Shown piece after piece: positions 1-64,000 of a stretch of 64,000 nt of DNA (positions within the stretch are counted from its first letter, which is position 1; each line of letters opens with the position of its first letter). The notes beneath the pieces are model-generated. The model had not been told where the DNA came from. It saw nothing but the letters and a program-made list of their open reading frames with translations, and made no database searches. The translations under genes were made by a program, and so were the position numbers. The stretch is from Antitrichia curtipendula (Eukaryota > Streptophyta > Bryopsida > Hypnales > Leucodontaceae), in NCBI GenBank assembly GCA_951230915.1, contig OX579642.1, forward strand, positions 2,542,001 to 2,606,000, in the 5' to 3' direction.

Positions 1-30
1 TTTTTATGAAGCGCATGACATTTTTGCAGG

Positions 31-2004
31 ATGAATGCAACACTTAACTCCGCGTACCACATTGAGAGATCCATAGCAAACCGCTTGGGATTGTCAGAGT
101 ATATTTGCACGTGCAATCGATGTAGAGGTGCGGAAGTGCACACAACAGAGAATGTCGCAAGGCACCATGCTCGGAATGGTCGTGATCCATATCTGATGTA
201 CCCTGTGATGGTGAGAGCTTTGTATAAATCACAAATATCATGTCTATGCTTTTCTTACATTGTCGGTGTGGACTGTCTCCGCAAGTTCTGGACAACTGAT
301 TTGAGTTTCCTCTTCAGTGTCTATACTGTAGTACATGCATGTATTTTTGGACTTCTTGTAATAAGAATCACTTCTTTTGCCGAGTCACGTAGGTAACTGT
401 TGCATAATCATGTGCGAGTTCCATTTAACTAAAATGCCATTGTCATGGAAATAGTAATTTCAACATGTCTTTTACAAATCTTTATAGAGGAGCAGGAGGT
501 AGACAGTTTCCAGAAAACTTATTTGGAAAATAATGTAATGCAGACAGTGGATGGCCAGAACGTGAGGGGTCCATGTCGACCTAGAAACCAAGAGGAGGAA
601 TTGTATCGCCGCTCGAATTGTGACGAAGAAGAAGGTGCATTTACATGGCCAGAGCGAACTGCCATTGATGTTGACTCTATGGCGCGGGACGCCTTCTGTC
701 GTATTGATGAAATCCACGACAACGTTTTGAATGAAGAAGGAGAATTACCACGCAGTGGAGGAAATCTGGAAGAAGACATAGAATTTGACGAGGCTGACAT
801 GGAAAATCTTTTGAGGCAATCCAGGGAAAGAGTCTTCGAAGGCAGTGAGCTGAATAGACTACAATGCAGTATCATAATTTTTTCCCTGTGTAGTCTGTAT
901 TCGGTGCCCAGCACATTTGTCGATGCTCTGCTGACTTGGGTAGCGGGAGATTTATTGCCGACGTCGAATTGTTTCCCTAGAACGTCATATGAAGTCAAAA
1001 CGGTTCTGATGAAATGGGGTCTAAAACATAGGCAAGTGCATTGTTGCCCTGACGGCCATGTTTTATATGAAGGTGAGAATGCACACCTAACAAGCTGTCC
1101 GACATGCAGCAGTGCCCGTTACATGGAAGGCTCTAATAGCATTCCCAAACGAGTAGTAAGGTATTTTGATGTTATAAAACATCTACTGAGGATGTTCAGG
1201 TGTCCCGAAATAGCCAAACATATGACTTGGCACAGTTCTAATAGATCTCAGAGTACTAAGATGTACTCTGTAGCTGATAGTGATCAATGGAAAGCAATTG
1301 ACGAGATGTATCCAGACTTTGCTGCTGTCCTGACAAATCTGCGACTTGATTTAGTAGGAGACAGCATAGTTCCATTTAAGAACAATGCAATGAAGCACTC
1401 TACGTGGGTGTTGTTGATAACGATCTACAATCTCCCGCCATGGTTGTTAACTAAAAAATTCTTCATTTCCCTAGTTGTACTAATTCCAGGTCCCAAAGCG
1501 CCAACAACGGAAAGTATAGATGTTTTTCTTGCTCCTGTTGTACCGGATATGTTGAAGCTTTGGGAAGGAGTGTCTGCCGTGAACATGTCAAAGCCAGAAG
1601 GGGAAAGGACATTCAAATTGAGGGCGTTGTTGATGTGGACCGTGAACGACTTTCCTGCATACGGGTTGTTGTCAGGACAACAGGTTCACGGTTATAAGGG
1701 TTGTCCCTTGTGTGGGCCTGAAACTTGTAGTGAATATTGCAGGCTTCTAGGGAAAATGATTTACCAAGGATGCCGACGGTATTTGCCTGCAAATCACAGA
1801 TTCCGTAGGGCTCGGGCGTCTTTCAACAACAAGCAGGAGTGGGATCTGCCTCCAACGAGACCAACTGGTGAAGAAATATATCGATGGGGCACAGAGAGGT
1901 CTACATTCTTGGGAGAAGGGGGAGTGGAGAATTCAGATGATGATCCTGTGAAGTGGCACGGTGTGAAGCGTCGGAGTATTTTTTTCCTTCTTTCTTACTG
2001 GGAG
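31..2004 (+). pseudogene. CACTA transposase, N-terminal and Tnp2 (Transposase_21) part
   Basis: Two exons can be read. The first is 31-210, with donor GTGAGA; it may begin before the window and carries a Cys-x-Cys-x-x-Cys cluster (residues CTCNRC). The second runs about 490-2004 after an AG acceptor at 488-489 and ends at donor GTATGT. An acidic stretch is followed by a segment with paired cysteines (CCPDGH, CPTC) and then the Tnp2 core, with hallmark stretches FPAYGLLSGQQVHGYKGCP and RRYLPANHRFRR. These are diagnostic of plant CACTA transposases and act in excision and integration of the element. The reading frame of the large exon is intact over about 500 codons, so decay is recent. It is called a pseudogene because the downstream DUF4218 block is frameshifted. 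Confidence 0.75.
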
Positions 2005-4135
2005 GTATGTATTCATCTCTTATTTTTTAGAAAAATGTATCATGTTCAAGTGTACATTACTATCCTAAGGTAAACGTGGAAATAGTGTAAGGTGTGCGAA
2101 GGACGTCTTTGAAATTGGTAAATGTAATAATTTTGTTATATCTGAGTGAGTGAAGCAGTAGAGTTATCCTGTATTTCCCGCATCAATCAATTAAATTATT
2201 GCATCGCCAGAAATAAAAAGAACATTTCACTGTTTCCTGTTTCTATGTTATGGATTGGGCGATAAGAATATCGACGTGTCTGCGGTTTGTGAGTAGGTTG
2301 CTGTCTTTGTAGAGAGCTGGAAATAGTGAATTCATTCCTTTTGCTAAAGAGTCAGTATTGTATGTAGGAAATAACTTCAGAAACGGACATATAGAACTTA
2401 AACCGTATGTTCACGTGAAATAATGAGGATTAAGAAAGCAAACTCTGGAAGTCTGAAATGCTGTTTGGCTTTACATTAAATTACAAAGAAGCACTGAAAA
2501 TGTACGGTGACTATAGAATTATCGAACATTGTGAAACAGAAAGTCTTTGAACTAGAAATGCGTCGAAGTTAAAATTGTGGTGTCTGAGGAAAGCAAGTAG
2601 TGTACATTGGACAAACTGTTCGTCATAGTGATCGATTGTGAATGAAAAATCATTTTTGGGACCCTTACGATAGAGAGGATTATAGTTTTAGTAACAAAAC
2701 TTCACCTGAGTTTGACTATGTATTAGTGAACCATAGTTACTGGTGACCGTTGCTTATTATTATTTTTCAGTTAGGATCAATAGTAATTGTAGACTGTACA
2801 CCATAGAAGGATATTGCATTTGAAGTTAGAAAGTACTTTTACTTTTAAAGGAAAGAAAGTCGGGGGAAAACATTAAAGTCTGGAGTGCTGCGTGACATGC
2901 TTAGATGTTTTCAATACATTTAGAGCCGCACTTACAACAGCAATTTCCTTTTTCTAGTTGTAGTACATGCCCTGTGAATAACTAGAATCTCACATGAGAA
3001 CTGAATATCCATTTAGAAGTTCATGGACCAAGTAAAGTGAAATATGTGGAAGACTTAGTGAAACAGAAGTGGTGATAGTAAAATGTTGTGAACCTAGTAT
3101 CTCAGAGTGAAATGAAGTATTAAAGGTCATGCATTGTAACATATATGTAATGTAATACGATGAAGAGAATTGAAATGAAAGAAATTATGTGGAAGACTTT
3201 TGTTTTTTTCCTCTATCCCTTAATAATACCCCTGAAACATGATGTCTTTTGAATTAGGAAGTGCAGTGATTGCTGAACTGAGAAAATAGCTGTAGTTCAG
3301 GTAATTTGGGAAGCGTAGTGATATTTCCAAAACGAAGTTGTAGCACAAAGAAGGTACATGGTTAATCATTGTTCTCCGCTGGGGATGTCTTAATTTTCTA
3401 GAAAAAGAGGTGTTTGCAGTCCGGCAAAACTTAAAGCATTTCAATGCACCAGTCACTTGAAAGCAGTGTAGAAACTTTGTGACGTTCTTGAAACATTCCG
3501 TGTACATGTTTCTTTAAAAGTAGGTCACATGTAAATATGTTTTAAAAACAAAGAATCTGAAGAGAACATGATCGATTGATCGACATGAACGTACTCCAGT
3601 AATGAATGCGACTGTAGGTTGTGGAGTTGTTATTGTGAACATTCGATTATCTTTTAGAGGACAACGGGAGGTAGATTGTCATTAAAGTTAAAAGTCAAAT
3701 GTACCTCTACGTCTCAGATGTGGCGAAGTGACTGCATTCGAGTTTGTGAAGCTATGAATGTGTGTTTCAGTAAATGTGTACTCAGAGGATTGCATTGTAG
3801 TTGTTTACAGTGGACTATGTGATTCCTGTTAGCATGCTTAGAAACTTAGTGTGCACATGTGATTAGATGGAGTGTGTATCAAAGTATCGACTGCAACCTA
3901 TGAATTGGGTGTACACTTCATAGGAGTTCATTGTAGCAGGCCGATGCAAGTTCATGTTCATTTCGTCTGTGAGGAGCAATGAATTTGTTTTGGTCTTCGT
4001 GTACATGATTTTGAGCATGGTAGAGCTGATACTAGGAAGACAGGAATGTCGTGGACATTGATTATTTCAAAAATGATGAAGTATACATTCCCGAGAGGTA
4101 CATCTTGTTGAAGAGGTTTTACTTGTTTGTGGCAG
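2005..4135 (+). other. Long intron in the CACTA transposase gene
   Basis: The preceding exon ends in Tyr-Trp-Glu at donor GTATGT (2005) and the next starts at acceptor GGCAG (ends 4135). Both are phase 0, and the joined sequence matches the usual family sequence SIFF..YW..HLLVRH. No coding signal, RNA gene or repeat was recognised inside. Confidence 0.6.
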
Positions 4136-5033
4136 CATCTTCTAGTGCGCCATGTTCTCGACGCCATGCATTGCGAGAAAAACTTGGCGGAGAACATATT
4201 GAAAACCACAATGGGCGACAAAGACACTCTGGCGGTAAGAGCTGACATGCAAGCCTGTGGTATACGTCCTCACCTTCATTTACAAGCTCGTCCTCAAAAC
4301 CGTACGCAACTAGTCATGCCACATGCATCTTACGTGTTGACACCGGCGGATAAATCAAAGGTACTGAGGGTGCTGAAAAACTTGAGGACACCTACACATT
4401 ATGCGTCCGCACTGTATAGTAAAATTAGCAAAGGAAAACTGAGTGGACTGAAATCACATGACTTTCATGTGCTCATGCAACAAATTCTACCCTTATGCTA
4501 CAGAAGGATTTCAAACAGAAACTTAGTAGGGGTAATTGTGCGACTCAGTAGACTATTTAGAAAGTTGTGTGCTAAATCAGTGAACAGGGATGAAAAGGAA
4601 CAGATGCAAAGAGATTCAGCTGAGACGATGTGCTTGTTGGAAAAGGAAATGCCACCTTCGTTTTTCGACATCATGTCACACCTGCCCAACCATTTGGTCG
4701 AAGAGCTATTCCTTTGTGGACCAGTTCACACAAGGTGGATGTACCCGTATGAGCGTTACTTTAAAAATCTAAAAGGGTATGTTAGAAATTTAGCGAAACC
4801 AGAGGGCAGCATTGCGCACGGTTATGAAACAGAGGAAGCATTGGCTTCATTACAGAATACATGTCTGAGTATTCTATGACAAGTCGAAGAGTTTGGGATG
4901 ACAAAGAGGAGCCATCGATGGTGGACGAGATATTGCAGGGGAAGGGGAAGTTGAAAATTTTGTCAGATGCAGTCAGGGGAGCTATACATGAGTTTATTCT
5001 GGACAATGCTTCACACGTTGAGCCATACCGTGG
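4136..5033 (+). pseudogene. CACTA transposase, DUF4218 part, frameshifted
   Basis: This is the continuation of the transposase after the 2.1 kb intron. The start HLLVRHVLDAMHCEKNLAEN is the conserved junction of Tnp2 and DUF4218. Further conserved stretches are MPPSFFDIMSHLPNHLVEEL and GPVHTRWMYPYERY. The first frame ends with a stop at 4877-4879. A second frame continues from about 4856 with EYMSEYSMTSRRVWDDKEEP, the sequence expected next, up to a donor at 5034. A one-base loss near 4855 (between CAG and AA) explains the shift exactly. A mini-intron is unlikely because no donor lies at a workable distance. The protein has no known role beyond transposition. Confidence 0.7.
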
Positions 5034-6021
5034 GTGAGTGTATGTGCATGTCTTTAACCAACTAGGATGGACTTCTCTTTTCTTTCTCAATTATTGTCTT
5101 ATTCCAGTATGTAAGAAGTATACTTATTGAAAAGTAACTGGGACAGCAATTCCGTTTCGTTTTACTTAGCAATGGGTACTATAGTTTTGTAAGACTTGTA
5201 TTTCAAAGTGAGTAAGTGCTTCATAACTTGGTCTCCTACAAATACGAGCAGCATAAAGAGAAGACAGTGTTGTCGAAGTAGGAGATGATGAATAGCAAAA
5301 GTACTAGTCAGATGAGGTAGACCTGAGGAAACACTGGAATTGGAGTATTTGGTATGTTGTAGTGGACTTTGAATTTCACTTTCAGTTTATGTAACGGAAA
5401 TGATTTCAATTATTACTTGACGTCCACATGTGAGTATTTCCTGGAAACAGTGGTGGCAAATGTAAACAGTGGAGAAGAGCCGCATGCATTATTGGTTCAA
5501 CTTAATGCTTCGAAATTGGTCATTAGCTAAGGTTGCAAAGAAAGGGTAAATGTAGGTCTTGTGTATGTCAGTGAAAGGGGAAGTTTGGAATGTCACAAAA
5601 GAACTGAATTCTTGTCCAAGAAAGGACAGGTTATGCAATGAAGAGGATCCCCCCTTTTTTTTCCCACGTCGCTTAATGTAATGTGAGAGGGCCTGCGGTT
5701 TGTGATAATGTTAATTCTTGGAGTTAAGTAGGTAGGAATTTTCTGGAAGTGATGTATTGTTAGACTAATTTGCTTTGAAAATGAGTACTGTGAATACTAG
5801 CATGCAAACATTCATTTAGGAAGTCAGAGGATTGAAGTATGCGAAGCAGGAGCCTGGTGCAGTGGAGTGGGAGTTGTAGGAATGTTTTTTTGTTGTAATT
5901 TTTTCTAGATGTAGAGGACTTGAAGTAATTCTACTGACCATCATGGTAGTTACAGTTGATTCAAGTCAAAATTGAGTTGAAATGTGTACAAATGCATTGT
6001 AGGAGGTACGAAAACATCTGC
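5034..6021 (+). other. Probable intron between DUF4218 and DUF4216 blocks
   Basis: Donor GTGAGT is at 5034. A possible acceptor TGTAG is at 5998-6002, followed by a short coding-like stretch (EVRKHLLREDEF) in a different frame from the DUF4216 block, so the exact join is unresolved and another small indel is possible. I see no separate gene here. Confidence 0.4.
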
Positions 6022-6885
6022 TAAGAGAGGACGAATTTACGAAACGAGTTCCGTCGAAGACATCCACATAGAGCTGGCAGAAGAGGAACTCCTTTTCCTG
6101 TGGGGATGGAAGAAATTCCTGAGTTTGCAGAGTGGTTCAAAGAAGATGTGCAAAGCGCTGTTCAAGCTGGGGTGGTTGTTTCCGAAGAAGTTGTTGATTC
6201 ATCAAAATTACCTTCCTGTCATGCAAAGAGGTACAAGAGCATGTGCGCTTATGGATTTCACTTTCGAGTTAAAAGTGCAGAGCAGAGCGTGACCAGTACC
6301 TGTGACTCAGGAGTGGCAGCAATTTTTCGACAACCATGTCGTGCGGGCAGGCATGACCAGAACATCATCAATGAAAACCTTGAGTACATAGGTCAGATTG
6401 AAGAAATCGTTGAGCTCGACTACGAAAGGCATTGCGTAGTGTTGCTGGTTTGTGACTGGGTTAAAGCAAATTATAGAGGACGGAACGCTACAGTGAGAAA
6501 AGATGAATGGGGCTTCACCATGGCCAACTTTGGATCAAGAGTTCCGTTTGGTTATGAATCTTTTGCATTTCCAATACACTGTCAGAAAGTATTTTTTTCA
6601 GATGACGAGGACGAGCCAGGCTGGAAAGTGGTGTTGCGTACAGAGGTGAGGGGACGTAGAATTGACATTAATGCAGAGGAGGACAACGAGCCAAAACTGT
6701 TTGCCATGGGTCAAGATGCAGATTTCGAGGGACTGCAGATGCACGAAGATGGTAATCCCATTTTTCCGGAAGCAAGTTGTGGAGGCAGAGACGTCTCTGT
6801 GAACAAAGTCTTCAATGAGATTGGTGAGGAAAGCAACACATTGTTTGACCGGGATTTTGGTGCATCCTCAAAAGAGGAGGATTGA
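6022..6885 (+). pseudogene. CACTA transposase, C-terminal DUF4216 part
   Basis: An open frame follows a stop at 6019-6021 and ends at a stop at 6883-6885. The family pattern begins with MEEIPEFAEWFKEDVQ, matching the FPxWF/EWF region before DUF4216. The DUF4216 core is ENLEYIGQIEEIVELDYE, then a VVLLVCDWVKA-like strand and FASQA-type residues (here FAFPIHCQKVFF), then GWKVVLRTE. The tail is acidic, as usual. It is the last recognised coding block before the element's 3' end. Its first codons probably lie upstream in another frame, so the 5' limit is approximate. Confidence 0.7.
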
Positions 6886-7202
6886 AGGATCAACAGATGA
6901 CGGTAAGGTTGTAGCAATTTTGGTGATTCATCGGAAGAGGAGAAATGAAGGAACACCGTAGGCTGATAAGGATGCAGCAGGAACTCGTTGTTTGTGAAAG
7001 TGTAATTTGTTTTGAAACAGGGAAATTTTTCTTTGTCAGTATGAGAGGAGCAGTTTGTTGTAGTGGATGCTTGAGGGAAACAAGGAAGATGTAGCACTTG
7101 CTGTGGAAAATTTCAATCGAAGAAGTGCATGTGTAGGGAGAGGATATATGTATTGCAGTTGATATGTACTAGTGTAGTTTGTTATTTTAATTTCGAAGAT
7201 TG

Positions 7203-7310
7203 TTGTTTAATTTTTGGTACACTTAAGGAAAGTCTGTGTAGGTCTTTCAATTTATTGTTTTTGGTACACTAAAGGGATGACTATAGGTCTTTGAATTTAT
7301 TGTTTTTCGA
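7203..7310. repeat. Imperfect tandem duplication near CACTA 3' end
   Basis: Two adjacent copies share TTTTGGTACACT, then TAGGTCTTT and AATTTATTG. They lie in the non-coding 3' part of the CACTA element. They may be part of the subterminal repeat region. Confidence 0.5.
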
Positions 7311-7388
7311 AAACGCCCTCATTGTGTGACCCTTTCAATATAATTTTTTTTTAAGACATCCTTCTAATTCTGAGTCTATTCAGTCGAC

Positions 7389-7471
7389 TGTGCATGCATT
7401 GTGAATTCTAATTTTTCCGAAGCCCCTGTGCATGCATTCTCCAGTTTTTATCCAAGCGCTTGTGTATGCAT
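7389..7471. repeat. Threefold TGTGCATGCATT motif, probable CACTA subterminal repeats
   Basis: TGTGCATGCATT occurs at 7389 and 7427, and TGTGTATGCATT at 7460, at 33-38 bp spacing, each followed by T-rich sequence. Repeated 10-20 bp motifs near the ends are typical of CACTA elements, where they bind the accessory transposition protein. Binding is inferred from position only. Confidence 0.45.
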
Positions 7472-7778
7472 TCAGAATTTTAAAAATAAAGTAAGTTAGA
7501 AAATGTTGAACTACATTATGAGTTCTTGTATTTGTAGTCATTTTTGCAGGCAATGGAGTATCCGGTATGTAATGCACATTTGTGGTTGTAGGAAGTGGCA
7601 ATCGATGGATTTTGTATTTGTAGAAATTTCAGATCAATTTTGCGTAAGAAAAACGTTTTTCTGTATATTTGTAGGGAAAGGTAATCTCTCAAAAAAGGAA
7701 AATTCATTTTCAGCAGAATGTATTCAGAAATAATTGCTTCGTTGTAGGAGTGCACATGTTTTCACAATTTAATTTGTG

Positions 7779-7990
7779 TATCATAATCTGAGAGGGATTT
7801 CATGAAATGAATCAGAATTAAATTTTTAAATTATGATCAGAGAGGAATTTCGTGAAATGAATCAGGGAGAGATTTTGTTGAACCAACAATTTCAGAAAAA
7901 CAATATTACAGTAGAGACACAAGTCAAAATTAAATTTTTATATCACAATCAGAGAGGGATTAATCAGACAAAGATTTTGTGAAACCAAAA
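7779..7990. repeat. Three imperfect ~55-bp repeats
   Basis: Variants of ATAATCTGAGAGGGATTTC followed by a GAAATGAATCAG-like segment occur at about 7781, 7832 and 7939, separated by AATTAAATTTTT blocks. They lie inside the CACTA 3' region. No coding function is seen. Confidence 0.45.
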
Positions 7991-8423
7991 TTACTTAACA
8001 AAATATTATAAAAGACAATGACAAAGCGGAACAAAACAATGCCCAAATGAACAATAAACTACTCCAGTCAGAGGTCCAAATCAACAAATAAGTATGCACT
8101 CATTTTGATCAAATTAACAAACAATTGCACAACTTGTCAAAGTAGTGACTAAAGTGCCTACTTCAACAAAAAAGTGTTGATGTTTTGTCGATTTGGTCAC
8201 TCATTTTCTACTAGTGCATAGAGTGTCCCAAACATACCTACAAATTAAATTATTTTAGAAACATTGAACATTTCTATGCATTCATAAGTTTTTTTTACAT
8301 TTAAAACTTTATATTGCAAATGTCATAGACAACATGCTATTGAAACACATAATTTTATTGCATACAAGAACTACCCTTGGATAATACAAACCCACGTTTT
8401 ATTCATAATAGTGCAGTTAGTAC

Positions 8424-9017
8424 CTAAATCTTAGGTTTCTTTTTATCAACATCTCTAGTAGCCATCCTAAAGTACTTCCCTGTAGCCCACATGTATGCAA
8501 AAAACTTGACTTTTGGATGTGGGCCCATTGCAATATTATATTCACGATCTACTGGGCGTTCACCCGAACTAATTTGAGTTTGCATTTGCACATGTGTCCA
8601 TTCTCCAAGGTCTATTTCATTATTTATAACTTCCATAACATATTGAGTTCTCCAATGTGACATGCGAGGATCATTTTTCAATACAAAGTTGTGAATTTGT
8701 TTGAAAAAAAAACTCCCCACTACATCTTTATCCAAGCCTTGCATTTTATGTGCCTTAGATAATATCATCTCTAATAAAATTAGATCTTCTTTTATTTTCT
8801 ACATCTGAGGTTCACTTGGTGCCACACAGGTTGTATACTCAGTTGTATAGTGCATTGCCTCTGACAAAATATAGCCTTCAACTATAGAACCTTCTGGTCG
8901 TGCTTTTTGTCTAATCCAACATTTGAGCTCTTTCATGTATTGTTCTAAGAAGTACATCCAACGATATAATATTGGTCCACACAATTCTACTTCTTCTACC
9001 AAGTGCCATATGTCCAT
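8424..9017 (-). pseudogene. Second CACTA transposase remnant (DUF4218 C-terminal part)
   Basis: On the minus strand, 8799-9017 encodes VEEVELCGPILYRWMYFLEQ followed by KARPEGSIVEGY. This matches the end of DUF4218 (compare VEELFLCGPVHTRWMYPYER in the copy at 4.7 kb). The next frame, 8424-8768, gives about 110 residues of the post-DUF4218 region. The two blocks are in different frames with a stop between them. The orientation is opposite to the element ending at 8216 and the sequence differs considerably, so it is a separate, older and truncated insertion. No terminal repeat was found for it. Confidence 0.65.
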
Positions 9018-10221
9018 ATCAAGTGTACTTAAATGTCAAAAAAACTAGGAGGAAGATTTCTTTCCATATCACACATCAACTTAGCTACCATTGTCTTCAT
9101 CCTTGAGATTTTACTAATTTTGGTTCATATTTTGAACATTTCATAGGTCATATCTTTGTTACTTAATGGGATACTTTTTAACATGAAAAATGTGCGTACA
9201 AATGTCTCCTACATATTTATGCAATCAATTAAAAAAATTCATCACCAATTTTTCAAGTACATTATTACATGATCAATGAAAACTTACTTTATAAATTCAT
9301 CAAAAATAAAAATTTAGTTTTTCAAAGCTGAAATTTGGTATGCTTCATTAGAATTGCCTTAGAATTGAATGTTAATTATGTAAGATATGAAATGACAAAT
9401 TCATTTTAATTTATACAAAGTTTTCTAGAATTATACAAGTATTGGTTTGAATTATTGTTGGATCCTACTGTACATACCTTGGCGTCATATTTGAAGTACC
9501 GTGGTTGAAGACGCGCAGTGTAGACCAAACCGCAAATAGACTATTGTTGGAACCCCCAAAAGGTGCCCTAATTTTTTTGTCAACACTCTTTCTCGGCGAT
9601 GCTTAGCAAACCCCACTAAAACTTGTGAAGGTCTGATGTATCAATTGAAGATGAATCTCTTGTGTACTTCCCTTCTCCAGAGTAGTGGATGCATATTTGA
9701 AAGTTGTTTCACCTTAGAATCACATGAATGCATGGAAATTGGAACTGTTTTTTTTGCTGTGTCAAGTGGAGTTGTGTCCTGAACCCCAACACCTTCTTAA
9801 TGAAACCCTATAGCATGAAGTAAACAGTTTGTAATTTGGTGGTTTTGTACAAATAAGGTTTTGAATGATCGCTGTTATTGCGGAATCAGAGGGCATTCCA
9901 CTTTGAACTTTTTAACACACATTACTTCTTAAAAAGGTACTAGATTTTACGTCACACCCGTTCTGTTTATTTTTCTTCAGAATTAGAAAGGGTGGTTACA
10001 ATGCGGGTTTTGCTCTAGGATGCCAATTTGCGGTAGACTAAAGTATTAGTTGTTTGGAGTTTAGGGTTTAAGACAGGCACTTGCTAATACTTTCAAGCAC
10101 TATAATGGCTTATTGATTAGAGAGCACGAAGTTGTAACTATGATTGGTTTCCTTCAATTGCAGTGAGGAATTGGTTCAAGCTGTAGTAAATTTTTGTTAT
10201 CAGATGGATCCTTGACTAGTA
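9018..10221. other. No gene recognised
   Basis: This is AT-rich spacer without a supported coding region, RNA gene or bounded repeat. Short open frames are random in composition. Confidence 0.5.
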
Positions 10222-10579
10222 CTCCCTCCGTCCCAAAATGACCTTCCTGTTGACCTTTATTTAGTGTCCCAAAATGATCTTCTTGTTGGAGGAGAAAGGG
10301 AGCTAGTGACACTTGTACATAGTCCAAAAGCATGGGCATGCTAACCAATCCCATGCATCAAGTGAGTGGCCACCGGTGCTCTTCAAAAATGCCTCAAAAA
10401 TTCAATTTTCAAGCACTTTGAAACCACACTTTGAAAACTAATTTAAAACTCAAAATTTCAGAACAATAGGAGGACATCAAACTCTATTCATAAGTCAATT
10501 TTTTTTGAAAAAATAGTTCCTTTTGAGCTTAATCTATAACATCTTGTGTAATAGGAAGATCATTTTGGGACGGAGGGAG
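10222..10579. mobile_element. Stowaway-like (Tc1/mariner) MITE
   Basis: The element is 358 bp. It begins CTCCCTCCGTCCCAAAATGA and ends with the reverse complement of CTCCCTCCGTCCCAAAATGA. TA dinucleotides flank it at 10220-10221 and 10580-10581. The CTCCCTCCGT terminus with TA target duplication is the signature of Stowaway MITEs, which are moved by mariner-like transposases. A second inner copy of the terminal motif (TGTCCCAAAATGATCTTC, about 10265) follows the left end. It has no coding capacity. Confidence 0.85.
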
Positions 10580-12110
10580 TACTATATGAGCTCATGTTTA
10601 AGATATTTTAAAACTACAATAGTATTTCTCGGTAAGCCCTAGAATTACATGAATTTAAGTGGAAAATTGTAAGACTACAATTTTTAACTACAGGAACTTC
10701 ATTATATGTAAGACTGAGATTTTTAACTATGAGAACTTGGTTGCGATGAGGTATTCAACATCTATTGTCTTTGTTATATTATGAAAAATGATAGTTGGCT
10801 TCATGGTGGTAGATGTGGAGGCAAATTAGCTGTCAAGGACTTTTTAGGTTTGTCTTTTTTCAACTATGACAACTGCTAATGGGGGAAGTAAGATTTTCAA
10901 TTATACAACATGAGATATATTGTTTGCTCACTTCATTTGTATTTTTCTGGTCAAGTGGGACCAATAGATAGTTACTAAATGATAACTCGCAAATGCGTAT
11001 TTGCGGTATGGACCTAGTCTTGCTCATTATTAGTCATCTTGTCTTTTATCCTTGATATAATTTGCTTGAAGTTCACGTACTTTGGCGTGTGTTAGTTTTT
11101 TCATTTGGTTGCTTTAGTGAATGCTTGTGATAAATTTTTGATGACTTGGATCTCGGTTTTGCTATACTGCAGATGTTGTCAAAAGGAGGCTACGGAGGTC
11201 AAAACTGGTATACATTTGACAATTTCACAACCCTAAACCTTGATTGATTCATTTGTAGCGGATGTTTGAGTATATGAATATTTCAATTTTTATGATACAT
11301 TTGAGGTTTTTCAAAGGTTACTTCTGTATGAGTAGACTACGTTTCTTAGACATATGGCTATGCATGGCTATGTTTCTTAGACTAAAGTTGTATGCAATTA
11401 TCATCTCAAAGTTTAGGACCAACAATTTGTTAGCAATTATTATGTAGTTTTTATTGCTTCATGGGTGCGTACGTTAATTTGCAAGTTATCGCATTGTTAT
11501 GATGCACAGAATTGCTACAAAGAATTGGCACTAATATGTAATCGGTATTAACTAAGTGATTTTTATACATTAATCATAAGTATGTAAAAGACATAGTTTA
11601 TGCATGTAAATTAATTATCATTGTCGTGCATTTTATTTGCATTTAAGGACACGAAAAACTCATGACAATGATGTCTTTACTATTTGTACTGCAGTAAACT
11701 TATTAAATGGTATCAATGTTTCAAAAAATATTGACAATGTTAAATTGTTGATTACCATTCCAAATAACAATAACTCTTCTCTTAATAAAAATCTTGCATT
11801 TTGTTAGTCAACACTTAATCACTTCATATTCTATTTTTTCAACATTTGTAGGCCATTGAACTTTAACTTGAAGTAATGAAATCAGTAGACGGTCACCAAG
11901 AAACTTAATGACGTAGTGAAAGAATTGAATCCATCAATAGGCCACCAAGAAACCTAATGACGTAATGAAGGAATATCTTCATTGACATTTGGTGTAAATA
12001 GAGGGTGGGGAGGTCTTCTCTATATGGAAATCCGTTGTCCGTTATGGCAATGGATATAGGATAACTTGAAGATGAGAGGTTCAAGCTCATTGTCAACTCG
12101 CGTGTAGAAA
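10580..12110. other. No gene recognised
   Basis: This is AT-rich spacer. Only short open frames with biased, low-complexity composition occur. No RNA gene or bounded element was seen. Confidence 0.5.
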
Positions 12111-12479
12111 TTGTGTTCAAAGTAGAAATTTAGACCTCATTTAGGCATAGTAAAATAATTTTTTTGGAAAACTTTGAACTATAAAAAGTTGCCAAATCAA
12201 CATAAATTTCACTTCCAAAAATCCGTTTGTGATTTGAGCCTCTAATCAAAAGTTATGAGCAAAAATCAGAGCAGATGTTTGAAAATGTCAAAAGAAAATG
12301 TTCCTTGCTACCTTTCTCAATTTTTTGTTCATAACTTTTGATTGGAGGCTCAAAATCACAAACAAATTTTTGGAGATGAAGTTTGGCTTGATTTGAAAAC
12401 TTTTTATAGTTCAAATTTTTTCAAAAACAGTTATTTTACTATGCCTAAATGAGGTCTGAATTGTTGCTTTGAACACAAG
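12111..12479. mobile_element. 369-bp foldback (hairpin) element
   Basis: The two halves are imperfect reverse complements. The clearest paired stretches are GACCTCATTTAGGCATAGTA at 12133 with its complement ending at 12456, and TTGTGTTCAAAG at 12111 with CTTTGAACACAA near 12468-12479. The central paired segment includes TCATAACTTTTGATTGGAGG against CCTCTAATCAAAAGTTATGA. There is no open frame, and no clear target duplication was identified, so the superfamily is unknown. A transcript would form a long hairpin. Confidence 0.7.
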
Positions 12480-12604
12480 TGTTACTTTTCAATTGACTTA
12501 GTATTGAAATTGTGAAAGATAAAAAACCCGAATGTTAGTGAAATAACTATGCACGGACATGATGTTGTGTGATTATTGCACTAATTTCATATGTCTTAAA
12601 TAAG

Positions 12605-13686
12605 CACTACACTAAAACTGATAAATAATGTTGGGTGATAATTAGTATTGTTCCTTGTTTTTTACCCCCTACACTATTTTCCAACTTATGTGTAAATAGT
12701 GTTGGGGCATTTAGAGCATCGCTACGGTTGACTCGCCAAATGGGCACGTCAACTTCTTTTGTGGCGGCAAACGCGTCAAACAGGCTCACCAAGTGGGGTA
12801 CACGCCTTGTGAAAGTTCCGTTGATAAAAAACCAATTGTAAGAATTATATTTTAAGATTGTAAATTATGAAAATCAACTTTCAATTCATGAAAAAAAGCC
12901 TATTGAGCTTTCAAAAGAATTTACAACTTAAGTCGATTTTTCTATTGATAATAGTATATCTTTATATGCATGTGAAGTGGTAGGATGTTGAACAATCAGT
13001 ATGGTATATGCAAATTGGACTTACTAGGAGCTCAACACAATTCCTAAGTTTTGACAATGAGTGATCAAGTTTTCATCTTCAATTTATCCCATACTCTTTG
13101 AGAATCCATAATGGATAATGAGTTCCTTTATAAAACCACCTCTTCACCCTCTTAAAACGTAAGGTATGCCAATGCTGTAAATTACATGCATTGTCTATAG
13201 ATTTTTATAAGGTGCTATGTAAAATAACATTGGCATTATCTCATTTTTTTACAACTTGTAATTCCTGGGTCCTAGGATTAGCAAGCTAGGAGTGAGTAAT
13301 TGGAGGTCAGCTGTGGGTCTTTACCTCGAGAACGGGGTGAAAAGCACAATTTGACCATATGGTGAGCCGCAATAAAGCTCCACCATTTGGCCATGTATTT
13401 ATTAAAATGTAGTGAGCCCAGTCTGTTTTCGCCTGCCGTGGGGCCCTTCTTCAGGCTCCATTCGACCATTCGCCGTTTTTCGCTTATTTCGAGAGCTGCA
13501 GTGGGGAAGCTCTTAACTCTCGCCGTCAAACTCTGGCCCTTCCCTGGAAATGACCAAATTTTACTATAGAGCTAAAATAGTGTTAGAATGGATAAATAAT
13601 GATCTAATACTAACCTTGCAAATCACAATTAGTGTTAGATGGGGCAATTAGTGTAGCCAACACTATTTACCAGTTTTAGTGTAATG
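12605..13686. mobile_element. Terminal-inverted-repeat element (CACTACACTAAAACTG ends)
   Basis: The left end reads CACTACACTAAAACTG followed by a TAAATAATGTTGG-like stretch. The right end is its reverse complement with one mismatch in 16 (CATTACACTAAAACTG), and similarity continues for about 40 bp. The ends begin CACTA, but the 3-bp flanks (AAG and TTA) do not match, so CACTA membership is tentative. A related pair of ends occurs at 43813-44090. The interior is interrupted by the element at 12714-13512. It has no transposase. Confidence 0.55.
12714..13512. mobile_element. Possible PIF/Harbinger-type element nested in the previous one
   Basis: Direct TTA copies flank it at 12711-12713 and 13513-13515. 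The ends are GAGCATCGCTAC on the left and GAGCTTCCCCAC (as reverse complement) on the right. They resemble the GAGCATCCCCAC terminus of the clear PIF-type MITE at 20252. The terminal match is short with mismatches, so this is a moderate call. It is visibly richer in G+C than its surroundings and contains no convincing protein. Confidence 0.4.
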
Positions 13687-14502
13687 TTACGTGAAGTTAG
13701 TCTCTCATCACAAAAACACTAAAGTTGTACATTTTTAGTCATGCATAGTTATCCTGCAACTTTAGCACTTCAAACTCAAATATCATTGATATGCCTAAAC
13801 TGTATAGTATTAATGAATGTCAATATTATATTGTAACAATATTTCCAAATGAATGAATGTAACATGAAAATAGTACTTGAGTGCTTGACAATAATCATAC
13901 GATTATTATTAACAATTCGTGATAGAGGAACTTTGTGGTGATGTTTAGGTGACCACCATGTTAATCTGGTGGCTTCTTAAAGCTGTTGGCGCATCCTCAA
14001 CTGGCCTCGTCTAACTAGTTCTACAAGTGTTTACTTTGAACCTCGGAGGTGGACCCTAAACCTTGACGAAGGCTTCTAAAGCTTGTTACAAAAGTGCTGA
14101 TTTGACGAAGATTCTTGAAGGTTGTTAAATTAATATTGACCCTAAAATGGAGGAATACCTCTTTCTAAGAATAGGTTATTAGGGTTTTATTGGACAAAAA
14201 ATAATGAAATAATGAAAGATTGGTCAGATATTGCCATAGAGTTAAGTTTGTTCTTTTCATGAGAAGTATTTAGATAATTTTTAAATTGTTAAGTGTTCTT
14301 TCTATTGCAATGTTAGTGTCTATAGTTACTTTATGCTTCAACGCTGATTATTTATTGATAAATATCATTTTGATATATTACATGCTTATTTCATGTAATT
14401 CATTGTTGTAATTGTACATGTAAGATTCTTTTGAAGATTTGAAGATTCTTATTTGTTAAGTAAAAGCTCGCTGAAATAATCATTTTAAAGCTTAGAACTT
14501 GC
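13687..14502. other. No gene recognised
   Basis: This is AT-rich spacer between the nested elements and the decayed gene-like region. Nothing supported. Confidence 0.45.
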
Positions 14503-16837
14503 TTGCAGACTCTTAGAGTGCCCAATATTGGGACTCAATGGCGAGGAATAAGAATTTTGGACATAGGCATGGAAATGTCATACTTGAAGAAATCCTTGTA
14601 CAAGAGATTCTTCAAGACAAAGGATGCAGACAATTGCTTGCACCAACAGCTCAAAAGGGCTACTCTTATCTTGAAGACAGTCCTAACCGGAAGAAGAAGT
14701 CTATCTCGGAGGTAATTTTTCTGTCACATAACTCCAAGAAACGAAGTCATGCTGCAACAATAGTAGTGCAGGAAATAAACGGTAAAAGAAAACCTCATGG
14801 CAAAGTTGTGGCCAAAGACCATCCAATCCTAACAACAATTGAACATTGTGGTTCACTGTCAAGGGAGCGGGACCACTGCCACAATGATATGATGCTCGAC
14901 CCCTTGGTGAGAGGAAGAAGGGTTTTAGAGTTTCGTCACCCTAAACCACAAATATAGTTTGTTAGTAAGGTGCATGCTACTATGAAGAACATAGAAACCA
15001 TTGAAGAACTTCATGATGAAACTTTCCTTCAAAATGTGCTAAATTCAACAAGTTATAGTAAAGAAGTTGAAGTTTAGCAAGAAGGTCTTCATTCATCATC
15101 AACACACTATTATAGGGAAGTTGTGGAGCATTTGTTGTTTTTCTTGTCGCCTAATTAGAGGAACACATTTAGTAGGACACATCTAATTGTAGCATTTCCT
15201 AAACCACTTCCAAAAGTAGAAATAGAAGAATTTCAAGTGGAGGTACTTGATCATGTAGAGGTCAACCAGGTTTTTCCTAGAAGATGGCATGATATGGACT
15301 CTTGCATGCCTCTTCCCAAATCAATTCTGGAATGTTCTAAGTGGATTGATGGCTACTAAAGCAAAATAGTAAGAGGAAATGAGTTCAATAAGAAGCTGTA
15401 GCAACTTGTCAAGGAGGAGAAGAAATTTATAAAGAAGCAAGCAAAGAAGCTTGTGAAAGAGTCAAAACAAGAAAAGAAGCGTGTAAAGAAGTCAAAACAA
15501 GCAATAAAGTTTTTAGATGAAGAAAATGAGGTACTTGCCAAAAGTCCAACAACTCTTGGATTGGAAGAGTCAACGCAAGGTAATTCAACAATGAAGTCTC
15601 CACTTGCCCCTGCCTAGTGTAATTCAAGTGCTTTGGGTTGAAGCCTTGGAAGACAAACACCAAATATGAAGGATTTGTGCCCATCCACGAGTAAATCCTT
15701 CAGTAAACCTTGCGATTCAGTCTGTGGGACTTTGGTTGCTGATTATGATTCGGTAGCGGATTTAACTAGTTGGGGCATAATGAAAAATATTTTTTTGTTT
15801 GAAATCAACTCTGTTACAACTCCAATTGAAGAATTCTCAAAGCACATGCGTTGCTATGCCTTTGAGTAAGCAACTTTTGAGTTTCTTTAGCACAAGGATT
15901 GGAATAAACAATGTCCGTAGTTGAAAGCTCGATTTATACTAAAGTTGAAGAAAGTCTACCCTGGTCCTTGGGATGCTAAAAATATTTTGAAGGCAACTGG
16001 GGTCAATTTTTGAAAACGTAGAACACACTTGAAGAGGAATTTTGAATGATCCAAAAATCCTTAACAAATTTCGTAGCTTGCAAGGTGCTCTAAGGGGTCA
16101 TGGAAAATCATCTACGATTCTACAAAGGACATAAAGAAGCAGAGGAAGGAAAAATTGTGTAAAGAGGCTACAAAAAAGCCACTAAATGTGCAAGGATGCA
16201 TCCATTGGTGTAGACCACAGGGAATCAAAGGCCTCTATGATCATTTTGTAAGTGTCCTTTGAACTCTCCACTTGTTATTTTTCTATGTTCAAGAGTCTAT
16301 TCTAATAATGTCACTCTCATAACCTCAAACATCTGTAAAAATGTATGTGTGATGTTGTCTGTATATTAACAAATCTTATGTGATAATTAAGTGAAAGATT
16401 GTCGTTGGGTTGTTAAAAGCTTTGTAATCGATTTAGATACAATCTTGTAACTTGTTTGAAGTAAAAACGTTAAAGCCTTCATAGAATTTAGTTTGCCATT
16501 ATGGCCATACATATACTATGATATCATAGTATGCTACTTATTGCAGGTGGACTTCTTTAACCAACCTCCAATTGATGAGGAGCTTGAATATGGCAAAGTG
16601 AATGGGTGGTTGGTTCTTATAGAGAAGAGGGGAACTTTACAGAAAATGTTAGATCCACTTAAAGGCAAAAAAGTAATGCCTATAAGAAATAATACCAAGT
16701 CTACCCCCATAGATCTAGTAGGTTGCAATCTAAAAAATGAATCCAATAGTCCTAATACTACTACCTCCAGAACTTCTTCAAATTCCAAAAGCAATGGTGA
16801 TAGTGATACTTTTATCTTCGAATCAAAGGAGGAATAG
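14503..16837 (+). pseudogene. Decayed multi-exon gene, probably transposon-related
   Basis: Several plus-strand stretches read like protein but are broken by stops and frame changes. 14538-14957 gives about 139 residues (starting MARNKNFGHRHGN). About 15400-15615 gives a Lys-rich coiled-coil-like stretch (KKQAKKLVKESKQEKK). About 15920-16250 contains KKVYPGPWDAKNILKATG, then RRTHLKRNF, then a basic helix and GCIHWCRPQGIKGLYDHF. 16544-16837 encodes VDFFNQPPIDEELEYGKVNG and a Ser/Asn-rich acidic tail. The tryptophan and basic pattern resembles accessory proteins of plant CACTA elements, but I cannot name the family. The density of stops makes function unlikely. Confidence 0.4.
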
Positions 16838-17815
16838 GTTTGTACCAACTATAAACTTTTACTCTTGTGGTAGTTCACTGTATAATGAAATTTTTTCTTC
16901 ATTGATTTTTTCTTTAGTCAAATACAGATCTTTTTCTCAAATCTAGAAGAACAAGATTTGATATCAGCAGTATCATCGTTCTTGATGCTCAGATTTAAAT
17001 TTTAGAATGAGACTGTATAATTTATTTATTTGTCATAACAAAAAAACAATGTTTAATGGAAGATTGGATTTGCCTTAAATAAGTTACTTATATTGGAGGA
17101 CTTTGGTGTTGTTCGTAGATGGCCACCAAGTTCAAATTGAGTGTTGGAGTTTGAAGGTGAGGAAATTTCACATTTAGCTCAAGGAATTTTGTCTGAAGAA
17201 TACGGTCATTTTGGGTGTGAGATTAATCAATATATTTTTAGAATTTTGTATGTAAGGTGAATTTGATTGTACAAAGTATACACAATCTCTCAGTAGAAAA
17301 GTGAAAATGCCAAAATTGTAAACCCTGAACATTGTCGTTGTTTCTTATTTTTGCAAAATCTAATGTACACCCTAAATGCAAATGATACTCGAGGCAAAGT
17401 TGTCGGATCATTTCAGCCCTCATATGTATGTAATGTAGGATTTTAAAGTGCTTCTAGCAGACCCTATGAGAAGGAAAAAAGAGTATAGATTTGTTTTTTA
17501 TTTTTGTTTCTTTGGTCTAGCTAAGAAGGCTTGGCCAATGTTCTCTTGATTCTCTTTAATGTAATGGGTCTCCCATTTATTCAAAAAACAAAATCAAAAA
17601 AATTGAAGCTAAAAATAGTAGTTTTTTGAAGTAAAAAAAACAACCTAATTATAATACAAATATAACAACCTAAATTAAGTTGGCTTAATATAGCAACCTA
17701 AATTTGGTAAAGCTACAACTAGAAATTTCAACTGGAAACTCCAATAAAGTTGTTCTCACATAGACAAGAAACTTTGCTCAATCCATGTTCCAAAACGTTG
17801 CTCAACCTGAACAAT
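16838..17815. other. No gene recognised
   Basis: This is AT-rich spacer. No supported coding region or bounded repeat. Confidence 0.45.
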
Positions 17816-17978
17816 GTTTTCAACGTTGCTTGAGCCTCTAGTTTACTTATCTAGTGGCTATAAACAATATTTGAGACAAGCTTGTAGTACGTTTTCAATG
17901 TTGCTTGAGCCTGTAGTTTACTTATCTAGTTTACTTATCTAGTGGCTTTAAACAACATTTGAGACAAGCTTGTAGTTC
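17816..17978. repeat. Tandem duplication, 75-bp unit, with inner 13-bp duplication
   Basis: The unit begins GTTTTCAACGTTGCTTGAGC at 17816 and recurs at 17891 with few differences. The second copy is lengthened by an internal repeat of AGTTTACTTATCT. It is the first of a chain of tandem duplications that runs to 19830. Confidence 0.75.
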
Positions 17979-18107
17979 ACTTATCCAGTGTACCAAGCAA
18001 CATTTGGCGTGATGCAAAACCACTTTGTTTCTAGTAGTGTCTGTCAAATATATGTCAAATAAAGAAATCCCTATGATGGATCTAAAATTAGGCATCCTAT
18101 GCATGTG

Positions 18108-18422
18108 CCATTGAGCGCAATTCAATATGAACGCAAACCTTTTTAGTCACTATAATTATGTAACTCAATGCCATTGAATGCAATTCAACATGAATACAAA
18201 CCTTTTTAGTCACTATAATTATATAACTCAATGGCATTGAGTGCAATTCAACATGAATACAAACCTTTTTAGTCACTATAATTATATAACTCAATGGCAT
18301 TGAGTGCAATTCAACATGAATACAAACCTTTTTAGTCACTATAATTATATAACTCAATGCCATTGAGTGCAATTCAACATGAATACAAACCTTTTTAGTC
18401 ACTATAATTATGTAACTCAATT
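18108..18422. repeat. 63-bp tandem repeat, five copies
   Basis: Units start at 18108, 18171, 18234, 18297 and 18360. A sixth, diverged unit follows at 18423. Each contains CAATTCAACATGAATACAAA, then CCTTTTTAGTCACTATAATT. Because 63 is divisible by three, the minus strand shows an apparent 21-residue protein repeat, which I take to be an artefact. A related single stretch (TTCAACATGAATACAAACTT) is found near 45835, so the unit derives from a dispersed repeat. Confidence 0.9.
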
Positions 18423-18562
18423 CATGCATATATCAATGTCTTTGAATCCAATTAAAGATAAATACAAACTTTTGTTGTTTAGGGTTTATATACTTTGTAT
18501 GTCAAATAGGCATAAAAATCCACAAACTTTCAAAATTAGTCTTCACAAGCATTTCAAGGGCT

Positions 18563-18612
18563 TGTTAATTAGTGATGCCAAGTGCTTGGGAGTTGTACAA
18601 ACTCTCGTTGTC
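18563..18612 (-). pseudogene. Fragment resembling the 3' end of the gene at 20408-20836
   Basis: Read on the minus strand this encodes LYNSQALGITN and a stop, against VYNSQALGIANQ and a stop in the gene at 20.4 kb. The downstream AAGCCCTTGAAA also matches the gene's 3' flank (GAGCCCTTCAAA). Most differences are synonymous. Homology fades upstream, so only the tail is present. The two units at 18713-18888 carry a more diverged version. Confidence 0.5.
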
Positions 18613-18712
18613 ACTATTACATACCTCAATTCACACACCTAATCTACACCAAATATACAAAAAACACCATAATAAAAACTTCCAAAATTTAGCTTCCCAA
18701 ACTTACCTTTCA

Positions 18713-18888
18713 AGGGCTTGTTAATTGATAAGTGCCAAGTGCTTGAGAGTTGGTTCACATATTCCAATAAAAGTTTCCATAACCACCTTCTATAATAAAA
18801 AGGGCTTGTTAATTGATAAGTGCCAAGTGCTTGAGAGTTGGTTCACATACTCCAATAAAAGTTTCCATAACCACCTTCTATAATAAAA
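18713..18888. repeat. 88-bp tandem duplication, two copies
   Basis: Copies at 18713-18800 and 18801-18888 are nearly identical. Both start AGGGCTTGTTAATTGATAAG and include GCCAAGTGCTTGAGAGTTGG. The beginning of the unit is related to the gene tail fragment at 18563. Confidence 0.9.
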
Positions 18889-19062
18889 GCATCCATAACT
18901 GACCGAATAAGCAACTTAGGACATGATGTGTAGTTGAGGAAGGCGAAGGAAACATTTCCAAGAGGTGCAAAGATAGAAATGAGGGGGGTTGCCAAAATTT
19001 GGTAATTTATCACTTGAATTGAAATTTCTATGAATTTTGGAAGGCAAAACTTGGTCTGGACC

Positions 19063-19226
19063 CATGTTCCATTTCACTATTTCAAAACCGCTCCTTTGAG
19101 AGACTAAGGTAAACCAGCCTATGACAGGCCAAGTGCCTAATACACATGTTCCATTTCACTATTTCAAAACCGCTCCTTTGAGAGACTAAGGTAAACCAGC
19201 CTATGACAGGCCAAGTGCCTAATACA
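19063..19226. repeat. 82-bp tandem duplication, two copies
   Basis: Copies at 19063-19144 and 19145-19226 start CATGTTCCATTTCACTATTT. No difference between them was noticed, which suggests a recent event. Confidence 0.9.
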
Positions 19227-19330
19227 GACATCTATAAGATGACCCATTACAATTTTCCATCAATCTGTGCCAGGTTTTTTCCAATTAATGTAAGCAAAAC
19301 TTTATTAGGTAGGTTGATGGCTGAAATCAG

Positions 19331-19450
19331 TGTTTTGTATGATGGTGATGGAGATGTTAGTGTTTTGTATGATGGTGATGGAGATGTTAGTGTTTTGTAT
19401 GATGGTGATGGAGATGTTAGTGTTTTGTATGATGGTGATGGAGATGTTAG
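19331..19450. repeat. 30-bp tandem repeat, four identical copies
   Basis: Units start at 19331, 19361, 19391 and 19421. Each reads TGTTTTGTATGATGGTGATG followed by GAGATGTTAG. The 30-bp period is in frame and gives an apparent VLYDGDGDVS protein repeat in a short open frame. There is no other sign of coding. Confidence 0.95.
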
Positions 19451-19477
19451 AGACTGTTTTAGGAACTCGTCCCTTTC

Positions 19478-19667
19478 TAGTGTAATTCATTACATGAACT
19501 AACTTTTTTTATTCCTTTATGTCATGTCCATGTTAGAAAATATTTCAACCATGTTAGGAAATATTGTAACTCTAGTGTAATTCATTACATGAACTAACTT
19601 TTTTTATTCCTTTATGTCATGTCCATGTTAGAAAATATTTCAACCATGTTAGGAAATATAGTAACTG
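19478..19667. repeat. 95-bp tandem duplication, two copies
   Basis: Copies start at 19478 and 19573 with TAGTGTAATTCATTACATGA. The match is almost complete over 95 bp. The block directly adjoins the next repeat. Confidence 0.9.
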
Positions 19668-19830
19668 CATTGGGTGGTTTGATGACCACCATGGGTATAG
19701 TTTTTGATGGTTGTGGGATATGCATTGGGTGGTTTGATGACCACCATGGGTATAGTTTTTGATGGTTGTGGGATATGCATTGGGTGGTTTGATGACCACC
19801 ATGGGTATAGTTTTTGATGGTTGTGGGATA
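19666..19830. repeat. 55-bp tandem repeat, three identical copies
   Basis: Units start at 19666, 19721 and 19776 with TGCATTGGGTGGTTTGATGA, followed by CCACCATGGG. The period is 55 bp with no visible difference between copies. Confidence 0.95.
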
Positions 19831-20251
19831 GTCTACAGACTGTTTTGAGCCATCTGGCCAATTCACTTCAAAAATCTGTAACAAATTCATACTTTGTCAA
19901 AAAAAAAAAATTTCAATTGTTCTACCAATTTTAGGCAATCTGCCTGTCATTCACTCTGGCACTCCAAACCAATCAGATGTGAAAAGAATGGAGGAATTGA
20001 TGGTTGGAAATCAAGAACTCATGAGTTTGGAAATTAGTCCCAGACTCTCACTAGATTTTTTGGAAATTAGTCCCAACCTCTGCTGCATTTCTGCCACCCT
20101 ACTGACTGCCAATGGGGTGCTGGTTGGGTGGTGGGTGGCTCTAAGATAGTCTGCTCTAAAAGCGACCACTTAAGCCTACCTTATGTCAAATACACAAAAA
20201 AAACAAAAACAAAAACAATCATGATCAAACCTCCTAAATTGTACTTCCTAA

Positions 20252-20381
20252 GAGCATCCCCACTCCAACACGGGGAAGCAACACTTCAAATGGTCTGAAC
20301 CATTGATCTTAGAAAATTTTCTAAGATCAATGGTTCAGACCATTTGAAGTGTTGCTTCCCCGTGTTGGAGTGGGGATGCTC
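20252..20381. mobile_element. Perfectly palindromic PIF/Harbinger (Tourist-like) MITE
   Basis: The element is 130 bp, made of two 65-bp arms with no loop and no mismatch found by eye. The terminus is GAGCATCCCCACTCCAAC. TAA target duplications lie at 20249-20251 and 20382-20384. TTA/TAA target sites and a GAGCAT-type terminus fit PIF/Harbinger MITEs. It begins 24 bp beyond the stop codon of the minus-strand gene at 20408, so it probably lies in that gene's 3' untranslated region. Confidence 0.85.
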
Positions 20382-20407
20382 TAACCCTTTTGAAGGGCTC
20401 GCCTTAA

Positions 20408-20836
20408 CTACTGATTAGCGATGCCCAGTGCCTGGGAGTTGTACACGTGCTGCGCGAAGTCCGCCACGAGTCCCCTCAGCAAGGTCGCCTGCGTCAGCGC
20501 GTCCGCGTGGGCGCCCTGGTACTGCTCCAGCGCCTCCAGCAGCTTGCCGATCTCCATCACCATGCTTCTGCACTGGACTGTCAAAGTGCGAGAGACGCCC
20601 TCGAAGGCGGCCAAGCTGTTGAGGTGGGCATTCATCTGCTGGCCTAAGGCTCCCAGAAGCCCCGCTCCGTGCGCGTCCATCACGGCCCTCAAATTAGCAG
20701 GCTCAGCCATCAGCTGTACTGCAGGCACTTCTTCTTTGCCAGGAGGAATGAGCTGCTGCTGCCTGGTGGCCGCCTTCGACCTTGACGATGAGCCCTTGCG
20801 CTTCGGTTCTTTCATGGAGAACAACCAACCAACCAA
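20408..20836 (-). CDS. Small helical protein of unknown function
   Basis: This is an intronless frame of 142 codons if it starts at the first Met (20836), or 135 from the Met at 20815 (MKEPKRKGSSSR). The second start gives a basic, Ser-rich N-terminus typical of a real one. The body is Ala/Leu/Gln-rich and predicted largely alpha-helical (for example NAHLNSLAAFEGVSRTL and MEIGKLLEALEQYQGAHADA). There is no signal peptide, membrane segment or known motif, and I do not recognise the family. Strong G+C enrichment against an AT-rich background supports coding. A diverged copy of the last codons at 18563 with mainly synonymous changes also supports coding. The opposite strand has a longer-looking frame, but it lacks this support. 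Confidence 0.6.
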   Translation of the reverse strand: MVGWLFSMKEPKRKGSSSRSKAATRQQQLIPPGKEEVPAVQLMAEPANLRAVMDAHGAGLLGALGQQMNAHLNSLAAFEGVSRTLTVQCRSMVMEIGKLLEALEQYQGAHADALTQATLLRGLVADFAQHVYNSQALGIANQ

Positions 20837-23377
20837 CGGATCGAGAACTTCTTGACCAGTAAGCTAGTTTTCAATTGATCCAAAGATCGATCGAAGAGCA
20901 ACGAGAAATTAACGAAGACCGAGTAGACCTGTTGAAGATCGATAGTTCTATTACAAAAGCTGCCTAGACAACAAGGAGGCTACCTAGCTACCTGTGGTGA
21001 TCGATACGACTATGGACTGTCTAGTAGTAGACAAGTTACCGGTTTAAGAATCGAATGCCACAAAACAATGAAACGGACACAAGCAAATGTTAGCTAGAAT
21101 AATTAATTAATGTTCAGTCGATTTCATTGTAATGATGTGGAATCGAATTGAGTGGCATGGAATCGATGAACCGAATTGCAAAATCGAATTGCAATCTTCT
21201 CGATCTGCTAGTAAGTTTGCCGCTGCGTTAGCTTTGCTACTAACTGAACTTTCATGAAATTTTGAGACTGAAGAAAAACTCTGATCGATCCTATTGAAAG
21301 AGTCTGTTAAAAGTTGTATGTTCTAATAACAAAGGATGCCCTCCGATCCACGAGACTCTATGACCTTGTCACACTACTAAACAGAGAATCAAATGCAACA
21401 GCAAAAGAAAACGGAGAGAAATTGAGAGGCAATAGAAGTGTCGATCTGCAGAGGCAGTAGAATCAAGTAAGAATGGAATAATTGTAGGGACCGAAGCTTA
21501 ATATTTAATATACACACCATGCATGCCACGTGTGAGGTTATGAGAGCGTCAACCGCCTCTGGACAGAGAATGGAATGTAGAAGCGTAAGAGGCACAGACA
21601 GAAATGAGTACGTTTTTAAAATGAAACTGAAGGGTCTCAATGAATTCATCATATATAGGACTTCCATTTCAGGAACGCTATACGTCGGTGATACTGTAAC
21701 ATCTAGAATACCAATGGTCTCAATTCAATCTCTGGCCGGACAGGTTCATAATTAAAGCGGTTATCTAAGTCTGACTGAGCTGGAAATTAATCTGGGGAGG
21801 TTAAAGTTCTTGAAATTGTTTTTTCATTAAATTTTTCCTTGAAAGACAAATGGAATTGGCATCTAACCTAAATTGTTTCATATTTTTTGGAACTTCATGG
21901 AATTAGTTATGAATTTTTGAAGTTGGAAACGCAGTGGTCACTAAAAGCGTCCACCTACTGCAATGTAGACTATTTATGCATTGTTACTTGGTGTAATTAT
22001 GAGAAATCATAATGTAAAAATAGTGTACATTTCAGGAGGTGGAGGCTTTTAGAGTTTGAGTGTGCTGTGGGTCTCCTACAAGTATGTTCTTACTTGGTGT
22101 TTAGAGCGGTGTTAGAGAGGGTCTTACACTATTACAACATGATGTACTTTGTGTGTGGTCCAAGTAAGGAGATTTTAGTCATGACTTTTCTTGTGATTTT
22201 TAAGGGAGGGTTGTTATTAAAATTTACTAAAAATACATTAATTTTCTTTAAAATTATTTACTAGGACTATGCATAAAACACACCTTATTGTGCTAGTGAT
22301 TCAGGCATGAATTTTAGGTACACCTTTGGGTTGGATTCACGTTGCTAACATCATAGTCCCTTGACATCATTGAGGTATCTTTATGTTGTTTGTTGCCTTT
22401 GCATCTTTTCTTTTCTTTTGTTGCTCTAAGGTGTATAATGTAATATGCGCATTGTTTTAATCATTCAAACCAACATGCAAATGTATATTCACACTTGATA
22501 TTAAGAATGGTGTTTGCAATATTCCGAATTTTCTCAAAAGTAAAACAAGATCCCTAAATAAATTAAGTCCAAAATGAAAATATTTGAAGTTCAACTACAT
22601 AGAGTACAACAAATTGTCACTCGTATTCACATGCACCATGTAATCACAGCACTCACATCTATGTATCCTCAAGATTTTGTAAGCGCTGATTTGGGGCGAT
22701 TTGGGACAAGTTGTGCACTTTCACAGTGTTCTGTTTCTTATCATATGGATCCATCATATTCATTATTATGGACAAAATTTCTAGAATACTATTTGAATCT
22801 GCAAAAAAATCTCCTCCACTAAAACACAAAATTTCTTACATGTAATCAAATTTATCAACCATGATGTCGAAGCACAAGCATCACAGGTGAAAAAATGCAA
22901 GCATTTGCGAACGAGCTTCGAAATAGGACCAAGCTTTTCCCGTAACTCCTTAATAAAATTTTGTACTGTGCACAATGCCTATTGTCTTTTCCTTTTCTTA
23001 CAATGAAGATCAAAAACAAAGTCCACAAACATGGAAGGTGCAACAAAATACCCTAACCTTGTATGTCACATGTGGATTTTGGACCCACCTGGCTCCGACT
23101 TCCAGCACCAAAGTGTTGTCTAGGATGCCAATATTAAGCTGAAATATCTTCTTATAGTCTTGACAAGAATTTAAGGGTACAATCGTCGTGTACAGTCGTC
23201 AGATGGCCATTGATTTCCTGCAAAGAGGATCATGATTGGGATCTGGCAAATCAAGTTTGAGAGACTGAGGTGTTAACAGAAAAAAAATATGCATTCACCT
23301 TCTAAACCCTACAATTACCCTAAGTCTTTCGATTGGGCTATTGATTGTTGGTACAGGCAGATATACAGCAATACTAG
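20837..23377. other. Upstream region of the small gene and VAC14 3' flank; no gene recognised
   Basis: 20837-21500 is the likely 5' flank of the minus-strand gene. 21800-22000 holds a copy of a dispersed repeat also seen at 37250-37430 (shared CATATTTTTTGGA, TGGAATTAGTTA and TCTTGAAGTTG-like words). The rest is AT-rich without supported features. Confidence 0.45.
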
Positions 23378-26300
23378 CTAGCTCCGTGATTGAGCTCCGT
23401 ATCGTGGAGATATTGCTACACCACGTGGGGATCTTGGGACTGCTCCTCTTGATGTTTGTGAATCTGCTCCATCTTCTGCTCCTTGCGCATTCTGTCATTT
23501 TCACAAAAACAAAACAAGCTGAGGTGTAACTGCACCTAATTCTTACCCCTTTCAAAAACCAACCCCTACAGATTCTTGTTTAAAATCTACTGCCTCTATC
23601 TATGCATGAGAAACTAGGGTGACTTTTGGGTACACCTATTTCCAACACTTTGAAAATTGTTAGTATGTTAGAACCACCCACAGTTGACCACTTAAGCAAT
23701 TCCACACATGTTCTGGAGCAGTAGAAAGCAATGCAAGTTTTCCTGCCATGTAGGAAGATAGAAATCACGGGGATTTCAAACTTTTGGTAATTTTATACCT
23801 TGAATTGAAATTACTATGAGTTTTGAGAGCCAAAAGTTGGCTGAGATCCATACCCAATGTGCAGACTCTTCCAGTTCCAATCATTCAAGAACTACTTTCC
23901 CGCTTACTACTTACTACTTTCTTGCTCACAACGTCGGGTCGGGACATGTGTCATGAGCTTATTAGTCCCAATCTTGGAAAGGAGAAAAAATCACATTTCC
24001 AACTCTTTGCTAGGAAATCTGTTACAGCCTTGGTTGGAAATAGCTGCACCTACATGTGAGTATGGATCCCTGGTTGGGAATGGGTGATTCTACCATATAT
24101 TCATATGGTGTCCAAAAAATGCATAAGAATACTCTTTGACTTCCAATAAAATCCAACAAAAAATTAGGCACTTTCTTAACAGGAACAATGCTCAATTTCT
24201 TATTCGGAAGCACGCATTTGCGTGTAGTTACTTTACGGCATCGCGCTGTAAGACATTGCACTAGACCAGCATCCTCCATTTTCCAGAATACACAGGTCTC
24301 AGTGAAAAGGATGAAAATCAGAGGTGAGTACCTGATTTGAGGCAATTGGAGGCCTGCGAGGTGGTCTAGACTCATTCTCAGCCGCGTTGTGCGACCGATG
24401 CTGATATTGCAACTGCTCAAAATGTCTCAATTGGCTGGCAAAGTTGCTGCCTGCTGCAACTCCGCTGCTTGACTCTGCGTCCTCAGTAGGTTGTAGGCTC
24501 AGTGAGCTAATTGGTAAGGGTGGGATCTGAGCTAGGATCTGGGCCGTAAATGGTCCTGCTGAAGCTGCCCTCCTCATTGTGCTTAGCCCAGGAAGCTCAC
24601 TCGGGTTCGATACTCCATTTGGTGGCGTGTGCATAAAAGAATGGGATGGAACGGTCTTCAGTCTCGTGCGCAAGACTTTGAATGCTGAGCTTTGCTGGAG
24701 AACCCAAAGGACAAGTCATCAAGTGTTCCAATAGTCCACAGGACCCTCCAAACTTGTCATGAAACTAACGGTTAACAGTGAAGTGGACAAGCTAAAAGTA
24801 GAAAGCCCACATAGGAAGCTCAAAGTCGATCACATTTTATTTTTCCAAAACATATTTCTTTTGTCTAAATATCAGTAGATTTTGATATCTTCTTTCTATT
24901 TCGTTACATTCCTTGGAAGCTTCCTAAATGATTTATTTGAATTCCTAGGGAGATGGACGCGGACATTTGGGCAATTAAATGAATAGAACGCATAATTAGG
25001 AACGATGTGAACACCATTGCCAAATGTGTAACTTGGATACTTCTTCAGTAAGCCCTCTCTGTGATGTACTGTCATTGCTAACCACTTAGTATCAAAATTG
25101 CAAGCAAAATAACAAAACACGAGCTGTACCTGCGGGAGAAGCATAAGAAGTCCATACAGTGTCTTCAGAAGATGAGGATGACGGGCGGGCTCCAACAACT
25201 GGAACCACAGACCCACAACAAACAGTTGAATAAAAGTAGATACAATCAGAGAAGTAATGGACAGGAAGAATTGTATTATTTTGGAACCGACTGGAAATTG
25301 ACAAAGCACAAAATGCAAAGGAATTATTTACCTGCAACCTCAAGTACGCAAATATTGGAGTCTCTAAAAGTCGCACCAACTTGTCTAATTGTACCAACAA
25401 ATTTACACTAATGTCCGTTTCTCCAAGAGATTGAATAACAGAACTTGCATGTTGGTAAGCCTGTAAAACAAGTCGATGTGAGTCTCCTTAAGACAGAAGG
25501 TTGGTTTGTGATGTCAGATGGAAAGACACCCATATCATCAACATCATTACAAAGAAAACACCCCCCACCAACGCACATCACATCGACAAAGTAATTAGGC
25601 ATTATTATCATGTCTTTTAATGTTAATGAATGACAAATGGTGGTAGCTTCATGTTAGTGCGATGTTAGTATCATTAGCATTAACTTCAGTTGATATTAAA
25701 CTGGCATCTATTAAGCTAACATGAGTCAACATTAATGTGACAATAATTTCAAAAGTATTTTGAAAATTGATCCAATGCCCTAATAGATTAACACTGATAA
25801 CATTATCAATCTTATGGGAGGATCTTGGCAACATGGTAACAAGGGAATGGTCAATAGTGGAGACCGAGGCCATACCTGGGCAAGCAAACAGAGGCTGACA
25901 GTGGCCGTGGGTGAGTGACACCAAGATGCATACAAGGCAACAAACAGGTCCTGTCCACCAGGACTAGACAAGGCCCCTTTCAAAAGACCTCTCAAATCTG
26001 CTAGCTCAGGAGCAGTCAAGAGTATCAAGTTAAGCGCCTGCATAAAACATGGACCTGCATCAGTATCTTTGGGAAGCGGACATCCACACCCGAAATTAGA
26101 ACTCAAGATGTACGCTCAAATATTTTGGAAAGAAATTTCGAGTATACCAATCAATACATTCTCAACTGTGAAGACTTCTACAACATATGTCCACTAACAA
26201 AGCTCACCTGAACCATAATGGTTGCGAATACCAAGTCCCCTTCCTTGTGCAAAATGGCAGCCAGTTCCCGATAAACTCGTTCAGCACCCAGCAATTGGCA

Positions 26301-29300
26301 TAGCCTTCGTACTGCCAATGTACCTCTCCTGAAACAAGCCAGATACTCTCCTATCAGGATCTCTCATTCGGATGGAAGTGTAAGTGGAGCTCATTCCTCA
26401 TGAAACTAGCGATTTTTCTATTCAAGAGATAACTGTTGAAATGAATGCGACTATCACATCAAATCACAGCACAATCATTGTAAATTATCCCGAACAGCAA
26501 ACCAAGATAGTGCCGAAAGAGATCCAAGAAGCGCAACCAGGCTGGTTAAATATATTGTACGAACTTTATAGCGCAAAACATTACTAGACGCAAAAGGTAC
26601 AAGACTAATTCTTGCTTTCATCTATCCAAGTACCATTCTGACAGAAGAAGCTAGGAGTGAAAATTTCGACTTGGGAACTACCGTTCAAGAAGAGTGTGTT
26701 GACTGTTGAAGAGGTGCACAAGGAAGCCCATGAGGTGTCGGAAATGTTGAGGGTCTCGAGCTATGCAGGCTAGCACTTCCAGAACAAAATGGGCAACCTG
26801 CAAAAGACACGTAACTCAGAATAAAAGTTAACGTACAGTTGAGGTTCAGAAGAAGATCATCTAAAAAGTTCTCAGATCTACGTCAAAAGAAAATAGTGTC
26901 TCACCTCATCAGATGAGTCGGACAGCGATCTCAGTAAGGCAGGAAAGATATCATCCAAAAATGAGAGCACCTGCATACGCCGCAGAGCTCACTATCAGTT
27001 GCCAGGGGTATACCAAAACCTCCAATCCTAAAATCCTAAGATGTAAGATTCACATTTTGGCAAAACGAAAGATACTAGCGACAAGAGAAAGTACTAGTTT
27101 TAGATGTTAATCAGGACTAGAGACCATTTGTGAGCAATATATGAAGATTTCAGCGTACCCTCCCAGCTACCAGGCCTCAGAAGCTGGAAGATACCCCATT
27201 TTGCTAGGAGCTGACGTAGGTAAAAGAACTCACTTCGGTCCGATGTCTCTCCAACAGCACAGAAATCCACCTCAAAGCCTCCAACCTTGTAGCCTCGTAA
27301 TTATTTCCAAGCTCCCTGATGATTAGATACATGAGATAGATGAGACAGAGGCTCCCCTTCATCAACAACCAAATATCATGAACTTTAACCACTTAATGAC
27401 AGTAGCTTGTTCGTTTTCTTTCTGTTCTTTGTCACATTGAGATGTCATGAACCATAAGATCCACACCAGACCGAGAGGTATTGTCAGGAAAGCTCTCGGC
27501 AAGGAGGAACAGGCAGACTTTGGTTTGCATGACCCGAACTTACAGGATGAGAGTTATTGAATTTCATAATAATTTTCCTCAAAAATTCAAGAAAATAGGA
27601 AAACTCATCCAACGAGGGGAATCAGCACAACATAGTCTGTCATAGTTGTGGCAACGACAAAGGCCATACAAATATAACCTTCATCCTAACAAGGATTTCA
27701 ATCATGAAAACATCCTAGTTCGCATGTATCACTGCAAAATAGATCATTAAGCAAAAAGCTCAGGAAAGACCTCCTTGCGATGACCAACACAGCACCAATA
27801 TCAAAACCTTCGGAAGGCTCTGCTCTTACTGTTCGCATCTCCTCATTTGTTTCTCGAGCAACCTGACAACCGCAAAATGTTTGCATTATATTTCCTCTAC
27901 TGAACTGAAAGTTGACGACATTCATAGGCCACAAGAATTAGTACGAGGTATCAACTGCCAAGAACTCAAGCAGGAAAAATTCATCCCAATCATGGGCACT
28001 AAAGAGAAAGATTCTGATGTTGTCCATTGCTAAAACCATACCACCGGAATCTTCTCTTCCCTATCAGATATAGCAGGAAGAACTACTCCAAGGATATCGG
28101 CGAAGTATGGCACAAGTTGGTCTCCCCCAAGCTTCACAAACTCATTGATCTGCATCCGCAACAAAATCCTATTAATCGAACGAAATTTACCCGAAAGTAG
28201 GCAGCACTGGGAGATACAAGGCCACATTAATCATATTTGTCACATTTCAAAAGTTCCTCCAGTACATGTTCCAATTCAAGAAGGCCAAACCACACTATAT
28301 GATATCAAAATTAGATGGTTGTTTGAAAGGCTAAACATCTCTTCTGTGACCATCCAAAGCATCGTAAAACTCTCTACAAAGAAGTTAACTGGCCAACGTA
28401 CTTAGAGAAAAGTCTGGGTACTCTAATATGATATCAGTCGAAATGCAGTACCCCAAGTCAAACAAGCGGTACCTACAAGATTTCAACTATTGAACAACAG
28501 TGAAATTTCAACCTAAGGTTAGCCAACTGGTGACATAAACATACCCAAGTGATCGCGGTGAGCCGAGTAAACTCATCGGGAGATCCTGCTCTTTGTACAA
28601 GTATCTCTGCCATTCTACCATAGTCCACCGACTGCCAAAATTATCAACCAAATGTCACAAATCAGTTCAAGAAACCAGCGATAGACTGATGAATGCGTGA
28701 ACCCTGACCCTGATACACCTCATAGCTCTTATATAGCACACTAATTAACCCCAAGCGCTCAGTCCTCCCTTCGGAAACTAATAGTCGATAATAGTAACAT
28801 CTAGAACACATTTCTGTCGTTCAAAATTAAATGTAGCGCATGGTTTCTTCTTATAATGCTGTTACACTTTGTTAAGCTTCCTTAACGACTTATTACGTCT
28901 CCTATAGATGTGGAAGTAGTCACGTCTGGACATTTCGCCATTTGGAGCTAATGCAGAGATTATGAGCACTTACCGGAGCAGTTTGAATATCCTGCATAAA
29001 CTCTTTAAGAGCTAGATCAGCCTGCTGTCGTATCTCCCGGCTGGAGTCACTGAGCATATTAAATAACCCTACAAGAACACAACACCCGTTGATAATACAG
29101 TCTGTCCATCTCATTCATTGCATTCAGAAGCTTAAAACGGAGTCATATTGGTTCGTGATCAGAATATTAAATAAGGTTATGAAAAATGCTTACCATCAAG
29201 AAAATCTGGGAGGAAACCAAGCATGTCAATAGCCGGAACCTTGTCCAGCTCAGTGATCCATCCAACCAGAAATCGACGAACAAACGGGTTGAGTACATTC

Positions 29301-31662
29301 ATGCGCTCCCTCAAAAGTGGAATGAACTCATCAATGCTGCACTCGCCACAAGTTCATGAATTAATTTTAAATCTCACACCGTTGGAAACTACATCAATGA
29401 ATATAATCGCTAAATGAATCTCTGAACTAGTTGCAAATTTTCTGACTAGTACAGGGGCAATTTAGACCTCTCAAGAACTTTATTCTAGTGCCTGAAAAGA
29501 GATATAACCGGGTCACTGAATCCTCTACATAGCAAACAGTTTAAATAGTTGAACTGAACCTGAATTGATCACTTTCTGAACTATCCTGCACCGTAACAAT
29601 ATCCTGCAAAAAGTAGAAATTCCTGATATTTATAAGGCAGATACCCTCCACAAGAATAGGGAAAACATGTATACTAGTGAATAAAACATGGTTCTCAGTC
29701 AAATTAGACTGGTCCAGAAACTTTAATCATCATAAGGAGATTGGGAGGCAAGACAAGCACAATGCAATCCATGAAAGGCCTCCCTGGGATCACCTACTTG
29801 CACGGGATTTTGTGACTATCTAAACTATTGCCGATTTAGATTACAACCTTCCAACATCTTCAAAGAAATGAATAGGAAGGTCTCCCCATGACTGATCTAC
29901 TTAATTGCCATCTCCCGTTAGCAAATCTCCTTATGATGGATGTTCAAAATTCACGTAAAAGTCTAATTTTATTCAAAACTATGACCTAGGTAATTTAACT
30001 TTTGTTGAGACATCTTCGCATATTTCATGTTTATCAATGATGGGGAAAAAAGTTACTAGCTCAAACGACTAATAACGAGGTTAGGTTAGAACCTTGACAA
30101 GACGATCTAACAAGTCAGCACCGCCTTGTACATTGGGATCTGCGTCTGCTGAGAGTTTGCAAAGCGCATCGAAGATGTCATTGAAAAACACGATGAAGTC
30201 GCCTCTCACAGCCTGCCCCACAGTGATCGTGACCCATGAGTAGATGAAACCTTAGAAAAACGATTTCTACACCTAGAAAAAAATAAAGAAAAATAAAGAA
30301 AAGAATGATATATACAAAAGTAAAAACTGTGAACATGGAAATCAGATATAATACCCTTGCAATGTTGTAAAGCGCTTCACATGCATAATACCGCACACGG
30401 CTGTCCTCATCTGAGAATGAACTAATAATAGGAGGGACAATTTTCTGCAACGCACATCGAGCAAAGGAGGTCACGAAAATTGAAAAACTAAAAAATTGGT
30501 TCAGGGGCAGGATGAGAACCTCCCTTGAAGCTCCAAATACAAACACAAAAAAAAAAAAAAAAAAAAATACATAGCCTAATTCCATGGCTCTGTCAGCATA
30601 TCTAGAGACGTACCTCAAGGTGTTGCACAGCATCAGATGCAAGGCCAACTGTTGCAGCTGCTAGAGCAATCACCCCACCCTGCGTCAAGAAGTACCTTGA
30701 ACTAATCAGAACTAGACGTTGCCAATGCAATGAACCCCAATTTGCCTAAATGGTCCCAGGAGACCGCTATTACAGGAACTGAAATAACATCAAATGGGAA
30801 GTTTCAAGGAACGTAACAAAATGAAAAAAAAAAAAGCAGAAACATGATCTCATATTCATGAGCAGTAGAAATGTGTAATGAAATAACAAACATTGGGTAG
30901 GTTGGACGCTCTGTGTGTTAAGGGATGAAAGTTCGGTGGGTTATCCCTAACCCGGTTACTGCCACTTAAACCGGCTCTGCCTTGCTCCCCTGGTTTGGTC
31001 GCTTTGTACTCTTCTTTTGCAATTGGACTCTGTTATTTTTGTGCAAAAAAGAAGAAGAAAAAAAAAAGGTGTAATTGAAAATTACTATAATCGACTATTA
31101 GCTTCCAAACTGCACTTCCCATCATTAGCTTAGATTGGCAACTTCGAGGTTAATTCCATTCCAAGATATTTTGCGTATAGAGAATATCTGACCTTACGAT
31201 GGTTGGCTTGAGGGGAGAGAACGAAATCATACGTAAGCAGAGCGATAATCTTGGATATCGTCTGATGATCCTTTGCTGCTGTGAGAGCCCTGACTACCTC
31301 CTCAACCTGTATCACCCAAAACGATGACAGTCAAGCTCTTACCAAACATGGCGAAGATTCTGTTTACGATGCTATGTAAACGTTCTTAATACAGTCTAAT
31401 TTCGATGAAAGTCTTGTTTCGCCTACAAAATACCGTACCGACACTTGAAACATACAGACAATTTTTAAAATACTACAAATGTCTTACCACCAATATATGA
31501 ATATATCTACTTAAAGTATCTTTAGGTGTATAATCTCTTTAAGAGTACTCAATTTTGAGGAAAGCGCGTTACCTCCAGTGCTGCAGCTTTGCGCTTCTCA
31601 TAAAGCTTGTCTGCCAGATTGCGCAGCACCGTTCGCGAGAGAGGCGCATGGAAATCCGCCAT
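23378..31662 (-). CDS. VAC14: VAC14 homologue, scaffold of the PIKfyve/Fab1 complex
   Basis: VAC14 scaffolds the Fab1/PIKfyve lipid kinase and Fig4 phosphatase that control PI(3,5)P2 on vacuolar and endosomal membranes. Exons: 31573-31662, 31193-31306, 30614-30679, 30355-30444, 30093-30212, 29560-29603, 29194-29336, 28974-29068, 28545-28631, 28042-28149, 27772-27862, 27234-27316, 26905-26970, 26682-26797, 26208-26328, 25876-26037, 25332-25460, 25130-25198, 24332-24694, and probably 23378-23491. All introns are GT-AG and phases agree. The product is about 756 residues, close to plant VAC14. Hallmarks are RNLADKLYEKRKAAALE at the start, SRVRYYACEALYNIAR, DALCKLSADADPNV, LSDSSREIRQQAD, NEFVKLGGDQLVPY, and the Fig4-binding end (ALNLILLTAPELADLRGLL, LVQLDKLVRLLETP). 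The last exon is weakest: reading through exon 19 instead ends at 24299 after ten more residues. Confidence 0.93.
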
Positions 31663-31942
31663 TTCGGCTGCACTGCTGGTCAGCTCCCACCCACACAGGC
31701 CATAACACGTCTCCCACAAACACATCTTCGATCTTCTTCTTCTTCTCTCGCAACAACTAAAACAGAGTTTCTACACTCCATAATCGTGACTTCGAACAGC
31801 CCCCGTTGCGTCCACCATTTGGGACACCGTAGGGTTTAAGGTTCGACCAACCTGGTTTTCTAACTACCCTAAGACACTAATGAGATACTAATTCAGTATT
31901 AAAAAAAGGGCGGTGAGAGCTTCTTCTAAACCCCGCCTTTTT

Positions 31943-31962
31943 CCCGAATTGCGCAATTCGGG
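31943..31962. repeat. Perfect 20-bp palindrome
   Basis: CCCGAATTGCGCAATTCGGG is its own reverse complement. It lies about 280 bp upstream of the VAC14 start codon. It could be a dimer binding site or chance; no known motif was recognised. Confidence 0.6.
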
Positions 31963-32388
31963 TGCACGTGGAAGCTTCTTGAACAAAAAGCAAACCCCTG
32001 GAAAACCAAACACTCCCGTGCTCGTACTCTCAACCAAACTATCGAATCAAAGCGGCAACCCTCCTGCGAAATTGAAAACCTGGAAAAATTGAGAACTACA
32101 AGATTTTGCTCCAAATTGGAAACCACAGCGACCAAAATTTGTAAGGAAACATTTTCAGTAAACCTTTCTTAGCAAACGGAATCCACAGAAGGGATATGAA
32201 ACCACGCCCATCACTCTCGTTTCTAACGATCCATCCGTCTCTCCCAATTTCCGAAACATTCACGACTCAACTCATCTCCGCAAACTGCAACTCCCAAGGA
32301 GATCAGAAACGGATCCAATCGAGCCCAAACCCAAGATCCAATTTCCAAATTTCGGCAAACCCAAGAAACAGTGACTCCCAAGAAGCGG

Positions 32389-32865
32389 TCCAGACTTCAA
32401 ACCACAGCCCAATTTCAGAAAATCTAGCTAAACTTCTCTGGAATTGCGAACTACGAGATGGGATCAGTGACAGGGGAGCAACCAAGACTTCCAAGCAAAC
32501 CCAATTTCGCAAAATCGGACCAAATTTCTTTGCGATTGCGTTATGGGCAGGCTTGAAAAAATCTGAGAATTACGAGATGAGATCAGTACGTACAGGGAGA
32601 AAAACCAAGACTTCAAAGCATGCCCCAATTTCGCAAAATCTGACCAAAATTGCGTAGAACTGGGGAGGCTTGAAAGAACTGAGAACTTCGAGATGAGATT
32701 AGTACAGGGGAGCAACCAATTGCAAGACTTCCAAAACCATGCCCAATTTCGTCAAAATCTGACCAAAAATTCTTTGCGACTGCGTTGTGGGAGAGGCTTG
32801 GCCAAAATCTGAAAAACTGCGAGATGAGAAAGCGAGAACTGTGAAATTGCAGCAGGGGACAAAAA
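32389..32865. repeat. Degenerate tandem array, ~92-140 bp units, about four copies
   Basis: Units begin near 32390, 32482, 32606 and 32722 with CAGACTTCAA or AAGACTTCCAA. They share CCCAATTTCGCAAAATC and a GAGAACTACGAGATGAGATC-like end. Copies differ by indels and substitutions, so the array is old. It lies in the VAC14 upstream region. A fainter related stretch precedes it at about 32280-32380. Confidence 0.7.
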
Positions 32866-33536
32866 AGGCTTTCGGGTTCCGACCTGCCTTCCTGGTCATG
32901 GTGGTCGCCAGTCAAGTCGGAGTTCGAGAGCACTGGGTGACAGAGTCAACAGGAGTTCTGAATTGGGGAAGAGGCTCTGGGCCTTCCAACAATCATTCAA
33001 ACATTTGGTCGCGGTTGGGAAAGTGGCACTTCGGATGGGGAAGAGTTACCGATAACGACAAAAGAGAAGATTCATGAAACACAAGGAGAGGATATGGGAT
33101 TAGTGGGAATTTTTGAACCTTGACCAAATGGGTCCCCAAATCTTTGTTAGGCTATGAGTGAAAAAGAAAAAAATTTAATCCTTAACCCTTAAAAGGACGA
33201 CGAAGGGTGTGACTTTGGAAATCATCCCTTTTCATTACCGTGTGAATCACTGGCCTAAGAAATAGCGAAAGCACTCATTGGAAGTCAAAGAACTAAAGAA
33301 AACCTCCTCTTTTTTAACAACAAAACTTCTATCCTAGTGAGTTGATTCTATGTCATCCATCAGTCACCAAATGTATTCCTCAACATTTAAGGATTAAAGG
33401 ACACGGGGCCCTGGTGACCAAGGTAGCCACCAAAATGCTTGGATTATTGGATCAATAGGTGCATTCTTTGTTTCCAGAGTGAACAGTCAAGTCATCCATC
33501 GGTCACTTTTTGGCTTCAACATCATTTAAGGGTTAT

Positions 33537-34458
33537 CCCCTAAAGGTTTTTGACTATGTTTTCACCTAAAGCACTCCAAGATTGCCATTTATAGTATAAG
33601 TACCAAACTATATCCATAAGATCTTGTAGTACACTGGTATGAGAAGATGTCGAAAAAATTTCAGAAATTTCCACCATGTAGATAAATTGCAAAATATTAG
33701 CATTTGAAGTGGCAAAAATCCTTTTTTAGGGGCATGTGAAAAAACAGGCAGGTGCACTTCACAGGGTCACATTTGTATGAAAAAATGTCCAAAATGGTAG
33801 TGATTCTTTGAATTCATTTTTCATGGCAACTTAGCTATATACTTAATAAATTTCAGATCATTTGAAATTGTACAACATATAGGATAAAAATAGTGAGTAG
33901 AAAGATGTAGAGAATGCTTCAAAATACTAAATTGTTGATCATTTTTTTAAGGAATTGGAAAATGCTAATCCCAATGGTTGTAATGTTGCAATAAAAAATC
34001 TGCATCCTATGATTTAATTATTTTCCAAAAATACTGAAATTGAATTAAATAAAGGACTTCAAAGTTTATCTTAGAGTTGAAATTCCATAACTACCTACAA
34101 ACTACCCACAATTAAAATTCCTCGTAACTTTCATCTCAATTAATCAAAATGGAATGATTTAAAGCTTTTAACGTATTTATTAATCTAGAAAACCAATTTC
34201 AAATTTTTTTTTTTTTTTAAATGATTTAAAGAAAAGGTTGTTTGTTGCCCGCATTGCCTACACTTTGTTGAAAACTACATATCATAAAAGAACTCTTGAA
34301 CCATGTAGTCAAAAGTTATAAAAATTATTAGGCCTGAAAGATACTCTTCATGCACATTTTGTTTGAAAAAATCTTAAGAAAAAAAATAAAAATTCCATTC
34401 ATAGTGAGCTTCCCAAAATCGTTATATTGTCAAAAAACAGAGTTTAGGGCTTTAGGGG
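33537..34458. mobile_element. TTAA-flanked element, copy A (922 bp)
   Basis: It starts CCCCTAAAGG after TTAT (33533-33536) and ends CTTTAGGGG before TTAA (34459-34462); the left tetramer appears mutated. Internal words match the other copies: AAGATCTTGTAGTACA with a following CATGTAGA.AAATTGCAA segment on the left, and GTTGCCCGC on the right. It has no open frame of note. With a length of 922 bp it is almost the same size as the copy at 59654. See the findings for the superfamily argument. Confidence 0.6.
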
Positions 34459-35134
34459 TTAAGGTAGGAGCTGCTAAAGGCTTCCTCTAACATAGAATTA
34501 TATATTAGAGTTTTGGAATGTACCAAAGGTTTACATACCTCTATTAACCTTAGGTACTTGAATCTTTTTTTTGAATTTTTGCATATTTTTTCTTATATTT
34601 TTTAATAATATATATTATTTACCTCAATTTCATTAAATTCATCATATAGAAAGTGTGGTGTTTTGAAAGTCAAGCACTGATTTGGATAAATGGGGAGTTA
34701 TGTGATAAAAAAAAGCCTCTAAAACATCTCTATTCATTGTCCAAAATTGGACTACTAACTAGAGGTGTCAAAACCCTATGACATTTCAAATTCAAAAATC
34801 TATTTATAGAAAAAATTGTAGAAAAAATATTTCAAGGAATATAGCTTCCTTCAAAAGACAATTAGCTAATATAAACTTAGTCAATAGACCCTCTACGTTA
34901 AGTAAGGTTTCCACATCAAAGGATAAGGTATTAAAAAGCCATTTTTTTTAAATTGTGAAAGAATGTCATTTTTTGATGTATTATTAAAAATAAAATTTTA
35001 ATATTTTATTTCTTAAATTCAATCATAAAAAATTATATTAGACCATTATAATAAAGTGGGAAAAAATTTCAATTCATTTGACTAAATGAGTTGTAAAATT
35101 ATAACATTTAAAGTCAAAAAAGAAGTTTTTTTAA

Positions 35135-35707
35135 TCCCTAAAACCTCACTTGTCCCCTTGGGGGACAATTTGGGTCCGGGTAGGTTCCTATTGTCTCAAT
35201 TTGAAGTGAAATTTTTTGAGATTTTTTGAGGTTGTGTAGCTTTGCAAGAGCTTTGTGGATATATAATTTTTGTTTCAATCGGATGTCGGATGAAAATGTT
35301 ATGGCACAATGAGCAAGAAATGGAGATTGGCGGGCAGCCCCAAAAAAATTACAAAAAGTCAAAATAATTTTTTCTGAATTTTTTTCCTAAAATATTATGT
35401 TCTTACCTATACATGAAGCTTTGATTCATTCTATTTGGACTAGGAATGAGAATGTTATGGACAATCTTAGTTTTTCGAGCAATTTAAGCATCTTCTTGAA
35501 AAAAAACTTTTTGTTCAACTTTGATCTTTCAATCCGTACGGTCAAATTTGATGAAATTTTTACTACATGATCTCAGACAAGTTAAGTACAAGATCCTACT
35601 GTTAAATTCCCAAAAAAAACAAAAAAAAATGGTTTCCTTAAGTGAATACAGCAGAAGTGGTAGTTTTGAGTGTTTTTTGGCAGAAAACACCCTCGGGGTT
35701 TTAGGGG
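35135..35707. mobile_element. TTAA-flanked element, copy B (573 bp)
   Basis: It starts TCCCTAAAACC after TTAA (35131-35134) and ends GGTTTTAGGGG before TTAA (35708-35711). The left half carries TTGTCCCCTTGGGGGACAA and CAATCGG; the right half, as reverse complement, carries TGCCAAAAAACACTCAAAA, TAGGATCTTGTACTTAACT and TTTGACCGTA. Each of these matches the copy at 59654 closely, in the opposite orientation. It is shorter than the other copies by about 350 bp of internal sequence. Confidence 0.7.
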
Positions 35708-35869
35708 TTAAAACCTACTAGATATGATCAACAAACTTTGAGCCCTCATGGAGTGAAACTTTTGTTCTACTCAAATTTGCGATTACACAATTAAATACTG
35801 CATCTTGCTAGGTATATGCATGAAAAATTTCACAAACAAATATTAAAGGTTCTACCTCATTCTAAATCA

Positions 35870-36430
35870 TTGTGTAATACAAGGAGGTCAAGGAAATCAT
35901 CAATGCACTAACCATTCTAATTATCTTGTACATTGAGAACATTAATTTTCTTAAAATTCAACATAGTAATAATATAAAGCCAAACATCTAGAATACATAG
36001 AAAATTTTCAAGAACTTTGACTTCGTAGATTGCAACATTATAATGTTTGAAGTTTAAAAAATGAAAAAAATTTATCCAACTTGATAGGTTTAGCAAAGTT
36101 TACTTCCTCCCAAAGTGGAATTTTTATACAAAATAAAGTTTTTTTGGACAATTGCATTGTACATCATATTAGTTGCATAACTGTCAAATTTCAAAAGAAG
36201 ACTATGATTTTAGCACAAGTTGTCTAAAGTTGCTCAAATGGTCTAAATTTTTTCATGCATCTTAAGATTTGATCTAGGCACCTAATCAAAAATTAATTTC
36301 TTTTTTCCCACAAAGGGATCACATATCCACACCTTTTGTCAAAAAATTGAACTGATCCATTTAAATTCACTTTATGGAAACCTGAGGTGGGCATCCACCT
36401 CCTAAACCACACTTTGTCTAAAACTGGCAT
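35870..36430. mobile_element. Probable relic of the same TTAA element family
   Basis: The stretch GTAGATTGCAACATTATAAT near 36028 matches GTAGATTGCAAGATTATAAT of the copy at 55128, with related sequence around it. No termini or TTAA flanks could be fixed, so the limits are approximate. Confidence 0.35.
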
Positions 36431-37896
36431 CACTCTGTGTACATCTCCAAAATCAATATGTAGCTATGTGGAAGAAATGATTTCCAAACATCTACAAGAA
36501 AAAAACTTTAACCCTTCATAATTTTTGCATACTGTATCCAAATGTTGTGGTCTTTGATGCATTAGAACCTTCTTTCACTTCCCAACAATAAAATATGAAT
36601 TTATGATTAATCTAAAAATAATAATAAAAATATGCACAATAGCAAAAAGTGGCAATGCTTGGGGTACCCACCTTAGCCAAATTTTCAATCGTCCACAAAA
36701 CAGAAAAATAGGTCCTGTAGGGGTCATTTCCATGGAAAAAAATGCATTTGAAATTGCAGCAATAAAAAACATGGGAACTATCCTTTTCACACTTCTCGGA
36801 CTCTCTTGTTGGTTGCATCCAAATTGTTTACCTTCTCACCAGCATTCAGGATTTCTTTTTGGAATTTTGCCAGCAATTTTCCTTTACTTATCAACCACTT
36901 TTTCAAGTACCAAGTCCAACGTTTTCTATACTTTTGTACTCAACATAGAAATCTTCTCCGGGTTTTTTTCGATGTTTTCAAATTGAAACCATTTTTTTTC
37001 CCAATTCCCAAAAGTGGGTAAATGTGTTTTAAAAACATCAGACTGTAATCATGACTTTACACCCCATTGCCACAATTAATATATTTCCAAAACCTCATTT
37101 CATTTGTCGTACAAAGTCAACATACACAGAAATTGTGTACAAAAATTTACATACTCAAAATTGTGTATTTGAAATTGGCCCCAAATGAAGGAGCCAATTT
37201 AAATTAAAGTAGGAAGCTCTTAAAGTAACCCTTTTAAGAGCTGATTGCATTTTGGGGGAAGCTAAATTCCTTGGAACAATTTTTAGTAAATTTTACTAGG
37301 AAGAAAAATGGAATTGGCAACTAATCCAAGCCATTTCATATTTTTTGGACCTTTGTGGAATTAGTTACAAATTCTTGAAGTTGAAAAATGCAATAGTTTT
37401 CTAAAAGTGACCCCTCCTGAAATGTACAATGTTGGTACATTGAAGAAAGTAAAATGTACCTCCGTGTTAGAGGTTGCTTTCAGAGCCACCTACCTTGGAA
37501 GCTTCTTGAAAGGAAAGGCCACATCATCATTGAAACAATGGATAAAAAATAAATAAAAAATAAAGCACTGTTCTCACTAAAAGAGATATGAAGGTATTGA
37601 TATAAAAAGAAAAAGTTAAAGCTAATTGGATGAGGTTGCAGTGGATTAATCCAGATTCCAGTTGGTACAGCTTAACTGGTAGCCAGCCAGTTAAGATTCC
37701 TCATCCATCAGTCAGATCCTCATTCATCGGATTCCTCATCCATCAGATTCCTCATCCAGATCCTGGACAGAAATAGCAGGGCATGAATCTCGCCCTAGCT
37801 GTCCCTGCAGCCGTATTGTTGGGGGCATTTTTTTATTTCTATTTTTTTTCATTTTGTTTTTCATTTTGGAGAAGGAGCCTGTTGTTTCGCTTCAAA
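36431..37896. other. Spacer with a dispersed repeat copy; no gene recognised
   Basis: 37250-37430 is related to 21800-22000. 37690-37770 is a short low-complexity run of CATCCATCAG/TTCCTCATCC units. No coding region is supported. Confidence 0.45.
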
Positions 37897-37899
37897 ATT

Positions 37900-37975
37900 C
37901 TCATGTGATTCTCATGTGATACTCATGTGATACTCATGTGATACTCATGTGATACTCAAGTGATACTTGGTGATA
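37900..37975. repeat. 11-bp tandem repeat, about six copies
   Basis: CTCATGTGATA (first unit CTCATGTGATT) is repeated with the last units diverging to CTCAAGTGATA and CTTGGTGATA. It is a simple minisatellite. Confidence 0.9.
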
Positions 37976-38060
37976 TCTATTTGAAAATTAGGTGATACCC
38001 AAGTAAAAATTTAGTTAGCGGTCTCGAAATATATAGCAATAATTTGGCTATTTTGACCGT

Positions 38061-38380
38061 CCAAAATGAAGATTTCCTTTACAAAAAATAGCCAATAAAT
38101 ACAAATCACAGTTGGTTGGAATATGAACGAGAAGGAAGACTTGGGTGGCCACATATGATGGATCATGTTTGTGTGCACAAGGTCTCTAGATCAAATTGGG
38201 GTTTTGGGGTGTTCTTTTTAGTGCCAAAATGAAAATTTTCTTTACAAAAAATAATCAATAAATATAGATCATAGTTGGTTGGAACTTGAACTAGAGGAAA
38301 GACTTAGGTGGCTACATATAATGGATAGGATTTGTTTGCACAAGGTCTCTAGATCAAATTAGGGCTTTTCTTTTTGGCTT
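38061..38380. repeat. 163-bp tandem duplication, two copies
   Basis: Copies start at 38061 and 38224 with CCAAAATGAA. They share TTTACAAAAAATA, CATAGTTGGTTGGAA-like and CACAAGGTCTCTAGATCAAA. Divergence is appreciable, so the event is older than those at 18-20 kb. Confidence 0.8.
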
Positions 38381-38386
38381 ACTAGT

Positions 38387-40014
38387 GCTCACTGCACTAG
38401 AAAAATAATAATTTGGCTAAAAAATGGCAACAAATTGTAAATATTTTACTCAAAAACTTTGAATTAAAAATTGGCAACAAATCATGAAGTCTTAGATGAA
38501 ATTGCCAAATTGTGGATGAAAATAATATTATGGACATGTGATATGTGCTAATGTGATATTTTCTATCCAATTTGGAGCACCACTATAGTATTTTATATTG
38601 GCACTTTGGCACTTCATAAAAAATGAAAAAAAAACTCGATCAAGTCCGCAATAGAACATGACCTACAAGCTCATCCAATACTACATCATATGTGTTTATT
38701 GGAAGATGAAGTCAAATACATAATAAAAACTTGCAATCCATTGCTAAATAGTATCCTAATCTCTATAGTTCCCATATTAACCTTGTAACAACACAACCTA
38801 AAAGAGTCCAATGGATCTTTTTTTGTGAGACAAAAGTGCAATATTAATCTTTGAAAATTTGTGTGGAAAAGGGAGGTCTTGCACAATAGTTTGACCTCCA
38901 GTGAGTGCTCTTGTTTTTTTTAAGGTAAACGATTCACACAATACCCCAAAATGATGATTTCCATGGTGACCAGCCCAGCGTTCCAGAACTAAAATGGGTA
39001 AATTGCTCAAGGGTCTAGTAGGTTGAAGAAAGAAGAATCGCATTATGGCTCGATTTGATAACAAGCCTAAAAATTGAAGAGCAAGAATCACAAAGTCAAA
39101 CAGCCCTAAGGTCGGACCACCCATTACCAACCAAGGATGGATTTCCAACCTGTAGAGGTAAGCTAATTCCGACCAGGCAGATTTTTTTGAGAATCGCTAG
39201 ATTTAATGACATGCACGATACCCAAGGCTGCGAGGAGCAATTGCTAAATGCCACGTGTTAGTTTGAAATTTGTATACATGAGTAGGAAGTAGTCTCTTCT
39301 ATGATCGGAATTGCAAGACTCTACATATTGGGTATTAGTTCAGAACACTTTTTGCCTTCTAAAATTCACAGAAATTTCAGTTTTGCAAATAAAATTCTGA
39401 AAATTCTACAATCACAATATTTTCTATCTTCCTACATGGGAAAAAATTCCATTGCACTAAATAGTTCACCATTTTCTCTACAGATCCTTAAGTGATTAGG
39501 TATGGGTGGTCCTACCTTAGCTTGTGCTTTGCAGACAACTGTGTCGAGCTTCAACAGTGCTTTCACAAAAAGCACAGAATCTTTAAGAAGATATTAGAGG
39601 GAACCACATTCACCTACTCTCCTGCCATTCCCCATTATCTCATCTCAACAAACGGGGGATGCAACCTCCTCCACGTGTTTCATCAAGGCCTGGCGATGAA
39701 GAAATTTGCATGGAGAACGAATTTGCAACCTAAACCCGTCATCTTTTGTGCAAAGGGAATAGGGATACTTGAGTTTCATCAGTGAAACCTACTGTGCTTC
39801 CCATGTTGTCTTTCAAGCCATCTGTCAGCGAACTGATGAATCTAAGCTGATTACACAGAATTGGTGAATCTCTCTTGAATGGTGTGGTCCTATGAGATGA
39901 AGACATAATGCACCAATGGAGGCACACAGGCAGACTTCACCCTCTAATTCTGTAACTCAATTCGGCCTTGAATGTAGTATATATACCTATGAATGATTCC
40001 GATTTCCAGGCGAG
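38387..40014. other. No gene recognised (OSGEP 3' flank)
   Basis: Open frames here (for example minus strand 38798-39148) lack domains and codon bias. A 25-bp segment around AAAAAGCACAGAATCTTT at 39566 recurs at 42542 upstream of OSGEP. Confidence 0.45.
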
Positions 40015-42401
40015 TCATGTCGGTGCAGTATCTCGCCACACAGCGTGCACTTCATCTGTCCGGAACCGTTGCGTCACCGTGGTGTCTTCCATGGGTGTGT
40101 AATCCCCTTTGGCACACGCTAGCAGGCCAGTGTACGCAATCATAGCTCCGTTGTCAATACAGTAGCGCTCATCGGTTGCATAAAGATGACCCCCACGCTC
40201 TTCACACATAATTTGCATCATCTGTTGCAACCGTACGTTGCAACCAACACCGCCCACAATCAAGACGTCTGCCGTTCCGCAGTGAGCCATCGCCCTCTCG
40301 GTTATCTCCACCAGCATCGCAAACACAGTTTCCTGAGGAGAAGAGCCACAAAATTAAGGTCCAGGAGGAGTAGCAGGGTAGTCAGAAGTTCAGAGGAAAA
40401 TGTCCCTCGCGGTGCATTTCCTGCGTATCACTCTTGTCCTCAATTCCTCACCTCCTGTCGACATGTGTGAGTTTTTCTTTTAGTTTCTTCAAATCCTCCT
40501 CGGTATCATTTTAAGTGTTTTTCTTCATTTTCTCCTTCTATCTTCATCTGAGTCATCGCTGAATTCTTCCGAGTCAGTCTCTTCCTTATCCTTTCCTTTC
40601 CTTTCCGGTGTAATCTAAGTTCAATTTTTACTGGCTGACTGTAGGACTACACCATCCATCTATAAACTCAAGACCTTGTAGCGAATCAACGACAACCAGA
40701 CTTAGAGAATTAGTGTCACATTCTCAACCCAACTCGACAAAACACAAGTGCTTTAACCCCTAAACTCGACCTTCATGTCTTTTGAGTAAGTCATATAAAT
40801 CTTTCTTTTGTTCAGTTTCATTTATTATCTCACCAACAAATACAATGCTCCTCTGATTCTAGTGATATAAAATTTAACCCTATTCGAATTATACTGTTCA
40901 CAGTGGGATAAACCAAACTGGTCATTTTAAAATGATGAATCTTTGGTCCTTCAGAAGGCTAAGATATTACAAGGCTACTTAAAGCTAGCAAACGGTAACA
41001 GTTCCCTCGTGAGATCTGCAATTCTCTAGGAGAACAGGAAGAGAAGAGAGTGACATTAAAAAAAATCGAAATAGAAGATGAGTGAGATGCTAAACCTGCA
41101 ACGAGAAGCATAGGTCCGCAGGAGTGATTTCATTGGCAGGAAGGGTACGGACTGCAAGCTCTTCAACAAAGCTGAGGAGGCCACTAAAAGAGACATCCAT
41201 CCCCTTCACCACATACGGTAGCTCTACGAGCTTGTTGCCCTTTTTAGCGAGCTGCAAAGATGCCATTCCAAATGACTACATGAGGACCTTGCACTGGATT
41301 ATATGCACAGCAGCAAAGCCACGAAAGAGCCATGTACGGTGGTAATGAACATGATTAAACCTGCTCAATATTGTACCCAGGACTGGGATCATTTGAAATC
41401 TTCAAAACTCGGGCAAATCTATCCAAGCAGTTTCCAACTGCTATGTCAACTGTCTCCCCAAAAATCCTGTACCTGCCTTCACTATAAGCTATGACCTGCA
41501 AGAAAAGAAAAGTTCTCAGTCCAGACCCCCAAACCAAACTAACAATTATGCTTCTTCGCTCACCCTATGACTATGACTATGACATAAAATAGATGTTCCA
41601 ATTCCACGATGGCTCTTAATACACATTCATCATAGACAAAAACAAATAAAACTCATCCAAACTCCACTTCGCATTAGACACCACAAAGATAAGGTAGATA
41701 GAGGTGCCTAATAGCAACACATAGCTAAATGCAACACTCTAAAATCTTGCACAGTGAGTACATATAGACCTTGAGAACGCACACCACCTTGACATGAGAA
41801 ACTCCATCGCTTTTCAGTAATCTACCAATACAACATTGAGCCTTATAACTATTGCATAAAGTACCCAAATATTACATCCGTTGGTGCATTGGGATCCTCT
41901 TGCTATTGCTAACAAGAATCAATAGGAACTAAGTTACAATCAGTGCTTAAAGTGTCCTTCCATCTAATTTTTTTTTTAATCAGTACGCACCTGAGTGTTG
42001 CCGCCACTAACGTAGAGTACCACAGGATCCTTAGCTCCAGTGACGACTCGCCCCATCTCAATGTGCCCCACGCAATGGTTCACGCCCACAATCGGCTTCC
42101 CCCAAAGTTGTGCCAACACCCTCACCACAATGGCCGAGACTTGCAACGGCGCGCCCATGCCAGGGCCTTTGGTATAGCACAAACAATCGATGTCTGTGGG
42201 AGTTAGATTCGCCTCCTTCAGCGCATCATGTACAAGCCCCAGTGCATGCGCGTGGTGATGCTCAGCCGTGTGCCGTGGCAGAAACCCGTGCCCGGGAGGC
42301 GTGATGTAAGTGTGACGAGGATTGGCAAGAATGTTGCCATCGGCGTCCACGATTCCCACGCCTATCTTGTTCGCTGAGCTTTCCAAGCCCAGCGCTATCA
42401 T
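40015..42401 (-). CDS. OSGEP: tRNA N6-adenosine threonylcarbamoyltransferase (KEOPS subunit Kae1)
   Basis: OSGEP/Kae1 transfers threonylcarbamoyl to A37 of ANN-decoding tRNAs (t6A) within the cytosolic KEOPS complex. Exons: 41991-42401, 41361-41495, 41096-41251 and 40015-40332. All are phase 0 with GT-AG introns, giving 339 residues (human protein 335). The metal-binding HTAEHHHAH, the GPGMGAPL loop, [36 protein letters not shown] and [12 protein letters not shown] are all present, so the enzyme looks intact. It lacks an organelle targeting extension, so it is the cytosolic form, not the mitochondrial OSGEPL/Qri7. About 210 bp upstream of its start lies a truncated inverted copy of SFT2 exon 1 and its promoter, which may influence its transcription. 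Confidence 0.96.
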
Positions 42402-42612
42402 CGTGACCCCGTTCCGTAATCACAAACCCCAAATCAAAAAAAGCTCTACTATCAGCTAAAACCCCAAATCCTCTGTCTGTAAGACCGCACCTGTTCTGAG
42501 CTCCTGCGAAACCACTTCGCCCACCAAATTCTGGAATCTAAAAAGCACAGAATCTTTGAGGAGACGCGTAGACTAAAGAAAAGCTCCTGAAGTGTAATTT
42601 TGACGTTGAAAC

Positions 42613-42738
42613 TTAAACCCTAGCCCTAAATGCTATTCCCCTCAAAAACTTAGCAGACGAGTTCCAATCCGCCAGCAACGAGCCGCCCTCCTTCCCACCC
42701 TGCGCCTTGCTGCTCGGTCCTGCGAACCATCCTTGCAT
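42613..42738 (-). pseudogene. Truncated copy of SFT2 exon 1, now a 41-codon frame
   Basis: From ATG at 42738 the frame reads MQGWFAGPSSKAQGGKEGG onward, nearly identical to SFT2 exon 1 at 46972. Homology stops after about 27 codons, near 42657. The frame then runs into unrelated sequence and stops at 42613-42615. It lies on the same strand as OSGEP, 212 bp upstream of its start codon. It may act as an upstream open frame if transcription starts in the duplicated promoter; this is inferred. Confidence 0.75.
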
Positions 42739-43015
42739 GTTGCCACTCCTTTCGCTTCTCCAATGCCCTCAACAAAAAGCATCCACCATGCACACTGACA
42801 CTCTCCACACTCCCCTAGTCCCCTTCGACAAAAGCTTAGTAAAAACGCAATCCAGGCACCGTTTCGAATCGCGCAAGCTGATACTTATCTGCTCGTGACT
42901 CCCTTGATAGCATTGACACCAGGTGGCAATCAATGCTGCCTGGAGAAAGGGAGGATAGTGACAACTGACAAGGGGAAGGTGACTACGATAGGTGAGACTT
43001 GCAGAAACAGAATTA

Positions 43016-43503
43016 GGGCATTTGCAATGCAGCCCCTGTATATGGCCTGATATCGGTATAACTAACTTTTGAACTGTAAATAATTAGAACTTGAAAATTG
43101 TCTCATTGGAAGCGCATCTGAAAAAACTTGGTGAAGGTTCAAGAAAATTCAAAATTCAACATTGGACAAGTACTTCAAAAACAAGGTAAAAATTTGAAAT
43201 TATAGAGGTCTTAGCAAATCACGGTTACCAAAGCAACATTTGGCCATTGACCCTCCAAATGTGGGGGGTCAATGGCCAAATGTTGCTTTGGTAACCGTGA
43301 TTTGCTAAGACCTCTATAATTTCAGTTTTTTACCTTGCTTTTGAAGTACTTGTCCAATGTTGAATTTTGAATTTTCTTGAACCTTCACCAAGTTTTTTCA
43401 GATGCGCTTTCAATGAGACAATTTTCAAGTTCTAATTATTTACAGTTCAAAAGTTAGTTATACTGATATCGGGCCATATACAGGGGCTGCATTGCAAATG
43501 CTC
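43016..43503. mobile_element. PIF/Harbinger-type foldback MITE (488 bp)
   Basis: Two arms of about 240 bp are nearly perfect reverse complements. The termini are GGGCATTTGCAATGCAG and GAGCATTTGCAATGCAG (read inward). TTA target duplications lie at 43013-43015 and 43504-43506. The duplicated arm at 46.6 kb preserves the empty site with a single TTA, which proves the boundaries. It has no coding capacity. Confidence 0.93.
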
Positions 43504-43812
43504 TTAGGGTTACAGGAAAAGGCTAAAGGGTTTGGCGGTATAGTCGGTGATTTCTAGTAGACTGTAAAGGGAATCTAATAACTTTCAATATTGGTAAAGC
43601 TTTCAAATTATTCTCATTGAAAAATAGGTACATTTTTATTTTCATATTTTACTTGAAAATATCAAAAGTATTTGATTTTTCCATTCAAATTTTGAAAAGA
43701 ATCTACATTGTTAGAAAAAAACATTCTTTCGCACAGGAATTATATCAAAATCTAATGCATTAATTACATAAAGTGATGAATTCAGCTTGATAATAACATT
43801 TGATTTGAAGAT

Positions 43813-44090
43813 CACTACACTAAAAACTATATTTAGTGTTAGCAATACTATTTACAAACCATGACACTAAATATCATTAAGCCTACTAAAGTAAGTAACA
43901 TTAAATGTAATTTCTAACACTAAATATACTCTATGGTAAATCTGAAATCTGAAATCTGAGAAGCCGAAGGCGGCTCATTCAAGTCTAACACTACACTAAT
44001 TACTCCAAAGTTCAAATTTTGTGTTGGGTGGGGTAGGCTAGTAATTACACTAAATGCAATCCAACACTAAATATACTTTTTAGTGTAGTT
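43813..44090. mobile_element. Short terminal-inverted-repeat element (CACTACACTAAAA ends)
   Basis: It starts CACTACACTAAAAACT and ends with the complement AACTACACTAAAAA. The interior has many AACACTAAAT words. The ends match the element at 12605. The sister arm lacks it but has TACTAGC at that point, so the target duplication cannot be read cleanly. Confidence 0.6.
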
Positions 44091-44388
44091 AGGGTGTTTT
44101 GAGTGTAAAATGTAAAATACTTAATTGATAAATATTCACACCAATCTCTATTGCTATTTGCTACAAAAAATATAATTAGGATAATTTTCACAAAATGAAT
44201 TGAATTGTTTAATAGTTAATAGTGATAGACAATCCATAAATTTATATTTAAAAAATATGAGATTGCTATTTAAATGCAATTTAAAGGCTAATTAGCTCAA
44301 TATGATGTTTAACTATTTCACAATGAATTTGGTCCTTTATGGGTTAATTGTTTGTAGTAATTGCATCCTTGTAAATTTAACACTTAAA

Positions 44389-46138
44389 GTTATGTTATTT
44401 CTTTCAAAGTGACATTTTTATAAACCTTTAAAGGACAAGCTTAGCCCCTTGGGCTTCAATTGGATTTGAGAATGGTTCACAAAAAAGAAAAATTGTGGTT
44501 ATTTGGAATGTTCAACCTAGTGGACCTACTTCTATAATAAATATGGTTTGCCAACCACCGCATTTTTGCTTCAAAGTCAAAGCACTACAATATTCATTAT
44601 TCACTTTGCATATCTTGACTGTACGAACTTTTGGCAAGCAATAAGCTCTATACCCTACTTCAAGGGGATTTTTTATTCCCCTTTGAGTTGTCTTCTAGGC
44701 AAGTGAACGTCTTTTAAAGGTTAACTTTTTCATTGAAAGAAGAGTGGGAGTTGCATCTAATCAACCTTTTTAGTAGCTTTGTCCCCTTGTGGTATTAGTT
44801 ATGAATCTTCAAAGTAAAATTCTTGTATGCATTTATTTGTATTCACTAGTAGAAAGGTGGTCTTAGAGCACAAGGCTATAATGTAAGAGCTTGGGCTACA
44901 AGACCACGTTTTCTTCTAGTGGTTTGGAAGAGAAAGAGGGGGGGAGGAGCAAAAAATCATTCACCACTTGATCTTGAAATGAATATTGAGGGACTCAAAA
45001 ATGATCTCAATGTACCTAGAAATGGATTCAAAAAAATTCGTAATATTTTTTTATTCCAATGTTTTTTCTAATACATTTGAATAAATCTTTAAAGGTAAAA
45101 AATAAACAAAAGCTGAAATGTGGCATTAATTGATTTTTGTTTTTCAACCTTCATATTTCTTTTTGCTTAACTCTAATGATAAATTTGATTGAAAATTTTA
45201 CCTTGAAAAAACAAGATCTGTCAACAAGGTAGTCAACAAAAAATGATGTAAGTAGTAAATGAATAGGTGCATTCTTTCTTTCCAAGGGAGCTTAAAAGTC
45301 ATTCATCTTACATTGTATGCAAGGGATTAACATCTCAATTCATTCATCCTCATGGATTTGTACAATTTTTTGTTTATAATTGCATACAAATGTATAATTA
45401 TTTGTGTCAAATTCATCAAATTTGTCAAAAAAAAGGTCATCTTTTAACAATTTTAGAATTGCTTAAGATGGACAAAAAAGTACCTGGATGGAATATAGGC
45501 ATGAAGTTTTGTAGTCATCTTGTAGAATATGAATACTGGAAAGTTAGGAATTAATCTTTAAAGGTTTTTGTAGGATTGTATATTACAATACTTTAATTGA
45601 GTCCTAGAATATGAATTATGTACTAAAATATGACAAAATGTACAACATTGGATTGATAAGTCTATGATTTAAAATATATTTTTTAGTAGAAGTTATTTTT
45701 ACATCTAATCTTTATTAGGTTCAACTACATTTCTATACTCATAGAATACATGACCATTTTTTAGCTTGTAAGACATGAGGGAGGTTCAATAATGATCCCA
45801 ATAGGGAATGCAACAATGATAATTGGATTTAGTTCAACATGAATACAAACTTTTGTTACTAGTATATATGTCAATCTATACACCTTCTAAATCATATTCA
45901 CAAAAACATTATCATATTTGTAGTGGAAGTTGGTTGAAAAAGATTTTTTTAAATTGATGTCAATATTTTAGAAATTTTTATTTAAAATAAATTAAATAAA
46001 ATGATAAGAAAAAAACATTTGAAAAAATAATTCTATTTTTAATATATGCCAAATTTTTTTTCTAAGAAAAAAAATGGTAAAAAGGTGCCTCGCCCTACAT
46101 TTATAGGATATTGAATCCAAACTTTGATTCCCTAGACC
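44389..46138. other. Spacer between inverted arms, no gene recognised
   Basis: This is AT-rich. It contains the mini CACTA-like element at 44844-44921 and a single relative of the 63-bp repeat near 45835. No coding region is supported. Confidence 0.5.
44844..44921. mobile_element. Miniature CACTA-like element (78 bp)
   Basis: It starts CACTAGTAGAAAGGTGGTCT and ends with the complement of CACTAGAAGAAAACGTGGTC. The CACTAG.AGAAA end matches the terminus of the large element at 8216. The 3-bp flanks are ATT and GTT, one mismatch from a target duplication. Confidence 0.6.
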
Positions 46139-47053
46139 TTTTAGTGTTAAATTTATAAAGATGCAATTACTACAAACAATTAACCCATAAAGGACCAAAT
46201 TCATTGTGAAATAGTTAAACATCATCTTGAGCTAATTAGCCTTTAAATTGCATTTAAATAGCAATCTCATATTTTTAAAATATAATTTTATGGATTGTCT
46301 ATCACTATTAACTATTAAACAATTCAATTCATTTTGTAAATATTATCTTAATTATATTTTTTGTAGCAAAATTTTTAAAAAAAAAATTAAAAAACCCTAT
46401 AATTAAAATGAATTTTTTTGAAGAGGTACAAGTAGTAATAGAGACTTGTGTGAATATTTATCAATTAAATATTTTATATTTTACACTCAAAAAACCCTAG
46501 CTAGTAATCTTCAAATCTTTACCAGGATTGAAAGTTATTAGATTCCCTTTACAGTCTGCTAGAAATCACCGACTGTACCGCCAAACTCTTTTAGCCTCTT
46601 CCTGTAACCCTAATTCTGTTTCTGCAAGTCTCACCTACTTCCCCTTGTCACTATCCTCCCTTTCTCAAGGCAGCATTGATTGCCACCTGGTGTCAATGCT
46701 ATCCGTGTCATCGTCTTCACGATCGGGCAGCAGCTTGCGCGATTCAAAACTGTGCGTGAGAGCCTTTACACTAAGCTTTCGTTGAGCGGGAGGAGTGTTC
46801 ATGGTGGATGCCATTAAGGGAGTCACGAGCGGATAAGTATCAGCTTGCGCGATTCGAAACGGTGCCTGGATTGCGTTTTTACTAAGCTTTTGTTGAAGGG
46901 GAGTGTGGGGAGTGTCAGTGCACGGTGGATGCTTTTGTTGAGGGCATCGGAGAAGCGAAAGGAGTGGCAACATGCAAGGATGGTTTGCAGGACCGAGCAG
47001 CAAGGCGCAGGGTGGGAAGGAGGGCGGCTCGTTGCTGGCGGATTGGAACTCGT
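46139..47053 (+). repeat. Inverted duplication arm 2 (SFT2 promoter, leader and first codons)
   Basis: This is the native copy, continuous with the functional SFT2 gene. The homologous part ends in exon 1 after codon 27. It lacks the MITE and the TIR element found in arm 1. Confidence 0.85.
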
Positions 47054-49714
47054 ATGCCGCCAGCAAGGAGCCGGAGGATGGGAGCTTGAGCAGCGTCGCC
47101 TCGGCCGCGGCCTCGGACTTGGAGGCGGGCCTGTCCTCGGCGGGGAGCACACTCGCCGGCGCGTTTAGCTCGTATGTGACCTTCCTCGTGGTCGTTTCTC
47201 GTGAATAATAATAAGCTTGTAGAGTTGATGAGAATGGGAGACGAAATTGGAGTATAGTTCTTGGATCAGGGTGGTGTTTTACTGCTACGAGTTCTGGTGC
47301 AGATTTTAGAAACCCTAAATTTTCAGAAGCAAACAGAATCGTCGTGAATGTAGCTTGATAAGTTAGAGAATCTGTTTACGTATATTTGGATATCTGTGAA
47401 GAAGGATCCTCGAGTTCGTTTCTCGTGATTGGTAAGAAGCTTGTAGGACTGATGAGAATGTGGTGGTCAATCGGAGACAACATTGGAGTGTAGTTCTTTA
47501 ATCAGGGTGTTGTTTTACTGCTACGAGTTCTGGTGCAGTAACCTTATATTTCTACAAGCAAATTGAATCGACGTAAATGTAACTAAATTAGTTGGATAAA
47601 CCTTTTACATGTATTTGGATATATGTGAAGAGGGCTTTCGAGTCAGTGGACGCAGAGCTACTTTTTATTTTAATTTCTTGAGATATTTGATGTCGCACCT
47701 TGACGAGGTCGAAGAGAATTAGATACAAGTTAAGTGGTTGTATTATTGATTTGCGGTTTGGAGTCTGCATATTGTTATGAATTCGCTGAGTTGGTTTGAC
47801 GGGGCAGATACGATGTTGATTCTTTGAGGACCAAGAAGGCTATATTTGACATTTTAAAGGAAGGTTTGAGGAGTTCATGTAGGGGTTTGTATTTTTCCTA
47901 TTTTATTTTATTTTATTCTTAGATTGCAATGTTCTTCACTGGGGATTGGTGTTATAAAAAATCCCCTATTGAAATTGTACTGTCAATCGAAATGGTTATT
48001 TAAAATCCCTAAATCCTCGGTCCATCAATCTTTGGTCTTTAAAGAAGGATTATGTTGGAGAATTATTTTATGGATTCTGGTTACTGGCTTTTAGGTTCTC
48101 TTAATTAGCGATGCTTTCTTGCTTGCCTATCCAATCTTTATATGTAGATGAAAATCTGGATTGTGGACTTTGAGCAGAGTCACAAAGGGAGTGCGGGAGC
48201 TGCCTTCCAGCGTTTCATCTGCTGCAACCTTTGTGCCTTCACGGCATTCGATCGTGTCTTTCTCAGTCATGATCGGTTCCGGAGTGTTCTTCATCATGAT
48301 GGCATTTACGGTCTTTCTACCGATGATCATCGTGGCGCCTCAAAAATTTGCCATTTGTTTCACGCTCGGGTGCATTTTCATCATGGGCGCGTTTTTCGCT
48401 CTCAAAGGCCCAAAGGCCCAAGCTCTTCATATGATCTCAACTGAGGTAGGACTTTTGGGGGGAAGAAATCCATGTTTTTTCAAACCTTTGCAATCAGACT
48501 ACACTTACTGCTGTATCAGCAGACTGTGAAAGGCTTTGCGCATTGCTGACAAATTACTAACTTCCCTCTCACTTTGAAACCAGCCTTCATCTTGACGTTT
48601 TGTCTCATGTATTCTATTCTAGACATAAGCTTGTAGTCAGTCTTTGAGGAGTTTTTCATAGCATTCTTGAATAGTAGTGACATAAAACCTTTTGAGAACT
48701 GTGTCAATTAAGAGTTATTTAGAGTAAAATCATGCCAAATCAGTGGAAATGTAGTTCTTTTAAATTTCAGACATTCTCTCGTGTGAAGACGATGGTTCAA
48801 TGGTTGAATTGAACTTTGCAAAACAAGGTTTCATGGATTCTTTTCAATATCAATTTAGAGGTGTTGAAGAAGTGTTCTCTTGTAGTTCATATATCATGTT
48901 TCGGCAGGAACAATGCTTTTGTACTGATCCGATACATTTGAATAATGCAGAGGCTGCCTTTCACGCTTGGCTTTCTCGGAAGTATGTGTGCAACACTTTA
49001 TGCGTCAATGGTCCTTCATAGCTACATCTTTTCAGTGCTTTTCTCGGGCATCCAGGTAATGACTGAGTTCCACGCTCATTTATGTTCAGCTAATGGTGGT
49101 CTAGCCCAATAAGTCTGTTCGATAAATGTCACTGGGTAAAGTTAGGACATTTGGGGATCTGAATGTATTTACCAAATTTTTTGTTGAGGAAGCATGTCGT
49201 TTATGTTGTTTATGGACTAGGGACTGTGAAAGTAGAGCCTCGTTATGAGAAATTATATGCCAAACCAGAAGAGTGGCTACTGATTGCGTCTTCCATAACA
49301 AGACTCTACTTTGACGTTATCGGACATAACCTACATGGTTGGATATTGTTCAGACTTGTTCAATTACGGGTCTAAAAAGAAAGACGTCATAATTTTAAAG
49401 GACATGATTGTGGGATACAACAATACTCTCCAAGTTACCTCCTCTACAGATTTTGCTCCTTTTGAGGTTATGTGAATGTAGAGCATTATAGATCTGCACA
49501 ATTGGTAAAGAGATTACTTGCTCTAGTCTCACCGCAAGTTCTGAGCTCGTGAGCAATGTCCAGCTGCACCTCTGAATTGTAGTAACTGGCTGTGCATTTG
49601 CAGGTTCTGGCCCTGATGTACTACGTCATCTCGTACTTTCCCGGAGGTTCTGCAGGCCTGCAGTTCTTGACTTCCTTCTTCACATCTGCAGTCATGAAGT
49701 GCTTCGGCAGATAG
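46972..49714 (+). CDS. SFT2: SFT2-like Golgi vesicle transport protein
   Basis: SFT2/Got1-type proteins are four-helix Golgi membrane proteins that assist SNARE-dependent fusion and retrograde transport. Exons: 46972-47171, 48178-48445, 48951-49055 and 49604-49714, giving 227 residues. The N-terminal cytosolic part is Ser/Ala-rich. The conserved VTKGVRELPSS then precedes membrane segments around SVMIGSGVFFIMMAFTVFLP, FAICFTLGCIFIMGAFFAL, LPFTLGFLGSMCATLYASMV and VLALMYYVISYFPGG. The C-terminus is SAVMKCFGR. Acceptor choice for exon 2 at 48177/48178 avoids a stop that the upstream AG would create; using AG at 48174 would add one residue. The first 27 codons and promoter are duplicated in inverse orientation at 42.7-44.4 kb. 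Confidence 0.93.
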
Positions 49715-52028
49715 AAATGGAAGACGAGGGTCACACCTTGCTATTTGGGCATGGGATCTCAGGAAGCCTGGCTCAGTTGAATCTACACAAGAGATGCTTG
49801 TGGTGCGTGACTGCCTCCTTTTACTGGCAGTCGCTCGACCCCACAAAAGTAAGACCTGCGCGATGAGTTGTTAGAGCTTTCAGGACACCGAGATTTTACA
49901 ACTTTTGATTTGTTGTAACTCGCATGTTCTAAGATTTTTCGTTCATGTTTTTGCAATAGGCGGATGATCTTCTTTGGAGGTCACGACGATTAAACCGCCT
50001 GAGCACGAACTCAAGGGATGTTTCATGAGAGCAGATAAAGCACATGACGTATTGTGCGAGCCTTTCTTTACAGTAAATTGTCGATACCGTAGTGTGGACT
50101 GTCAAAATCGTTCTAGTGTTGCTCTGGTATTACATGTAACTTTAAGTTTTACGATTTTCGTACCAATAATTATCATAGACTGCATTAAACGCTTTTTTTT
50201 TAATTATCAAATACTGACAGTGCCAGTACTTATTATTAAATATATTTATAAATCATAAACTTGATAATTTGGTGCAGATTCAAATTATGCAAAATTTGAC
50301 GACAATATGAAAATAAATTCTATGCATATCAACTAAATTGGTCTTTTTAGGACTGGAGTATGGTACATGGTGTTATCTAGTCATATTAGAGGTTACTTTG
50401 TACTAGGATGTACAACATTTTAAATTCTCAAATCCTTGTCAAATAGGTTGGGGGTATTTATTAAAACCATTTCCTTCATTGTAGATGTAGAGAAAATATA
50501 CACCATTTCCTTCCTTGTGTTGATGTAATAATTTTTCTTTCAATCCAAAGTCAACAAAACACATATTCATGAACATTGTTGAAGGACATTGTTGAAGGAA
50601 CAATATAGAGAAATCATGAGTAAAGAAAATATTAGAACAATTCATTCATTGGAAGAGAATGGAAGACATCTAAGATTACATATCTAAGCTATGCTAATAT
50701 TTTGTCTTTGTTCCAAAATTAAAAAATGTATGTAGGATCTTTGAAAATATTCAATTTTATACATATTTATAAATTCTTCAATAATCTAGTAGTACAATAA
50801 TAATTGAAATTGATCAAAATTGCTAGTATAAATTGTTTATATAGCAACAACAACCTTTAAATCAAAAATTCTTTTCAATTGAACGTTCAAATTTTTTAAT
50901 TTTTTGTATGCAAAATAGCAATAAAATAAATGTAGAAATAATTGGAGCAACAAAGTAACAACTTTTGTCTCCAAAATGAGTGGAAATTGAGACTATGATT
51001 GTTTACAAATGATGAAATAAAAAATTCACTTAGACTACTCTATCCATTTAAGCTTTATATGAAAAATTGCATTTTTTCCTATGCCATTTGACAATCTTTG
51101 ATTGTATTTTTGACATGCCTAAGTACAACATTTATACTTATATATATTTTTTCAAATATTCTAAATTATTCAATTTTCTTCTTAAAGTGATTGGGTCTTG
51201 CCATGATGTCAAAATGTCACCTATTTTCTTCAATAAAAATTTATATTATTTCTCAAAACTTTACACATTACATTGATATTGGCTTGTAATTATTAATTTG
51301 ATTAATTTGGAGTGCAAAATGAGTGTCACTACAAAATCAATGACATTACTAAAGAATAATGAAAATTATTAAAATACATTAATTTTTCAACTTGCACTAG
51401 TTAAAAATAGCATGACTTTGGTATTTACAAGTTCCATGACCATATATGAGCATCCTACTAGTGAAGCAAAGTTGCAAAATTAGTCTGACCTACACAATTG
51501 GTGCCACTACAAATTTTTATTTTTTTGCAATTTAATTTAGTACTAATTTAAATCATGAACTAATTTAAAACAATTTGACTTCAATAAATAAGTTTGTCAC
51601 GCAAGACATTGGTTTATTGTATCGGTAAAGGTGCGAAACTAGTGCCACTTGCAAAATTAATATCATTATAGTTCTCATTCTTTTTATTAGAATGAGTTAA
51701 TTTATTGCGATGTATCTTTGGTAAAATTAGTGTCACGCCACAAACTTTATCTTACTACAGTGGGTGCAAAATTAGTGTCACTTGCAAAATTAGTGTCTCT
51801 ATAGTTTTTATTCTTTTCATGAATCTGCACTACTAAGATAAATCATTGTAATACAACAAATCATCCAGGGTACTTGCAACCTCGTGGAAGAGATGAAGTA
51901 GCCAGCATAGAGAGCGTGACTTGGAAAAGGACCATGAAATCCCATAAACCCTTTGGATAACTCCATCGTCTTCCTCGAATTCTGTTTTCTCATCAGTTTT
52001 CTTCACAATTGCAGCAATTGGCGCAGCT
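49715..52028. other. SFT2 3' flank and CPP1-like 5' flank; no gene recognised
   Basis: The stretch is AT-rich. A direct repeat of about 55 bp (ACTTGCAAAATTA..., near 51640 and 51775) lies within 400 bp of the next gene's start. No other feature is supported. Confidence 0.45.
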
Positions 52029-52982
52029 ATGGCGTCTTGCAGCTGCTTCTCCACCTCCCAAGCCACTCTTCTCTCCTCCCGAACTCCTCCTTCAACTTCC
52101 TCATCCCTCCCACCCTCCTCTCTCCCGCTCTCATCTCTCAGGCTCGCATCTCCTCGTCACATTCCGCTTCGTGTTCGGAATTTAGGACTCTCCTCCTCCT
52201 CGCCACCTCGGAGATGTCGCATCCGTTGCAGCAGTGCGTCTGGAGCTTCTGCCGGATCAGGCGAAGGCTCTGTTCCGGAGAGTCCTTACTTGACACTCGG
52301 TGTGAGCGCCTTGGAGAAGTTCGAGGTGATCAAGGCTGCGTATACTCGGAGGCGTAAGGACGCGGAGAAGCGTGGGGATGAGGGGACAGTGGAGCGGCTG
52401 GAGAAAGCTTATGATAAGATTATGATGATGCAGTTGTCGAACCGGAAGCAAGGGTTGGCGTTTGGTGGCCAGTTTGCGGTGTCGAAGGAGATTAAGTACG
52501 CGGACAAACGGTCCTGGTTTCCCTGGGGTCCGAAGAAGGCGCCCGTGGAGAAGCGAGAGGTTTTGATTAATCTGGCGATTTCGGTGCTGTTTTCGGCGTG
52601 GATTGCGGTCGTGGGAGGGCAGGCGGAGTGGAAGCCGCTGCAGTTCATGATCTTTTTGTATATTTATCGTCTTTTTAACAAGCTGAAGGAGTTTGAGCCT
52701 TCGGCGGTGACGGTGAGCTATGAGGAGGAGGAGGAGGGCGAAGAAGGAGGGGGGAGACGGGAGGAGAGCGGCATGAGGCTGAAGAATGGGAAACGCTTGC
52801 TGCGGACGTTAGGGTTAGTGTTTAGCTGTGTGGCGGTTGCGTCTCTGGCTTATACGGGGATCTTGAATGCGTTTGAACTTGCGGGGCAGTATATTCCGAG
52901 AGCGTTCATGGGAGCGCAGGAGCTTTTTGTCACGGGCGTCACGGCCGCTGGTCTCTTCATCATCGCTTCGTTCTTCAGGTGA
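52029..52982 (+). CDS. CPP1-like plastid protein (DUF3353, J-like domain)
   Basis: This is an intronless frame of 317 codons. The first ~75 residues are Ser/Arg/Pro-rich without acids, as in a chloroplast transit peptide. A J-like domain follows (SPYLTLGVSALEKFEVIKAA, then LEKAYDKIMMMQL) without the HPD motif, then KEIKYADKRSWFPWGPKKAP. Four hydrophobic stretches match membrane helices near residues 180-200, 205-220, 260-280 and 295-315, ending FIIASFFR. This is the layout of the DUF3353 family, which includes CHAPERONE-LIKE PROTEIN OF POR1 at the thylakoid and envelope. Wording is closest to the longer DUF3353 paralogues rather than CPP1 itself, so I give no symbol. An acidic EEEEEGEEGGG loop is notable. 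The sequence is strikingly GC-rich for the window. Confidence 0.9.
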   Translation: MASCSCFSTSQATLLSSRTPPSTSSSLPPSSLPLSSLRLASPRHIPLRVRNLGLSSSSPPRRCRIRCSSASGASAGSGEGSVPESPYLTLGVSALEKFEVIKAAYTRRRKDAEKRGDEGTVERLEKAYDKIMMMQLSNRKQGLAFGGQFAVSKEIKYADKRSWFPWGPKKAPVEKREVLINLAISVLFSAWIAVVGGQAEWKPLQFMIFLYIYRLFNKLKEFEPSAVTVSYEEEEEGEEGGGRREESGMRLKNGKRLLRTLGLVFSCVAVASLAYTGILNAFELAGQYIPRAFMGAQELFVTGVTAAGLFIIASFFR

Positions 52983-53670
52983 CGAGGAGGAAAGGCAGCA
53001 GGTATTTCATCATCCCGATGGCATTGCAAGCTTATTCAAGGGATTGCACCGGAGAATTTTGTCAATTGTTCGATTTAAAGGTTTAGGGTTTAGATTGCGG
53101 AAATTGAAACCCGGTGAGAGCTAGCGTCTCGACGACAATGTAGAGAGATGTTCTCTAATCTGTATTTTAGAGGATACTGTTTGCGTCATTTAAGCATTTT
53201 AACCAGGATGTAGGAGTGGGCTTGCATTGGGAGACCAGTATAGAGATGTGAAGAGAACACTCTCGGTACAATAGATTTGAGATAAGAAATTTATCACTAT
53301 GTATGAATTTCTCGACTGCGTGTGCTCATTTTACTTGGTGACGAGATATTCCTAGGTAAGTGGGTACAGTACTTGTGGTCGTGCATTGTGCTGCTGTTGC
53401 GGGCGATGGTTATGAGACTTTTTCTGAATCGAAGAGTTTTGTAGTATTCACATGATTATTCACTCTCTTGCTCTGCTTCAAACCAGTGGTACGAAGATCA
53501 AGGTTTGGAATTGAGTTCGTTGTCAGTAATTGAGTAGAATTGAACCTAACCGTTGGTAGAAGCTGGGACTGGGCTGTAGTCACGCCACTTTCTCACACTT
53601 TGAAGTTTTCATAGAGATCCGGTGGTGATATGTTTTATTGATTCAAGAAAACTGTGAGGTCAAATGGTGC

Positions 53671-53742
53671 GGGCATTTGGTCTAGTGGTATGATTCTCGC
53701 TTTGGGTGCGAGAGGCCGGGAGTTCGATTCTCTCAATGCCCC
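53671..53742 (+). tRNA. tRNA-Pro (UGG)
   Basis: A 72-nt cloverleaf. The acceptor stem GGGCATT pairs with AATGCCC at 53735-53741. The D arm contains GTCTAGTGGT. The anticodon stem CTCGC/GCGAG encloses loop TTTGGGT with anticodon TGG at 53703-53705. The T arm contains GTTCGATTC. There is no intron and CCA is not encoded, as expected for a nuclear gene. Confidence 0.96.
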
Positions 53743-54837
53743 GGATGAAATTTTTTCGTTTCAGTTTTGGTGATTCAGAAGTGCTCATTCTAAAGGAAGA
53801 GTTTTTTCTAAAGCCATTCGATTGATCAGAGAGGAACTTTGTTACCAATTTGTTACCAATGTTACCAAAGGGGATTTTAATGCACCTGATTATTTATTAT
53901 TTGAATATAGTATGGTAAAGTTATGATTGTTCAAAGTTTTTTTTTGTGCAGGTGTTTTGGTAGTTGGTGTCTAGTCTCTTGAATATGTACTTGTGTAACT
54001 GTGTGAGACTTTGGGGGGTTGGAAATCAGGATGTTGTTGGAATTAGATTCTCCTATCTTGTTCTAGATTTTTGTACCTCAAAGGAATTGGAACACTGCAC
54101 AGTAGGGTTCAATAATCTTACAAACTGCATATTGTGCCATTCAATGAATTTTTATTATCTTAATACAATTTGCATTTTTTTTTTGCATGATTAATGTTCA
54201 ATTTTATGCAATTCTAGTCAAGCATACTAAATTTCAATTTCAAAAAATTAAAACTTCATTTTTGGTGAATTGTTTCATTTGATATTCATGGTTTTATATG
54301 ATAATTGATTGAAAAACATTGGTGATGAATTTTTTTAATTCAATTGCATAGATATGTGGAAAACATGCATACACACATCTTTTCTTCAACAAGCACCTCC
54401 AAAAAAGATAGGATATTTTGCAAGTCTTAGATTAATTGAGGACAATTGGCTACATCTATTACAATTGGCTACAAACTTACTATATTGATCATTACAAAGT
54501 ATCTCCTTTACATGGGTTGATACATTATGCATTCTTAGTTTTAAAGAATTTGTTCTCTATTAGTATATAGACTATCATTCTTTTCATTTGTAATATTTGA
54601 GTTATGCTAAAGTCATCCTTTGTATTCCCACCTTGTGAAGTTTCTCACTTTTCAAGTCCAACAAGTATGTTTTTGGATTTAATCTCCAAAATATATTTTG
54701 GAAAAGATAAATAAATAATAGTTTAAAGGTCATTTAATGACTTTTTGTTATGTATAATTTTTGCACTCCTAAAAACTACTTTAGATTTTATTTAGTTCAA
54801 ATTCAATATAAATCAATTCATAAATATGAACCAAAAT
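53743..54837. other. No gene recognised
   Basis: This is AT-rich spacer downstream of the tRNA. No supported feature. Confidence 0.5.
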
Positions 54838-55127
54838 AAGATGACAATAGTGATTCCTGGATGTCCACCAACAGCAAGCAAATCTACCTCTACATTCAAC
54901 AACCATGAGAGCATTTTAGTATAATTTAGAACAAAACAAACAAATTTTAATAGAATTTTTTTTTAAATTTTAATATTAATAACATAATTTGATGTTTTTA
55001 AAATTTTGGATTTTCATAATAAAATATGATTTCATTAATACAAAATTATTTTATAATGCAAGAAGATATATTTTATAATCTGTACTTAAATTGAATGATG
55101 TATCTTTTACCAGAACTTTCATTTTAA

Positions 55128-56093
55128 CCCTAGACCGCCCATGGCCGTTTTGGGTAAAAAACATCCTAGCTTTTGAAGTGCTATAAATCTAAATGTGACT
55201 AAGTAATAAAGATCTTAACCGTACAATCATGTAGTAAACATGTTGCAGATGTCATGGATCAAATTTGAAGTCATTTGACCGTGTAGATTGCAAGATTATA
55301 ATGTTTTAGTGTTGAAAAAGAATACTGAAATTTTCCTAGAAACACATTTAGAGGCCAAATTTGATTTCTAAACCTAATCAAATGAAAAAACTTTAAACTA
55401 CAAAGTGATTCAAACCAGGATACAAACACATTGGTGAAAAAAATATCATTCAATTGACTCAATGTGTTTGCAAAATGGCTTGCAAATGTCAAAAATAGGC
55501 AAGAAAAGTTGCAAAAAACACATCTAGGGCTGAACCTCCTTCTACTAAAATGCTTTTCATTCATTCATAAATTCTTGGATTGATATGAAAATTTACCCAC
55601 ACAAACTAGACTAGTATGCGCAACTTTTACAAAAATAATTATTGAAAATGGACATTTTATGAAGAAGATACAAGCCGCCAAAGTTCACTATAGTCCATAA
55701 ATGGCGGAATTTTGAATTTTGAATTGCTCCCAAACATTCAAAACAACTTGGATCGATACGAAAATTTCACCACAATAACTAGAATTCAAGGGAAACACAA
55801 CCCAACAAATTTTATTGAAATCGAACATTGGATGAAGGAGATACAAGACCCCAAAGTTGCAGCCATGAAGTGCACTTTGGTGAATCAAATTGAGCCTGTG
55901 AACTTTGATTGGCTTCTTGAAAATCATTACCTCTTGGATTAATCTGAAAATTTTACCACACAGACTAGAAGAAAAGGCTCAACTTTCCCAACAAGTTTTA
56001 TTGAATTTGGACATTGGATGCAAAAGTTACAGTATTTTGAATTTAACTTAAAACTATGTGAGGACACTTTTTGTCCTCTTGGGCGGTCTAGGG
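55128..56093. mobile_element. TTAA-flanked element, copy C (966 bp)
   Basis: It starts CCCTAGACCGCCCA and ends with its exact reverse complement (14 bp). TTAA copies lie at 55124-55127 and 56094-56097. Removing the element and one TTAA restores an uninterrupted malate dehydrogenase-like frame. Internal similarity to the copy at 59654 includes AAGATCTTAACCGTACAA and TTTGACCGTGTAGATTGCAA. It has no transposase frame. Confidence 0.88.
55574..56045. repeat. Three internal ~180-bp repeats in copy C
   Basis: Units start at 55574, 55748 and 55933 with CTTGGATTGATATGAAAATT or close variants. Each contains an ACTAGA core, a CCAACAA.TTTTATTGAA segment and GGACATTGGATG-like words, then GATACAAG/GTTACAG. 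Similarity is moderate. The repeats are entirely inside the element. Confidence 0.7.
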
Positions 56094-56822
56094 TTAATGG
56101 CATAGAAAGCACAAACTACATCAAGAGTAGTTACACCAAATAACCTTTTAGGATCATACGTTCTAGCTTTTTTGAATACTTCAGCTACAATAGGGACTAT
56201 TGAATTTACAGAATTGCTAATAATGTTCACTAAAGCTTTAGTGCAATGCTTTGCAATACTTGTGCATAAGCTTTGTACAATGCTAGTGTTGACATTAAAC
56301 AATTCATTGTGGGTCATTCTAGGTTTGCATGGCATTCCCGATGGAATAATGATGAGGTTGCATCCTTGTAGAGGAAAAACATGCCATTTGGGCCTTTCGA
56401 TGTATAAAATTATTGTTTAAATAGTTATATAATCTTTTTCTTGTATAGTTTAAAACAAAAAGACTTATTCCAAATGTATTGAAAATGCTTTGGCAATTCA
56501 TATGCACTCAGAGGTGTCCAATACGTCTAAAATTAATATTTTGTCTATATTAATTATCAAAAAAATTGGAGATAACGGATTTATCAAAGATTTCATGTGT
56601 CAAATTGAAGTGTCAATTCACTTGAGTATTGGCATGACTAATGTCACATGCAACACCCGGTGTTCCGGCAATATCAAACAACCTCAAATCGGAAACAAGA
56701 AGATTGAGCTTCATCAACAACCCTAATGGTTGACCAATTCCTCTAGCAACTCTTAACACTGTCACTGTTCGTTTTTCACGAGTCCATTGTTGTTGTACAT
56801 TAGCACAAACATTGCAACTCAA

Positions 56823-58228
56823 TGTACGGGGAGTACCGGCATTTAGTTACAAGTTAGCCGGTTGAAAATCAAGAATTGCCTAATTGATTTCAAAATCTTT
56901 GAAAAAACTCGATCATTTAAAAGAAAATCAAAGAATATTCTCTATTTTTTAAAGGCCTAGCCAAGAGAATGCTTCAAACAATGGTTTGATCTGAAAAAAT
57001 GTAGGATTTTAGCCAGTTGACCTAAAAATCTCCCCAGACTGTGTTGTAAGCTTGTTCATGGATTCTCGGTGCAAAATTGCAACTACATCTCATGAATGTC
57101 ATCATATCCATTACACTTTTGAAAATTATTTGTAAATAAAAAATGGATGTATATTGTTCATTTTGTAGTAATAGTACTAGAAATTGTATCCTTATCACTA
57201 TTGATCAATTTCTTACAGTCAACAAACAATTTTTACAAATCCATATACAAGGTTCGATAAATCTTGCATAGTAATTGCTATTAAAATTTTCAAAAATAAG
57301 ATCTTTAAACTATCCCAAAAATTTAGAAGTTAGTTGTTTGTTATTGAGTTAAATTAATTTTTTCGGTATTTACTTTACAGTTGGCATGAACCACATATTG
57401 GCAATTATTAGTCAAACGGATAGTGAGGCAGAGTGCTCATCATTCAAAATGTAATTAATTTTTATTTCAATCCCCACCCCCTCCAACTATACTTGTATTT
57501 TTTGGACCAACTTGTTTGGGCAAACAATATGGTTTAATGGCTTATGTATTTCATATCCATATATTTGTGTATGTATCCGTATCCATATCCATATTGTACC
57601 ATATCTCATATTGTATCTCAAAATGTTCTTGTATCTATATCTGTATCCGTATTTTTTATTTTTTAAGATCGATGGTGTTGGAGGGGGAGAGGGGAATTAT
57701 TATTTTTAAATCAATGGCTCTCATTTATTTACAGTGAGGGGGGTGGGATGGGGTTGTGTTAATTGAAACCAAGTGTGCCACATCTTTTCACTAGATAGTT
57801 GATAATCAAATAGAGAAGAGTTTAGGTACTTTGATGTTATTAGTGTGCACAAAGGCTTCAAAAGCATTCACTTATTAGAGTACCAAAAAGTTTATGACTA
57901 CAAGTATGTAAATACATCTTATTTCACACATGTCAAATATTCAAAAAACATTATAGTTTTAAGAAGAAAAGGAACTACATGCAAAAGGTTATAGATTTAA
58001 AATTGATGATATTACAAATGCAATGTTTGGATAAAGTACAAGTATTATATTTGAAGTCATGGTTACTACGATGTGAGCCTAGGATCATGAACACAAGAGC
58101 ATAGGAGTCTATACACCTATTTTAGGTGTCTATGTTATAAAAAATCTATGATTATAGGTTATCTATGTTATAGATACCTATATTATAAGTGTTTATGTTA
58201 TTAACACCTTCAATGCTTGTAGGATGTC

Positions 58229-58278
<50 letters not shown>

Positions 58279-59649
58279 CTCATATGCTCGCATTTTTGTA
58301 CTATCATTGTTGTGCTTGAAGCTATCTTTCCAAGTTATTTTTTGAAAGTTAAAGTCTATGCAACTTTTGCAAATATGTGTGTATATGTATATTAGATTTT
58401 TATGTACAAATTAATTATCACATGAAAAAAACCTTTTATTAATGTTTATTTTTTGTAAAATAAATATCATTTATTATCTTTTTTAAACCTCAAAAGCACT
58501 AGTAGGTCTAAATTAGGCATTATAGTTTTAAACTAATTTTGACTAAAACATATATTGTATGGAATTTTGTTGTCAAATTTCATTTAGTTTTTGTATCTAA
58601 TGTTTTTTTGGTTGATTATTGCATGATCTATATCAGTTTTTAAATATATGATCATTTGAATAAATCATTTTTAAACCACATTTTTTGGGTCATTTTAGAA
58701 CAAGGAATTTATTTACAAAATAAATTATTACATAAAGAGATTTTGTTTTTAAATTTTAACTACATAGATTTTTAAATTGATTAGATCAAGTAGAACAATG
58801 TAATAAAATTCAAGCATTTAGTTAAATGTTTCAAAAATATTTTGCAAACAAAATTGAAGATTTATTTATGTTAAAGATGTTTGTCTATGTATCTTTTAAT
58901 TACAAACTATACAAAAGATAAATGCCAATCATATAGAAATTAAATTTTTCATTTAAAACTAAATTTAATAAAAAATTCATTATTAGTTTTATATATCAAA
59001 ACTTAATCCTAAGATTTTCAAAAAGTACAAAAATATTAAGTCTTAAATGGCTCCTCCAACTAAAAAAATGGTCTGAAAGATAGCACATGTAGCTCATGGA
59101 CTTGATTTTGTCAACACAAAAATTGTACCAAAAGAATTGGTATGTGCAATACTTTCAGGCATTGCATGTGCTATACCATGGAAGATGATCCATCTCAATG
59201 AGCGACGCAAAGTAGTAAGATTTTACTGTAGTTGCAGATGAATAATTATGGTATATATAACAAAAGTAAGCATGTTTTAATGAAGCACAATCAATACTTA
59301 GATGCTAGATAACTAAATAAAATATAATTGTTTAATTATGTATATAATGTGATATTTTAATTTGCAACATAAATGATTAATATTTTTTGTTTTATTATTT
59401 TTGAACTTTTTAAAATTCAGTTAAAACTAAAAAAATAATAATAAAAATAAAATTTTGACATCCACTTTTAGTGATATTTTCTATTGAAGTTGCTACCTAA
59501 GTACAATAATAAATTTTCTATCAAAGTTGCTATATAAATACAATAATAATTTTTTATAGAATGAATCACATATTATTTAAATCATTGACGGGATGTCAAA
59601 AACTTTGAGTTGAATTACTTTTGAAATTGATTTGAGTAAGTTGCACTCT
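56823..59649. other. No gene recognised
   Basis: This is AT-rich spacer. It includes a (TA)n run at 58232-58275 and runs of TATCCATATCC/TGTATC words at 57555-57655. No coding region is supported. Confidence 0.5.
58232..58275. repeat. (TA)n microsatellite
   Basis: About 22 uninterrupted TA units. A second, shorter run lies at 60903-60922 after an A-rich CAAAAA repeat. Confidence 0.95.
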
Positions 59650-59653
59650 TTAA

Positions 59654-60577
59654 CCCCTAAAGGACCAAGGCCTATTTTGTGCCAAAAAACACTCAAAATT
59701 GTCATTTCTATAGCAAAGAGTAAAAGAAAATTAAATTTTTTTTCTTGCACATCTAACTATAGGATCTTACACCTAACTAGAATGAAAATGTGTAGAAATT
59801 TTTTTAGAATTTTTGACCGCACAGATTGCAAGATACCTGCATTTAAAGTGAAAAAAACAAGTTTTTTCAAACATTGCGGGACTAGATTTTTTGACTTTGA
59901 ACATTTTTAACGTAAATTTTTTGCACTACAAAGTTTTGAGCTTTAAATATTTATAGTAGAGAATTGAGTTGAGAGTCTAGGAAACAAAAAGAAATTAAAA
60001 AAAAACTAATTTTCATTCTTCAAAAAAATTGTTAATTAGAAGTAAATACAAGATAGAAGGAAAATCTAATATATTGATATCTTTTAGATGGAATTAAAAT
60101 GCACTAATCCCAATGGTGAGATTGTTCTATCAAGCAAACTAAACCATGCAAAACTTTTTTTTTTGAAAAATCGCAAAAATTGCATTCAGAAATGAATACT
60201 ACAAGTTGTTGCTTTTTTGAGAAGATGCTCTAATTGCCCAAAAAACAAGATTGTCCATAACTTCCTCATAACAAATCCAAATGAAATGAATCAAATCTTA
60301 CCAAATAGACAAAATTATAATCTATGAGAAAAAAAATTAAAAATTTTAAACTAAAATTTTTGCAAATTGTTTTTGTTGCCCGCTCTCTCTTGTTTTGAGC
60401 TTATTTGGGCATAACTTTTGTTACCGGGCACCGATTGAAAAAAAATTATATTCCCACTAAACTAATAAATCTTTCTATCTTCCAAAAAAGTTTCAAAAAA
60501 TCAAGACAAAATTTCAGCCCGTAGGTACATGCCCAAAATCTCATTTATCCCCCAAAGGGACATTGGTTCTTTAGGGG
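59654..60577. mobile_element. TTAA-flanked element, copy D (924 bp)
   Basis: It starts CCCCTAAAGGACCAA after TTAA (59650-59653) and ends with the complement of CCCCTAAAGAACCAA before TTAA (60578-60581), one mismatch in 15. The interior includes TGCCAAAAAACACTCAAAA and TAGGATCTTACACCTAACT on the left and, as reverse complement, TGTCCCTTTGGGGGATAAAT on the right, all shared with copy B. There is no protein-coding frame. Confidence 0.8.
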
Positions 60578-60581
60578 TTAA

Positions 60582-61834
60582 TTTGCTTCACATTATTTTT
60601 TCAACATTTCATATCAATTTATAAAATCACTAAAAATCATAGAAAAATAAAATAAAATAGAATATTGATGTATTGATATTCAAATTTAAATTCTATCCCA
60701 GATCATATGTTAAACAAAGCAACTTAATTAGAATCTTAGCTTAAAAGAGTCTAAGAACTTGCATTTTTAAAGCCTTTTAGGTCATTTGTCAGTTTGTAAG
60801 CGTATTGCAAGAAAGTATATAATCACTCATGGTAATAGATTTTAAATTTTAATTTAATTTTAAAAAAAACAAAAACAAAAACAAAAACAAAACAAAATAT
60901 ACATATATATATATATATATATAATTAAAATTAAACTATTGTATTTCCATATGCTAGAGAAAGCAATATAGGAGACTGAAAGATTGCAAGTTCCAACAAA
61001 GCATTTTTGAACTTTAAGAAAATAATATCTTTCGATTCTTTGAAAATCTAAAAGAACATTCCAAGTAAATATTTTTGAAGGCAAAATTAAAATTCAATCA
61101 GTTGGGAAATATCTTTAATGAGTTTAATATTTTAAAAGTCTAATACTTTAGAATAGGTTATACATTTAATAGATTAGACCACATTATACTCAAGATCACT
61201 AAATCTTATTGTAGACAAAATTGTCATATAAATGAAAAAAACAAAACATCTTTCTTTAACCTAATCTCTATAAATGGATTTACAACACCCCCTAGTTCCA
61301 AAATTAATAAAGGAATGCAATATCAACTTGTTATATACCACTTGGGAATTAATTTGTCTATATGAAATTGGTGGAGAAACAATTAAATTTTGAAAACCTA
61401 TTTTTTAATTTTTAATTGAAGGTGAAATGTTCAAACCTTCAAGTGATGAAGTTTTGATTTGTACATTTTATGCAAAGAATCTTTAGAGATTGATTTTAGA
61501 AAGGGGTCACAATTAGGTGATGTTACCGTACAAAACAATTCAGAATGGGAGACATTGATATGCACATTGGGCACTCAGAGGCAGCAAGACAAAAATAATT
61601 CTGATTCCTCAACGAGGCATCTTTATTATGATAGAAATGTAAATTTGAAGTGTTCTCATAAATTCCAAGTTATTTTGACAGTAATGTCAGTTGTCTTGCT
61701 TTTGAGAATCGTTGATTGAGCACTACATGGATCATTATAAATTAAGAAATACATCACCACTATTATGTTCAATATTGGCAAAACTGGCTCTACTGATGTG
61801 GACTACGTACTGGAAAAAATTCGCCCATTTTGAA
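60582..61834. other. No gene recognised (galacturonokinase 3' flank)
   Basis: AT-rich spacer with a CAAAAA repeat and a (TA)n run near 60870-60922. Nothing else is supported. Confidence 0.5.
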
Positions 61835-64000
61835 TCATAAAACTTGGGCGTGGTCAGCCGAATCACAGACGAAGGTCGCGGTGACAAGTTGCTTTGCAAG
61901 ATCAGGTTGAGCATGGAGGTACTTAGCACGCACAAACTCTTCTGCTTCCCTTGCAGAATCTGTAGCAAAAATGTTAGAAAATCTCCATATACATTTGGAA
62001 TTTTAAAACTGGGACTAAAGAGGATCGTGTTATCCAGGATGGCCAAAAACATGACTTAAGATGGCTATCCCACCTAAGATAGTGTAATGCACCAAATGTA
62101 GATAAACTTCTTCCTCCCTTCAATATTAAATCATGCATGCAAGACGCCTACATGTTCACATATTATAAGTAGAAGTCGGAATGATAGGGAGTGGACTCAA
62201 CCTGCCGCAACGAGTGCCACACAACACCCCCGAAAGCCAGCTCCACTAAAGCGTGCACCATACACTCCTGGAGCCTGTGCAAGAATATCACGTAGTTGCA
62301 CCAATGGTTCGCACCCTGAAATATATGAAGGCACAATTAGAGATCTAAAGTATAAATGCAATTACTATCGATAAACATCTCCATCTCTGAAGAATATATG
62401 TGAGAAACGAGAAAATCACTCAACTATTAGATGTGGCGCATGATCTAAAACAAGATAGTTGAAAAAGATACAATTGCTATTGAACTGCATTAAGATAAAT
62501 GCATCATAGATGCTCATGCACTTCTTAAACAATCATCGACGACTACGATTGTCGTTGCTAATGTACTAGTGTTGGACACAGCAGGTAACCTATGAAGTAA
62601 TCACTTACCACATTCATAATTATAAATAGAACTCAAGCCTGACTGTGACATCAACCGACCAAATTCAGCTAGGTTTCCGTACGACCAAGCTTCAATCCCT
62701 GTCCCAAGACAAGAAAAGCATTAGTGAACGACCAAGGTGCAAGAGGTAGGAAAGTAGTCATCGTCAACATGGCCTCCGAAACGCAGTACGCTATCTTATG
62801 TACAGTACTGTACAGTACATGAATAACACACGTAGGAGCTACCAATATGTCGCTTGGAATCCGTAAATAAACAAATGCAATGCGATTTACTTCAAACGTT
62901 TCTATGTACAATACAGAACAAACCCACCTGCAAACACCCGATCATTCTCAGAAAAGAAGTGTTCAGCTCTTTTCGCAAGGTCTCCTTCCAACAAGCCCTA
63001 TGGTACAGATGCATACAACTGTTTAGTAGGCTCCTAAATCGTGTATACTAGGAGACAAGATCACAAGCGAATTTCAAGTGGGATAAAACACTGAACAAAT
63101 GCGTGAAACTTAAGGCACACGACCTTGTGATCACTATGAACCGGTCTTATGGAATGATCTTGAGGATCTTACTTTATGAGCTTCATACTCGTCTGAAGCA
63201 ACTGCAATAGGAAACATGAAAGATCATTAAATGCAATAAAGGATATTTTGCACTAATTTTTTCCACTTTTGGTCCAGTATTGACTAGCAGATTTGAACCC
63301 GAGAAAGGAGTTCTCTGTCCAGCACAAATTTCTCACCGTTGAGCTATCTGAGATGCAAGGGGGTTTCTTGCTGTCATATGCAACCTCGTACTTCTCACAT
63401 AGGAGGAAGAAACAAAGGTGCGTTTCTAAAGAAGACAAGAAAATCGACGTCTACATAAACATAAATGTGACAAACATATATACAGGAACTTACATTCAGG
63501 CTCTTCAAGAAAACTCAGAACTGTTGGAGATCCTTACCGTTGCATAAGAGAGGATCACTGGAATTTTTGTCAGCAGCTCTGGAGTACACACACACTTGAG
63601 TTACTTGAGCGCAACAGTTAAAGACGAAACCAAATCTACCTATAGAAGACTTTATCTCGGTTCATATACTCCAATGGAGAAGTTCAGTCATAGTTAATGG
63701 AACTGATAGTATAAGTAACGAACTTGCATGCTACAGGATAAACAATTGACGTAGTGAACGGCCAGAAACCAAAGTTATATGTGACATGGTCTCTGTTGGC
63801 GGAAGGTAAGATTATATAGCATATCAATCACGTATACTTCTTTAAAGATTATGTACGACTCTGCAATGTCAATGAAGTACCTGAGCAAAATTGTTGCAGC
63901 TTCTTGACACTCTGATACTCGTAAGTTGTATCCTGGTTTGCTAGCAAGAGCATGCTGTAAGCCAGAGAAAGCCAGAAGAATCTTGAAATTGCCTTCATTT
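61835..64000 (-). CDS. GALAK: Galacturonokinase, C-terminal part (gene runs off the window)
   Basis: GalAK is a GHMP-family kinase that phosphorylates D-galacturonic acid at C1 for salvage of pectin-derived sugar into UDP-GalA. Exons seen: beyond 64000 to 63881, 63538-63578, 63173-63201, 62928-62997, 62609-62698, 62202-62315 and 61835-61959. All are GT-AG with consistent phases. The order matches the plant enzyme: KPGYNLRVSECQEAATILL, EYEAHK, LAKRAEHFFSEN, GIEAWSYGNLAEFGRLMSQS, then SGLSSIYNYEC, and the GHMP C-terminal glycine motif in VYGARFSGAGFRGCC. The N-terminal sugar-binding and ATP motifs lie outside the window. The last residues are SADHAQVL and a stop. Nothing suggests damage. Confidence 0.93.

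Follow-up and report, generated by a model that had tools for sequence, protein, structure and literature searches.

PiggyBac-type MITEs and candidate transposase partners in the genome of the moss Antitrichia curtipendula

Four short elements flanked by TTAA lie within a 64,000-nucleotide stretch of the Antitrichia curtipendula genome (GCA_951230915.1, contig OX579642.1, positions 2,542,001 to 2,606,000), referred to below as the window. To which superfamily do they belong, and what could have moved them in a land plant? Judged by their sequences, the four elements are almost certainly MITEs of the piggyBac superfamily residing in the moss nuclear genome and served by a transposase encoded elsewhere. 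The kind of element is known, and it is the host that is unexpected.

Four elements in the window

A sequence-only reading of the window had delimited four copies with inverted ends, and both their coordinates and their ends were confirmed on the sequence (Table 1). As that reading had also stated, seven of the eight flanking tetramers were TTAA and one was TTAT. Three of the four copies started with CC at the 5' end; copy 2 started with TC, but the consensus of its family starts with CC. No frame of at least 110 codons was contained wholly within any copy, in agreement with the claim that none encodes a transposase, and one such frame overlapped copy 3 over its final 40 bp. With lengths of 573 to 966 bp, no transposase and 40 places scored for each of them in the genome, the four copies have the properties of MITEs. 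The interior of copy 3 contains tandem repeats.

Table 1. Elements, flanking tetramers and other features of the window
Feature	Position	Strand	Description
Copy 1	33537..34458	+	922-bp predicted non-autonomous piggyBac element, c1 family; ends CCCCTAAAG
Copy 2	35135..35707	+	573-bp predicted non-autonomous piggyBac element, c2 family
Copy 3	55128..56093	+	966-bp predicted non-autonomous piggyBac element, c3 family; perfect 14-bp TIR CCCTAGACCGCCCA
Copy 4	59654..60577	+	924-bp predicted non-autonomous piggyBac element, c4 family; ends CCCCTAAAGGACCA / CCCCTAAAGAACCA
Copy 1 left flank	33533..33536	.	TTAT, sole exception among the 8 window flanks
Copy 1 right target-site tetramer	34459..34462	.	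TTAA
Copy 2 left target-site duplication	35131..35134	.	TTAA
Copy 2 right target-site duplication	35708..35711	.	TTAA
Copy 3 left target-site duplication	55124..55127	.	TTAA
Copy 3 right target-site duplication	56094..56097	.	TTAA
Copy 4 left target-site duplication	59650..59653	.	TTAA
Copy 4 right target-site duplication	60578..60581	.	TTAA
Empty site paralogous to insertion L017 (c2 family)	23662..23873	-	One TTAA vs two in L017; 76% identity, only 30 bases past the junction
Host gene, CHLOROPLAST J-LIKE DOMAIN 1 protein	51948..52982	+	Stop-to-stop frame; between copies 2 and 3

The window was also scanned for TTAA-like pairs with 14-base inverted ends, allowing at most three mismatches and requiring an end with at least four G/C and at least one flank that was exactly TTAA. 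The scan left 40 pairs. Among them, copy 3 (no mismatches) and copy 4 (one mismatch) were the only pairs with two TTAA flanks, no more than one mismatch and at least eight G/C. Copy 2 was within the list at three mismatches; copy 1 was missing from it because its ends match over 9 bases only. An inverted repeat at 44216-46311 was checked as well and is not one of these piggyBac elements.

Ends, flanks and families across the genome

The 17-mer TTAACCCCTAAAGGACC had 3318+3330 exact occurrences genome-wide and TTAACCCTAGACCGCCCA had 176+163, compared with 0+0 for the reversed-pattern control in each case; these counts are exact matches to ends and not true numbers of elements. Therefore, the ends do not recur by chance. 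Tetramers were then tabulated on both sides of 58 genome copies, a check that the sequence-only reading had proposed. The sample comprised 28 of the 40 places scored for c2 (window copy included) and 10 of 40 for each of c1, c3 and c4. TTAA was found on both sides in 49 of the 58 copies, including all 10 of the c1 copies fetched. Two copies had identical noncanonical tetramers, one TTAT/TTAT and the other ATAA/ATAA, which are reverse complements of each other and each one base off TTAA. In the remaining seven, the tetramers differed on one side, as in copy 1. The 4-bp TTAA target-site duplication characteristic of piggyBac is thus present.

Insertion sites were also compared, after joining, with a subset of the genome sequence. 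For 2 of the 29 joined sites (28 distinct ones, window copy 2 being represented twice), an alignment ran through the junction and showed an unoccupied counterpart carrying one TTAA. At the first site, L010, a c2 element lies within a c4 element, and all 10 fetched c4 copies had a single TTAA at that position. The second is located in the window itself (Table 1).

The four copies had been read as a single family with common internal sequence. This held for copies 1, 2 and 4 and failed for copy 3, which belongs to a second family with a candidate partner of its own. Copies 2 and 4 were 66-69% identical over 354+185 bp in inverted orientation, and the c1, c2 and c4 family consensi were 57-73% identical to each other over pieces of at least 200 bp. 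The likeness of copy 3 to copy 2 and to the transposase-bearing element was limited to some 165-195 bp of subterminal sequence, at 61-64%. The c2 consensus is 580 bp long with a perfect 14-bp TIR, CCCCTAAAACCCCG, and copy 2 was 95% identical to it. Among the 40 places scored for each, copy 1 had 39 others at 78-83% and copy 4 had 39 others at 85-87%.

Transposases and candidate autonomous partners

When the genome was searched with the PF13843 profile, 116 matches out of 907 candidates were scored, all of them above the curated cut-off (best E 5.1e-80). The frames at L029, L062 and L128 matched the structures 6x67 and 9c0f with E values of 2.9e-20 to 3.7e-26. We take 6x67, like 6x68, to be T. 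ni piggyBac, and 9c0f presumably is the bat piggyBat (the records say 'Transposase' and 'piggyBat transposase'). In the transposase alignment, which lacks L064 (present in the tree), catalytic-type Asp residues were near-invariant in four columns (51, 50, 50 and 49 of 50-51 rows). The Cys-rich C terminus was also kept, with three Cys columns at 47/47, 47/48 and 46/48 rows.

In the 1.5 kb on the downstream side of the domain, GGG(G)TTAA was found at 9 of 30 transposase loci. On the upstream side, the same distance held no CCC-type left end at any of the 30, nor were CCC-ended pairs found within 1.5 kb around the domain, a span for which the flanks were too short. A right end was seen at 5 of 20 further loci, and the ends identified at L032, L035 and L054 were likewise right ends.

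Two elements combined a piggyBac-family transposase with the termini seen in the window, so that the predicted partner was indeed found elsewhere in the genome. The first, L062, is 7.0 kb long (188-7169), carries a 967-codon frame and is bounded by TTAA and window-type termini. A second copy, in L065, was 99.2% identical over 6998 bp; the similarity begins and stops exactly at TTAA, with unrelated flanks on either side, and the transposase frame of this second copy has one TGA (L056). The c4 and c2 consensi aligned with the right end of L062. The MITEs may have a source other than L062 itself, since their likeness to it is 64-67% and limited to the end regions. L064 was nearer to the MITEs than L062 at the left end (73%), and no right end of its element was seen in the stretch examined (L067). 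The second element, L128, is 4.9 kb long (44-4907), with TTAA on both sides, the TIR of copy 3 at both ends and a 972-codon frame. Because L128 is a single copy, its boundaries are drawn from the TIRs and TTAAs alone. Terminal inverted repeats beginning with CCC were thus present in the window copies, the consensi, L062/L065 and L128, and the assignment to piggyBac, drawn at first from ends and target site, gained the support of PF13843 transposases within elements having the same termini.

Other loci were dropped as partners. At L048, L055 and L036, c4-like sequence beside the transposase was first taken for the element's own end, and these loci were rejected because that sequence is nested in a 7.4-kb repeat with inverted arms of about 830 bp. 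The TIR at L063 was doubtful (13 of 16 bases).

Taken together, the ends, the duplication, the empty sites and the transposase-bearing elements with the same ends allow a piggyBac mechanism to be read from sequence. A piggyBac transposase from elsewhere in the genome would recognise the CCC-type inverted ends of the MITEs and insert them at TTAA, which is duplicated. Copies 1, 2 and 4 would be paired with the L062/L064 transposase group, and copy 3 with L128, which falls in a second, deeply diverged group. Transposases of the L062 and L128 types may move these MITEs, excision would be seamless, and movement may continue today.

Alternative readings and known elements

We consider piggyBac in this land plant to have been probably recently active. 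A competing account accepts piggyBac descent for both MITEs and transposases and differs on present activity only, regarding them as fossils that have lost mobility. Its probability falls just short of even. The c2 copies are 2.1-4.5% away from their consensus, copies 1 and 4 match consensi built from ten relatives at 81% and 87%, and 44 of the 116 transposase matches have a stop inside the matched stretch. Against this, the two copies of L062 are 0.8% apart, copy 3 has 39 other full or near-full places at 95-96% among 40 scored, and the matched stretch is free of stops in 72 of the 116.

It is very improbable that the MITEs merely converged on piggyBac-like ends and were moved by an unrelated transposase. 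Such convergence would fit the restriction of the L062 likeness to end regions, and copy 3 and L128 have only 30 and 21 bp in common, at the two ends. However, the c1 consensus aligned with both ends of L062, at the 3' end over 429 bp (E 1.5e-51), and L128 unites copy 3's TIRs, TTAA and a transposase frame. The noncanonical tetramers, reverse complements one base from TTAA, also speak against convergence. Kolobok-type elements, the other superfamily known for TTAA duplication (PMC9587614), are a still more distant prospect: their termini are given there as 5'-RR and YY-3', whereas the consensus of the moss elements is 5'-CC/GG-3', and the transposases carried by elements with these termini belong to PF13843. 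Kolobok identity was rejected on these grounds. Contamination with animal DNA could be suspected since piggyBac is described as best known from animals (PMC12732532), but it has a vanishingly small probability: the four copies sit on a 25.4-Mb contig with a gene between copies 2 and 3 whose nearest named relatives are from mosses, c4 copies occur on every one of contigs C1-C10 among the matches listed, and the transposases group apart from three named animal proteins (SH-aLRT 99 in a quick tree with midpoint root).

The preferred piggyBac reading can also be set beside known systems. The moss elements resemble the piggyBac of 6x67/6x68 and 9c0f in the TTAA duplication, the CCC-type inverted ends, the PF13843 domain with conserved Asp and the Cys-rich C terminus, and differ in having a moss host. 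They also differ in the 476-483 codons of open frame upstream of the domain, the frames being read stop-to-stop. PiggyBac-type MITEs, short, TTAA-flanked and transposase-less, occur in animals. The moss MITEs share these properties, as well as many copies and ends common with a transposase-bearing element; unlike those of animals, they reside in a land plant, with several families in one genome (c1, c2 and c4 related, c3 distinct). At 4.9 kb with a frame of 972 codons and 7.0 kb with one of 967, the two transposase-bearing moss elements compare with 2074-3465 bp and about 500-725 aa reported for intact beetle elements (PMC12732532).

PiggyBac had been regarded as rare or unreported in land plants. 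This holds only in part: reviews list it among angiosperm MITE superfamilies (PMC10004981) and plant DNA-transposon superfamilies (PMC10794571), and the repeat table of a fern paper gives 1230 PiggyBac pieces (PMC6890710). Titles and abstract openings in the open-licence literature searched showed no report of a piggyBac transposase that is native to a moss or any other land plant. The full-length elements with long frames and the thousands of MITE ends extend the host range of piggyBac by transposase evidence and not by ends alone. As a tool, piggyBac has reportedly been transferred to plants from an animal, and the moss supplies transposases that are native to plants and have defined TIRs for such use. 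Inheritance of piggyBac in bryophytes can now be tested against arrival by horizontal transfer. Whether the moss hosts a native piggyBac population that is diverse and still mobile, comprising two deeply split transposase lineages, full-length elements with long frames and MITEs in their thousands mobilised in trans, we consider evenly balanced. If so, a land plant would have a working endogenous piggyBac system, which would be either ancient among bryophytes or gained through horizontal transfer.

The four window elements and their genome-wide copies

The four elements lie at the positions proposed in a sequence-only reading, and seven of their eight flanking tetramers are TTAA, the eighth being TTAT. 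That reading also held that all four share internal sequence, which was right for copies 1, 2, and 4 but not for copy 3. Copies 1, 2, and 4 were mutually related (57-73% identity over consensus pieces of at least 200 bp), and copies 2 and 4 were 66-69% identical when compared directly in the window. Copy 3, which contains internal tandem repeats, showed only weak subterminal similarity to the others (about 165-195 bp) and is, by this comparison, a separate family. It directly adjoins a malate dehydrogenase-like fragment (56094-56416, a minus-strand frame read by eye) and may have been inserted into or beside a pseudogene. An inverted repeat at 44216-46311, with arms about 2 kb apart, was rejected as a piggyBac-like element because the TTAA-CCCATAAAGGACC motifs within its arms face outward.

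Positions of the four elements and of other features in the window
Feature	Position	Flanks	Ends or content
Copy 1	33537-34458	TTAT/TTAA	9 matching bases at inverted ends
Copy 2	35135-35707	TTAA/TTAA	3 mismatches in 14-bp inverted ends
Copy 3	55128-56093	TTAA/TTAA	perfect 14-bp inverted end
Copy 4	59654-60577	TTAA/TTAA	1 mismatch in 14-bp inverted ends
Transposon remains	433-6885		CACTA (En/Spm)-like; Transposase_21/tnp2, DUF4218, and DUF4216 domains across three frames
Tandem repeats	18097-18432		about 63 bp, in frame
TsaD/Kae1 domain frame	41976-42419, minus strand		tRNA threonylcarbamoyltransferase, E 4.2e-33
Palindrome	43200-43320		about 120 bp, near perfect, foldback-like element (read by eye)

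The window occupies positions 2542001-2606000 of contig C10 in a 400-Mb genome assembly. This assembly was searched with each window copy as a DNA query, and the best 40 places per query, mostly full length, were scored. Identity was 92-94% for copy 2 (besides copy 2 itself; 4562 first-look candidates), 85-87% for copy 4 (10214), 78-83% for copy 1 (8480), and 95-96% for copy 3, plus two partial matches at 76-81% (2999), the candidate numbers not being copy numbers. The exact end TTAACCCCTAAAGGACC occurred 6648 times and TTAACCCTAGACCGCCCA 339 times in the genome, counts that are a lower bound on element number; both reversed controls gave 0.

Target-site duplication and empty sites

Flanks were tabulated for 58 genome copies from the top of the match lists, chosen regardless of their flanks: 28 of the 40 places for the copy 2 family (including window copy 2) and 10 of 40 for each of the other three, with window copies 1, 3, and 4 left out. 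TTAA was found on both sides of 49 copies, as the sequence-only reading would have it. One copy had TTAT/TTAT and another ATAA/ATAA; because these noncanonical pairs are identical, they mark the tetramer as target sequence that was duplicated rather than as part of the element. The remaining seven differed on one side (TTAA/TTAG twice, TAAA/TTAA, AGGT/TTAA, TTAA/TCAA, TCAA/TTAA, and TTAA/GGTA). After comparison with a subset of the genome sequence, an empty counterpart was found for 2 of 29 joined insertion sites. At locus L010, a copy of the copy 2 family is nested in an element of the copy 4 family, and all 10 fetched copies of the latter have a single TTAA at the site, the alignment (356 bp at 75-77%) being continuous through it. 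The insertion at locus L017 has a window paralog (23662-23873) with a single TTAA (76%, 30 bases past the junction).

Transposase genes and elements bounded by the MITE termini

A partner transposase had been predicted elsewhere in the genome. Of 907 candidates in a profile search with PF13843 (DDE_Tnp_1_7), 116 were scored as matches (best E 5.1e-80), all above the curated cut-off, and 72 of these had no stop within the matched stretch; the same search was positive in none of 14 control genomes. Pairwise domain identity among the thirty best loci ranged from 32% upward (median, 42%), and at 40% identity they split into groups of 9 and 21. In a 51-row alignment, the DE..D..D..D-type columns held Asp in 51/51, 50/51, 50/50, and 49/50 rows, which we take to be the catalytic Asp residues of piggyBac transposases, and three C-terminal columns held Cys in 47/47, 47/48, and 46/48 rows. 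The frames at loci L029, L128, and L062 matched the solved transposases 6x67 and 9c0f (piggyBat).

The L062 element, on contig C1, starts with TTAA-CCCCTAAAGGACCAGCC, ends with GAAGGAACTTTAGGGG-TTAA, and contains a single frame of 967 codons, stop to stop. A second copy (L065, contig C9) is 99.2% identical across 6998 bp; the similarity ends exactly at the TTAAs, the flanks are unrelated, and its frame (L056) has one TGA. Both ends of L062 align with the copy 1 consensus (215 bp at 64% for one alignment, and 429 bp at 67% with E 1.5e-51 for the other), and its right end aligns with the copy 4 (67%) and copy 2 (65%) consensi. The copy 1 consensus also aligns, at 73%, with the left end of another element, L064. 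Among the first 100 places listed, the copy 3 end pattern gave one correctly oriented pair, 4.87 kb apart on C1. This candidate partner (L128, 44-4907) is flanked on either side by TTAA, carries CCCTAGACCGCCCAAG at each terminus, and contains a frame of 972 codons that includes PF13843. The terminus of transposase locus L108, CCCTAGACTGCCCATG, is one base off the copy 3 left end over 16 bases, and related termini occur in other transposase elements, e.g., CCCCTCAACGCCCC and CCCCTGAGCGCC. Counting against shared termini, the right end was detected at only 9 of the 30 best transposase loci and at 5 of 20 further loci, and the left end within 1.5 kb at none of the 30 best. MITE ends on transposase-encoding elements are the decisive link between the two, and piggyBac membership, previously proposed from ends and target site, now has the backing of L062 and L128.

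Near its transposase frame, L064 carries a tandem array (486-2192) in which a unit of about 145 bp is repeated roughly twelve times, and its second copy, L067, has a related array. Three loci (L059, L060, and L061) each hold a repeat of about 7.4 kb, 98-99% identical among them, with inverted arms of about 830 bp (686 bp visible in L060, where the edge of the locus truncates the arm). It contains a piggyBac transposase frame and a nested MITE like copy 4, and the strand opposite the transposase frame holds a frame for a TET/JBP-like 2OG-Fe(II) oxygenase (match to PF20515 tested for L060, E 4.1e-44). For a plant, it would be noteworthy if a transposase travelled together with a DNA-modifying-enzyme-like gene.

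Host, lineages, and proposed mechanism

One gene points to a moss as the most likely host: for the product of 51948-52982 (CHLOROPLAST J-LIKE DOMAIN 1), the nearest named relatives come from Ceratodon purpureus (64% over 92%) and Physcomitrium patens (75% over 68%), followed by Sphagnum compactum (56%), by liverworts and ferns (48-57%), and then by angiosperms; its top matches (up to 96%) are without organism label. A quick tree of 53 rows with midpoint rooting grouped 32 transposases of the moss with 8 proteins without organism label (SH-aLRT, 99), apart from the three included proteins named as animal; 12 of the other 13 rows lay on the opposite side, and the remaining one, P0120, attached weakly. 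The two partners, one for copies 1, 2, and 4 and the other for copy 3, fell in different deep lineages. The moss elements may have been inherited or acquired by horizontal transfer, and the homolog data fit either, because the closest homologs (at most 70% identity) are without organism label (3 of 120 listed have one).

The ends, the target duplication, the empty sites, and transposase elements that share these ends and have conserved residues are established at the sequence level, as is one pair of near-identical full-length elements. Elements of the L062/L064 and L128 types would supply the transposase, which would bind the CCC ends of the MITEs in trans, excise them, and insert them at TTAA. 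The MITEs would have arisen by loss of the interior with both ends retained, as suggested by the alignment of the copy 1 consensus with both ends of L062. Recent activity is suggested by the 99.2% L062 pair and the copy 3 family.

The sequence-only reading regarded piggyBac as rare or unreported in land plants. Among the papers listed by the literature searches, none dealt with a native piggyBac transposase of a moss. The superfamily is, however, not unreported in land plants, as one review includes PiggyBac in the angiosperm MITE superfamilies (PMC10004981), another includes it in the plant DNA-transposon superfamilies (PMC10794571), and a fern repeat table counts 1230 PiggyBac pieces (PMC6890710). 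The elements belong to an established type, present here in a host for which they are hardly documented; this is surprising and well supported, although the system itself is not of a new type.
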